A DNA stretch of 64,000 bases, taken from Pegea sp. RAD2-039. Taxonomy: Eukaryota; Chordata; Thaliacea; Salpida; Salpidae. Of this stretch, positions 1-64,000 are shown piece by piece. Location: assembly GCA_034620365.1 (NCBI GenBank), contig JAQGEQ010000380.1, positions 1,426,001 through 1,490,000 on the forward strand, read 5' to 3'. The translations under genes and the position numbers were made by a program. Numbering within the stretch: position 1 is the first letter of the stretch; each line of letters opens with the position of its first letter. The notes under the pieces are model-generated. The model ran no database searches, had not been told where the DNA came from, and saw only the letters and a program-made list of their open reading frames with translations.

Positions 1-1293
1 TTTTATAGGTTACAAATCCATCAAATACACAATAGATGAAATTCAACTATACGCTTTGATATTCGATTTATGTTTACTTGATCTTAAAAAATTATCTGTT
101 TATAAATTAGTTATCATGAATTTTTGGTGCTTGCTGTTGGAGGACAGTTACAGATGATCAGTAACATTAAAATAACTTATGAATTTTATACAATATAATA
201 CAAATCCAACTTTTCTTGAAAATTAATAGAAAAAGCCTACTACTCGCTCTTCAGTTTTTATTTCGACACTTTTAAACTATTCTATTTCCCTGCATAAATT
301 TAAACTTTTAATTTTTTTTTAAAGTAGTCATTCAAATTTCTTTATTCAAATAACTTTTATAAAAAACTTTTGATAGAGGTAGCTGATTACAAGTTGAATT
401 CAAACTGGTTTCAAACAATCCTTGCATGTATATATATTAGCAGTACGAAACAAAACTTCTATAAATTGTATAAATTTTCAGCTGGTAAAGTTACGATATA
501 AAAAAATGAAATCTTAAATCGACCAAGACTTTTTCTTATATCGACTTCTAAATAAATAAAAATTTAAAAAATTTTTTTTAGATCCGCCATTTTGTTCAAA
601 ATTCAAGCAGTCGTATTTTAGCTCGCTAAAAGCCGCCGTTTAGAAAAACTGTATTCAGTGAAAAAATAAAAGATATGACACAGGAATAAAATGATCATGT
701 ATCATTAAGCAATTTTTATTTTACATTTGTTTACAGAATTTCCTGTTTAAGTATTTTAATCATTTTAATTTCTACTTTATAATTTGGAGATGAGTATAAT
801 TCCTAATTTTCCTAGCCTTCCTAATTGTTTTGTTTTAAATAAATCTAATAAAACTTATCTTATCAAAACATCACCTATAAATAGTAAAGTCTGAAAAAAA
901 TAAGAGTTTATTTTTTAAATTATAGCAAATATTCTGCTCACACAGGTGTTGAGACTGACTCCGGTCTAAAAATAACTTCTTAAGAAAAAGGTAAAAAGTT
1001 TGACAAAATGTGTTTGCAATATCAGGACCACTTTTAAAATAAACCTTCTGAAAGGACAACAGTTTTTATTTAATTTTAAGTTATTTTGATTATTTTATTA
1101 ATGGAAATTTTTTTGTTAAAATCAAATAGTAATTCAGTGTAAATGTTTTTATTGCTACCTTTACAGTCTTTTATTTTTCTATAATTTTGAATCTATACTC
1201 AGTGGTTACTTCGCAGGACATATCTTTCCACAATAGTTTATTTTTGAGTTCAATAAACTCCTAAATTCGATCCGATACTCTTCAACTATCAAA
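1..1293. other. AT-rich upstream region, no gene seen
   Basis: No exon with recognisable coding content was found on either strand. A YY1-like CCGCCATTTTG lies near 584-594. The last part is presumably the promoter and 5' UTR of the bHLH gene that begins at 1294. Confidence 0.5.
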
Positions 1294-3393
1294 ATGGTAA
1301 GTAGTTATTATGTAGTTTTTATTTCAACAATAAATTAAAACAAGTGAAAACTTGTTGTATACAACTTTTTACTATTGTTTAAATAATTAGACAAAATACT
1401 AAGCTATGAGCTTTGAAAAAGCTGATATATCTAGACTCTTTCACCAACACGAATCTTTACTTTTATTTAGTTTCTCAAATTACTTTTATTTTTCAAATCT
1501 ACACAGCAGAGTAATACTTTTACTCCGCTACATCAGCAAGCTTGCAATGATACTGCTTCAAACTTACCCAGCTTAAATGTAACCAGTGGAAACCAACCAA
1601 ACGCTTGTTATAATTCAGCGGTGAGTTTAAATAGTTGAAAATTTATCATTTGTTAAGATTCTAATTTTTTTCATGCCATGATCTTACCCTGTAAGTAACA
1701 CAAAAAATTCCCGCCGACTACAACATAGAAATTTCGAATATTTTCGCAGGCATAAATAGTTTAGCGCAAATTGATAAGAGTATACAAATTGAACTGTTAT
1801 ATAAATATAAAACCTGAAAACAAGCAAATTGGTCAATCGGTAGTCGATTTCACGATAGAATTTACTTTAATAGAAACGTTGTTATTTATAAACTTATATA
1901 AACAGTCACTAAAGATAAGGTTCTGTAACTAATTTTAAGATAACATTTTGCTTTGTAGTTTAAAATGTTCAATGATATTTCAAACAAAAATTTTAATCGA
2001 TTGAATTTTTATATATATCTTTACTTATAGTAGAGTTAGTAGCGGAAGCTATTATCATACTATCATATTTTTATAAGTAGATATTATTCGAATTAAAGAA
2101 ATTTAATTTTTAAATTTATTCATTTGTAACTCAATTTAGAATCACACCTTTGAGCCTTTTCCTCAATTATTTGAATCACTTGAAAATTCAAAGGAAATTG
2201 AACCAGTTGGTCAAATTTTAAGTTTTTGTTTGATTCACGATTTAAACCTTAAATTAATTTTCAGACACATGAAAATTTTTATCAACAAAATTTTACTAAT
2301 GTTGGATGTATAAATACTGAAGAGGACCAACAGGCTGGTGTCAATTGGTTACAACAGACAGACGCTGATGCTTATTTATATAGGAATAATCAAACTATGA
2401 CTATTGTAAGTTTCTTCATTTTTTTACTCATAATTTTAATTTCTAAAATATGTCTTTGTAGATGGCAAGTAATCCAACAAGCCATATATCAACTAGAAGC
2501 AGCACCGAAACAACAACAGTATTTGAAAAGGATGATGCTAAACAGGCTGGAAGCAGCAAAAACAAGTAATTAGCAACCATCTCACAGCTTCCCGCCTCTA
2601 ACACTTCAACTTGTAGCCTTGGAACAGAAGTTAATAACGGCGTCAGTCGTAAAGATCAAGATGAAACGAGAAAACGTCGTTTAGCTGCTAACAAGCGGGA
2701 AAGAAAACGTGTTGAAGTATTGAATTCAAAATATGAAGAACTCGCAAATATTGCTGAAAGATTTATTGGCAAAAAACCGGAGTCTAAAATTAAAACTTTG
2801 GAAAGCGCTAAACAAATTATTGAAGCGTTAGAGAAACTTCTCAATTGTAAGTACCCTATTACTCACAGTCTTTGATGGCCCCACTTTTCTTCACTCTTTT
2901 GCAGCATCAAGTCAGAACTTCTCAGGAAGCGCCAATCAAAATTCAATTCCTGGGACATCTCAAATGCTCCCAACAGCTTTATCTAATGACGCCCCCAGAA
3001 CTCATGTCAATAAAGTAAATATTCAAATTAGTTAGTGCAGCAATTAATACACGAGATTTGCAGATGAAACAAAGATCTTCTTATCATCCACAACCTTACC
3101 AAAGGAACCCGCCCCTTTTTAGAAGCAATCAAAATCCTACAGACTTCTTTCGCCCACCAAGTACACAACCTCAGCAACAAGTCCAACCTTCCAATCACGT
3201 GATGAATGGACCAAGCTCATCTCAGCTACCCTACATCCAGCAGTCTCACATCCAACATCCAAATCAATCGAATTACATCTTGATGGAAGAAGCTCCTTAC
3301 AATCCACAACAACAAATCGCTTTTAGTCATGGTGACGTGACTTCTTCCATGAATTCTACTCCATGGAATCCTTCTTATACCAACAACTTCTGA
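1294..3393 (+). CDS. Class A basic helix-loop-helix transcription factor
   Basis: Likely nuclear DNA-binding regulator. The bHLH lies at about 2660-2846: a basic region reading RRLAANKRERKRVEVLN, a loop around FIGKKPESK, then helix 2 IKTLESAKQIIEALEKLL, closest by eye to the atonal/achaete-scute style of group A. My model has eight exons: 1294-1296 (ATG only), 1507-1620, 2141-2206 (weak GTTGGT donor), 2265-2405, 2462-2518, 2588-2846, 2905-3014 and 3064-3393. They join in phase to 359 codons plus TGA. Flanking parts are rich in Q, N, S and P, typical of disordered activation regions. The stretch 2462-2587 holds an in-frame TAA at 2568; removing a 69-nt intron at 2519-2587 restores the frame. 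An AATAAA lies at 3618-3623. The exact bHLH family (ASCL, atonal or lineage-specific) is not resolved. Confidence 0.75.
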
Positions 3394-5189
3394 TGACAGA
3401 TTTTCATTCCTACTTATATGTTTAATTTTAGTGATTTGAATTCTGTACTTGATATTTTGGATTCAAATATTTTGCTTCTTATCATCAAAATAATTAGATT
3501 CTTTAATGAGGCTTGTGTGCAGATCTTACATCAAGGAGCCTTACTTTCAAATTACAGAATGTATGATTTGATGGTCTTGAGAATTCTTTATTGTATTTGC
3601 CGATGTAGTTTTGTGAAAATAAAAATTTCATCTATTTTTGAATAGCGTAGATCTCACAAAAGGAAGTTTCAAACTTTATTAAAATTTATTAAAATAGTTT
3701 TACTATGATTTTTATTCCAAAGCCCGTACAGCGTGATAAAAACTGCTCCATCAACACTTGTAGGTCATTTGCTGAATGTGCAATGATTACTTCATCAGTA
3801 GACGTGTGAAGATGTTCACTACACTTAAGATAAACTTAAAGATAAACCAACTTATATATCTGAATAATTTTCTTCCTATTTTGTGAAGTTTTCTTTTTAT
3901 TTGATTATTCAACCTTTTATCTTCAACTCTCACTTACGTTCCAGTTATGTACTCTCCTTATAAAATAATTCTATTCATTATCTCAGTTCCAAAGAAGGAG
4001 ATATAAATAAACCCCTGAACTAACAATCAGTTTCTTTCTCTAGTAGCTTCAGTCGAATCTTCAAATTGATTCTTTCTCAAAGATTTATTTTATCATTTGT
4101 TTTTTTAATCTTCTTTGAAATCTACTGATTTATGACTTCAAATCATACAAATGATTCTAGCTACCGATAAATGCTCCCGCTTGATAATAAATAAATCTTT
4201 AAGCTGTAGATCAACATCAACTAACTTTTGCTAAACAATAATAACATTTTTCAAATTCCGATCAATAAAATCTTGTATAGTTTCATCTTTCATAACTTGA
4301 GGTGTTGTCATCACAAATAATTTAATTTCAGAAATAGTTCTGGTCGCATTTGGCTCCAAACTCTCAAGTATTTTAAAACTTTTTAAAACAATATTTAAAC
4401 ACTATTCGAACTTTTTATCATATACACCTATCCCAGGTTAGAGTTCAACTCCTCTGCGTGTGTCCTCACCTTAAAGAAGACGTTCAAATCAGTAATCAGT
4501 TTAAATATCGTTTAATAGAAAAGTATTCCTCAGATGTAGCATACTCTTCTCTTTATACAAAGATCGTCTCTATAAAATTCATAGAGATTATAATATTACC
4601 AACATTTTCATTTCTAAACTGATTTTGTCCTTTTTTATATTATTAGCATTCTATGTACTTGTTCACTGTTATATGCTTTGAGGGCTACTGAAATACCATT
4701 TGTTACATCTTTTGCTTTCCTTATTTCTAAATTAATATATGTTATTTGTGAGAATGTGTGTTAGCGAGAGGTGCTCTCTTCAGGCACCCTCCTTCGCATT
4801 TATCGTAATAAATAAATCTGGACTCTACACAAGCCAAGTTGAAGAACTGTTAGATGGGTTTAGGGAAATATTTGTGTGATAAAATGGGTTTTATTTCATT
4901 TACTGCAACTCATTCAATTAATTTTTATAAATCTGCGCAATTGTTTTACATCACTTATTCTTTCCTAGCATCACTTTGTCTTCGAAGCACTCCCAACTTC
5001 TCAAATACGTCATTAAACTTTAAATGATTTCGGTATGACGTCATCAGGTGAATTAAGTGGAATTGTCAACAAATCAATACAAAAATCGTTTGTATTTTAT
5101 TGTAATAATCTATTGAACTCGATAAAATTTGCATCAAAAACAGAACTTCAAATTTGTAAATAAATATTTGTTCCTAATTCTAGAGATTT
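3394..5189. other. 3' UTR and convergent intergenic region
   Basis: Lies between the 3' ends of the bHLH gene (+) and NOMO (-). The bHLH poly(A) signal is at 3618-3623 and a TGACGTCA palindrome is near 5037. No other gene was recognised. Confidence 0.5.
3618..3623 (+). terminator. Poly(A) signal of the bHLH gene
   Basis: Canonical AATAAA about 225 nt downstream of the bHLH stop codon. Confidence 0.55.
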
Positions 5190-8100
5190 TCATTTACGGC
5201 TCTTACGGATCGGTTTTGAAGAAGAAGTCTCAGAAGTCCTCTTCTTGGCTTTGATAAAATCGAAACTTGATTGAAAAAGTGATAAAACCTGAAAACAGCG
5301 ATTTAGTAATGAAACAAAGAAGAGGTCAAAAGATTACTTGAGGATAGAAGTAAGCGATCAGGATGAAGATTATTGTAAGAGGTAGAGTTGTGAGTGAAAC
5401 TTGAGTGCCTTCAGGATTTAATTTCTTTTCCTGTAAAAAAAACTCGTCACTAGGTGTCAGTAGAAGGCTGTTGAAAACAACTTTTGGTTGGAATTGGAAG
5501 GTAATGTGCTTGTGAGGTCCAATTGCAAAGAAACCAGCTGTAAGTGAAGAGAAGTCGTGAGTTGCTGTTGAAAGGGATGAGTCGAGACGAAGAAGATACT
5601 CTTGCCCGTCGTTAGGCAATTTGGGTAGATGAAAGAAGGGACTCTCTTCATCCATACGAATCACGTGGACGGGTTGAAGATTGTCGGATGCTCGAAAGAG
5701 AGAAATCTGAAGATGAAGATCAAATGATGGCAAGGATCAGATGAAGATCAGATGATGATAAGATCAGATGAAGATCAGATGATGATAAGATCAGATGAAG
5801 ATCAGACTAACCTTAATAAATTGAAGAAATCTTCGCTCAGTGACAACGAAGCCACTGAGGTAGAAGCTCTTATGAGGTCGAAGAGCTACAAACGTCATAT
5901 CCGTGACGTCATAATTACCAATTCTTTTTGTGTAACTACCCGGAAGTAACTGAGAGAATTTGTTGCTAGTATCTTGTGGTGCGATGACGTAATCACATCC
6001 GGGTCGTAAGCCCTTGACAACAAACGATCCGTCGCTAGTAGCAACCGCTTCTTCGATGACGTCATCAACACAATCAGCTGACGGGAGGCTTCGCGCGCGT
6101 ATAACTACATCCGCTTCTGGTTCGTTGTTTAATGATGTCACGTTTCCATAGCAACTACACAACAAACATGAATGACGTCATCAAACAGATGATGACATCA
6201 TCACCTAAACGCGATTCGACGACCAACAATTTTGACTTCAACTTCTCGTCCTTCTCCAACTTCAATGACCTGAATGAAATGGTGACGCTATTAACGAAAT
6301 AATGACGTCATCACTTACCTGGGACGCGGGTGTGAACTGATATTCTTTCATCATCGATTTAAAGTAATATTGACCAGGTTCCAATTTACTGACCACCAAT
6401 AAACCCTTGGAATCGGTTAGATTACTACTTCGATAGTTTCCTCCGCTCACCGCCACTAGTACGCCACCAAGTGGTAACAATTGCTCGTCCAATTTCACCT
6501 GTAAACCATTTCAGTAAAACGCCAATTTTGTCACTTTTCAATTTCTAACCTTAAAGATAATTTTGCTGAGTTTTTTCACCGCGAAACATCCGGGCTTGTC
6601 AGCAATCGTACTCAGCGAGTGATCTGGAAGCGTAGCGGTTGTGACGTAGGTGTTGTCAGGATGCAGTGGACCGTATCTGAACAAATGGTGTCATTAGTAA
6701 AGATATATAAGAGGTCGTGGGGCACCTGTAAGACCCATCGTCAGCAGTGTGAAGCGTAATTGGCGCAATCTTCCCGCTTTGTTCCGTTATCGTGATGATG
6801 ACGTCACTTATAGCGGGTTCCACTTGACCCATGACGTATTTGCCGACAATTCCACGAAAAGTCGCAAGCACCTTTGTACAGTCGTCTGTGACGTCATCGA
6901 GTCAGTGACGTCATCGATTAAACGACAAACAAACCTGATGATGTAGTGACAGACACAGATGAAGGTTCAAAGATCAAATCAGAGGATTTGGGGATGACTT
7001 TAAGAACATCCGAATCACCAGGGACCCAATGTAAGAGTTCATAGGTCACGTGAGTTGAAGATTGGTCGGATTCAATCTTGACAAAAGAGCCTTGAACATC
7101 TGAAAGAAATGGAGGTTTGTGATTGGTTGGTTGGATTTGTAAGTTACTTTTTTTATTGGAGGTTTGAATCGTTGCTGGGATAGTTGTTGGGAGATTGTCA
7201 CGTGGTTTGGTGATGAGATGAACACGTGACTGGTGAGCTATCGCGCGTAGGGTCACGTGCTTTGGATGATCAGTATCATAGACAAGTTTGTGTGGATTGT
7301 GAAATTGGTGACAAGTTTTTGGAACCAAATTATATCGTCCAATCACAGACAAGCAAAGTTTTGATTCATGTTTCATCATCTCAATTGTATCAACAACTGT
7401 TCCATTTAACTCGATATCCTGTTGACAACCAGTTTAGTTTCTATGGCAACCAACTAGCAACTAGATACTTACAACGACGGTGTTGTGTGATACCGAACAC
7501 ACCAGTAGGAAACCAGTTTGCTTGAACGTGATTGGACGATTATTTTGAGTTGGATCAGCTGACACAGCAACTTGTTTCACTTCTTCTTCCCAACACCAAT
7601 TAGTCCGATGAACTTTGACTTCGTGGTTGCCAGGCAACACGTCACTACATAGCAACCGAGTTAGTTGATGAAATTTGATGACGCCATAAGTTACTTGAAG
7701 ACGACGATTTGGTGATTAGAAGAAGATGAGACAGTTTTTTTGATGCTGCCGAGTCTGATGATGATATCTTGACATGATTTAATGCAGTTGATCTCAACTT
7801 GAACATCTGCTCGATACTGAGTAAAGAGCAAGTCGCTGATTGGTTGATCGATTACTTCAACCTGATGTAGACGAAGAGGTTTATGTGAGTTTTCAGCAAC
7901 TTTAAAATATCACCTGAATTGAAGAAGGTTGAAAAGCAAGTCCTTTCTGTTCCAAATCTTTACTGATCACTGATTGGATATGGTGAACTCCTAAAATCAA
8001 CCAATCAGATGCCAGTTGCAACTACAAATTAAACAACGTCACCTGGTGGTAAGTAGAAGCAGAATTTCGAGTCTTTGTCGAGTTTCGTGGAAGATTTGTT

Positions 8101-9893
8101 GGGAGTAACTGATATAGAGATTAGATGATTGTAAGCAGCAGGTGCTTCAGTAACTTGCATTCGACCACAAACAGCAAACTGATCAGGAGTAGTCTCTGGA
8201 AGTTGCGGAGTCTTTGTAGAAACCTCCAGCTGATCAAAAGAAGTCAATCAGCTGATCAATCGATCACGTGACTAACTACAAACATTTCTAGCAGCAAATC
8301 TGAAAAGAGGCTTGACGATTGCAATTTGATAATTTCCATTATTCATATTCTTCAAAGTATAAAAGCCATTTTCGTCACTAACTCCTCGTTCCACACCATC
8401 GACCAACACGCGAGCATCTGATGTAACATCAATAGTTGCCTAGCAACCGAAGTAACTTGGGTGAGACTGACCTGAAATGGGGGAGCCCCCTTCACCAGTT
8501 CTGCTCACAACTCTTCCTTTCACAGAGAAACCGACAACTTGGAACTTCTGATTCTCGATTTGATTGTTGGTGACAGTAAAATGAAGTTTGCGCGGTTCCA
8601 CGTCAAATCTAACAACCAATGAGCGATCAGCAAGTTGCCTAGCAACCAGCAGCAACTTACTGGATAAGCGAACCTTGGTGAAAAGGCATCACCAAGTAGT
8701 TAGCTGAAGGCAGAGACTTAAAAACGTATCTTCCATCGGATGAGGAGGTTGTAGAACAGATGTAGTGAGGATATTCGTCACTGATGACGTCATCACTTCC
8801 AGCCGGTGGGTCATCCACACATTCTTGCATCTAAAGATATCCGTCACGTTGGAGTGAAAACGCGATTTCAAGAAGCACCGTTTCGATTTGTTCACTTTTT
8901 GAGAACAACAAGAAGTGGACTCCTCCGACAGGCAGAGACTGTGACGTCACAAATCCGTGGACGTCGTATCCACCGACAACAAGATCTTCGGCACAAACCG
9001 CGTTGCCATGCGTCACTTGGACGCTTGTAGTTGCCTAGTAAAGTTCGATGTCACGTGATTGCAAGGTAACTAGCAAAACTGACTTTTTGGAAATAGAAAC
9101 TAGCATGAGATGCCGTGACGTGGTAAGAACCAGGTAGAACTCCTTCAAATCGAAATAAACCTCCTTCTATCGACCTCACCGTTTTCATTTCGCGATTCGA
9201 AGCATCTAGAAGCTTGATTGTGACGTCATTAGGACCTGGAGTGTCTGAAAACTGGTTGACAATCTATGAGAAGATGGAAAGATGATTGGTTGATGAGGTT
9301 AGAGGAGGAAATACTTTTCCGGTTAGGGTAAATCCCCGAAAGTGAAAATTGATCTCTTTGGAGTTACTACATGGATCAGTGATTCCATCAACATTTAAAT
9401 CAACTGACATCGGTTCTGAAAGTAAAAAATATGTTGTGGAACAGAGACAGTAAAATCTACTGTGATTATTCAAATGATATCAGAAGGCAGTTTGGATAAA
9501 ATAAATCAAAAATTCACCGAAAATCCATCCTTGAGGAGGTTCAATCTTCAACAGAAATTCACCCTGAAAGTGAAAAATATTAGAAAGAGAAGAGAGAGTA
9601 AGACATCAGAGACCTTCTCAACAAAAGGGATCATATAGTAACCGTTGTTAGGAGCTAATTCACTTTGATGTTTTAACATTCCATCTGATGTATGAAGTTT
9701 TATCTGAAATGACAAAATAATTGAAAAAGATCAGTTAGTTGAAAAGATCAGATGCTAGAGATCAAGCAGGAACCTCTATCTTGGTGAAATCAATATTGAC
9801 ATCAGATTTGACAAATCCTACACAGCCTAAAATATCATCAGATGCTACAGTAGCAACTAAATAAATTAAAACACAAAACAATTTTCTAAACAT
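5190..9893 (-). CDS. NOMO: NOMO, nodal modulator / ER membrane carboxypeptidase-regulatory-like protein
   Basis: Large ER type I membrane protein that works with TMEM147 and nicalin at the translocon to help multipass proteins insert; it was first described as a Nodal-signalling modulator. The start at 9891-9893 gives a signal peptide (MFRKLFCVLIYLVATVAS) followed by ILGCVGFVKSDVNIDFTKIE, the family N-terminus. Later exons carry the expected beta-sandwich repeats: GEFLLKIEPPQGWIF near 9540, VVGFSVKGRVVSRTGEG near 8500, LPPGDVV near 8040, PGQYYFKSMMKEYQFTPASQ near 6350 and RLDSSLSTATHDF near 5580. A TM segment near 5340-5380 (TTLPLTIIFILIAYFYPQ) and a last exon 5190-5288 with a basic tail (KAKKRTSE, then IRKSRK) end it. 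There are many short introns. Several exons contain TGACGTCA in frame, giving DDVI-type residues. An acceptor-like AG lies 5 nt before the ATG. Confidence 0.93.
5734..5810. repeat. Tandem GATCAGATGA-type repeat in a NOMO intron
   Basis: About three copies of a 27-bp unit built from GATCAGATGAAGATCAG and GATGATAA blocks on the + strand. In the NOMO sense direction the array starts directly after the donor GTTAGT and is CT-rich, so it also forms much of the pyrimidine-rich intron body. Degenerate versions of the motif recur at 34265-34305 and 36045-36300 inside SNX14 introns. Confidence 0.8.
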
Positions 9894-10397
9894 CTTTACT
9901 GTTAAAATAATTCATGTTAAGGTGTGATGACAACAGAATTAAGCAAACAAGTTGAAATATTAGATGTTGTTTTGAGGTTTGTAGAGTTGATTGTTTTATT
10001 ACTTGTATGTGTACAATAGAATTAGCATGGAAAAATTCAACTGTTTGGATAGACACAAATATTACAAAATGTTCAAATTAAACTATTGCGAATATTTACA
10101 ATCAAAATCTAACAAATTAAAACAATAAGTAGAAAAATTGAAAACGTATGACAAAGTTTTTAACTTGATGAAAGTAATACTGAGTTAATAACAAATCAAT
10201 AACTAAAAGTTAGAAAATAGATTATTAACAAAATGTCCAAAAACAAAAAGATGAAATTTACAAATAGTTTTAATAGCATCTTTTGACAAAATTAAAACTC
10301 AAAATTTAAAGTCCAACTTTTCAAGGAATAAAGACTTTCATGAAAAGTTTAATCTAAAAAAAAATGGATTCACAATTTACAAATAAGTTACAAGACA
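9894..10397. other. Intergenic spacer between NOMO and the hypothetical gene
   Basis: AT-rich, with no coding pattern seen. The part nearest 9894 would be the NOMO promoter or outron; the part nearest 10397 the 3' UTR of the minus-strand hypothetical gene. Confidence 0.45.
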
Positions 10398-10981
10398 TTA
10401 TTTGTCTTCTTTTTCACAATTCTTCTGATGAGTTTCCTTTTTAGTTTTCAAGTTGTCTTCATTTTCGGAAGCAGTATCTGTCTCACCACTTGTAAATTCA
10501 CTTGAAATTTCTCTTTCAACAGAATTACTTCCACTACCATACATAGCATGATAGTCCATATTACTACTTTGAAAGTAATCATTATCTAATTGTTGATTCA
10601 AATAATTATCTTCAGTATCAGATGAAGTATCTAGATTAATAGGAGTAGGTGATGATGATGATTCAGAAGAGTCACTCTCATAAGCTCTTTGATCAAGATA
10701 AACTTCATGAAACCAATCATTAAATACTTCTGAAAATTTAATTGGGGTATCACTATTGATATTTTCCATAATATATTGTTTTAAAGCATTTGGAATTGAG
10801 AATGGAACACGAATATCAATTGCTTCGCCTTCATCTGCAACAAGGTTATTTACAATCTTATTTTCTACAGAGTTTTCTCTGGTTGCATCTATAACCATTT
10901 TCATACAACTTATGACTTTTGATTTTTCTAAAAATAAAACAAAATTTTTATGTAAAAACTTATTTAATGTTTTTAAACTTC
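10398..10981 (-). CDS. Hypothetical acidic protein, 3' exon (5' part not found)
   Basis: An open exon of about 194 codons ending in a stop at 10398. A TAG-ATGGCAG acceptor-like context ends at 10982, and an in-frame stop lies a few codons further upstream, so this is probably the last exon of a spliced gene. The nearest internal ATG is in KVISCMKMVIDATREN. The first half looks globular and helical (VPFSIPNALKQYIMENI, then FSEVFNDWFHEVYLDQ). The second half is acidic, serine-rich and low in complexity (ESDSSESSSSPTP), and the C-terminus is lysine/glutamate-rich. No family was recognised. It is probably a real gene, because composition and codon use stand out from the surrounding A/T, but function and 5' exons are unknown. 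Confidence 0.5.
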
Positions 10982-13900
10982 TGCCATCTAAAGTTAACAA
11001 TATATTTAGTTATATTAAAAAATATTAGACATTAATAAATTTAAATAGATAAAAATAGGATCTAGTATTTTTATTATACATTTAGTAAATATAAACTTAT
11101 TGTTAAATACCATGACATAGTATTTTTCTAAATTTACCATAAAAAATAGAGCTTTGAAACAAAACTAATTATAAGTTTAAGAAATAAAATTTAAGATAAA
11201 ATTTAGATAAAATCTAAATTTGGAAAGATAAAATGAATAACAAAAACAGAAAATACTTCTAAATTCAAACTTGCTGCTTATATAACAAAAATTACAAAAC
11301 AATTTCTAAATTTATTATCCAAAATTTCCACTTTCGTAATAAAATATTTCTTAAAAATAGACAGAATAACAATCAGAAAAAATCTTATTTTCTTAATTTA
11401 AAGAAGCTAACTTGAAAAAATAGAAATATTCAAGAAAATATTTTCTTGAAAAGATTCAAGATGTAAAAAGATAATTATAAAAGCTAGATTGAAATGAGGA
11501 AGAAACTTAAAGCAAAAAATTTAAATAAAAATTGATAAAATATTTGAAAATTAAATCCTGTTAAAGAAAATGTTTCAAAGAAACATCTAACATTTTGATA
11601 ACATTGTCAAGTTATGGAAATATATATAAATAATAAAGAAAGATACTAAAATAATGTTGATAAATGAATAAAGAATCTATAACAAGGTTAACTAATTCAT
11701 TGAATCATAAGAATCTGAGATAAAGTGGTAAACAGAATCTCTAGCGCCTCAAGTGTTCAATTTATACAAATAGAAAACAGGATTTTAGAAACTAATCAAC
11801 TGGTCATATATAAGATCACTTTTTTGAGAAATTTTAGGGGCTTATTTCCATCATCTATATAAATAAAATAGACTAGAGGAGTCAAGTCAAGGTTTTAATC
11901 CATGGTCGAAGACTCTATTCCACCAAATATCGGACGCGATAATTATTTACCCAGCTATTGGAAGTAGTGTCATTATGTTTAAGTTGCTTCGATAAAAGTA
12001 AAGATTATGGAAGTAAACTCAGACAGACAATCTACAATCAGTTAGCCTCGATGCTTATACGAGGAGTATGCATATAGCTAGCTTGCACATAGTGATGGTG
12101 GCAGAAGATGACATCTGAAACCCATAGTCATGATTCCGCTTATAAGCGGGCCAGAATATAGGTCATCTTCGCCTGACGTGGAGTCGATAACAGCACCTGG
12201 CAGCAAAAAGTATATTGAAAATAAAATAACCTGAGTTTGGTGAAATTCTGTTGAACTGAAAACCTGGAAGCAATACAGAAAAAAATTATTTTATTTTTTA
12301 TCAACATCTAAATATACAGTTGAAAGGTAGCTGAATAGTTCCTGATTTAAAAGGCAAAATCTACTGGAGCTGCAAGAAACTATTTGAAGATATTACTGTC
12401 CTAGAATAATCGTTTCAAAAATTTGGCGTCGAAATGACTCGATGTAAAATCTAAAAACTTACTTTTGATTTGTGGCAAAATGACCTAAAAAAAACCATCA
12501 ACAGCATACTGAAGACTTCAAACTCTACAGATAGTTGTCTCTACAACTACTTACTCAAGTATAATCTATAATCCACAGTTAAGGGGAATTTTACTTTTTG
12601 CTACAAATATTTAGGATACCTCCAATAAATGCATTTTTCCCGAAACCAAAACTAATGGAAGATTTTCCATTTTCGCAAAACACATTTAAACACATATGTA
12701 TTCAGTATTTGCACATGAAGCAAAATTGACTGGATCTATCCTTTGTACTGATTATTTGAAAGAGTTGTCAATTGTCTGACCTTTTCCTTTTCCTTTGACT
12801 CAGTACTTGCACAAAATGGTTTGAGAATAGTAGTAAGGATGTCAATTTCTACAGTTATATTATATTTTAAATATTTAATTGATTCAAAAACTCTTAAGTG
12901 GTTCCAATGCAAAAAACACTTTTAATAGAGACAGTAGAACTAACAATTGCGCCAAAGCCTCCTATAAAATAGTATAAACTAGTATAAGGATATTAAACCA
13001 AATATCCATTTGCTTGGAATCCTATAAACAGCTAGAAATGAAAATCATTAAGAGATTGATTACTGAAAAGCGATCTAAAAATTTTAAAGAAAACTAATAA
13101 AAGTAGATGATCAATAATTTTAACACTTAGGATTGTCTCTTCTTTTGTTAATCGTGTCTTGTACAAAGCGGGAAGTTCCAGGTGGACACATATTGTCGAC
13201 AATGAAAAATCTATAAAAAGCCCAGGTAGAAGGGCCCTGTAAGTCTGGCTAATGACAACACTTCTAGGAGACGCAAAAATCTTAATTTGAAGCAGGAGCC
13301 TCGTAGGCAGTTTGTCATTACTTTCAGTGTCGTTTTTGAAACTCCTGCGACGCCAGCTGCATCAGTTTCTCTGTTCTGCTTCTGGTTGGCGTGGAGAGTA
13401 GAATCCTGTTGCATGGGTAACAACTGGACCTTTATAACTTTTGTCCTGGTATGTATGTATGGCTGTTTAAGGCCAAAGCAGACCAAAAAGAGAATTGTTT
13501 TTTATAAAATTTTAAATTTAAACGAAATATGAATATTAGTAAAACTTTATTACTTGGTTTTGTTTGGTATACTTGAAAGCTATACAAATGATGTTTTATT
13601 TCTGACAAATCAACAGGTGTACAAAAGTTTGTGTCAATAAACAAACTATAAATTAAAATGATTTTTCTGAATCAAGTTCCATTTCAGGCAAATGTTGCAT
13701 GAAATCTGCTACTTGCTGTTACACATACGAGGGTTTACAACTACTTTTTTTCTAACTTGAATTTAGAAACTATATTTCATAAACCAGAAACTTATCTTCA
13801 CATTTTACTCGAAAGCAAAGTAATCTATATTTTTCTGAAAAAATCCGTAAAAGTAGAAAATTATTCTATTAGAGTTTCTAAAACTTGATAAGCTCAAAAT

Positions 13901-14170
13901 TTTCTATTACATTCTAAAATGTCATTTGGATTATATTCAAACCTTTAGGAATGAAAATATTCTAAACTTTGTTTTCTTATAGCCGATGAAGCTAGTGTCT
14001 AAATCCCTATCACTAAAACCAAAGATTTCTTTAACTTTCCCAACTGATGCTTAAATTTTAAAGTTACAAAAATAAAAACAAAAGTTCTTATTTGCATAAA
14101 ACTTGTATTGATTGTTGGTTTAAACTTTGTGTTTTTAATACTCTTAAAATAAATAAGATAATAAATTTAT
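10982..14170. other. Intergenic region with a structured patch and a GC-richer patch
   Basis: Mostly AT-rich without recognisable coding. Two patches stand out. One is 11930-12210, of higher complexity, containing a nested inverted repeat (separate entry). The other is 13140-13490, GC-richer, with open frames on both strands but no recognisable protein. The upstream exons of the minus-strand hypothetical gene may lie here. Confidence 0.4.
12100..12173. other. Nested inverted repeat, possible structured RNA
   Basis: The outer arms GGCAGAAGATGAC (12100-12112) and GTCATCTTCGCC (12162-12173) pair over 12 bp with one bulged A. Inside, CCGCTTATAAGCGG (12136-12149) is a perfect 14-bp palindrome. 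The element could fold as a long hairpin with an internal hairpin. It matches none of the common snRNA, SRP or RNase P motifs I know; a DNA-level element or a transposon remnant is equally possible. Confidence 0.35.
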
Positions 14171-17100
14171 CTAATCAACTTTAACAGATTTGCGCGTAAA
14201 ATATTGCTTTTGTAAAAATTCTACAACCAATTTTTCACAAAATAGTGTCAACAAAAATACAACAATCAGACAACAGCAACCTACAAACACATGAATCAGT
14301 TTAGGAATCCAACCAACAGAAGAAGAAAAGTAAAACTCAGAGGATAAACAAATAACTGATGAAAGAATTAGAGAGAGAATGACAAACTTGTTTGGAATAA
14401 TCCCTCTTAAAGGAGATTGCATAATCTTTGAGTCTTTGTAATATCTGAAAAGTTTTGAAATGAATGAAGAGATGAGACTGGAACAGAAGGACTAACTTGT
14501 GTATGTAAATTAAACTATGAATAATTCTTGCAACCATATTTAAACAATTTGCAAAGATAAATCCAACACTTCCAAACCAAGAAGTGAAATAAAAAGATGA
14601 AATTAGAAAGATTGTGGAAAAGATGAACATTTTTCGGTTATACCTAAATACAAAAGATGATAAAAACCAACCAGTAGACAGTAGACAACCAGCTAGTAAC
14701 CACTTAGCAACCACCCACTAGTACCTGTCAATCTGTTCTGGTCCATGGCAGCAAACACAAAGCACTCTGTGGTTCCATTGACAGCAATCAACAAAACATA
14801 AAAACAATAAGTTTGAAGCAACGTAGGTCCTGAACCTGCAACAACTGGTTACCACGACAACCAGTGACCATGACAACCAATCACCTGACGACAACAGTTG
14901 ACCTCCATACAAATCTAAAAGCAACTTGGAATAAGGAAGTCCAAACGCTAAAATGATTCCCGCCACTAACATCACGAATCGTAGAAGACAGAAAAGAACT
15001 TGTGACGTCATCAACTGATTGTCCTGACAACACACCAAGCTACCACTAACCAGCATCAGTAGTGACTAATTGCAACTAACTACGTCATCATGTCGCGCGA
15101 CAACACCGCGCTTCAACATCTTGGCGAAAAACAAATAAAAACTTTCTTCAATTGGCAAAAAGATGAATCGCGCTGCGAGGGACCCCAAGTTGTTGATGAC
15201 GTCATAAACCCCCTGATCAGAGAAACTCAACACATCGAGAACCGTCATGACGTAACGTTCACCTGCAGATGATAGTAATGACGTAGCAGTCGCGTTGATG
15301 ACGTCATCACCTTCTGTGAGAACTTGTTTCAAAATCGATTGTTTGAAGAAACTGAAAGTGAGGCTAGAAGCGTCGCGATCAAACCAAACGCCATCTACTG
15401 GCGACGGTAGTGTTTCAGAGAGATGAAGTAGAGGGAGATCGCGTTTCTGGCGCTTTTTGTCGCTTAGCAACCACAAAAAGTATCCGTAGTAGGCCATGAT
15501 GTGAACAATGCAGTGAGCAGCCTGTTGATAGGAGTTAGAGGAGTTTTGGGGAGTTTAAGGACTCACTTGGGCGACACAGAAGCAAAGAAGACCCCATTGA
15601 GGTCTAAAAGTGATGAGGAAGATTATGAGAAGACATTTAACGATCATAGCAGTTCCCTCTGTGATTACTTTCAATTTAATGAAAAGATTACTTTGAGCTA
15701 AAACCCAAAGTGGCTCAATTACAAGTTGGAGCCAAGCAAAGAAGCCAAATATGAAAACAGAGAACGAATAATAGGGAATGGTGACGTCATCAGGGGTCTT
15801 CAACATCCGAGTCCAGATGTAGGAGAGAAGAAGGAAGTTAAAGAAGCCAACTGGAACTCTGACGACAATTTTCAATTTCGATTTCGGTTGCTAAGCAACA
15901 AGTTTCACTTACGAGCACCAAATAAGGTTGGTGGTAAGCTTCCAGTGGCTTCGATTATCACTAAGACATGCTCTAAAGTAAAAAGGTTTAATTGAGACGG
16001 TCAGTTGAGGGACAGGTGGTTGGTGGACACCTTCTGAATGCTTCTCGGGACAGAAAGAGGATTGTTTGATGAAGAAGAGTTAGTCGGACGTTAACGATGC
16101 CGAGAAGTTCACTTTGAATGTAACGAAGAGTGATTGCATTTGTGATGAAGGTTAAAACACGAAATGATAACTAAAAACAAAATGGTCGTTTTAATTTATG
16201 GCCTGGACGCGACAAAACACGTGAAAACGGTGATTTAATTGTTTGTTGGCGTGGATTTTGTACAATGTGCCGAGGCCACCTTGTTTAGTGGAAATATTGT
16301 AGAAGACTGTAGCGACGCGCGAATGTAACAACGCCATCGAGCACATGATGCAAGGTTCATGTGATAAGTATACATCAAGTCCTTTAGCGATGTAGTAATC
16401 ATCAGAAGAAGAATATGAATGATGAAACAATCCATGAAAATCAGAAAGATCAGAAGTTGAATGCTTTAAAAGTGAAATATTACTTCCTCCATGTTGAGAC
16501 TTTGCCAACAGATCCAAACCAACCATGACAGAATGAAGCAACGGCCTACCAGTGGTCAGATTTGAATCTATTTGTGGACCACTTGCTTGCGCTAGCACCT
16601 TGTTATTTGCTGGATCAACTATTCTGATGACGTCAGAGCAGATGACGTCATGTTGGTTGGAAGTGAGTAAGGTGGTCGTCATGAGGTGATGTTCGATGAT
16701 TTGTAACTGATCTTGAGTAAAGCAAGTAGCAGATAGAAGTTGTTCAAGTTGTTTGTCCTCGTGGAAAGAGACAGACCAGAAGTTTTTGGTCAATTCAAAC
16801 TGATGTCTGGTCAAGGGTACTTTAAAGGGCACTGATGTACGGTACAATGGTCCGATGAATGATTTGATCTTTGTGATGTGATCTTTTGAAGATGAACTTT
16901 CAGATAAAAAGTCTTGGATGTCTTGTTTGCTGTGAATTGATTCAACGAGGACAATCACATGAAGTTGGTTTTGCTTCATCATGACACGTTTAAGATGAGG
17001 AAGATTACTGATCGAAAGATGAGTTGATAACAACTTCATTAACTTACAAGTTTGCTTTTTATCTTTAATCTCAGATGCAAATACTTCTCCTAATTGTAAG

Positions 17101-17431
17101 TTTGCTTCAGTAGCAAATAGTTGGTCGTTTGCGATGTATTTCAACTGAAAATCAAACTTCAGTTTTTTCTTTTCTGGTTCTTTTTCCATTTTCAAGAATT
17201 TTTAACACAAATTATTATGAAAAAAAATAGAAGCTGATGAGAAGACTACACTGAAAGTCTGAAAGTTTCAAACTGAAATGGAATTTAGAAATTATCAAAA
17301 TATACAAATAATTAAAAGATGAAAGTAAATTGAAAGCAGAAGTTTTGTGTTTCAATCAAACTTACCTGTAACAACATATTATAAGAAGCAAGTTTTGAGG
17401 TTTGTAACAAAACTGAATCAGCTTTCGACAT
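14171..17431 (-). CDS. RFT1: RFT1, Man5GlcNAc2-PP-dolichol ER flippase-associated protein
   Basis: Multi-span ER membrane protein of N-glycosylation, linked to the Man5GlcNAc2-PP-dolichol step. Exon 1 (17366-17431) encodes [20 protein letters not shown] plus LQ. Exon 2 (16031-16170) continues [20 protein letters not shown] and ends REAFR. Exon 3 (15913-15972) gives [16 protein letters not shown]. Later exons contain [115 protein letters not shown] and [17 protein letters not shown], all diagnostic of RFT1. Introns are short apart from intron 1 (16171-17365), which holds the whole ADAT3 gene on the same strand. A strong acceptor (TTTTCTGTTTTCAG) ends 20 nt before the ATG. The GTF2F1 stop is about 120 nt upstream, suggesting co-transcription. 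Confidence 0.93.
16191..17189 (-). CDS. ADAT3: ADAT3, non-catalytic subunit of tRNA adenosine-34 deaminase
   Basis: Partner of ADAT2 in the A34-to-inosine tRNA editing heterodimer. This is a single-exon ORF of 332 codons from the ATG at 17187-17189; an in-frame TTG two codons earlier is unlikely to be used. The deaminase fold lies at about residues 200-325. It has [11 protein letters not shown] where an active deaminase has HAE, so the catalytic glutamate is replaced by valine, as known for ADAT3/Tad3. The zinc motif [15 protein letters not shown] is intact. The N-terminal half, with [20 protein letters not shown], fits the ADAT3-specific domain. The gene sits entirely in intron 1 of RFT1 in the same orientation. 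No clear acceptor or promoter was seen directly upstream, so it may use its own promoter or share the RFT1 5' end. Its 3' UTR must be very short: the RFT1 exon 2 acceptor is about 20 nt past the stop. Confidence 0.95.
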   Translation of the reverse strand: MEKEPEKKKLKFDFQLKYIANDQLFATEANLQLGEVFASEIKDKKQTCKLMKLLSTHLSISNLPHLKRVMMKQNQLHVIVLVESIHSKQDIQDFLSESSSSKDHITKIKSFIGPLYRTSVPFKVPLTRHQFELTKNFWSVSFHEDKQLEQLLSATCFTQDQLQIIEHHLMTTTLLTSNQHDVICSDVIRIVDPANNKVLAQASGPQIDSNLTTGRPLLHSVMVGLDLLAKSQHGGSNISLLKHSTSDLSDFHGLFHHSYSSSDDYYIAKGLDVYLSHEPCIMCSMALLHSRVATVFYNISTKQGGLGTLYKIHANKQLNHRFHVFCRVQAIN

Positions 17432-17549
17432 TTTTAACAAATTCCTAACTCCTGAAAACAGAAAATTTCGAGATGAGATTTACAATTGAAAAAATTTCAA
17501 CAAATAAAAACACCAGAGGGGGGTAAAGAGTCACGAAATATTTACATCG
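17432..17549 (-). promoter_or_regulatory. Short intercistronic spacer, GTF2F1 to RFT1
   Basis: Between the GTF2F1 stop and the RFT1 ATG. In the sense direction it contains a CT-run, T-rich tracts and TTTTCTGTTTTCAG at 17452-17465, followed by a 20-nt leader. No AATAAA is present on the sense strand. This is what an operon spacer with a trans-splice acceptor would look like; a short 5' UTR intron is the alternative. Confidence 0.55.
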
Positions 17550-19663
17550 TCAGTTTTTCAAATACAAATACATCTTTCCATTGATTGAAGTCTTCTGTAA
17601 GCTCATAGTCCGCAAGATACCAGCAATATGCTCGCCTATAACCGACTTATGAATGCCAGTCGATCGAAACTTCTTCAAGAGCTTTGGTATAGTAATTGGT
17701 TTATGAGTAAGTACTCGACGAACTGCTTCAGAAGTTATGACGTTTGCAGGTGATGATGCATCTTTACTAAAACCAGCAGATGGACCAGGAGCAGAGGTGG
17801 TAGAAGTCGGGTTAGGTTTTTGTCGTTTGTTGTTCTTCACAGGTGAATCTAATCCTCGTTTACCAAGTTTGCTAGTTTTGTTGCTAGAAGATGTGGATGG
17901 TGTTGAAGTAGTTGAAGATTTTGTAGATGATACTGAAGTAGAAGATCCTTTCTTATCAGTAGTAAGAGTCTTTGTTCCTCCTGATGCAGAAGAATCTTTT
18001 TTCGATTTATTCTTCACCTGTAACAAAGCACTCTTCGCTAAATTTTCATCTGCTTCGATCCCTTCAAGATCGGATCCACCGGAAGACTCATCTTTAACTG
18101 CCGTCAACTTTTCTTTAATCTTTGCATCTTCTTCATCACTTGAAGATGAATCATCTAACTCATCAAGACCTTTCGGAGCGATTCTTTCATCGACTCCTTC
18201 TTCGTTGTCACTGCTAACATCACTCTCATACGCGATTTCCACACCTTCGCGTTCTCCATCATCTGAATCTTCCTTTGCTTCAGTTTCTTCTTCTTTTTCC
18301 TTCTTAACGCGTTTACGCCCGCTTTTTTTGCTGACGTCATCATCATCATCATCACTCATGATGCCTACGTCATCAAAATCGTCATGAATCAGCAAATCGC
18401 CTTTTTTCTGCACGAGTGGTTTCGAGCCAGTGACGTCATCAGCACCGTCATCATCATTGGCTTCCATGTGGAGACGTTTACGAGCCATAAAGTTAAGATG
18501 ATTGACAATTTTATCGCGTTTACCCCACGCAGCCTCTGCTTCTTCATCCGTTAGTGTCCTATGTGAGATTTTTCGTGTGAAATTACACCAGTCTTTAATA
18601 GGGTGGGCCTCAAATGTGTGGTCCGGGCGTTGCATAAGGACAAAATACATGGACCCTTCGCCAATGCCTCCTTCTTTTTTGCCGTGGTAGCTTTTTTGGA
18701 CTAATTTTGGTTTCATGTCCATCTTTTTATCGTCCATAGGTATTTGAAAACTTGAAACTGACAGATTCCAGGGCTGATCTGATATTTTAAAGTTTGATTT
18801 CTTCTTCCCATATTTCAATCTCTTTGCCTGTCAACAAATTCGTCGGATTATTCAAATGATAGATTTCAAAAGTAATTGGATGATTAGAAATTGAGTTTTG
18901 TTAACTTAGTGATTGTGATTTTAGTATTTGTTGTTACAATGAATTTAATAGTTTCTGTTCTTCTTTTTCCCAATAAAAATTTATAAAATATTTTCAAATA
19001 TCCAAAAAAATGAAAGTAAAAAAAGAAGATTAGATCTCAGATGAAGATTTACCTCTTCTCGACGCTTCTTACCGAACTCACTACCTTCTCCAAACTCTGG
19101 GAAGTTCATCTCATCATCAAATTGTTTTTTAGCACTTAGATCACGTGACAGAGAAGCTTTAGTCCATTTCTAAACAAATCAGAAGAAAGTTAGAAAGAAT
19201 AACAATAAGAAATTATAAAAAATTCCATAATAAGAAATATATTAAAAAGGATCAATAAAAAGTTATTTCTTATAAGTTAGATATTATATACATTCATTAT
19301 AAATATAAATTATTTAATTATAATTATACATAAAGTCAAAAAATAATTTTGAGTACTAAAGAGTTTGAAAATAAATTTACAATTTTTATGCAGTTTTTAA
19401 ATAAATATTATCAATAAATAAATGTTTATTAGCAGTATTTAAATTAAAACCTACATTTATATTATGATAGATAACATACAATGGATATAATAAAAATATA
19501 AAAACAAAATTTCTACAACATTTACTTTATAAAATTGAAAAGAATCAATTTTTTTGTAGTTTATACTTACTTTTATATCTACTTTATCACCAGAATTAAA
19601 TCTCATCACATTATATTTTCTAGAAGCACTTTTTGGTACAAACATTCTATATTCTTCCCCCAT
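17550..19663 (-). CDS. GTF2F1: GTF2F1, TFIIF alpha subunit (RAP74)
   Basis: Large subunit of general transcription factor IIF, which binds RNA polymerase II with TFIIF beta. Three exons: 19571-19663 (ATG at 19661-19663, EYRMFVPKSASRKYNVMRF), 19053-19169 (KWTKASLSRDLSAKKQF, then GSEFGKKRREE) and 17550-18827. All join in phase 0 for about 495 codons. The N-terminal triple-barrel domain includes ISDQPWNLSV and GSMYFVLMQRPDHTFEAHPI. The middle is an acidic/serine/lysine disordered region of about 200 residues. The C-terminal winged helix (ITSEAVRRVLTHKPI, PKLLKKFRSTG), which binds FCP1 in other animals, is present. The gene ends in TGA at 17550-17552, and RFT1 starts about 120 nt downstream on the same strand with no AATAAA in between. 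The middle region overlaps CAT/GAT repeats. Confidence 0.95.
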
Positions 19664-21995
19664 ATTCAATTTCAAACTTTTTCAAGAAAAAAGTTACAAA
19701 ATTCTTTAACATAAAAACAATTAAGTAGTAAAAGTGAATGCTTATAAAGTTAAACAATTTTACATTTAAACGGCTATTATAATAAAAAATTGAAATTTGT
19801 GGCTGTACATAATTACATTACAAAAATTTTTATGTTCCCAAAAAAAAACTAGACAGGAAATATGTAGTGATGTAATCGTACAAATATCGTTTCCTGAATA
19901 AGTAGTACCTTATTAATCAAAGCTATCCCAAAAGTAAACAAATGGACTCTACTAGAAGAGAAATTAAAGCAGTTAATGCAGCCAAAAAAAATTTATCAGC
20001 TAAAATTAAAAGGTATTATCAGATTTTGACCACTTGTATAAGCCAGCAAATTTATAATAGAAAGATGGAAAATTTTCACTCAAACTTTTTTGGAATATTA
20101 ATTAATTCTGGTTTATAAGATAAACTTCTTTTAAAACAAATTAGAATACAAGAATAGTTTTTTTTATGTTTACTTTTATCGCAAAATTTTTCTACTTCTG
20201 CTTGATAAATTATTTAGGACTTATTATGTCCTTTGCAAGTATTAACATTAAACGGTTTTTATGAAATTTCACTTTGATTTTTCGAACAAACATGCAAGAT
20301 ATAATAATCTTTTTGCTATGAAATATATACAATAGATTTATTTGTATGATAATAATAATTTGTGAAGCAGTTATATACCATTACCTTAGTTGTTTATTTG
20401 ATTACTTTAAAAATCGGTTTAATAAAAATGCTGATATTATAATTTTTTAGTTGTTGTAGTTTCATACAGACACGTAAGTCAAACTCTGCTACCAAAGTTA
20501 AAAGTGTAGCTCTTTAAGATGATATCTTTCAGCAAGTCTATATTTTAAAAGAGTCTCAGGATATTGTGTAATCTAATCTTAAAGATACCCATTCAAAATT
20601 TAACATCTTTGCAATCACTGTTTCAATTGCTTCTTGGTGTTTGTATCTTCAACTTTTATTTTTCATTTTTTCTTTCTTTCTTATGAGTTTTTTAATAGAG
20701 TCTTTACGACAAGTGAAGCAAAATAACATAAATTATATATAAACCCAAAGTGTAATTTCGATATGACTCCAACGAGACTAGTAAATACTTGATAATACCA
20801 CCAACAGTAATAATGCCATTACTCATAATCATATATATAAGGTCATCATAGTGTATCATGATTGATACAGTTATTGTTACACTGCATGAACATATTTTTT
20901 AGAAATTTTGGTTTATTCCATTCAGAGCTTAATTTTGAATATAACATTTCAATTAAAATAATTATGATATCTTTAGAGCTTTTAAAGTTTAACATTTACA
21001 AAATTAAATGAAAATATCTTACCCTGAATGTGAAAAAAGTTAATAAATTTTCGCTAATGACTCATAAGATGTACGGAGATAATTTGACTTTTTAACCTAA
21101 TTTAAGCTGACAAAAAATCAGTGAAATAAAAAAAATAAAAAATTTTCATTAAAAAAAAGGAAACAAGTAGTTTAAAAGAATTACGTTGGGAACATTTGAA
21201 AAAACTCTAATTGCATTTTTTCTTATTAAAAGCCTTAGAAAATTAGTTTGATTCCACAAAATGTAGTCTTTTAGACAATCTTCCTATTTATTACAACTTC
21301 ATTTCCTTAATTACGTTTTTTTACATAATTGAACAAAAAAAATTTTCCTCAAATATTTCCTCTGTATAGAGAAATGTTTCAAAAAATCTTGGAATTTTTT
21401 TGGTATTTTGATTTGCCAACAGAATCCAATTACTGCAGATTTTTATATAATAATTATTTAACTATTATTATTTTACAAAGTAAAAAAGATTTGATAGAGA
21501 AAAAATAATAATTAATGATCTAAAAAAAGTAATTTTTTATTCTCGTTGTAATTATTTGTTGATTGTTGTATGAGTAATCTGTTTTTTTTTAATTTGAAAA
21601 GAATCTTAATCAATTTAAAAACTTTCTAAATTATTTTTTTGATCAGTTTCAAGCTTTAATTCAACTTTTGATACTTTTTTTTCTTCAAATTTTACTTTAT
21701 TTTTAATATCAATACCTTAATTTTTGATTAAAATTGTTTGTAATTAAACATAATTATAAATCTATAATATTAATTTATAAAATATTAATCACAATTAAGA
21801 AGAAATTGAATTAACTTTTATTTTTGAATTTTCAACAAAATCTTTTCGAGATAGATCAAAAAAGAGAAATTTGAAGAAAAAATAATTTTCAATATAAACT
21901 AAAGAAAGTTACGAGCTGTTTTCACATTAATAGTCTGCAAAGGTTCTTCAATCTTACTTCTAGTTTCAATATTTTTGAATGATTCAGGTAATTAA
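19664..21995. other. Divergent intergenic region between GTF2F1 and Pax
   Basis: Very AT-rich. It separates the 5' ends of GTF2F1 (-) and the Pax2/5/8-like gene (+), so it should hold both promoters. The only coding-like signal is the short candidate exon at 19941. No repeat array or RNA gene was recognised. Confidence 0.45.
19941..20011 (+). CDS. Possible orphan first exon (weak)
   Basis: An ATG opens about 24 codons (MDSTRREIKAVNAAKKNLSA, then KIKR) followed by a GTATTA donor. The lysine/alanine-rich helix resembles the N-terminus of 5-formyltetrahydrofolate cyclo-ligase (MTHFS), but no downstream MTHFS exon was found before Pax at 22 kb. It may be a degraded first exon, a gene with an unseen partner exon, or chance. 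Confidence 0.2.
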
Positions 21996-24900
21996 ATGAA
22001 TTGGGGGCCAATGACCGCTTGTCCAGCGAGTGTGGGACATCCTTTCTCATCTGGTCTTGGGACTACAAATCATTTGACCCCTCAAGTGACTCCCACAAGA
22101 TCAGGTAACTTTAATGAGACTTTTGTTTAATTGTTTTTGGTTTGAAAGATTTAGTTTGCCAGTTGAGGTTTATCAGAGTCAGTTTGTAACTCACAATTAA
22201 AAAAGAGTCTTTGTTTGAAAATAGTAGAAGGAATATTTTTGGGAGGTTTTTGACGTCTGATAAAATTGATGAACAATTTTGATGAGAAGCAGTAAATGTT
22301 TTCTGCTCAGTTTCTACTGAAGTACACTTCAAAATCTTTTCATATCTTCTTCCTTTCTTTATGAAAGAATTTCTTTTGGTGTCAATGAAATTATTCAATT
22401 TTCTTTTAGCTTCTAACCACCAACGGATTCAATAAGAAGTTTTTTAAATATAAAAACAAATGCGATTTTTACAGTCATCTAATTGTGAATATTCAATCAA
22501 ATTGTTGGTTAACACAACTCACTTTAAAACCAACATCATTTTAACGTCGACTTTTCACTCTTTTACCGAAATTTTAGTTTTATTACATAATTAAGTTTCG
22601 TGTTTTCTGCTTACGTCAGAACTTAAAAGTTAATTCAATTTCAATTCATTTCTAAAAAATTTTAAATCAAAAATATTGAAGAATTTTAAAAACACAACTA
22701 ATTTTCCGAACAGCAAATATACTTGTAAATGTAGTTTATCTTAACTTATAATTATATCTATATTATATATCTAAACTTGATATACTAAAATATAATTGTA
22801 AGTTTCTTACTAAAGCAGATTTAGTCTGCGAAGCATGAAATGTGTTCAGTTTTATCTTCAACTTAAATATGTTCAACTGTTGAATTACAAAGTGACTTTC
22901 TCCTAACCCTCATTATTTCTAACACCTTGTTCAAATTTTTAATTTCATAACTTGAAACACTAAAGCAATATAACTTCATTATTAGTTTTCAAAATTGATA
23001 GAATTCAGAATTTTGTATAATAGAATGAAAATGAGAATAATTTTTAAATTATATTTATCATTATTTTGTCCTTATTTAACTTCTTACCTAAAATTGTTTT
23101 CTTTCAAAGAACAAATGTCAAAAATGATGTCCAAATTACTACAACGAACGACTTTTAGTTTTCTAATTTTGTTATTACACTTCAGACTAGTTAAAAATTT
23201 GCTTTTTTCTTCTTTTACTTATCTTTCAATACTCTATTATTGTTTCATTTTTCTTTAGACTATAAATATTTTTCAGGGAATCATTTAATTTGATGCTTTG
23301 GGTATAATTTGAAGCTTTTCGATTCAAAAATCATTCTGTCAACAAGCACTCAATTTTTAAAACTTTTTAAATCTAATTATATTTCTTAGATTCCATCATA
23401 ACTTTACCAGTTATAGCAGTAATTAGATTACCTAGTCAAAATAAATACATAATTTGATAATAATTTAAAACCAATGAACAAATTTGCTGAAAATTTTTAA
23501 ATTCCAAATTTTTTTGAAAGTTTTTTCAATGAATTATCAAATGTGAACGAAAATGGTTTTTTTGAATATTGGCCGAGACGTTGTTATCATTAAACCATCT
23601 CAAACGAGGCAGGTGTGAAAGTTTGAAGGTGTTTTTGGTTAGCAACAAAATCAACTTGTTTTTTTTCATCTACCTCCATTAGCGCATCGCGAGTATTTTG
23701 TTGTTACGGCTTCCTCATATTCAATTTTGATTCCATTAAAAAACTTTTTTGGATTCCAACTAAATTTTCTACAAATTTATATTTTTGTTGTTTCAATCAC
23801 AAATTTCTAATTTCGATTAATTCCAAAATTTACAACCTACAAGCTTTTTGATGACGTCACTACCGCTGTAATGACGTCACTATCAATCTCAAAACTAATT
23901 CTGATGACTTAATCATGTGATCACGATAGTAATCAAATGACGTCACCACTGATCAGATCTTTGTTGCTAGGACACGGAGGGGTAAACCAACTTGGAGGTC
24001 TGTATGTAAACGGACGACCTCTGCCCACAACTGTCCGTCAAGAAATAGTTGAGCTGGCCGCGGGCGGGACGCGTCCTTGTGACATTGCCCGTCAACTTCG
24101 AGTCTCACATGGCTGTGTTAGTAAAATCCTGGCCAGGTTGGTTTGATGACGTCATTGCAAGTGTGACGTCATCACTTTATTTGTCAGGTACTATGAAACA
24201 GGGAGCATATGTCCCGGAGTGATTGGTGGAAGCAAACCAAAGGTGGCAACCCCGCAGGTTGTTGGCAAGATTAGTGAGTATAAAAGTCACAACCCTACCA
24301 TGTTTGCCTGGGAAATTCGAGACCGGTTGCTAAGCGAGGGCATTTGTGACCCTGACAACGTCCCAAGTGTCAGCTCGATAAACAGGTAACTTGTTACGCT
24401 TCGTTGTACGCGTTCATGACGTCATACTACTACGTCATACGGCTGTAAGAAGTTTATTAAAACAGTTTGTAATAAAGCAGCTGTGAGAAGGTCACGTGAT
24501 CTTGTTTCATCAATTTTTGGTGAAAAGAAAATCGGAAAAAATGAAATTTGAATTTTTCGATACGAAAAAGTTGATTTTTGAAAAAAATTACGAAAAGTTT
24601 CTCGAAATTTAAATAAAATATTTTTAGAAAATCAAAAGATGAACAAACTTCATAAAAAATTTCAAGTAAAACAATTAAAGTAATTTTGTAGGCATTTCAT
24701 CTCATTATTTCTTGATAATTAAAACATTTGAAGTTTTAAATGAAAGTCAGAAACTGAAAAAGAATTAAATTTGTTGAAATTTCAATTGAAAGTTGAAAGT
24801 TAATAACTTTTTATTTGATTTTCGAATATTTTTTTGGTCTTATTTACAAAAAATTTGATAGAAAAAAAAGACTTTTTCAGATTAATAGATATTAGAAGAA

Positions 24901-27900
24901 AAAAATTTACTCAGATTGTTTTTACTCGAAGAGCTTTTTGTTGTTGTAAGAAATTGTTCAAATATTTTCAATTTTAAAACAAAAATTTTGAACAAAAAAA
25001 AATTAAAAAAAAACTTTATATTAATTCGATAAGCTCAACTTTGAAAATTTTAATCGTTTTCCTGAAATCAACTGGTGTAGAAGAAGACAAGGAGTTATTC
25101 AGGGTAAGCTTCGATCTTCATCTTTTAGATTATAACGTATTAAGTGATGAATAGAGGAAAGAGTGGCAAAGAGATTAAAGATTTAGATTTATGATGGCGT
25201 CTAAGATTCAGTTAAACGCAGTGAAGTATAACCACCAGAGTTAGCGATCAGCTAATTATGTCGTTGGTCACCAAAAACGGCTTAGTATGTCGCTAAAGGG
25301 CGCTGTTGTCAAACGGAAACCATATTAAAATTTGTTTAAATATCTCCAAGTTTTTCATCTCATTTTTTTTTCAGTTAAATTTTAATTTTTTGACAGAATT
25401 GTTCGAACAAAGTCCGCAGAAAATGCAAAGAATCAACAACAACAACAACAACAACAACTACATCACCAACAACTTAACAATCCTGCTTCTATCTCACAAG
25501 GTACCCTCGTTAAAATAAGTCCTGTCCATTAACCTCATCTTCAATTTCAGCTTTGACCAGAATGCCCAACCACAGCAGCGGTCCACGTCCATATTCCATC
25601 AACGGTATCTTAGGCATCAACCAACAGACTACAACGACCCACAACCAGCTGGTTAATTGTCCCACAGCAACCACAACGGTCCAATATGACTTCGGACCAC
25701 CAAATGACCACTGTTCAACTGTCCCAACCCCACACTTACCGACTACTGCAATTTACTCGTACCCACATCAGCCTGTCCACTTATCAGACCACATCTCAGA
25801 CAGCACACCAGCTGCGCATATCCTAAACGTTTATCCAAATGGACAAGGTTAGTATTTGCTTGAGTGCTTCTGATTGGCTGAGCGTCTTTTGTTCGTCACA
25901 CTTTACTGATTTTGTCTTTAATCAGTTCAAGCGACTAAATAAGTTTTTAGCTCTTTAAAAAGACCAGTTTAATGAAAGATCATTTTAGTTTAGATGGTTT
26001 GATTAATTTAGCGGATGGTTATTAAAAGTTCTGGAATGGATTTTTTAAAAAAATTTTGCAAAAAAAATTTTCACAAATTCAAATTTTGGAAACCATAAAT
26101 TCCATGAACAAAATTTGCGCCAAAATCTATAAATATGAGTTTTGGCAAGAAATTGGTTGCGATGGAAAAAGTCTGAATAAACTTTTTAAGTCGCTGACTG
26201 CACCAAAAGATTGTTGTGACTCTAAACAAGATCAAAAGAAGATCAGAAGAAGAAAGAAGAGATGCCAAAGTTGATATTCCAAACATAGAGCGATGTGAAG
26301 ATGTGAAGACATCTGATTTGACGACAAATAGCGGAGTCGTTGCTACTAGCAACTGATCTCTCGGCGAGTCAGCTTAAAAAATCTTTTTTACAAATTTCAA
26401 TAATATATCTGAAGATGTCCAAAGCTTTTACCGTTGTTATGACGTCATAACGCTATCCGTCGAAAGTATAATAACCGCAGATTTAGTTGTATGAAAGAGC
26501 TTAGAGAAAGTCTGGAAGATCTAGAAGAGATATCTTGAATCTTACGAAGCGTCATTTCGCGCATAGCGACTTGAGCTTTAAATTGTCGTCGTAAGAGTTT
26601 GGACTCCAACCATTTTCTCAAAAATGAAATGTAAATCTCTTTGCTGCTTCAAAATTCGAACCCAGGATTGTGTCAGATCCTTAAAGGATTAACCTTCAAT
26701 AGAAACACGTCCTTATACAGCTAGTGACTATTTGGGTGTTTTATATTATGGCCCAGCCACAGGAACTTCTTTTTGGCTTGTCAGATTTGTGCAATTTGAA
26801 ATTTTTTTTTTCGATTATTCCCTTTATTTTGTGTCAAAACGATCTAAGCAGATAAAAATGAGAAAAATGAAAAGTTTGCCAAACTTATTTCACATATTTT
26901 CAATCATTTTTTTTGAAACTTGTAAAAAGTTTTGAGACAATTTTGGAATTTCTACAAATTGTGAGTTTTTCATAAAATTTTTAAAAACTCAAATTTCTAA
27001 TTTATTTCAAAAATTAATTAAATAATTTTGTTGATGATAAAAATTTTATCAAATTTTTTGGTAAAATAATTAAAGAATTGTGAGTCTTATGTGGATTAGC
27101 TCTTTCAAATACAAGACACAGATACATGAAGATCAAAGAGTAAAAATTTCCGAACCAAAAACCTTATAAGAAGATGAACATTTTTAATTGTCCAAGCTAT
27201 TTGGACTACCACAGCAGGGGCTGTTTGAACAATAATTAGCTTGATTAGGAGGAAAGACTTTTCTTATCAGATGAGTTTTAATGAGGTATTTTGAAAGATG
27301 ACGGAATTATTGCAGAATTTTCAATAAAATTGGAACTTATTTCTCCACTTTTATTGAATATTATGAGAGAGCCATTTTTATTTCTCTTAAATTTTAAATC
27401 TAAATAAAAATAAATGAAATAATCGAATATAAATCGACAATTTTTCAACAAAAAACTTTCAAAAAAACCTCTTCATTTCAGGTTCATATTGCTCCAGTGA
27501 AGATTTACCAACTGGAGTCAATTTTATTGATCCATATGCAGTTCAATCATTTAATCATCCATCTTCAAATAACTCCAATTTGATGGTCGCAAGTCGAAAT
27601 TTAGATGACTGCAGACTTCAACAACAATTCCTTCACCCTCAATTACATCATCAACAACAAATTCCTCAGCAGTTAAGACTTCAGCAACTTCCTCATCAGC
27701 ATTTAACTGATCATAAATACAACGGATATCAAATAGATACGAGTAAAAGACATCATGATATCTCAAAGGTTTCAACAAATTTTTCAGATTAAATAGTTTA
27801 AATGTTGATTAGGAATTTGGCGTCAAATTGAAATTAGTCCATTTTGTTATTAGCAGATTTAAAATATTTCTTTAAATTGCTTGAATGAAATTTGCTTAAA

Positions 27901-29926
27901 ACTTGGTGTTGTTTTGGATTAATCTTAATTTGAATCTTAAAATTATTCATTTATCATTTGAAAGATTTTAAATATTTGTTTAAAAACTTATATTTGATTT
28001 AATTTATTTGAAAATATTATTTTGTGTATTCTTAAAATTGTTTGAAAATTTTCTGAAAGAACTTTTCTTCAAAACCTACAAAACTCAACACACAAAATTC
28101 GCGATGTCTTCTCTCTATTGAAATAGATGAGAGAGGTTTGAACTTTGAGTCTGTGCTTGGTGAAAACAGGCCAAAAGTCTTGCAGATCATTTCCTTGATG
28201 AAGAAACAAGATGAGAAGTTTGTGAGAATCCAGCAACTACTCCCTGTCATCTGAAACTTTATTTTCTGTTTTGAGTAACAACATCCTTTAGTGTAGTGTG
28301 TGGAGTTTTCTTCAATTTTTTTATTTATTCTTTAAAGCCATTACATATAATTGGCCCTCTCGTGGTTGAGTAATTAACTTTAAAAGTTTAGATGATAAAT
28401 TAAAGACATTTGAATCAAATGTGAAAAGAGTTTCTTCTTTAGTTTTAAACTGATAATGACTCTTATTTTGAATTTTCATTTATTTTGAGGCAAATTAATT
28501 TGATGTTTTATTTAAAAATCAAATTTTGAGAATTAAAATTTGACTTTTTATTACATTTTTTTTGCAATTTTAATTTAAAAGTCTGATTTGCTGATTAAAT
28601 GGTCATTTTAAATAATCAAATTTATATTTTAATTTACATTATTATAAAATATATTTTTGAAAAATGTCTAAAAAAGTGAAGATGAAAAAAATCACTTTTA
28701 TCAAATTTTTCAAAATAATAAAATCAAAACTAGAAAAAATTTAGAACAAAAATAATCTTAATTTTAACTTTCAGTAATTTTTTTTAGCTAATATTGAAAA
28801 CAAATTCCGAAAAATTATTCTACATCACATCCAATTACATTTGCTTTGTTTTAGACAAAACGAAATCTACAATATGGCGACTACACAGTTTGTAGTTTGA
28901 ACCAATCGACACCGGTGTCAAGTACTGGAGTCTGCGGGAATATGATGAACCCAAACCCGGCAGGTAGAAACTCGGTTTATCCAGGTACTAATAGTTTGAT
29001 ATTCAAATATTCGAATTTATTTGAATTTAGAAATTTGAATTTTTGGGTATTGATAACAAAACACTAAATAAAAAACAAAAAAAATATCAATAAAATTGTT
29101 CTAAACATTTTCTAAGTTTTTCATGAAATCTTAAAAACTTTTTGCGCCAAATTTGAAACCTGTAATCAGTCAACAACCTTAGTGACGTCACTGGTCACGT
29201 GATTTCAGTGCAAGCAATGACAACGTTTAAATCGTTTGTGATGGAAACAGTGGCAGTGACGTCACCATTGTAATACGAGCTTATGACGTCATCAGCGCTG
29301 AAAATTTGTGTAAGATTTAAAAGAAATCGAAATCTGTTAATTGAAAATGTTCCAGAGTAAATATTTACTGAAAAATTTTTATAATAAAAACTTCAAATTT
29401 TCAAATTTAATTTACGGATTTGAATTTTTATTTTTATCTTTTTTTTTTGTGGTTTTTAATTTCTTAGCAACTTCTTTCAGACTCATTCAAAGATATCTCA
29501 ATAATTTTTATTTTAAAAATTTATTTTTTTATTTGAAAAATGAGAATTATTGAAAATTTCAAAATTGAATTATTACTGTCTGTAAATTACCGGTTAAATT
29601 TGTTGTAAGATTTTATAAAACATATAATTTCATTTCTTTTGTTATTTTTTATCAATTTAACTTCCTAACTTTTCATAGAATTTCAGTTGAAACATATTTT
29701 TTACTAAAAACAAATTTTTATTCAAATTATTTTCACAGAAAACTCAGAAACCTTTCCAAACTACAGACCTTATCCTAATCGAGTCTTCTTACCATCCAAT
29801 CAAATTGAAAGTAAATTTTCATCTTCTGATCATCTTATTTCATTAAACAAATCTTCAACAGTAAATGAAAAAGAAAAGATTGAGAATTCGCCGGTTCCTG
29901 ATAACAAATCTTTAACTGCAAGTTAA
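21996..29926 (+). CDS. Pax2/5/8-like paired-domain transcription factor
   Basis: Developmental regulator that binds DNA through a paired domain. Eight exons join in frame to 492 codons: 21996-22104, 23971-24136, 24188-24385, 25397-25500, 25551-25847, 27482-27768, 28855-28984 and 29739-29926. Exons 2-4 give the paired domain: [73 protein letters not shown] and [31 protein letters not shown] and [14 protein letters not shown] favour Pax2/5/8 over Pax4/6. An octapeptide, YSINGILG, lies in exon 5, as in Pax2/5/8. No homeodomain was seen. The rest is Q/H/N/S/P-rich: poly-Q of 8 after the paired domain, more Q runs in exon 6, and NYRPYPNR near the end. Derived paired-domain residues include [15 protein letters not shown] and a Cys in GSICPG where K or R is usual. 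AATAAA lies at 30079. Confidence 0.92.
23852..24424. promoter_or_regulatory. Cluster of six CRE palindromes around the paired-box exons
   Basis: TGACGTCA occurs at 23852, 23872, 23938, 24147, 24164 and 24417, all in the introns flanking Pax exons 2 and 3. Chance would give well under one copy per 60 kb at this base composition. A CREB/ATF-responsive intronic element is possible, but the same motif is common in other genes of the window, so it need not be specific to Pax. Confidence 0.5.
26339..26353. promoter_or_regulatory. RFX X-box-like palindrome in a Pax intron
   Basis: GTTGCTACTAGCAAC is an inverted repeat of GTTGCTA-type half-sites, matching the RFX X-box layout. It lies in the 1.6-kb intron between Pax exons 5 and 6, near a TGACGTCA at about 26442. 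Confidence 0.4.
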
Positions 29927-32401
29927 TCATTGTGAGTTCGAGCTGCCAACAAAGTTACAAACATATTAGACGTTTTTCAATTTAATGTTTCCATGTTAAA
30001 AATTTAAAATTTTTATTTGTAACGCTTTATTAATTTTTACCATTTATAGTTTAGAACATTCAAAATTGTCTATTGTTTAATAAACCGATAGTAAAAAAGT
30101 GTAATGGTTTCCAAGTGCTTAAGTGAATTATTTGACATAAGACATCAATCAAAATAGAACTTTATGTAATTTAATATTGTGTACAGTAAATGTAATATGC
30201 TTTTAAAATGTAGAAAATGATACTTGATCATTTTACATTTCATCTAATTTCAACTTTATTTAGTTTTATTAAATTTATTTTGATATTCAACAAAAACTTT
30301 TTGAAATGAAATATATTTGTTTCTAATTTATCGAAATAAAATGATTTTGAATTCCATTAAATTTATATTTGTTCAGAAGTATAACTGACTTTTTAACATT
30401 TATGATATTTTATCTGATGAGGAATTTTATCCTAACATGTTTGTTTATTTCCGTATATTTTACAAATGTGAACGAAATGGTTCCCAAGGTGCTTCAGATG
30501 ATTTTGTTGATTATTTTTTACTTTTTTGTTGTTTTAAATGTTTTTTTTTTCGACTAATTAAGAAAATAAAATGTCTACAATTTAATAAGTGCTTTGTCAT
30601 ATACTAAATGAATTTGTTCAAATTGTTACAAGGTAATCTGGACTCGTAAGTGTTTTGAATTCAAACAATTTTTTTTTGTTATTTGAAACCTAAAATAAAT
30701 AAGACCAAATGTAAATAGAAACAAACAAGTAGGTGTTTAGATACAAAAACGTTTGTTGAATATGTTACTGGTTATTGATATGGGTTTAATAGACTATACC
30801 TTGAAAGAACTGCTCAAGAACTGTTTTATATCTCAATAAAAACTTTGCATTATATTCAAAATCTTTTATCTTTGTTAAGTTATGTGAATGAGATACAATT
30901 TACAGTAAATTTGACATTTCTAAAACTTGATGTTTATGCTTGAGTAATTATGTTTTAAACTAAAACCAACTTTTAATTTATAGTAAATTGAAAAGTAATA
31001 CTTAAACATCAAGTTTTATATACGGAGTATATAAAAGCAAAAAACTAAAACAAATTACTTTTGACAGTAAGTGTAAATTTGTTGCAAGCTTTTCTTGTAG
31101 AATTATCAACATTATCTTAATATTAATTCTAATTTTCTTGTTATATTGCCAGTTATGACACTAAACATATAATGAACTTTAAACGATATAATTAATATTT
31201 TATTAAAAATTATTTTTCATTCAACTTTGTAAATTTTTCGTAATCTTCTGTACAGTGTGTCTTTGAGATCTTTCAGCTTGCCACCTTTACCTACTGTATC
31301 AACCCGAGTTTAAAACTGTTATTAGATGTTAGAAATCATTTTTGCGACATTTTTATAAAAACTCGAAACATCTTTAATTACATATTCTAATTTTGTAATA
31401 TTTTACTGCTTAAAACATTGAATTCTTGTTCACTATTTGGTTTTCAGCTGAAATTATTATAAAATACAGATATTTACATACAAAGTATTTTAAGAAAAGT
31501 ATAATTGTAAGCAAGTTAATTAAGTGCTTATTTTAAAATTCAAATATCCTTGAAATTTATGAAATATCTGACGCTTCAGTAGTTCTTCAACTTATTTTGA
31601 TTGTAGGTTATTATAAGCTAATTTTACTTTCAAATTTATTACTAATATATGTAAATAAAAAAAATTATTTTTAAACATCTTAACATATTTTAGAAGAATA
31701 TTTCAGCTTTATAAAAATAGATTTGCAAACAATTTGTTTTTAGTTATTCATGAATCATATTGATTCTAAACTTATGATGTTTGAAACGTCAAAATGAGAT
31801 ATTTTTATATCAAAACTTCTTTAAACTATTTTATAAACAAATATTTTGTGATTCTTCTTTCGCAGCAACCATTTTGAAAGATATAATTTTAATGATCAAG
31901 AATTTTATAAACTACAAATTTTATTTCAAAAAGTGTTTGATTTCATGATCGGATCTCAATCGCGTTTTTATTGGAGGTGGAAGCAGTGAAAGTTGTTTCT
32001 TTAAAGTTTAGTAAAAAAATTTTAGTTGAAATTTTAAAAATTACCAGTAAAAATATTTAACTAAATTATTTGTTGGCAGTTATTTACTTTTTCTTCTTCA
32101 ACTTGTAACATTTTAATTTTGGCAACAACATTTAGAAGATATTTCTGACTTCTGATTATTTTTTAAAGTTTGAATTTTTGTATTTTCTTATTTCAAAACG
32201 ATTTCTAATTCTAAACAACAATTTCTTTCAAACAAATAACGCTGAAAACACAACAAATACTCAAAAATGAGTTAAAAGATAACAAAATATTGCACATGTC
32301 AAAATTGATGACAGTGAAAATGAAAAGATTCGATTTTGTGATTTAGGAGTGATTTAAAATCAATAAATATCAGTTAATTGGCAATGAGAATAAGCACCAA
32401 A
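29927..32401. other. Convergent intergenic region, Pax to SNX14
   Basis: 3' UTR of Pax (AATAAA at 30079-30084), then AT-rich DNA up to the SNX14 stop at 32402. No exon, RNA gene or long repeat was recognised. Confidence 0.5.
30079..30084 (+). terminator. Poly(A) signal of the Pax gene
   Basis: AATAAA about 150 nt after the Pax stop codon. Confidence 0.5.
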
Positions 32402-35400
32402 TCACAAATTGTTAACTTCTGGAAATAATTTGATGAACAAAACGTCAAGGAGATTGTAACTGAGCTGAAATCACATGAGATTAAGTCAAGTGTTTATTAG
32501 TGGAAGGATTGGAAACCTGCTTGTCGAGTCTTGGATGTTGTAAGATTTCAAATAATAGCTCACAGCCTTTTTCATGTTTTTCTTTTCCCAAAAAATAAAT
32601 AAATTTTTCTACAAATTGAAAAAAATTAATTTTTTCTCTTTTTCAGATTTTTCACTCTTTTTTTAGATTTTTCACTTTTTTTTACCCGGAAGAAATTTTT
32701 TGAAATTATCCAAAACTTCTGATCTTCTTTCTTGGATTTGTTCTGAAGTTCTAATAAAATTTTATTTTCTTTAATTTAAAAATATTCGTGATTATATCAA
32801 ATACTTGCGCGGTTCGTTGTCATGGAAAATAACGTCGCGTAGGAGATGAATAATTCGAATTACATGATGTTCTTGTTTGTATATTGCTAATTTTTTTCTC
32901 AATTGCCTAAAATAGGAAATTACTAATTCACTGAACCACGTGACTCAACAAACCACGTGACTCAACAAACCACGTGACTCAACAAGCCACGTGACTTACC
33001 AAGATATCAAAGGTTCAATTGTTCTTCTGAAGAGTAATTTGAGAACTATGAGGAGTTGAAGAACCCATTGGTCAATATTGAACAACTGGACACCTATTTG
33101 AGAACTCGTTTAAAGGTAAAAAGATAAAAAAATAACTTACAGAATACAATCAAACAAGTTAGAATGCTTTGATCTTGTTGTTGGTTGCTTCTGGTGTTTT
33201 TTATTGGTTCATAACAGAAATCACCATCTGGAAATTGATTGTTTTCAATCTGTAATTATTTGAAATATTGAATTGAAATTTTTTAGATTATATTCAAAAG
33301 TTACTTTTCGATTCATAATTAATTCTGCGTTTTTTAATGTTTCAGCTTTCCTGAAAAAATAAATTTTGAGATTATCATTAATAATTCAATTTTCAAACTA
33401 AAAGTTTTAATTTCAGGCTGTAATTAGAAAGTCTTAATATAATACAAATATTTGAAAGCTTAATTTAAAGCAATCGACTAATAACTATCTACTAACCAAT
33501 CAACAACCATCTACCAACCAATCAACAACCACCTACCAACCAATCAGCAACCATCTACCAACCAATCAACAACCATCTACCAACCAATTTGCAACCACCT
33601 ACCAACCAATCAGCAACCATCTACCAACCAATCAACAACCATCTACCAACCAATCAACAACCATCTACCAACCAATCAACAACCATCTACCAACCAATCA
33701 ACAACCATCTACCAACCAATCAACAACCATCTACCAACCATCTACCAACCAATCAACAACCATCTATCAACCAATCAACAACCATCTATCAACCAATCAA
33801 CAACCATCTACCAACCAATCAACAACCATCTACCAACCAATCAACAACCATCTACCAACCAATCAACAACCATCTATCAACCAATCAACAACCATCTACC
33901 AACCAATCAACAACCATCTATCAACCAATCAACAACCATCTACCAACCAATCAGCAACCATCTACCAACCAATCAACAACCATCTATCAACCAATCAACA
34001 ACCATCTATCGAGCAATCAGCAAACTAACCCTGGTTTTGGCTTCACAGCTTCACAAGATGAAATGAGGGAGATGAGAAAGGCGTCGATATGTCTTCCTTT
34101 TTCTTTTATCAACTTATTTGGAACTCGACGTATAAAGTTACTGAGTTTGACGCTTGGTAAAGAGCTGGTGTTGAAGCGGGAGGCAGTTCCGACTCTTTCA
34201 GGTATTAAAAAGTTGTAAAGAAGTTCGCTTTTATGCAAGGAAGGACTAGTGATTAATCCCTGAAAGATTAGACGAAGATCAGAAGATCAGGAAAAGATCA
34301 GATGAAGTTTTACTTGTAAGAACTTCTCAAACTCTAATCTCTTTGAATTGAGATACTCAAAATTGCGAAGAAAGATTTTCTTTGGAGGAAGAGTTATTGG
34401 AGTCAATGAGCCGTGAAACTCCGTCAATTGCTTTTCCAGGGCATAAAACTCATTATGATGACGTAACACCGTCCATTTATCGACTTCATCTGATTCTAAA
34501 TATGTTGATGACGTCACAAACACTTTCTATAAGCTGATGACGTCATCACCTTTCTTATTCAAGTTGATAACTTCAATTATGAAAAAGAAGCCGTCGCCTT
34601 GGTGACGAGGACGAATTGAAGGTACTGACACCCGCCACATCGATAGGTTGAGTGATGACGTCACGTGAATGACGTCATCATCAAGAAAAGAAGTTTTATC
34701 AAAGTCTTCATCATCCAACTTTAATATAAAATTTTAAAAAGATGAAAAAGAAATCTTTTCAAATCTTACTGAGTTCGTATCCAAAAAGAAATCCGATTTT
34801 TCCGAAAAAGTATTTTCCGAAATCGATTCTAAAAGAAAGTAAAAAAAAAGTATTGGTTACAATTGGTTAAATCAGGTTGTTATTGGTTACAACTGGTTGT
34901 TATTGGTTACAACTGGTTGTTATTGGTTACAATTGGTTGTTATTGGGTACAACTGGTTGTTATTGGTTACAATTGGTTAAATCTGGCTGTTATTGGTTAT
35001 AATTGGTTAAATCTGGTTGTTATTGGTTACAGAGGGTTTGATTTGGTTGTTATTGGTTACAGATGGTTTGATTTGGTTGCTGTTGGTTACAACTGGTTAC
35101 AACTTACTTTGGTTTTTTGTTTTTTTCAAAGACTTTTTATTATTCATCCGATTTATGTTGGAAGAAGTGCTGAAAAGAAGTTTTATGAGCAGCTTATGTT
35201 AAATGTGATTAAAAGTTACCTGGGATAAGTTTGGTTTGTTGTCACTGGTACTCGTTCTCCGTACATCATCTTGTAGTACTAAATAAGAAATATTATCTAA
35301 GTTGTTCTCCACCTAACCAACCAAACCACTTACTGTATCATCTTCATAAAACAAAGGACAATAAATAGTTTCTAGAACATTATAAACGTGATCAAAAGCT

Positions 35401-38400
35401 CTGAATAGAGGAGTGCTGGTTCGTAAGCGGTTTACTTCTTCCCATTTTCCTTTTGATACTAAAAAAAGTGGTTAGGATAAAAAAAGTCGCCGAAGATGAA
35501 GATTTCGTCTCACTATCATGTAATTCATCAATGATGTCTTGTTGAAAATGGATGAATGATGAAGCTTGAGGACAACAGTAAGTGTTGTAGATGATCTTTG
35601 CTTCATTATGAAGATTTTTTAATTGAACTTCATTCTGTTCCGGAGCCAAACATCTTCGATTAAAGTCATCTGATGATTTGATGAAAGAAATCGTTTAATG
35701 TAATTGAAAAGATTATTTGATTCTTATCTTGTGAAATTGACTCAAATATTTCCAATTTTAATATTTAATCTATATTATCAAGAAAGTTGACTGACCGACA
35801 GCAAGATAAAATTGGAGGTAGTGGACGGCAGAGTGTGTCTTTAAAAAGCTCATAAATTGATAGAGCATCTCTTGCTTATGAAGAATCTCCTCCAAGTTAG
35901 CATGTAGTAGCTGGAAAGCGTTAATGACGTCACTGATGATGTCACAAGCTACTTACTGATTGGTTGGAAGGTACATCAGGCTTGTTGTGGATGTCTCGAA
36001 GGAAGGTGACCATTTTAGAAGGAGGACCCGGTGCTGGGATTGGCTGAAAGATCAGGAGATGAAGACCAGATGATAAGGATTAGATCATAAGGATCAAAAG
36101 AGGAATAAAGATCAGATGATGGAGATAAGAAGATGAGGATCAAGTGATGAAAACTAGATGAAGAAGATCAGAAGATAAAAATTGAAATATGAGAATCAAA
36201 AGAATTGGATAAAATGAAAATGATCGAATAATAAAGATTAGATGATAAAGTCCAGAAGATGAGGATCAGAAGATGAGGATCAGAGAAGGAATATCGGTAG
36301 ATAAAGATGAGGAACAGAGATTTGTATATTTATTGAGTTACTTACTGGAGAATCATCAAAATAGATAAGTAACATTTTATTAATCCAATCCTTAAAAAAA
36401 TAAATAAAATTTAAACATTTTTGTAACAATAACAACAATTTACATGACAACAATTTCCATGACAACAACAATTTACATGACAACAATTTCCATCACAACA
36501 ACAATTTACATGACAACAATAATTTCCATGGCAACAACAATTTCCATGACAACAACAACAATTTACATGACAACAACAATTTACATCACAACAACAATTT
36601 ACATGACAACAACAATTTCCATGACAACAACAATTTACATCACAACAACAATTTCCATGACAACAACAACAATTTACATGACAACAACAACAATTTACAT
36701 GACAACAACAATTTCCATGACAACTTACTGGGTTATCGATAGCGTCAATTCCCGGCAAAATAACATTTGAAGCTAAAACTTCTCGAATGAAAGATCTTGC
36801 AACACTAAAAGATCGGAAGATGAAGATTTTGATAATTTAGAATTGTAGATGACACTCACTTGCTTCCAGATGAACTTTCAGGACATATAAAAGATAAAAT
36901 CTTGTCTGTCATCGCCCGAATATATTTCACTTCATGTCTTCTGCTCCTCATACAATAATGTAAATTTGTTGACAAAAAATTTATTATTTCATCTTCTCTT
37001 CTATAACCTGTGATGACGTCATCGTTTCGAGATGTCATTGATTATGACAATTTACTGACCTTTTTTGAGAGCTTGTAAACATAACGAGACGTGATTGAGA
37101 GAAATTTGAAGAAACTCCGTCAAGATGAAATCAGTGATATCAATCTAAGAAGATTTAAAAAATCTACATCAGAAGTTTCCAGGTAAGATTTAACTCAAGA
37201 TCTTCACTTTTAATTACTAATAATTAGTTTAAAAAGCTGAATAGGTTTCGATTGTTATTTGTAGATTCTGTTGATTGTTAGTTTAATAAATTTGTTGATC
37301 AAATACAAAATTTAACATCTCAAAAGTTGCCCTACAGCTAGTTAAGAGGAGACGCTTGTTTGTAAGATTTATAAATAAGTTTTGATATTGTGGGTATCTT
37401 TAAAATTGATTCAAGTATTCTGAGATTGAATCATTACAAACTTACTTTACTAAGTCTTCTGTAAATGACAGCAAAACAATACCGAAGATTACACTTCAAC
37501 TCCGTTAGAAAGTCCTCATCATCACTTAGATTTCTGTGAAATTAAAGAAATCAGAAGAAATAATTTCAGATGAAGTGAATTTGAAGTATAAAATGTGTTG
37601 GTCGTAACCTAATTGCTTTCTAATCAATTATTCATCAAGTAATCATTTTTAATGATAGTTTAGAAAAGCGAATGGTTTGTATAAATGCAAGTTTAAAGCT
37701 CTTAAAGAAAAATCTTACTTACTTATACCATTTAGCTGCGTATCTCTCTAAAAGTATATTTATAAACTGCAGAAAAAAAACATGAATAATGAGATTATTG
37801 AAGAGTAATCATTAATTACTTCTTCAACTGCATCGTTGACTTTTTCAGTGACTTCTATGCCAATCCAAGGTTGAAGATTTTCACTTTCTTTTTCAGGTCT
37901 ATAGAAAATATTTTGAAAAATCTTAACTGTAAACAGTGTTTAAGATGTAATTGTTGAACAATTTACTTTTGTCGCACACAATTTGCTTTCCCACAAACAT
38001 AACATTTGTTTGATAGTTTCTGTGAAGATACAACTTGAGGTTTAACCTAAAAATATTTAAAAATATAGTTTGAAAACACTTTATTTATAATATTCCTAAC
38101 AATTAAGTAGTCTACATGAGTCTGCTGATAATGCAGAGAGCTTGAATCTTTTAAATTAAAATTCTAACTACTTTATAGAGATCTTTATAAATATATGAGC
38201 TGTTATTAGTGGTAGGGTTGGTTTGAGAGGTTTAAGGAGATGCAGTACGTTAAGTCATTAAAAGTTTTCTTGAAACTACTAACAGTTTAATGTAATAACA
38301 TTAGTTGAAAAATAATAAATTAAAGTTAAACATGTGAAAGTCCATGAGAAAATCTTATTAGCATAAAATTAATGATTGGAAATATTTCCTCCTTTAATCA

Positions 38401-39410
38401 AGGTGCTATTAATTGCAAGTTTTTAAACATTTTTACTTTCTGTCGTTTACATCAATTAAGTATTTTCTTGAAACCTCATGCTTGAAAGCATGATCTTAAA
38501 TATCTTTGGGATGGAAAAACCTATTTAAAACGATCCATTACTAACACAAAATCTATTATAAAACTAGCAAATCAATTTTACTACAAATTTGTAGCTTCTA
38601 AAATATCAAAAAGTTTAAAATATAGTATAGGAAAGCCACTAGTATAGGAAATAGACGGTCCTTTAAAATCTTTTTCTTTTAATCATGATAAACTAAGGTT
38701 GATGCTGCTGATAGGAAAATAAATTCTTACTTTTGTTTTGAAGACTGAAATAGAAGGTAGAAGATTATGCAGTTCACGACCTGGTCTATAACAAACAAAT
38801 ATAAACTTAAATTTAATCTACTTATAATGTTTATTTATTTATTCAAACTATCTAATCCATAAACTAATATCTTAGATAGATAAATATATCAAATTATGTT
38901 AATTGCATCAATGTAAAAGTTGGTAGTTAGTAATAATGAAAGTCAATAAAAAAAAAAGTTTAAAAATTCAGTTTTTAAAAGAAAAAACATCTCTATATAA
39001 AAATCAACATTAGTCATAAAAGCTTTAGCCAACAAACTTTATCTAATCATCAAAATAATAATTCAAAAAACTAATAACTTTATTTCAATTAATAATAAAC
39101 TTTTTGGACTTATTCTATTTTTGAAGTTAGAAAACATTTTGTTTAAAGTTTTTACATAAAGATATTTACCTGAATATATAAATAGAGATGGCCACTCCAG
39201 CAAAAAATGACCAAAATAGTAACATAATGTCCAATACACTAAAAAAAGTTTTAATTTCAAAACTGTTAAACTTTAATACAAAACTTAATTATCTAATTTT
39301 TTTATTTAGTAGCAAAATAAGGAATCAAACCTGATAGAGATAAAGAAAAGAACCAAAGAAAAAATGAACCAAGCAAATAGAACTCGCCGCCTTTGTTGTG
39401 TCATTATCAT
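32402..39410 (-). CDS. SNX14: SNX14, sorting nexin with TM, PXA, RGS, PX and nexin-C domains
   Basis: ER-anchored sorting nexin involved in lipid droplet and endolysosomal homeostasis. The first two exons (start 39410; RRRVLFAWFIFSLVLFFIS, then MLLFWSFFAGVAISIYIQ) form an N-terminal membrane hairpin. PXA exons follow: LSDDEDFLTELKCNLRYCFA near 37500, MRSRRHEVKYIRAMTDKILS near 36920, SFIREVLASNVILPGIDAI near 36770 and WINKMLLIYFDDSP near 36370. The RGS part spans about 35240-36050. The PX domain at 34300-34720 includes VDKWTVLRHHNEFYALEKQL and TEFHGSLTPITLPPKKIFLR. KLIKEKGRHIDAFLISLISS CEAVKPKPG near 34060 is typical of SNX14. Nexin-C exons are at 33000-33104 (FNIDQWVLQLLIVLKLLFRR), about 32540-32720 (CELLFEILQHPRLDKQ) and 32402-32464 (LSYNLLDVLFIKLFPEVNNL, stop). 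There are many introns, several containing tandem arrays. An acceptor-like AG lies 12 nt before the ATG. Confidence 0.93.
32936..32996. repeat. 17-bp tandem repeat of overlapping E-box and AP-1 sites
   Basis: Four copies (32936, 32953, 32970, 32987) of a unit reading CCACGTGACTCAACAAA. Each of the first three contains CACGTG (E-box) overlapping TGACTCA (AP-1/TRE). The fourth changes to CACGTGACTTACC and supplies the GTAAGT donor of the SNX14 exon at 33000-33104 on the minus strand, so the array starts in the splice donor itself. Confidence 0.85.
33484..34018. repeat. 22-bp minisatellite in a SNX14 intron
   Basis: About 24 copies of a 22-bp unit made of ACCAACCAATCA plus ACAACCATCT, with point variants (CTATC for CTACC, CAGCAA for CAACAA). 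Each unit has a CCAAT block. It lies in the SNX14 intron whose donor is at 34028-34029, with the array beginning about 10 nt inside. A 209-codon ORF through it is only the repeat translated. Confidence 0.95.
34853..35108. repeat. About 20-bp minisatellite in a SNX14 intron
   Basis: Degenerate tandem copies of GGTTGTTATTGGTTACAACT with a longer variant containing GGTTAAATCT or GGTTTGATTT. On the SNX14 sense strand the array runs straight out of the donor GTAAGTTGTAACC of the exon at about 35109-35186. The plus-strand ORFs through it (GCYWLQLVVIGYNW-like) are translated repeat. Confidence 0.9.
36045..36300. repeat. Degenerate GATCAGATGAAGAT-type repeat filling a SNX14 intron
   Basis: Irregular blocks of AGATGA, GATCAG and GATAA on the + strand, CT-rich in sense direction. 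They fill the intron between the exons near 36000 and 36350 and form the pyrimidine tract of its acceptor. Same motif family as the NOMO intron array at 5734. Confidence 0.65.
36420..36726. repeat. AACAACAATTTACATGAC minisatellite in a SNX14 intron
   Basis: About 16 tandem copies of an 18-21-bp unit alternating ACAACAATTTACATGACA and ACAACAATTTCCATGACA. On the sense strand it starts directly after the donor (CCCAG, then GTAAGTTGTCATGG). ORFs on both strands here (Cys/His-rich on minus, Met/Thr-rich on plus) are artefacts of the repeat. Confidence 0.95.
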
Positions 39411-41290
39411 TTTGTAACAAAACTAAGTTTTAGTGTAGCATTTGAATAAAAAAATTTCTAAAAAAATTTAAAATTATTTTTTAATCAAAACTAAAATTAG
39501 AAACAATTGAAATGAATCTATAACATACAAGCTGTAAACAAACTTCAAAACAAACTCTATATAGTTTAGTAATTAATGACAACAATAAAAAACATATTAT
39601 GATAAAAAAAATTATAATTAAAAGTAACAATAGTACGTTTCTTGTAAAAATTTAACTTTGATCTCTCATATTATTGAAAGAACACAAACACAAAAGCATA
39701 TGAAAACAAAAGCAATAATAGCGAGAGATCTAGTTCGAAAATGGCTTTTTACGGTTTTGACTGACAACTCATCTATTTAACAATGTTACCTATGATAACT
39801 TTGTAATTCTTTTAATTAAGTAGTTCTTATCTTAATACAAAAAATTGAATGATGTTAATTAAATTTAAACTCATATATTATCTTTTGTGAAGTTTCATGA
39901 TCAATTTTAAATACCAAATTGTTATCTTCTACAAAAAATAATGATAATAAAAAATTATATGATTAAAATCCTAAAGAACAGTTGGCAGATAACTATATTA
40001 AAGTTGTAAGAGTTGCAGCACTTTGTTTTTAAGAATATAAAAATTGTAAAAACAGAAAATTTGAAATTCTTGATACGTCGATTGAAAATTTTAAATATTT
40101 TATCAGCTCTGTGAATTCTATTCTAATTTTTTAATTTTTTGTTTATCAGTTATCTTGAATTTAAAAATCCAAATATTTTAAATGATTTCATATGTTTAAT
40201 TAAAAATTAAAGTTGTGATGGGCTATAAAATTATTTTTTTAAGTCAAAATTAAATTACAATAATTTTTTTAGATTTTAGTCGTTTAGTCAAGTTAAAAAG
40301 TTTTATAAAAAAAGTCTTATAATCTTTATTTGCAGTTGAAACATTTTTTTCAATTATAAGATAAATTAAAACTAATCAAAAATTAGTCATTAGTTCTAAT
40401 AAAAAAATTTTTATTTAACTTTTTATTAAAATAAAATTGTAAAATAAAAATAATATCAACAAAGTAAATAAAAATCTTGGTATAGAATCTTTAGAAAATC
40501 CTATAGAACTTTTTGGCTGTTTCCGACAATGCCGTAAGAACTTTTGCTTTTAAAATTAGCGCCAATGATTTGAATCTTTTTAGGAATAAAACTCAAAAAA
40601 AATTGTTTAGTCTCTTTGACTAAAACATGAAATCAAGAAAATGAACCTTAAAATAAATATTTCTGAAGAGAACGTGAAACTGCCTAAAGCAAGTGTTTTA
40701 ATGATTGTATGCATGTTTCTTAAAAGATGGAGTCATAAATATATTAGAAACTAGTTATAAAAAACCTGATTTTGTATAATTCAACTTCAGCTAAATCCAG
40801 TAAAGTATACTTTAAATATAAAACTTTAATTGGTTATCTATCAGTAATTGTAAAAAAATGGATGAAAAAGTATTTGCGTATTTTATTGGTAAGTGTTTTG
40901 AAATCGATAAAAAAATTTCACAAATAATAAAGTTTATTATGAAAAGTTTTAGATCTTGAATTGAAATTAATGAAGCAAACAAGCACAATATATTAACAAA
41001 TATTTATTATATGACATTTGTTAAACTAAAGAAATATGTTTTATGTTAACTAAAGTTACAAAATTTAATAAATTAGTTTAGAAACACTTTGCAGTAGGTT
41101 ACGAATGTTTTGCAAGGCGTTTATTGGCGACAATCTACAATTGATATATGATTCAAACAGCAAAACAGATATTTATACAACTTGTTAGCACACCATAAGC
41201 AAAAAATAATCATCCAATTTATTAGGAATGATATCAATTTGTATTTAATTGAATTTATTGAACAGGTTTTAATAAATACAGAAAGAATAA
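39411..41290. other. Intergenic region, SNX14 to GSTO-A
   Basis: AT-rich. An isolated ATG with 11 codons and a GTAAGT at 40858-40892 was the only coding-like signal and has no partner exons. Otherwise nothing was seen. Confidence 0.45.
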
Positions 41291-42480
41291 TTAAACACGA
41301 CACATTGTAACATCCACACTTTCAACTTCACCAATATCATATTGATGGTTACCAGACTTGTAAGCCATTATAAACTGTTTGTGAACGTCTTCAGGATGCC
41401 GACAAGCTATTACAGATTTATCTTTTAACATTAAGTTAAAATATTTCAAAATTGAAGGTTGAAGTTGAATGACATTCATCATTAAAAGAGACATTCGCTC
41501 AAGAAATGGCCAAAACATATAGTCAGTGAAACCCGGTTCATCACCTCCTATAAATGCTTTTTCATAAATACTTAGATGGTCTTCTAGAACTTTGAAACCA
41601 AAATTAATCTTGTCTATCCCTTCTTTTCGTTTTTCTTCATCAGTTGTACGGAGTAATCCGTAAAATCCGCTAATTGACTGAAAATATATATTTAAAAATC
41701 ATTCAAATGGTTTTATAAGAAGTCAACTAGTTTTATCAGTCACCTTATCCAGGTCACCCATCAACATTGCCTCTTCTGCTTGCTTCCAAGGGTCCTTGCT
41801 CACTAATTGACGTCCATCAAACTGCTGATCAATATATTTTGACACAATTTCTGATTCATACAAAATTTTGCCATTTAATTCCAGGATAGGAACTTTTCCT
41901 CGAGGATTTTTAACAAAAAGCCATTCGGCTTTATGTTTTAAGTTGCAATTGACATTTTCATGACTGCGACAAAAAGTTTCCAAGTTTAAAAAAGTGAAAA
42001 TTTTGGGTAATTTGTTTTTAGCATATGACGTAGTCTATGACCTACTTACTCAAGACCTTTGGCATGCATAATTAGTTTAAGACGTTGAACAAAAGGACAA
42101 AATTTCATCCCATAAACCCGAAGGACATCTTTTTCAGCTGCCGGAGGTTCTTCATCACCTGACAATTAATAAGTGTTTCAATTTTTTTTTTGAATCAAAA
42201 TTTTAAATATTTTCAGAGGATTTTTAATAAAAACATAAATTTGTGAAATTTTTTTTTTAATTTTATTAACTTTTAGCACAAAAAAGGAAATTTTTAATTA
42301 TATAGAAAATAATATTCAAATTTTATTAAAAATAATCATTTATTGGTCACTAGTAAGAATAACTAACTGAAAGATTTTTATTATTTATTTTATAATTATT
42401 TCAATGAAAATTTTCACAATGCTTGAAAAAAAAATTCATTTACCCATTCCAAGGTGTTTGCCTGTTCCTAAATACGACAT
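41291..42480 (-). CDS. Omega-class glutathione S-transferase, copy A
   Basis: Likely cytosolic thiol transferase or dehydroascorbate reductase of the GSTO type. Four exons. Exon 1 starts at 42480 (MSYLGTGKHLGM). Exon 2 at about 42050-42160 has RVYGMKFCPFVQRLKLIMHA, with the omega-type catalytic CPF. Exon 3 at about 41742-41984 has WLFVKNPRGKVPILELNGKI, then LYESEIVSKYIDQQF, where VP is the cis-proline and ES binds glutathione. Exon 4 ends at 41291 and carries the helical C-terminal domain with FGVTDYMFWPF-like spacing (actual GFTDYMFWPFLERM). The phase-1 first intron falls at the same place as in copy B 2 kb upstream, so the two arose by tandem duplication. The C-terminus ends VESVDVTMCRV, longer than copy B. 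Confidence 0.9.
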
Positions 42481-44475
42481 CTTAAGATTTTGATAAAAAT
42501 CCAAAAATTAATTAAAACCTAACCACAATTTTTAAAAATATTTTTCATCTAAAAATCAAATTAAAAAATAAAACTTTTATAATTTATATGAAAATTAATT
42601 GTTGATAAAAGACAACTAACAATGCTATAAATCTCTGCAAGTAAAAACTGTATTTTTTTTAACAATAAGGCTTGACACTTTTTGAAATATAAATTGCTGA
42701 GTTTCTATAAAGTTTTAAATGTTGAAAATAATAATTAAATAAAATAATCGACAAATAAAAGTTCTACAAACTACAAACAACAAATAGTAAAAATATATTT
42801 TGAATGAAAAATTTGTTTTTGACCTTAATATAAAACAATAATGGTTGACAATAATGGCTAAAAATCAAAACTATTTAAATTAATTTTCAATAATGGAAGT
42901 TTTTAAGAAACAATTAAATATCTTTAAAAAACGTACAATTTAAACATAAAGTCTTAAAAAATTATAATAATATAAATTACCTAATAAAACAAATAAGTTC
43001 AAAGGCGTATCAGACTTATCAGAAATGTCAGTGATTGTTTAGGTAGTAATAAAAGATTTATTCTCAGTTGATAAATAGTTTCTTTTGGTAAGAACAAAAA
43101 TCATAAAAAAATTAAGGATTCATACATTATAGAATATTAAAAAAAATAATAAATAAATTATGTACTTTATTAAAGATTTAGAAATGAAAAGTTAAATAAA
43201 ATATAAAAGCAAAATTGCTAAAGTCTTTTGTAACTTGACAAAATCGAAGTAAAACAAATAAACAACAAAATAAAGTCCAATCTTATACTTTACTCTTCTC
43301 TTTAATCTGTATAAAATAATATAATATAAAATAGTGCAGAATACAAAAAATTTTCAGGCCAACAGAAATTCTTCCCATAAATTCATTTCAGATTTTGTTT
43401 AACTGATCAAAGTCAATGGACTTTTATACCAGTTTTTTTACTTAGATTTTAAAAGACTCTCTCATCTATATTCCTTTTAAATTTATCATGGTTAACCTTG
43501 TTTGGTTGGTTAGACAACACAAAACCTTAAACCCAAATCAAACATGTCCTTTTTATTCTTCAGTTAGTTCATCTTTGAATTAGCTAACCAATCTTTCACC
43601 AATTTTATTTTGTTTTAAATAGAAAAATCACTTATTCAAAAGTAATACCACTCCTTTCTTCGCATTACTTACAGTAAAATGCATTAAAATAACAGAAGGA
43701 TTAACTGCCGCTCATATTACATCAAGTGAATCAAGTTGAAAAGAATTTAAATTTAAAGATAACTAACCGGACTTCAACTTTATTTTACTCACGAACTTCA
43801 ATACAAATAATTTATTGATTAATAATGATTAACTCTAACAGAAGTTCAAATTAAGGTCAGACAAACAAATTAACTAATGCAAATATCATTTGTATATAAA
43901 GTCTTCTCATAAAAAACATAAAAAATATTTAAAGCCTTAGAAACATTTTTCTTTAAAATTATTTTTGCAAAATTATTTTTGACATTATTATAACGAGACA
44001 AGAAGAAAAATGTAAATTATCTACTATTCAAACACAATAATCTCGATTAATATTTTTTTAGTCGGTAATTGACTAGATTTTTATGAAATTTAATGTATAA
44101 AGGTTGAAGATAAAAGTACTTATTACTAAAACTAATTTTCTAAAATTAAGAATTATTTTGAAGATTTTGAAACAAAATTTTGAAAGGAAAAATTAAAAAG
44201 TTAAATCTGTTTATATCTGCTGAGTTTTAACTTGCTAGTAAAACATTGAAAAACCACCTTTGAACATTTGAAGATTATTTATTTAAATACAGAAAGTAAC
44301 TTTTCATCATTTATAACAATCTTTGAAAGTTTGAAAAGTTACATTGACATAAATGTGCAAGAATTTCTAGTGTACACATAATCTAAATTACAAAAAAGCT
44401 ACTTTGAGAAAAGAGTATAATTCTAAAAGATAAAAGACAACTTTTACAATATTTAAGATTAATCATTCATCTTTT
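42481..44475. other. Spacer between the two GSTO copies
   Basis: AT-rich, about 2 kb. No gene, RNA or clear repeat was recognised. It should hold the copy A promoter and the copy B 3' UTR. Confidence 0.45.
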
Positions 44476-46414
44476 TTAAGCCTTAATATCGTATTCTGGT
44501 GCGCCAGCAAAATAACTTTTCCAAAACTTGCTAGCAATTTCATCTGGGTGCCTACAAGCTTTAACAGAATTGTCTAAAAGCATTTTCTCATAATATTCTT
44601 TAGCATTTTGACTTTTACTCAATAAATCTTTGTGAAGAATAGATAAAAGATATAAGAACGGCCAAAACATATAATCAGCCATTCCAATATTTTCGCCGCT
44701 TATAAAAGGGGTTTTAGAGTCAATAAAATACTTTTCTAGATATTTCAAGCTTTCTCCAATCATCTCCAATCCTTTCTTTCTTTGATTCTCATCATTTGCT
44801 CTTCCAAATGTGAATATACCAGCAATTGCCTGTCAACAATATTACTGAATGAAAAATCCTTGAATGACATTTGTTTGTTTTGGAAAATATAAAAGAACTG
44901 AATTGAAATTTAACATACTGAGTTAATAATTAATAAAAAAAACCATAACTAAATAACAAAACTATAAAATTGGGAAATTTTTTTTGAAATTAATATTTGT
45001 TAACTTTCTTGGAAATAATTTATCAATTGAACTTTAGGGAGGAATTAAAGTTGATCAGTTGGTGACCTCATCTCGTCTTATTCTCCCTATGGGCTTTTGA
45101 TGATAATTAATTTGGATAAAAAAATTATTTTGGTATAGTTAAGATACATTAGATTATATATAATCAAAGAATATTAATAAATAATTTAGAAAAGATAAAC
45201 TTAACTATAAATTTATTAAATTTTTGTTTTTAATTCTAATTTACAAAGAACTAAATTCTGTTGGTATTGGAAATAGTTTTGATTTGGATATTGCATGTCT
45301 AAGGGTCTGTGCTAAAAACAGAAAAACTATTTATATATTGAAGCAGACTTCAAATTAAAAGAAGTTTATTTAATTCTAAATATATCTTTTACAACCGTTT
45401 GTAAGTATATTTAAAGCTCCCTTTCAATCAAACTTTCTATTTTGATGTGTTATCAAACCTATAAATTATATGTAATGTCAATTGAACTAACATCTATAAA
45501 TACAACGTTTAACAGGGAACTGAACAATTATGTCATATGTTAAAAACATTTTTCTAAGCTCTACAAATACTTATTACAAACCTTATCCAAGTCTTTTAAA
45601 AGCATTTGAGCTTTTGCTTTTCTTACAGGGTCTTTAATAGTCAGAGAACCTCTTTCACCATAGCTGTCATCAATATATTGTGATGTGATATCAGACTCAT
45701 ATATAATCAAATCATCTTTCTCAATTATTGGTACTTTTCCTTGGGGATTTTTTTCAAAAATCCATTCTGGTTTATTGACTGTATTACAATTGATAGATTC
45801 GTGTCTGTAAAAACAAAGGTTTAAATTTTAAAATGATTCTCAAAAAACTGTTTCAAAAAAATTGTATTTTTTCAATGAAATCAATTTTTTGTTGAAACTT
45901 TTTTGTATGAAAATTTAAAATTATAGTTTGAAAAGTTTTGTTGGTTTATTTGTATTTTTCGTATAACGCCGATTATTCAATATTATAGTTTTCAGCAACA
46001 TCTATAATTATCAATTTGCACACAGTCAAAGTTAAACCGTGAAAAGCAAGCTTACTTTGACAGCGATTAAACAATGACGTCATAAAACCTAGATTCTTAA
46101 ACAAATAATCTAAAGTGCAAATCGTAAATCCTATTTTTTAAAGATTGAGAATCTGTTTAAAATTCCGGCCATAAAGTTTGAAGTTAAACTCACACCAGTT
46201 CATACACATGGCTTTAACTTACTCGGCGCCTTTGTTATGCATGACTAATTTCAAGCGATGTACAAAAGGACAGAATCTCATACCATAAACTCGCAATTTA
46301 CTTGCTGGTGCTGGGGGATTGTCACCTGAAAAATTATCAAAAAAATAAAAAAATAGATACCTCAAATAAAAGCCTACCTTTATTGTAGTGCAGTGAGTTA
46401 CTCATATACGACAT
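44476..46414 (-). CDS. Omega-class glutathione S-transferase, copy B
   Basis: Paralogue of copy A with the same exon layout. The start at 46412-46414 gives MSYMSNSLHYNKG. Exon 2 at about 46215-46326 includes LRVYGMRFCPFVHRLKLVMH with the catalytic Cys of CPF. Exon 3 at about 45583-45805 includes IFEKNPQGKVPIIEKDDLII, then YESDITSQYIDDSYG. The terminal exon reaches 44476 with MADYMFWPFLYLLSILHKDL and ends APEYDIKA. The introns are longer than in copy A. An AG directly precedes the ATG, as in copy A. Substrate is not predictable from sequence alone. Confidence 0.9.
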
Positions 46415-49400
46415 CTTGAAAGATACAAAAAATCTCAATTCAAGTCGTCTGACAAATTCAAATGAAAGATTAAATTCAATATCCAAAAACGGTTCTTATT
46501 AAATCTAAACTAAAAAGAAAAAAATATTAAAATTTATCGAAATGACTTTGCAAAAAACTAATTATAAATTTCTTTTGAGAATGAACAAATAGAAAACTGT
46601 CATTGTGGTTAAACTCTCATGCTCTATAAGCTGCCTTGTCATCGTAGACAAAAGCCAAAAATACTATATCTCAAACCTTTGATAGTTTGTTGATTATGAA
46701 ACTTTTAGAAGTATATAGTTTCTTATCGCTTGTCAATGCCTAGTTTTATTTGTTTAAAAAACTTTCAATAAATAATTGCCAACAATAAATACTTCAAGTT
46801 TCGATTGATTTCCTAACTATCTCTAAATTTAAAAGAGAACCAAGGCTATGACACTTTTAAACAAATATATTCTTAAACAAAGTTTTACTGAACTTTGAGA
46901 AATTACTCAAATGCAAAAAAACCAAATAGAGAAAACCTATTTGAACGACGGTTTATATATTTAAGATTTAATTTCTAATTCCAGATGTTCATGTTACCAA
47001 TAATATTTAATTTTAACTTTTACAAGCGAAGGATTAGTCTACTGATAAGTTTAAATTTGTTACAATTACTTCCAATCACATCGGTTAATAACATAATATT
47101 TTTGTTTAATTGAAGACAAATAGAAAAATTCGAACAGAATAGAAATAAACAAATACTGTAAGGGTTATACAATAAATCTGAAAGACATTTTCAAAGAATA
47201 AATTGAAAAATTTAATCTAAACACTTAAAATTGCCAAATTTTTAGAAATCTTAAATTTAACTTTTAGAAATAATGACAAACTTTGAAAAACTTTATTTTG
47301 AATACTTTTTTTATTCTAACAGCTAGAAGTTTATGTTTTATTGACCAATTATTAGTTAGATTTTTTTGTAAGTAAAGATAAACTTTTTTTTGTTTCAGAT
47401 GAATAAATGTTTTAGTAATTCAAAATATTTTTGAAGAATTTGTTTATTGGTTTCCAATCTTAATAAGTATTTCTTTTCAAGGCTTCCAAATATTTTTATC
47501 AAATACTTAAATAATAATGTAACAAGAAATATAAATATTATAATTTAAAAATTATGACAAATCATATATTTTGGAATAAACAATGACAAGAATTCTTTAT
47601 TGAATAAACGAATGATTAATCAAGCAATAAAACCAATATATCAAATAACATATGATATAATTTGAAAAAGTTGTTAGTCTTTCTTTTAATGTTATCTTAT
47701 TTAACACTAACTAGGTTGTTAAAAAATTAATTTCAATCAATAATTATGAAGGATTAAATTTTTACAGCAAATATTGGTTGAGTGCTTTCACAAATCATAT
47801 TTATGTTACTATTGGTAGTTATTGTTATTAATAGTTAATCCAACTTTTATTAATTTAGTTTTTCAAATTTTGCAAAATTTTTTTTAATTAAAAATTTACT
47901 TAGTAAATAATTAAAAAATACTTTTTATTAATAGTTATTTGACATAGATTAATTTGTTTATTTATTTTTTGTATGGTAATATTTTATGATTTATTTTAAG
48001 TATAAATAAAAACTCAGAAACACAAAGCCACTGAAAGTCCAAGAAATTTTTTAGAGAAGTCAACTTGATAGGAGTTACTAAGTAAAGCAAACTTGCAACA
48101 AAAAAATTCTTGGAAACAAACTTTATAACAGCTAACAATAAAATCTTAAAATAGTAATTTTCAAAACAATAACTCTTTAATTGTTTTTTACAAGAATGAA
48201 ATATAGGATGAATGCAAAAATTATAAGTTTATAGTCATCATTAAGTATTTAAATAAAACTTTTCTTCAGTAATAAGCTGATGTATTCTCTTAAAGCAAGC
48301 TTTTTACTTAATCCAGCATAAGTCACGTGACCGCGCGGCCTACACACACATATCATCATATGCTTGGTGGTCTTATTGTGAACTGTTTACTTTTAAAAGA
48401 ATTTGCTGAGTAAAAATGACTGACTAAAATCATTTATTAATTAAACTCAAGTTATAATTTTTCATCTTGAATAATTGTCCACTAATTCATACTAGTTCTT
48501 AAGAATTGTTTGCTAGAAAAAATAAATTATTTTTAGCTTAATCATGTAAACCTTAGTTTGATGAATAAATAATTTTTATTAAAAATTATGATAATTGTTT
48601 ATCGATAGTAAATTATAATTTTAAGACAAACTTCAGAATAAAATTTTTTAAGGAGAAAACTTTGTTTATATTTTTTAAAATTGTAAATTTCCTTAGAATA
48701 ATAATAACAAAAATTAAAGTTCAACGAAAACTGTATAATTATATAAAAATTTGATTACAAGTTTCAGTTCGATTTAAAAATTTAATTGAAAGAAGTTTCG
48801 AAAATAGAAATTCAAAAGGTTTAAGAATGATCGTTTTCAACTTTTAAAAAACTTGAAACATAATCTCAAAAACAAACTTAAAGTTAACTACGAAAGTTTA
48901 GACTTTAAAAATGAATAATCTTTTACTTGAAAATTTTTATCGTAAAATCTTGTTGTAGTATTTACAATTATTTAACAAGAAGCTAAATAAGATTTAATTG
49001 TCAAAAAATTAATTGAAAAATATAATTTCTGCAACAATCGGTACTATTTTTCAATTCTCTTAAAAACCTAAGATAAATAACGCAGAAATATAACAGTTTT
49101 TACAAAAAGGTTAATTTTCTGACAAATTATCAAATAATTGCTGCAGCTAATAATTTGAATTTTAGAATTGTTAAAAAGCCTCCAAAATGTATGAATTGAA
49201 ATTTTCTCATATTGTGTAATAAAAAAACAAACGTCATAATTTGTCGTCCGATTTAATGACGTCATCAACTCTATGAATGAAAAGTTCACAACTTGAGTAA
49301 TCGATTCCCAGTATGAGGTTTTAACTTAATTAAGTAACTAATTTGGCTCTTTGATAAAACAGGCCGGCAAAAATCTATACTTTCTCAAGACTTACAAATA

Positions 49401-51408
49401 ATTTTAGTACAATTTTACTGTTTCAACTTTTTTGTAATACTTTTAATTTAACATAAAAAGTTTAAACGTACTTATTACAAGAATCATACTTAAGCCCGTG
49501 AAGCATTTTAAGCACCTTTAGCTTCGAGGATAAAAAACGAAATTTACATTATTCAAATTCAAAATGTTAGTTTTAGTAATCAAAATCAGATTAAAATGGG
49601 CTAATTAAAAATAAATTCACAAAAAGAGTAAATTGTTTAAAAAGTGAATCATCTTAAAAGGTTGTTTTTAGAAGAGTTTACAATTCGTCAGATAAGATTT
49701 GAGTTTAACTTCCAGCAATACATGATTTATTTTCATAGCTTCAATTCAAAAATCTGTTTTTTATCAAAAGTTTTAAAACCTTATTTTCTTATAACAATAT
49801 GAAATCAGAACTAGATCAAATAATTTTTAATGTTTACTTAGATATAAACCGAAATATTTGGTTTGTATGCAAATTGCCAAAAAAAAACTCCAGATAGCTT
49901 CGAAAAACTGAATAGGAAATCAGAGATTTCTTTTGTTAAATATATTTATTTCTTAATAAGACTTCTTAATTGATGAAATATTTCCCAAGATAATTTATTC
50001 AATTACTTTAAACTTTCACAGTATCTCTAAATTGTCTCAAACCATTTAAATTTCAATTATGACGCAAAGAGAATTTATTTATCTAATAGTAGTTGTGTTT
50101 TTCATCGTTTAAATGATTAAACCTCAGAAAGTATTTTCTTAAATTTCAATAAAAATATTTGAAGTATTATTCATTTTCTAATGTTGTTTTCAAACTGGCA
50201 TATAATGAAGTTTTTCAAGGAAAAATATAGAGTAAAGGATGCAAAAGGGCCTGAGGTCATTTTCAGGAAAGGAAAAATTGTAAAAAGCCACTTTCTCTTA
50301 CTAAAATAATCTCATTATTTCCAAGCGCTTCAAGTTCAAATTTATTTTGATTTTATGAAGACAACTGTTGATTGTAAATTGAATTCATTGGTAAATATTC
50401 TAACAAGATATTTTTTTATGAAATCTGATTAAATTTTAAATCTTTGAATGATTCTAGTTAAAATCAAAAAGATTTAAGTTGAAGTGGTCAGCATGACTTT
50501 TTATTCTAAACTTTTCGGAATGTAAAACGTTTTTTGGATCAGTTGAAAACCTAATCTTGCACCAAGCAAAAAATATTTTGAATTCAATAACTTAAGTCTT
50601 AAGTTGATAAAAAGTAGATACAAAAATGTTACAATTTTGTTTGAAGTTTTTAAAAATAGATACTACAGAACAGAAATCTCCTTATTAGGCAATACCATCA
50701 AAACGCAATTAGTAATAAGAATTCGGAATTAAATTATTTCCCCAAAATTTGCTGCATTTATTTTCAAAATTTCCACCAGCAAAAGGATGTACTTGCTATG
50801 AGTAATTTCCCTGAATAGAAACAAACAGCAATTAAATTACTACTAGCATTTCAAGTAAGTTAATTTGCCTGCAACAAAAAGTAAAAAAATCTCCGCAGTA
50901 AGCAAAGCTATAAATAGAAAGCTTCTAGCGTTTCTGTAGCAGAGTAGTAGTGTGTGCTGCCAAGAAAAGAGCTCGAAGCTTTTAAATGCGGAAGATTTTG
51001 TAACTGATTGCTAATGACTCGTATCTTGAGGGTAATTAACAAAAAGTCTAATAACTTATCTAGCGTTTTAAGTTTTGTATATATTTAGAAACTCAAAAAG
51101 TCTTTTTTTGAAAGCTTATTTGTTTTCTCTTTATACATTTTATTTAAAATTTATTTTATTATTCAGCATTTTTTGAAGAAGAAACTTTTTAATTTTAAAT
51201 AAAATTTTTAATTCGAATTTGCTGGCTTCGAAAAAAATCATCATTTTAAAGTGAGTTTTGAAGAAAAGTTTTTTCATTTTTTTAATATTTATTCAATTGG
51301 AAAGTCAGAAATTACTTCAATTTTAATTCTTATATTTTATTTACAAAAAAATCCCAAAACATCACTAAAATCAAATTTTCATTTAAAATTTCAAACAGAG
51401 CTTCAAAA
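46415..51408. other. Long AT-rich intergenic region
   Basis: About 5 kb without a recognisable exon on either strand. Isolated features are GTCACGTGAC followed by a short CG-rich block at 48320-48340, and TGACGTCA near 46075 and 49258. The part close to 51408 is the presumed promoter or outron of the receptor gene. Confidence 0.45.
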
Positions 51409-52950
51409 ATGTCCCTAAAAATCTTTTCAATTTTTTTACTCATTTTTCCCCAACTCCAATTAAATGCTGCCAATAATGAAATCAGCGAAGCACTCACCGA
51501 TGATGACGTCACTACGCGCGACGACAACCTCATCCCTATCTCTCGAGACTCAGAAGCGATTGGCTTCTTTGGTGATTATGATGGTAAATCGTTCAAAGTA
51601 TTTGAAACTAACCAAAAGAGTCTTCCAACGAAATCCGTTAACCTCATCATCAACAATTCTTTCTGCTACTTGCCTCTTGAGAATAGTCCAGCTGTCCACT
51701 AATTGGTTGTCTCATTTTTAACCTCAGGACATCTACAAAACGGAGTCCCTTTAATAAATGAAGCTAAGATGACTCAACATCAACTAGTGGTTGGAATCAT
51801 GCAATCCATTGTTGCTTCCTTATCTTTCATCGTTAATATAATCCTCCTTATTCTCACAAGAAAGTCTCATCAAAATAATTTCTTTCGGAAGATGCAACGA
51901 TTCCTTCTTCAAAATCTCAGCTTCAGCTGTTTGCTCCTCATCGTTACCATGGTAACATCCGCTGTTGAAAGCCTCGCTGATGATTGGATGTTTGGAGATA
52001 TTCCTTGTAAGGTTGGTTGAGTTGATGACGTCATCTCGTTGTTATTAGTAACAGCGATTTTTTCGCAGATGAACAATTGGTTAAAAGTGGTCGGGATCTT
52101 TTTGCAAGCTTTTTTTACAACTTTACTTTCTGTTGAAATATTCCTTTATCTTCAATTCCCAAAACTTATCAAAAAAATTGAAAATAATCTTTGGGTCTTC
52201 CAAATTGGTATCTTTGTTGGAGGTTGGATCTGTTCTGTTCTTCTCTCTCATCCATCATTCTATCGGAGTACTATTTTTCCAACTGGTGAAAGTAATCAAT
52301 GTCGACTACAAAGCTATGATTTTGATTCAAGTGACTTCAACGACTTTGAGGTCTTGAACGTTACGTATGATGGTGACGTATACATCGAAATCTCGGAAAA
52401 CTTCACTTCCTATTACGAGCATATGATTAACGACAACTCATCTTTGCTAGAAACTAGATGTACTTCATCTCAACAAAGTCCCGCCTTCAGAGTTTGGATG
52501 ATTTGTGTAGTCGTGTTTTCTCATATTTTCCCATTTTTTCTCATCTCTTGCTTTTATATAGCGTACAAGATGTTAGGAAATATGAAAGGAACAGATAAAG
52601 ACGTGAAACAAGTTGATTTTAAGATGCTTAAACAAAAAATATGGATTTTTTTAACTGTTCTCATCTTTGTTCTCTGCTGGCTCCCATCTACATCTTACAA
52701 ACTCAGCAAGGAAATCGGTCTTCCGTTAAACATTCATCAGTGTATGTTGTTTCGAGATATTTCTTTTATAATGGGCTACATGTCGTGTTTAACACTCCCA
52801 ATTCCTTCTGTTTTATGCTTGTTTAAAGTTAACAAAAGTGAAAAAGAAGAAGTGAGATTAGGAGATGTCACAGATGACTCCCCGTTGTTTGTTGGGGATG
52901 CCAGGGTTGGTTTTGATGGTGAAACGAGGTTCTATTCCATTTCTAATTGA
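51409..52950 (+). CDS. Divergent rhodopsin-like seven-transmembrane receptor
   Basis: Putative G-protein-coupled receptor; ligand unknown. Exon 1 (51409-51685) starts with a signal peptide (MSLKIFSIFLLIFPQLQLNA) and an acidic ectodomain. Exon 2 (51728-52011) has TM1 (SIVASLSFIVNIILLILT) and TM2. Exon 3 (52069-52950) has TM3 to TM7. The TM3 and ECL2 cysteines (DIPCK and NQCRLQ) could form the usual disulfide. TM6 has the CWLP motif. DRY is absent (VEIFLYLQFP instead) and NPxxY is replaced by LPIPSVLC. ECL2 is long, acidic and carries NVT, NFT and NSS sites. The exon 1 to 2 join needs a 42-nt intron (51686-51727), which bypasses a TAA at 51700; the second intron is 57 nt and contains TGACGTCA. 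AATAAA follows at 52980. An acceptor-like AG lies 10 nt before the ATG. Confidence 0.8.
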
Positions 52951-55900
52951 TACTTTGTAAAAAAGTTTATTTGCATTTGAATAAAATTTGTGTTCTAAAT
53001 AAAACATTTTTGTACTTTCAATGCCAGCTTTAGTTGCTAAATAAAGGAAGTTATTTGACGGTTAATTAGATGAAGTTTTAGAAAACAAATTTTTATGAGA
53101 ATTTTCTAAACTTTTCGAAAATAATAGCAACTTGAACCATTTTAGAATTTACCACAAGCTTTAAAAGCAAAATATTAAATCAAAATTTCTCGAAAATTAT
53201 TAGTTTTTTTCAATATTTTCAGATTATTTGAATGAAAGAATTCTTTTATAGATTAAAATAGTTTTATGAATTTGTAGTAAATATTTGTTTTGTTAGATTC
53301 TAAAAAAAGAATGATGAATATTAAAATAGAAATTCAATTTATTCCATCAGATTATATGTAAACTATATCAGAAGAATTTAAAGATTAAATGATTAATCTT
53401 CTTATGTTTCTTCAAAAAGCTGATCAGAAACCTTACTCCATGGCAAGCCTGATGTTTATACAAATGTATATGTTTCTATTTTTATCAAACTTAATTAAAT
53501 AAAACTTTGAACAAAGTTAATAAAAGTAATTGATAAACACAGCTTTGAAAATTACTCAGTATTAAAAATAGAATGATAAAAAATAATTAAATTAGATTTC
53601 AAATCCTTTTATAAATATATTTATTAAGCAACACATTAATCAGTTTATAAAACTTTCTAAGATTAAAAATAGAAGAAGTGATGATTTAAAAACGATCTTA
53701 CCAAAAGATAACTGTATCAAATTCCTTTCTCTAAATAATTACTTTGTTTTCACGTGTTAAAGAAGTGAAAATCTCGTTTCACAGTGTATAGAAAATATCT
53801 AAAAGACATTTTTGTTGAATTAAAAATTATCGATGTTACAAGCCTGAATTTCTTTTCTAAGAAGTCTATTTTGGTCAAATAAAATTCATTGAAACTAGAT
53901 CTGAGGTTTTAAATTAAACTATATATAATTGAACTGAATTACAAAAGTATTTTTCAATTTGGAACTAAATCTTTTAAATTTTTACTCAAAGTATCAAAGG
54001 ACTTAAAAAATTCTTTGTTTTATGCACATAATGACAGATAAGATGATTAACGAAGAGGTATAGAATTGGCAAACTTCCAAAGCAACATTTCTTTGTAGCT
54101 GATAAGTGTGAAGATAGGTTGTCTGTAATGAAGTCATTTGAATCAAATTTAAAGAAAATTAAAAATAAAACAGTTCAAAGTTCACCAAGGTTTGAACTTT
54201 TACAAAAAGTTTGAACTTTTGCCTGCTTTTGATTTTCAATCATTTGATTATTTTGTTTTTTAGATAATTATTTGTTTGATATTATTCAACCTTTTACATT
54301 TTTTAATTTTGTTTGATATCTAAAATATTACGTTTATCAAAGCAAAATTAATAAAACACAAATTATTTGATTATAGATAATTTGTTTGGTGTTTAAATAA
54401 ATAATTTTACAAAATTTCAACAATTCAAATTTAATCAATAAGAAAAAAGTTTGGATCAAACAATAATGTTTCTAAATTATTTATTTACATTCATTGAATG
54501 TTCAGCTTTTTACATGAAGCAAAGACTGTTTAAAGTTGGATTAAGAAAATTGATTGAATAATTCTTCAACTCATCTTTCTTTTAACTCAAATTGAAGAAA
54601 AAACCTTACTAGGGTTATGAGTCATAAAAAATCAAAGCATTTGTTGCTCATTTTGTCAGCTTACAAAGATTATCTGCAAATGATTTAGACAATATCACCA
54701 AGTTTCATTGTCTTACATATTGAGAGTAAAACTTAATGAAATAAATGCAAGCGTGAGTTGGTAATTAGTCAACATAATTATTCTGTTTTGGAATTTTAGA
54801 TAGAAAATTAGGTTAATGTTTAAGAACAAACAAAAAAAGCTGAGAAAATTTGTTAAAAAGCTCTTGAATAACAAAATTAACAATACCAAGTAAAAATGTT
54901 ACTTGAAAAACTTACTGAGCGGTAAAAGTTTCTTTCTATTGTTCATATTTGTTCAAATCTAATAAATCAAGATAATGTCGAAGTCTCGACGCAGTTCTTG
55001 AAAATGACGTCATTAACGTTTAGAAATGTCAAAAAAGTAATGTAGTGTAACTGTTGACTGATAACAAATTATTTGTATGCTGTGTCGGCTGCTTTACAAG
55101 TATCTCTGTTTTTGTTTATTTAAATGTTTCAAAATATTCAGTTTTTAAGTCTGATTTTTAGAAAATGAATTGTAAAAAAAAAAGAGAAAAAATTTGTAAT
55201 ATAAAATTATTTGAGATAATCTTTTCGGCTTATTGATTTGGAAATGTTTTTTAAGTAGATAGATTATATATATTTTTATAAAATACTTAACTTTGATAAA
55301 ATATTCTTTTTCAATATTATAATTTTTGGACATGAATTGATGATATCTATTTACTATAACAATTATGGTTTGATAAACGTACTAGAACATTGTTCGTGAA
55401 AAGTAATTATTATAAAAATGTAAGAGTAAAAAAAGAGTTTAAGGTTTTATCGAAACAATTAGTATGTTAATGAAACAAAATTTTAACATAAGAAATTAAA
55501 AAAAAAAATTATCTAAAAAGTAGCATAGAAAAATTGTAACTGTATGTCATCTTTATACTTTTATCACTTTCTGCATGACTGGCTTTGGGTGGAACACAAC
55601 ATTTTGTAAAAGATTAAACCTAGCTTGTAGTAGAAAGCACAAAATATAAAGATGCCTAATATTCTAAGAAAAATAATTGATGAACTTTAGGTCAATGTCT
55701 TTAACTGGAATTTTCGGAATAAGTACATAGATAGAATAACTAATTGTAGTTTAACACATTTGTTTTAGATTCTATCATTCAAAAAGCTAACTTGTGAAGA
55801 GCTTATAAAATATAGAGAATCAATTAAGATGCAGGAAATTTTTTATCACAAATATTCTATTCTAATTGCTATAATCGATCAATAGACAGATATTGGAGTT

Positions 55901-58900
55901 AGAAAAAGCATCTTTGGAGAAAAAGACTTTTATCAAAATGAATTAGACATTAAAGCTAATACCTTCTATCTAACTTCAATTAATTAATTTATTTTTGATT
56001 AACTTTCAAATTTAATTTAGATTTATTTGTTTTTATTTATTATTTGTAATTTTAATTAACTTAAGCTATCATTGGTTAAGAAAACCAAAGTAACAAGTTA
56101 AATTGGCTTTATAAAAAAATCATTTTTTAAAGAAACTTAATCGATTCAAACAACTTCTTTTACAATACCTAACTAAACCTCAGGGTTCAAACGCCAGAAC
56201 AAATTTTAAAAACTTTCTGAATAAATTGAAAACTTTGAATTTAAGAAGTAAATCAGAAAATGAAGTAATATTGTCTTCAACCAATTTCTCGTCTAAGCTG
56301 GATATTAAACATATCTTTACCTAATTTTCTTAATTGTTTTTTGTATATTGTTGAAATTGGCCCACCTTGACTTACTTCGTGGCGATGAAAGTTAAAAAAT
56401 TAAATTTAATCTAACTAAGTTTAGCTTATAACAAGTACCATCTTATAAACCAGTTGTTAGTTAGCTTAATTTTCAATTTTGTTACAATTTTTTTCAGCAA
56501 TTAACAGAAAAAAGTCTTTTTATAATCTGTTCAATTCAAAGATAATGATTTTCTGTATGTTTTACTATTCCTTTTGCGAAGCTTAACGCTTTTTATCAAA
56601 GACTTTAAAGAAAACTAACAAAGCTATTAAATAATCTTTTTTTTTAATAAATCTAAAAAAAGATCAATTTTACTAGAAATTTTGTAATGTGGTTATTTTG
56701 TGGTTTAATTTTAGCTGTTAGTAATCTCAAGTCTTCTAATATGTTGCTACAATTTTGGCACTTATGAAAAAATGATTAAATCTATATAGCATTTGCTTGA
56801 CAACGCTCTTTTGCAAAATGCTTGCCCGCAACCCACTACTCCTGAAAACAAAAAAAATTCGGTTTATTAGTTTGAATTAAAAGTTTTAGGTAACTCATAA
56901 ACGACTTTCAAAATGATATCAGTTTTGAGCTGAACAAAATTTTCTTAAAATGTATTATATAGAAAATTAAAAAAAACATTGTATTAAAAAAAATGTCTAA
57001 GTTTCTATTTAGTTGTTACTTGGTGTTAAATAACGTTAAGTAACGACTTAAACCTATATATATTAATTATTATAATTATTATATATTAAACTCATCTGTT
57101 GCTAACCAAAATGTCTCCAGCTCTTAATTAATGAAACTCAAACACTAACTCATCATTTTTCAATTTTTAATAAAAAAAATGAATAAAAATTCCCAACGCC
57201 CTGATATTATAAGCTTGAGAATTTTGATTTACTATGACCTAAAATGGGTCCATCGCTACCTATTAAGAACCAACTCAGTTACTTCATACTTAATTCTTAA
57301 ATTTATTTGACCATTTATCTAAAAACTGTAAAGACTTTACACAACATACGTTCATACAAAGTTAGAAGTTAACTTCTCTTTATTGTCCTTACCCTAAAAA
57401 GGTACAACGCTCGGATTTGTTCAAAGACGTTTACTAAGAGATCTTTCCTTAGATATGGTATAAACTTTTTATTTTAGAAGGACCACTTCTCAAATCTTAA
57501 AATCGAGCCCCTGTAATTTCAAAGCATTATCTCTGACCTGGTACTATTGTTTAAAATTATTAATTGCTTTGCACAGCTCAATTTTAATAATTTTTTACAG
57601 ACTGGAATTTTTATTCGTTCTTAGAATTAGTGGTACAATTAAAAACACACTGTGGATCAATAATACTTTTATTTTATAAAATTAACCACAGCCTATAGTC
57701 TTCTTTCCGATTCTATTAGTAAGTTTAATCACTTCTTTTAAACCAAGTTAAAAAAAATTGTTGTGCAATTTTGTTTAGAATTGGCTTATACCATTTTCTT
57801 CCTTAATATTAATTTAGAATTTTAACTGTGTTAAAATTATACCCATAACTTTGCTGTGTTTATTTTTCTTCATGGTTTGTTATCTGCAGCCACGCATTAA
57901 CCAAATAAAAATAAACGAATAAATCTAAAATCTAATAAATTCGAATAATAATTGAATTTTAAAATCTCATTCATTCTTATACTACATGTATTCGTTGCAT
58001 AATTGGAAAAAGCTGTAATTTTTTATAAGCAACTTTAAATTTATTTTACGAGCACTCTGTCAAAACATTAAAAAATATAATTAAAAGGATGGACAAAACT
58101 AAATAAAGCAATACAAGTTTAAAAGTAAGTAATAAAAAAATCATGAACGAATTATAACCGATAGAAATTAGCACAGTCATGTTTGAATCCTTTACATATA
58201 TAAAACGATTAATGAAAATCAATGAGTCATCATTTATTTCTTATTTTAGAAGCTTAATTGAATTAAGCCAAAAAAGTTTCACAAATTTCTAGTAAAGTCA
58301 CTTTGCTAATTTGATAAATATGATTTTTAAATGTATTAAAAAATATATGTTTGGTAAAATTTTTCTATTTGTTTCATTTTAGTGTCACTATTTAATAAAT
58401 ATCTGATTAATGAAACTTTTGGCTTAGTAATCATTATTTAAGATTAAGCAAATTTTAAATGGTTTAAATTACTATCAAAATATTTAGATAACCGATTTTG
58501 TTCATATTAGATAATAACTTTTTTTTTGGTTATTCTTTTTTAGGCAAAATAAAATGTAAATTTAATTGCAAAACTATTTTATGAAAAATATTTTGGTGGA
58601 AATAAATTGAATTATGTTATTTTTCAGTCATGTGATATCAAAAACCAACTATAATATAATAAATTCTAACTTTATTCTAATTTCCTTTTTATGAATTTGA
58701 ATGTCAAATTTTATTTGACAAAATTTTTTTGAATATTTAATTAAATTAATTGAAATTAATTATTCTTGAGTATCAAACATATTTGTTGTTAACAATCATT
58801 GTTAGTTTATTTAATATTTTTATTAATTTATTTAGTTTATAGTTTTTATTACATTAAGAAATTATATTTTGATTTCTTATATTTTTAATGTTATAAATCT

Positions 58901-59006
58901 TTTTTTAATCAAACTAATTCTTTAATTTTTTGATCAACAATTTTTATATGATTCATTTTTGTTGGTTTTTAAACTAACTTAATTTATCTAATTTTTAGAA
59001 TTCAAA
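52951..59006. other. Long AT-rich intergenic region, receptor to SDHC
   Basis: The receptor poly(A) signal AATAAA is at 52980-52985. The remaining 6 kb is AT-rich. The only coding-like hint is a short minus-strand stretch near 56760-56850 without recognisable homology. A TGACGTCA lies near 55004. Confidence 0.45.
52980..52985 (+). terminator. Poly(A) signal of the receptor gene
   Basis: AATAAA about 30 nt after the stop, with a second AATAAA a short way downstream. Confidence 0.55.
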
Positions 59007-59540
59007 ATGTTACTTTCAAATTATGTAAGAAGATTTGCTCTGAGACAAGGAGCTTTATTCCAAAGATCTAAACCCTCCCTAACTTATACTTCTGTGGTTC
59101 CAAAGTCTAGTGGATCAGCACAGCAACAAATGGATGAATTCTGGGCGAAAAATAAACAACGAAATCGACCCTTGTCACCTCATTTGACTATTTATAAGCC
59201 TCAATTAACTTCAATGCTGTCAATCACCACCAGAATTACAGGAATTGCTCTTGCTGGAGCCACAAGTCTTTTTGCTCTTCTAACTGCAACTTATTCAGGA
59301 GATATATCTTCTATCTTCTGTATGGTTGAATCCCTTAAACAGACTTGGCCGGGCTGGTTTGCTTTATGCACTATCAAAACCCTTTTAGCTTGGCCTTTTG
59401 CTTTCCATACTTGTAATGGATTAAGACATTTATTATGGGATGTTGCTAAAGGTTTAACTTTGAAGGAAGTTTATTTCAGTGGATGGGTTGTTGTTTTTGC
59501 AAGTCTTCTGCTTTCTGATCTTCTAGTCTTCTGTTACTAG
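59007..59540 (+). CDS. SDHC: SDHC, succinate dehydrogenase cytochrome b560 subunit
   Basis: Membrane anchor subunit of mitochondrial complex II. A single exon of 177 codons begins with a basic, serine-rich presequence (MLLSNYVRRFALRQGALFQR). The family signature follows: NRPLSPHLTIYKPQLTSMLS. Three TM helices can be seen at about residues 75-95, 112-130 and 153-174. FHTCNGLRHLLWDVAKGL holds the histidine expected to ligate heme b and the RHL pair. The usual HR before the first helix reads TTRITG here: the Arg is kept but the His is Thr. HTW is HTC. An acceptor (CTAATTTTTAG) ends 8 nt before the ATG. SETD4 begins 199 nt downstream on the same strand. Confidence 0.93.
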   Translation: MLLSNYVRRFALRQGALFQRSKPSLTYTSVVPKSSGSAQQQMDEFWAKNKQRNRPLSPHLTIYKPQLTSMLSITTRITGIALAGATSLFALLTATYSGDISSIFCMVESLKQTWPGWFALCTIKTLLAWPFAFHTCNGLRHLLWDVAKGLTLKEVYFSGWVVVFASLLLSDLLVFCY

Positions 59541-59738
59541 AATATTTGACAGAAAACTTTTGAAAATCTTTTATGAACTTTAATTTACCAGCATTTGTTA
59601 GCTTTGACATGTTAAGATAAATATAATTAAATATTTTCGTGTATTAATTTTAATAGAAAGTTTTTGTTAGAAAGGTTATCTGATTTTCAAAATGTTTCTT
59701 CTACCAGTTTATTTTCTAAAGAAAAACTGTTTAGATAA
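59541..59738 (+). promoter_or_regulatory. Short spacer between SDHC and SETD4
   Basis: 198 nt, AT-rich. No AATAAA; one ATTAAA near 59625 could serve as a poly(A) signal. It ends ACTGTTTAG plus ATAA immediately before the SETD4 ATG, an acceptor-like site. Fits an operon spacer resolved by trans-splicing, or simply two close genes. Confidence 0.45.
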
Positions 59739-61748
59739 ATGGCAAAAGGAAGAACTGATAGAAGAAGAAGACATAAAAAATGTATTTGTGAAGGTGAAAA
59801 AAATGTGAAAATTTATTATTTCATTTAAAATTCTGTTAACTTTTAGATACAAATGAAAGCAAAAAGATTTTATTTTGTAAATGGTTGAAATATAAATTTA
59901 ATTATAACCTGAAGCATTTACAAATCATGCCATGCGGTGATGGTGGCAATGGAGTATTTACTAAAAGAACTATTTTAAAAGGTATTAAAAAGTTTTCTTT
60001 GAAAATATATTCAAATATTTTGTTTTTAAGATGATGTTTTGATCTCAATTCCTGAGAAGATGATGATTGGATTACAGACAGCTTTAAAAGAATCATTACT
60101 CGCCAGAAGCTTGTTGAATTTTGTTGGTTAGTTTGATTCTTTTGATCTGTAATGTTTCATCTAGCTGTAGAACTATTCCTGTACATCATCTGAAACTCAT
60201 TTTTGATTTAATATTTTCTACTAAAATCATATGACAATGTTCACCTAGCCACACAGTAAATTTATTTGTTAAAATGGATCATTCAATAATAAAAAAGATT
60301 GATAAAAACCGCTCAACAAAATAGCTTCTGAAATACTTTGATTTAATTTGATGATATTTTTTTAAATTACAAAAAAGTTTATAAAAGTTGCTGCCTTCAA
60401 TCATATAACAGGAAGATTTTCTTTCAAATTTTCAGGGAGCAAATCTTTGAGAGAAAACAGTTTAACAACTCTGCAAATAATCTCACTTTTTCTAATTGAT
60501 AAGTCTCGACATCTAAACAACAAATGCGTGTTGAAGTCAAATGGTTTCGAACCATACCTTCGCATACTACCCTCTACATTCAGCCATATATTGTACTGGA
60601 CTAAAGATGAGATTCAGTGTTTGCCGAAAAAAGAAATCGAAAGAGTTGAAAAGACTCATCAAACTGTAAGAAGCCAATTAAAAGCAATCAATCAACTTTT
60701 AAGTAAAATGAGACATCTGCAAACTCCTGGAATTCAGTTTTTGTTTGAGCAAATTAGCTGGGACGAATTTAAATGGGCTTGGTGTTGTGTTACTACAAGG
60801 TACTTCATGTTTTTGTCATCTTAATCTTTATTCTAATTCCCTACTTTTGTAGATGTGTTTTTTCTGGTCATAAAAAAGTAAAATTAAAGTTAAAAGGATT
60901 ACGTAATTCATGTGAAGATGATTGCTATTTGATTCCATTTTTAGACCTTTTAAACCACGACCCTACATCAAAAGTTCAAGCTGGTTTCAACCAATCACAT
61001 AGCAGCTTTGAGATTGTTTCTTTAGAAAGACACAACAAATACCAACAAGTATGATACATATCTTCATTTTCATCTTATCATCAATCTTGTATAAACAGAT
61101 ATTTATCAAATACGGAGAACACAGCAGTTTAGACTTGCTTCTCGAATATGGATTTGTTCCTACTTCTATTAATTTGAATGATTCAATTTCGTTTAAATTT
61201 GAAGAACTATTTGAAGCATTTAGGTAACTTGTTACAAGAAAATCAGATTCAAATTAAATGTTCCTTTTATAGATCAAGTAGTCAGTTTTGTCAAAGTAAT
61301 CTCATCAAGTTTTTATCTGATTGTAAATTGACCAACGATTTGACCTGTGTGCTTGGACGAGGACCTTCCTGGTCGCTATTAGTTACAATATTGATGTTGA
61401 TGAGTTCAACAAATTCATTTCAAGATTTGTATTTGAGTATATGTGGAAGAAAAGATATTTCTGGTTTTTATGAAGCAAAATCGGATTATATTATAGTAAG
61501 TTTATCATAATCATAACCAGTTTTTATTTTATGCTTTTTTTCAGAACAATATCCAAACTGAATTATCAATGTTAATAAATAACGAAAGAAATTTGATACA
61601 AACAAAACTGTTGAGATCTTCTGATCTTCCTCAGACAGATCAAATCATCTTCATCCAGCGTTATTTAAACTTGATCTTTTCTATTTTAGATGAAAGCCAA
61701 AAGATTGTTTGTTCTTCTCATACTTTTATGAATGAATTTTTTTCTTAA
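59739..61748 (+). CDS. SETD4: SETD4, SET-domain lysine methyltransferase
   Basis: SET/Rubisco-LSMT-type methyltransferase; SETD4 is reported to methylate histone H4/H3 in other animals. Eight exons from MAKGRTDRRRRHKKCICE at 59739. SET-domain parts are KHLQIMPCGDGGNGVFTKRT (exon 2), VLISIPEKMMIGLQTAL (exon 3), PYLRILPSTFSHILYWTKDE and FKWAWCCVTTR (exon 4, 60434-60800), CYLIPFLDLLNHDPTSKVQ (exon 5, the NH of the SAM pocket), then IFIKYGEHSSLDLLLEYGFV (exon 6, with the catalytic-region Tyr in KYG). GRGPSWSLLVTILMLMSS in exon 7 fits the Rubisco-LSMT substrate-binding region. The last exon ends in TAA at 61746-61748, overlapping an AATAAA. Introns are 60-330 nt. No frame break was seen. Confidence 0.92.
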
Positions 61749-61763
61749 TAAATTATCAATAAA
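61747..61763 (+). terminator. Overlapping poly(A) signals at the SETD4 stop
   Basis: AATAAA at 61747-61752 overlaps the stop codon and a second copy is at 61758-61763, implying a very short 3' UTR. Confidence 0.5.
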
Positions 61764-62979
61764 TTTCCTGCCCCTATACAATCACGTGACTTGCTAATAA
61801 AATTGCAAACTTTTCTATAAACGTCTTTTTAGTGACAAAATATCTTTTAAAAAAGATTTATCTTGGTTTCCTATGACTCAAATAATAAACAACTTTTTAA
61901 AGAAAGTATCATTTATTACGTTTCAAAGAAGTATTTACAATCTTGATAAAGTTTTACAAGCAACTTCACAGCTGACAAACAACTTTTGTCTTCAATAATC
62001 TTGTAAAAATAAAACTCAAAACTAAATTTCAGTTTAGCTCTTTGTTAAGTTACAAAAAATATAGTAAAGAATGTAAGACACACAAAGTTGTTTTCTTAAA
62101 AAATAGATATTTCTATCGATTATAAAAAACTGTTGTCTACAAAACCATACAAATCTATTGTAACTATTACAAGTTAAAGCTAAGAACATAATTACATTAC
62201 TTTCTACATCATTTTATTAAATCATTTCCGCATATGTTACATTTCATTTTCATCAAAGCATTTTCATAGTTTTTACTTACATGCTGTTAGTTTATTGACT
62301 ACTTAATACAAAGTTTCTCATTAGTTGTGCTGGTCTTTGTTGGCTAAACATTTTTACATGTCAAGGTGCTAGTTGGCAGGTTTTTTACTTCTACTATACT
62401 ATAAATGAAAACTTATTACATATTCAGCTTTTTACTTTTTGTAAACGTTTTAGTAGTGATTGCATGAAAATTAAGATCTAAATATTAAGATTTTGGTTTA
62501 ATTTTTATAGAAAAGAGAACTGTACAAAGGATATCCGATTTTAAGTTTCTATTGTAAAGTTACATTTATTTAAAGTATTTTTTGGTTTCTTCTTTTTAAT
62601 ATTCTACTCAAAAATTTCTATAAATTAATGATATCATGTTTGATATATTCCTATTTGTTTAAAGAACAATATTTTGCATAAATGTGTTTTAAAAAACTAT
62701 TAAAAAAAGAACTAACGATTTATTTAACTGTTTAAACTGAACTTTAAATATTTACTAAAAAGAATCTTTTTAACTTTTTGGAAATGTAATAAAAAACTAA
62801 ATTACAGTTCAATGAAAGTCTAGTTGTTAAAACTGAATTAATTCAACAATTTTATTGTTTTTAATCAATAAACTACCTGTAATTAAAAAGAAAAGTTCTC
62901 TATTTTGTTCGAATTTTTATTTTGTATACATCTTCAGTTGTTAATCTAAATACAACTAAATTCTAATCAAATGGAGATT
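61749..62979. other. Convergent intergenic region, SETD4 to DRC3
   Basis: AT-rich with a TCACGTGA at about 61783. No gene or RNA recognised. Confidence 0.45.
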
Positions 62980-64000
62980 TTAAGAATTAATTTCATTGAT
63001 ATCTAATTGTTCAATTTCATTTCTCATATGATCCATATAAGTAGAAATTTCGTGGACTCGATTCCGGTTTCTTTCACATTCGTCATGATGGATCTTCTGC
63101 ATAAGACTCGCTAACCAGGCGCCGCTCTTTGTAACAATTTCATCTTCCCGATTATCTATACTCAATAAATGGACATCATGCGAGGCAGCCACAGCATTTA
63201 CAATTGTGTCTTTGTCAACGAACAACTAAAATAGTAAAAAAAAGTTTCATCAATTTTCAAGAAATTAACAAAATATTAAAAAAATGGATTCACCAGTTTC
63301 AGCTCTTCGCTTAGTTCAATTTCAGATTCATTCTTTAAAACTTTTTCTAACACAACAATACATCCTTCTAATAATTTTTCATTGTGATTGTTCTCTAAGT
63401 CTCGAAGTTGTGAAATACTTTTTAAATATTTAAGAAAAATGGAAAAATGTTGATAAAATTACAAAATTATAAGGATACAATCCTTGAACGTGCTCAACGA
63501 ACTGGCTTATCAGATCAGCAAAATTTCTTTCAAAATTATTAATTGTTTCTTCTAATTGATCAACAAGTCGCATCTCAAACCCCATCAACAAGTCCCAAAG
63601 CTCTGAAACTTGATCATTGTATTCATTTACCTAAAAGATAGAGTTTAGATTAAACCAACAAATTCAGAATGATCAATACTCACTTTTTCTTCTTGAATAG
63701 AATGGTCAGTCACAGTGACAAACTCTTTAAAAAACTAAATCGAAACATAAATTATTCAAATTTTCTCATAAAGGTTTTTATGGGTACAAACCGATTTTTG
63801 ATAAGCGAGGAAGTTTTCTATTCCAGTCACACCCATCTCTTTGTTCAAAGTAATTGCTTCCTGAGTGCATTCAAAGAAAGTTTGGACTTCTTCTTCACGA
63901 CGAGCATGCTCTTTCAAGCCATAATCAAACACGTTTTGACAGACTTCAATAAATTTTGCTTGAAAATCCTTTAAAATATTTCAAAGATAATTTAGAGAAA
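62980..64000 (-). CDS. DRC3: DRC3 (LRRC48), nexin-dynein regulatory complex subunit, 3' part only
   Basis: Ciliary/flagellar axoneme protein of the nexin link. Only the coiled-coil C-terminal part is in the window; the N-terminal leucine-rich repeats lie beyond 64000. The last exon (62980-63226) has LFVDKDTIVNAVAASHDVHL, LSIDNREDEIVTKSGAWLAS and NRNRVHEISTYMDHMRNEIE, closely like the family C-terminus. The preceding exon (about 63293-63420) has NHNEKLLEGCIVVLEKVLKN. Further exons run at about 63475-63631, 63683-63735 and 63792-63970, heptad-like and acidic. Presence of this gene implies the organism makes motile cilia or flagella. Confidence 0.82.

Follow-up and report, generated by a model that had tools for sequence, protein, structure and literature searches.

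The window (the whole 64-kb stretch of DNA analysed here) carries spliced genes of animal type, namely NOMO, Pax, RFT1 and GTF2F1, together with ADAT3, an SNX14 gene named by its PX match, and GPCR- and GST-like genes named from Pfam scores slightly below the curated cut-offs. Among possible source species, Xenoturbella bocki was rejected on its GC content of 43% (PMC11521371), and Amphimedon queenslandica is improbable, at 64.2% AT and an average intron of 326 bp (PMC4773876); its genome is also larger. A 'SETD' gene at 60.0-61.5 kb was named by resemblance only, the tested piece giving no Pfam match, and RFT1 has a Pfam match but no PDB match. Our home-made gene finder over-predicts, and only homology-supported exons were kept and edited by hand, with human proteins guiding the splice sites of NOMO, RFT1 and SNX14. 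The joined exons of NOMO, RFT1, SNX14 and ADAT3 are open in one frame; those of Pax and the GPCR-like gene are not, and frames there were accordingly set exon by exon. Overall, 12 of the 74 exon frames were assigned by codon score.

Distributed over these genes and their spacers are exactly 40 copies of the palindromic octamer TGACGTCA, spanning positions 5036-55012; in the curated models 16 are exonic, 15 intronic and 9 elsewhere, that is, 31 of the 40 lie within the exons or introns of curated genes. In NOMO the sites run along the gene toward both of its ends: about 150 nt beyond the stop codon (5036..5043), in exons (5904..5911, read as YDVT; 6057..6064, DDVI; 6799..6806, SDVI; 8785..8792, DDVI; 8942..8949, FVTSQ; 9221..9228, NDVT), in introns of 50 nt (6173..6180) and 49 nt (6303..6310), and as a pair sharing another 49-nt intron (6889..6896, which adjoins the 3′ splice site, and 6906..6913). 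The densest genes are RFT1, with four sites in 1.0 kb (exonic at 15003..15010, LMTSQ; 15197..15204, VYDVINN; and 15782..15789, DDVT; the fourth in a 48-nt intron, adjoining its donor site, at 15299..15306), and ADAT3, with two exonic sites in 0.9 kb (16628..16635, SDVI; 16643..16650, HDVI). GTF2F1 has two exonic copies (18332..18339, DDVS; 18431..18438, DDVT). In Pax three sites lie directly upstream of, or at, the paired-domain exon: 23852..23859 and 23872..23879, set 20 nt apart on its 5′ side, and 23938..23945, at or just before the exon start and of unsure coding status. Other Pax copies share a 51-nt intron (24147..24154 and 24164..24171), fall in a long intron (24417..24424), or lie inside the gene, probably in an intron (26440..26447). 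SNX14 has two in a 54-nt intron (34509..34516; 34538..34545, adjoining the donor site), two that are exonic (34656..34663, VTSS; 34670..34677, DDVI), and one each in introns of 46 nt (35925..35932) and 115 nt (37014..37021). The GPCR-like gene has one in an exon (51504..51511, DDVT) and one in a 62-nt intron (52026..52033), and the second GST-like model, itself uncertain, has one in a long intron (46075..46082). Spacer copies lie at 29183..29190, which adjoins a TCACGTGA, and at 29257..29264, 29284..29291, 49257..49264 and 55005..55012. The word TCACGTGA itself has 10 copies in the window, including those in NOMO introns of 54 nt (8264..8271) and 49 nt (9051..9058).

A sharp word in excess throughout the genome

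The earlier note had counted about 40 copies of TGACGTCA and judged them far above chance, and both points hold: 100 dinucleotide shuffles of the window gave a mean of 0.37 and a maximum of 4, a local order-2 simulation (60 runs) predicts 0.78 (51-fold excess), and a global order-2 model predicts 0.56 (72-fold), the ratio under the latter model topping that of all palindromic octamers with at least four window copies. This excess is real and genome-wide. With the reversed word as the genome-wide control, both for the octamer and for its one-mismatch forms, the 105.7-Mb assembly has 27,792 copies against 969; the enrichment is thus not limited to the window, the outcome that the note had named as counting against it. 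At 0.63 copies per kb (1 per 1.6 kb), the window is denser than the genome mean of 0.26 per kb (1 per 3.8 kb). Seven 10-kb stretches chosen blind to the motif contain 9 copies in 70 kb (0.13 per kb), and stretches selected for density contain clusters of 14 to 22 sites per 3 to 10 kb. The flanking letters follow a rule as well: RTGACGTCAY accounts for 38 of the 40 window copies and 23,214 of the 27,792 genome copies (84%), whereas only 228 of the 969 reversed words (24%) carry such flanks. To call the usual form GATGACGTCATC was an overstatement, as 19 of the 40 are ATGACGTCAT and 6 the full 12-mer; the extended consensus TGATGACGTCATCA is seen in the window and is weaker outside it.

The word is sharp, its one-mismatch forms being near background. 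In the window the exact word occurs 40 times against 0.7 expected, forms with one mismatch 24 times against 17.3, and forms with two 221 times against 204.7. Genome-wide, 37,125 sites carry exactly one mismatch (27,699 for the reversed word). The pair formed by TGATGTCA and its complement accounts for 11,070 of them, against 2,673 for the reversed pair; the remaining 22 one-mismatch words are at background, with 26,055 sites against 25,026 in the reversed control. Window mismatches at the two CpG letters (5 against 4.53 and 6 against 4.57 expected) show no excess of deamination words. Letter 6 is mismatched 4 times against 0.80 expected, the half-site ATGACGT occurs 13 times against 4.2, and the end letters are mismatched 0 and 2 times against 0.93 and 1.10 (small numbers).

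A concentration in GC-richer genes had also been claimed. The density difference stands (2.3 copies per kb in 500-nt tiles of 39-45% GC, 0.2 per kb at 21-33% GC), but the preference is mostly composition, since exons, introns and spacers show a comparable excess once composition is adjusted for; the same applies to the near absence from spacers, where the excess is 84-fold. In the window, observed-to-expected ratios under order-2 class models are 58 for exons, 163 for short introns, 124 for long introns and 84 for spacers (64, 336, 58 and 60, respectively, under order-1 models), and the adjusted excess is 50- to 125-fold in all GC bins at or above 0.21; TGACGTCA is absent from the 5 kb of window tiles below 0.21 GC. 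Short introns (≤120 nt) are the densest class, with 12 of the 15 intronic sites in 2.77 kb, placed in 9 of 48 such introns. The proposal that the motif shapes protein sequence from within coding exons is borne out: the 16 exonic sites compare with 1.1 after synonymous shuffling (maximum 7 in 1000 shuffles), and, against codon shuffling of the window exons, DV occurs 37 times (17.9 expected), DVI 8 times (1.2) and DDV 9 times (1.1), an excess strong enough to double a dipeptide, Asp-Val, in the proteins examined.

Proposed occupancy by bZIP proteins and its rivals

The reading that we prefer, at a probability of roughly 0.4, is that RTGACGTCAY is favoured everywhere because bZIP proteins occupy it, an occupied site carrying a small advantage irrespective of its position. 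By its letters, the word matches the full site that ATF/CREB-type bZIP dimers prefer. Each bound site would confer a small advantage, for example by preventing transcribed DNA from closing or becoming methylated, and it would not matter where in a gene the site lies. Were the counts balanced between gains and losses, the 29- to 72-fold enrichment would imply an advantage per site, in scaled units, of roughly ln(29) to ln(72), or 3.4 to 4.3; loss would probably proceed mainly by CpG deamination, given that the TGATGTCA pair stands out genome-wide with the other 22 words at background.

In favour of occupancy we count the sharpness of the word, its RY flank, the similar excess across sequence classes, three enriched dyads and the close pairs of sites. 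The other enriched palindromic words are TCACGTGA and GTTGCN3GCAAC (GTTGCNNNGCAAC), which we take to resemble the sites of the bHLH-ZIP and RFX factor families; three dyads of dimer-factor type argue for protein binding rather than one enzyme with one recognition word. Genome-wide, 5,280 pairs of sites are separated by gaps of up to 30 nt, and in 466 of these, partly in tandem arrays, the two starts are 20 nt apart, close to two turns of the helix, against 170 under an even spread; the spacing was first noticed in 56 pairs, themselves included in the later count of 466, and this reuse we count against occupancy.

We further count in its favour that the CpG observed-to-expected ratio is highest beside the sites and that the genome encodes DNMT-type and bZIP proteins. 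In the window this ratio is 1.08 within 100 nt of sites and 0.75 at 600-1200 nt, the corresponding values for CpG-bearing anagrams being 0.85 and 0.79. Outside the window retention is weaker (1.02 [0.92-1.12] near sites against 0.92 [0.89-0.96] near anagrams), and TpG/CpA is not reduced near sites there. A PF00145 profile search of the genome found 11 matches, of which five frames were read. All five look DNMT1- or DNMT3-like, which speaks against a bacterial-type word-specific methylase among them, although sequence does not reveal word specificity. Seven DNMT1-type loci, 30.7 kb in total, contain zero TGACGTCA sites. One DNMT1-type protein, used to look for the same animal in genome records of bacteria and archaea, found no match. 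A PF07716 search gave 11 bZIP matches, and we judge the eight basic regions read to be Jun-like (one), XBP1-like (one), PAR-like (two) and C/EBP-like (four); no typical CREB/ATF1 protein is found among these eight of the 11 PF07716 matches. The weaker CpG retention outside the window, the lack of a deamination-word excess within it beside the excess at letter 6 and of the half-site, the lack of a typical CREB/ATF1 among the eight proteins read and the site-free DNMT1-type loci are counted against occupancy, as is the 58-fold, protein-altering excess in exons, which makes a heavy demand on weak per-site selection.

The strongest competitor, though itself unlikely, is that biased mismatch repair or gene conversion at or near the word creates and keeps it without benefit to the host. 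A proposal of this type has reportedly been made by Elhai for the cyanobacterial HIP words, and M26/CRE triggers recombination in fission yeast; here, a CRE-bound protein triggering recombination could supply the breaks. The excess is indeed position-independent and seen in every sequence class, the force overrides protein sequence, the 10-mer of the M26 hotspot is ATGACGTCAT (19 of 40 in the window), and non-CpG GC is raised near sites and declines with distance, from 0.345 to 0.290 in the window and from 0.358 to 0.303 outside it, where the anagrams go from 0.304 to 0.279 and from 0.318 to 0.293, respectively. Among exonic window bases, however, non-CpG GC is flat with distance (0.381 vs 0.374, p 0.44, 30 sites), so the overall gradient may reflect genes versus spacers; GC-biased conversion as the sole cause was rejected on this comparison. 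An allele that induces breaks is ordinarily replaced by conversion, and a hotspot word should accordingly disappear rather than accumulate; three unrelated enriched words are also beyond one repair rule. Rather improbable is a word-level drive, in which a mechanism such as biased repair, conversion or over-transmission promotes any intact bZIP palindrome that arises, coding sequence included; were it true, the recognition word of a transcription factor would behave as a selfish element of the genome and would bring about changes in proteins.

We are more doubtful still of ordinary regulation, by which the copies would be conventional cAMP/stress-response elements, crowded together by the shortness of genes and introns. 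This would suit the identity of the word with the canonical CRE, the maximum in short introns, the clusters of 14 to 22 sites (chosen as dense) and the three sites by the Pax paired-domain exon. Yet the coding-exon excess (58-fold) is near that of spacers (84-fold), sites run along whole genes such as NOMO, and the densest genes, RFT1 and ADAT3, are what we take to be housekeeping genes. In a nine-species survey, CREs are biased toward start sites in vertebrates only (PMC1796609), and, in distinction from the CREs described there, the present word is spread over exons, introns and spacers in 27,792 copies.

Very improbable is survival alone, by which methylated CpGs are lost over time while CpG words under a bound factor are spared and so look enriched. 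DNMT genes are encoded, and the CpG ratio is about 0.6 beyond 1 kb from sites, in exons and spacers; in a 2.1-kb duplicate pair with 66 substitutions in 2,096 columns, 11 of the 84 CpGs present in either copy differ, 7 of the 11 as CpG/TpG or CpG/CpA. Nevertheless, CpG depletion to 0.6-0.75 yields less than a two-fold effect against an excess of 29- to 72-fold and can make neither the non-CpG letters nor the RY flank; survival as the only cause was rejected, its effect falling short by a factor of more than ten. That mobile or repeated DNA carries the word, a mobile process having been among the earlier suggestions, is scarcely credible: tandem arrays of 20-nt units (C8:368056-368223) and 17-nt units (C1:6016880-6016914) do hold it, but only two pairs among 139 distinct sites have similar 60-nt flanks (one a true duplicate), so that the unrelated flanks speak against a mobile element as its origin, a dispersed repeat (112 matches) adjoins a dense cluster without spanning its sites, and, of four NOMO exonic sites with a complete alignment to human NOMO2, three are gap-free.

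Relation to known words and sites

The word is an animal counterpart of the highly iterated palindromes. Like HIP1 (GCGATCGC) and the other HIPs of cyanobacteria, it is a palindromic octamer, exact, and in excess genome-wide, genes included. Its density of 1 per 3.8 kb is below the roughly 1 per 1000 nt of HIP (about 1 per kb for HIP1; PMC4390886). It differs further in that one-mismatch forms are not biased to the first and last letters (window, small numbers), the host is an animal with spliced genes rather than a cyanobacterium, no word-specific methyltransferase is recognised among the five PF00145 frames read, and what is iterated is a site for transcription factors. Neisseria and Haemophilus have DNA uptake sequences, likewise short, exact and dense, which are maintained by a process that targets the word itself but which require natural transformation. 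With the CRE, the CREB/ATF site, the present word shares the core TGACGTCA and the RY flank, which makes it a candidate site of that type. The fission yeast M26/CRE meiotic hotspot (Atf1-Pcr1) has the identical 10-mer ATGACGTCAT, which was tested in yeasts (PMC3534124) and is studied there for its effect on recombination. The CTEP1/CTEP2 loop-anchor motif of ctenophores is an abundant, CpG-bearing, methylation-sensitive motif of promoters and enhancers in a non-bilaterian (PMC12221973); it is a GC-rich zinc-finger motif with two CpGs rather than an exonic bZIP palindrome.

Among the titles and abstract openings listed, none reports a genome-wide excess of TGACGTCA in an animal, though an earlier mention may exist; the string TGACG was not found in the passages searched of eLife 22194, and the terms sought are absent from PMC10580291. 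In the literature found, genome-wide iterated words are a bacterial matter (HIP1), and here there is one in an animal. In such a genome CREB/ATF motif matches tell little about how a given gene is regulated. Heterozygous sites should behave differently under selection, methylation and transmission bias, and these diverging predictions, with an exact word and 27,792 sites, make for a clean test of how a short word is kept up. The L154/L155 comparison gave no case of gain or loss, the site falling in a poorly aligning part. Viral contigs contain at least 120 stretches with close pairs of the word, mostly a single pair each among the matches listed, and the 40 densest of these have a GC content of 0.31-0.71.

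Abundance and sharpness of the CRE word

The window holds exactly 40 copies of the CRE word TGACGTCA (5036 to 55012), in agreement with the earlier note's estimate of about 40, against 0.37 expected as the mean of 100 dinucleotide shuffles and 0.78 under a local order-2 model. Among palindromic octamers with at least four copies in the window it has the highest ratio of observed to order-2-expected counts, followed by TCACGTGA with 10 copies. The flanked form RTGACGTCAY fits 38 of the 40 copies and is lengthened by the pooled flanks to TGATGACGTCATCA; the full 12-mer GATGACGTCATC occurs only 6 times, and the statement that the word "usually" stands in a longer form was too strong. Across the assembly containing the window (105,744,746 bases, 387 contigs) we counted 27,792 copies, one per 3.8 kb, versus 969 of the reversed word; the enrichment thus extends well beyond the window, to which a refutation proposed in that note would have confined it. 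The corresponding genome-wide counts are 23,214 versus 228 for RTGACGTCAY, 4,614 versus 237 for TCACGTGA and 518 versus 18 for a third palindrome, GTTGCNNNGCAAC, the reversed words being rough controls because their context differs. Copies are denser in the window (0.63 per kb) than in the genome on average (0.26 per kb), and seven 10-kb stretches selected independently of the motif carry 9 in 70 kb (an eighth stretch of those fetches, L170, known beforehand to carry copies, is excluded).

The excess is sharply centered on the exact word. With tandem arrays masked, the window contains 40 exact matches versus 0.7 expected, 24 versus 17.3 with one mismatch, 221 versus 204.7 with two, and 1266 versus 1319 with three. 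The two CpG letters carry about as many mismatches as expected (5 versus 4.53 and 6 versus 4.57), letter 6 carries more (4 versus 0.80), and the half-site ATGACGT shows a modest excess beyond full sites (13 versus 4.2). Genome-wide, 64,917 stretches lie within one mismatch of the word and 37,125 differ by exactly one (reversed control, 27,699). The CpG-deamination product TGATGTCA and its complement account for 11,070 of these (reversed counterparts, 2,673), and the other 22 one-mismatch words sum to 26,055 versus 25,026; therefore, the deamination product excepted, there is hardly any halo. Since base context already makes TGATGTCA common (4 found versus 3.4 expected in the window), its real excess may be well under the four-fold given by the reversed control.

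Sequence classes and effect on proteins

Exon models for 12 genes combine the output of a home-made gene finder with matches to Pfam and PDB and were edited by hand: NOMO, RFT1, ADAT3, GTF2F1, SNX14, Pax, SDHC, a bHLH gene and, under looser names, a GPCR-like and two GST-like genes, with SETD (60.0-61.5 kb) named by resemblance only. The joined exons of NOMO (22 exons, 1,224 residues), RFT1 and SNX14 are each open in one frame; those of Pax and the GPCR have no single open frame, and both models are less certain. In the curated models 48 of 62 introns are at most 120 nt long; these short introns (2406-61272) vary very little in length, with a median of 52 nt and many of 48-54 nt, and at some the donor site continues directly into TGACGTCA (15299, 34538).

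By these models, 16 copies in the window are exonic, 15 intronic and 9 elsewhere; 12 of the intronic ones are shared among nine short introns, with two each in three of them. The excess under order-2 class models is 58-fold in exons, 163-fold in short introns, 124-fold in long introns and 84-fold in spacers (order-1: 64, 336, 58 and 60), and across 500-nt tiles it is 50-125-fold in all GC bins of at least 0.21, tiles below 0.21 having no copy in 5 kb. As the excess is alike across classes and GC bins, the reported concentration in GC-rich genes holds as a difference in density that is mostly composition; short introns are truly richer. Exon CpG observed/expected is 0.23-0.68 in site-less genes and 0.52-0.99 in site-bearing ones.

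The exonic copies use two of the three frames: 13 of 16 encode x-Asp-Val-x and 3 encode x-Thr-Ser. The remaining frame contains a stop. When synonymous codons were permuted within genes (1,000 runs) a mean of 1.1 copies and a maximum of 7 arose; permuting codon order gave a mean of 0.26 and a maximum of 3. The modelled exons contain 37 DV dipeptides versus 17.9 expected, with DVI (8 versus 1.2), DVT (7 versus 0.9), DDV (9 versus 1.1) and VTS (4 versus 1.6) likewise raised, which upholds the claim that the word shapes protein sequence. DD (38 versus 17.4), TS (43 versus 25.6) and EV (22 versus 15.0) also exceed expectation; DI (16 versus 18.7) and DL (22 versus 28.6) show no rise. Four of the six exonic NOMO sites could be assessed against human NOMO2 (PDB alignment): three are gapless and the fourth contains a two-residue gap. 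In ADAT3 a one-residue gap adjoins one of two sites (weak alignment). The majority of sites so assessed therefore look like substitution in place.

Neighborhood of the sites and candidate explanations

In the window, CpG observed/expected around TGACGTCA drops from 1.08 within 100 nt to 0.75 at 600-1200 nt, and around CpG-bearing anagrams from 0.85 to 0.79. The contrast is weaker in an outside sample (154 kb, 99 sites, mostly stretches selected for the motif), where the two values within 50 nt are 1.02 versus 0.92 and their intervals overlap; that sample shows no TpG/CpA deficit to match. Non-CpG GC falls with distance from sites (window, 0.345 to 0.290; outside, 0.358 to 0.303) and from anagrams (0.304 to 0.279; 0.318 to 0.293); window exonic bases alone (30 sites) show no drop (0.381 versus 0.374). 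These results fall short of proving that the sites are protected from methylation, and they are compatible with conversion.

To account for the pattern, a force would have to act on exactly this word regardless of sequence class, and on three different palindromic words in all. Putative occupancy by dimeric factors fits these features best and is our tentative first choice (probability about 0.4). A repair or conversion drive on the word would fit the position independence equally well, but it must account for three words and for the expected loss of hotspots, and we consider it less probable. The exonic excess is left unexplained by ordinary gene regulation, which accounts for introns and Pax and is less probable still. 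CpG survival is too weak.

The assembly has 11 bZIP matches to PF07716; we take the eight basic regions read to be Jun-like (one), XBP1-like (one), PAR-like (two) and C/EBP-like (four). PF00145 likewise has 11 matches; of five frames read, L162 and L164 are DNMT1-type and have PCQG, a motif absent from the related L165 and L168, and L169 is presumably DNMT3-type by motif. The DNMT1-type family comprises seven long open frames (L162-L168; contigs C57, C249, C32 and C52), intronless in the matched part, and these stretches (30.7 kb) contain zero copies of TGACGTCA.

The nearest kind is the HIP words of cyanobacteria, likewise exact palindromic octamers in great excess; Elhai (PMC4390886) ties them to methyltransferases, to about one copy per 1000 nt and to one-off forms that favor the end letters. 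TGACGTCA behaves like a HIP but is not classed as one, because it has neither that density (one per 3.8 kb) nor, in small numbers, the end-letter bias. The fission yeast hotspot motif M26 has a 10-mer identical to that here (PMC3534124), and CRE statistics from other animals emphasize placement near start sites in vertebrates (PMC1796609). A literature search for such genome-wide word excess in an animal gave no report among the matches listed.

Clusters, duplicates and repeats

Seven pairs of TGACGTCA in the window lie less than 35 nt apart, a limit picked after inspection, versus 2.1 with local jitter (P 0.0026). Genome-wide, 466 of 5,280 pairs with gaps of at most 30 nt have 20-nt spacing versus 170 if even (10 of 56 among those listed); part of these are tandem arrays, such as C8:368056-368223, with one copy per 20-nt unit.

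Mobile DNA, a process raised earlier, and repeated DNA in general were rejected as carriers of the word: comparing the 60-nt flanks of 139 distinct sites, drawn from the window and the outside sample, gave 2 similar pairs, one of which is a genuine duplicate. A partial NOMO-end duplicate joins window 4317-6669 and C10:365001-375000 (L183) at ~95% identity (66 substitutions and 41 gap columns in 2,096). All five covered sites are kept with flanks, which is not significant at such divergence, and 11 of 84 CpGs differ, 7 as CpG/TpG or CpG/CpA. After this copy, L183 has pieces resembling window 474-856 and 69-143 in changed order.

A dispersed, often tandem repeat of ~500 nt (L178 7654-8156 and elsewhere) has at least 112 genome matches, the L178 copy lacking TGACGTCA; L178 and L179 hold further low-complexity arrays. 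At L180 880-921 (C1:6016880), 17-nt tandem units carry one TGACGTCA each inside an apparent coding frame. Near SNX14, a 17-nt tandem repeat (32934-32996, 3.7 copies) has CACGTGACTCA in its unit, which we take to be an E-box fused with an AP-1-like site, and a 541-nt array of a 22/44-nt, ACCATCTACCAACCAATCAAC-like unit occupies 33483-34023 in the same gene region. Palindromes resembling GTTGCTAGGCAAC, presumably RFX X-box-like, occur in NOMO introns near 8450-8700 and genome-wide (518 versus 18 for the reversed pattern), their middle letters among the matches listed often being CTA/TAG or TTA/TAA.
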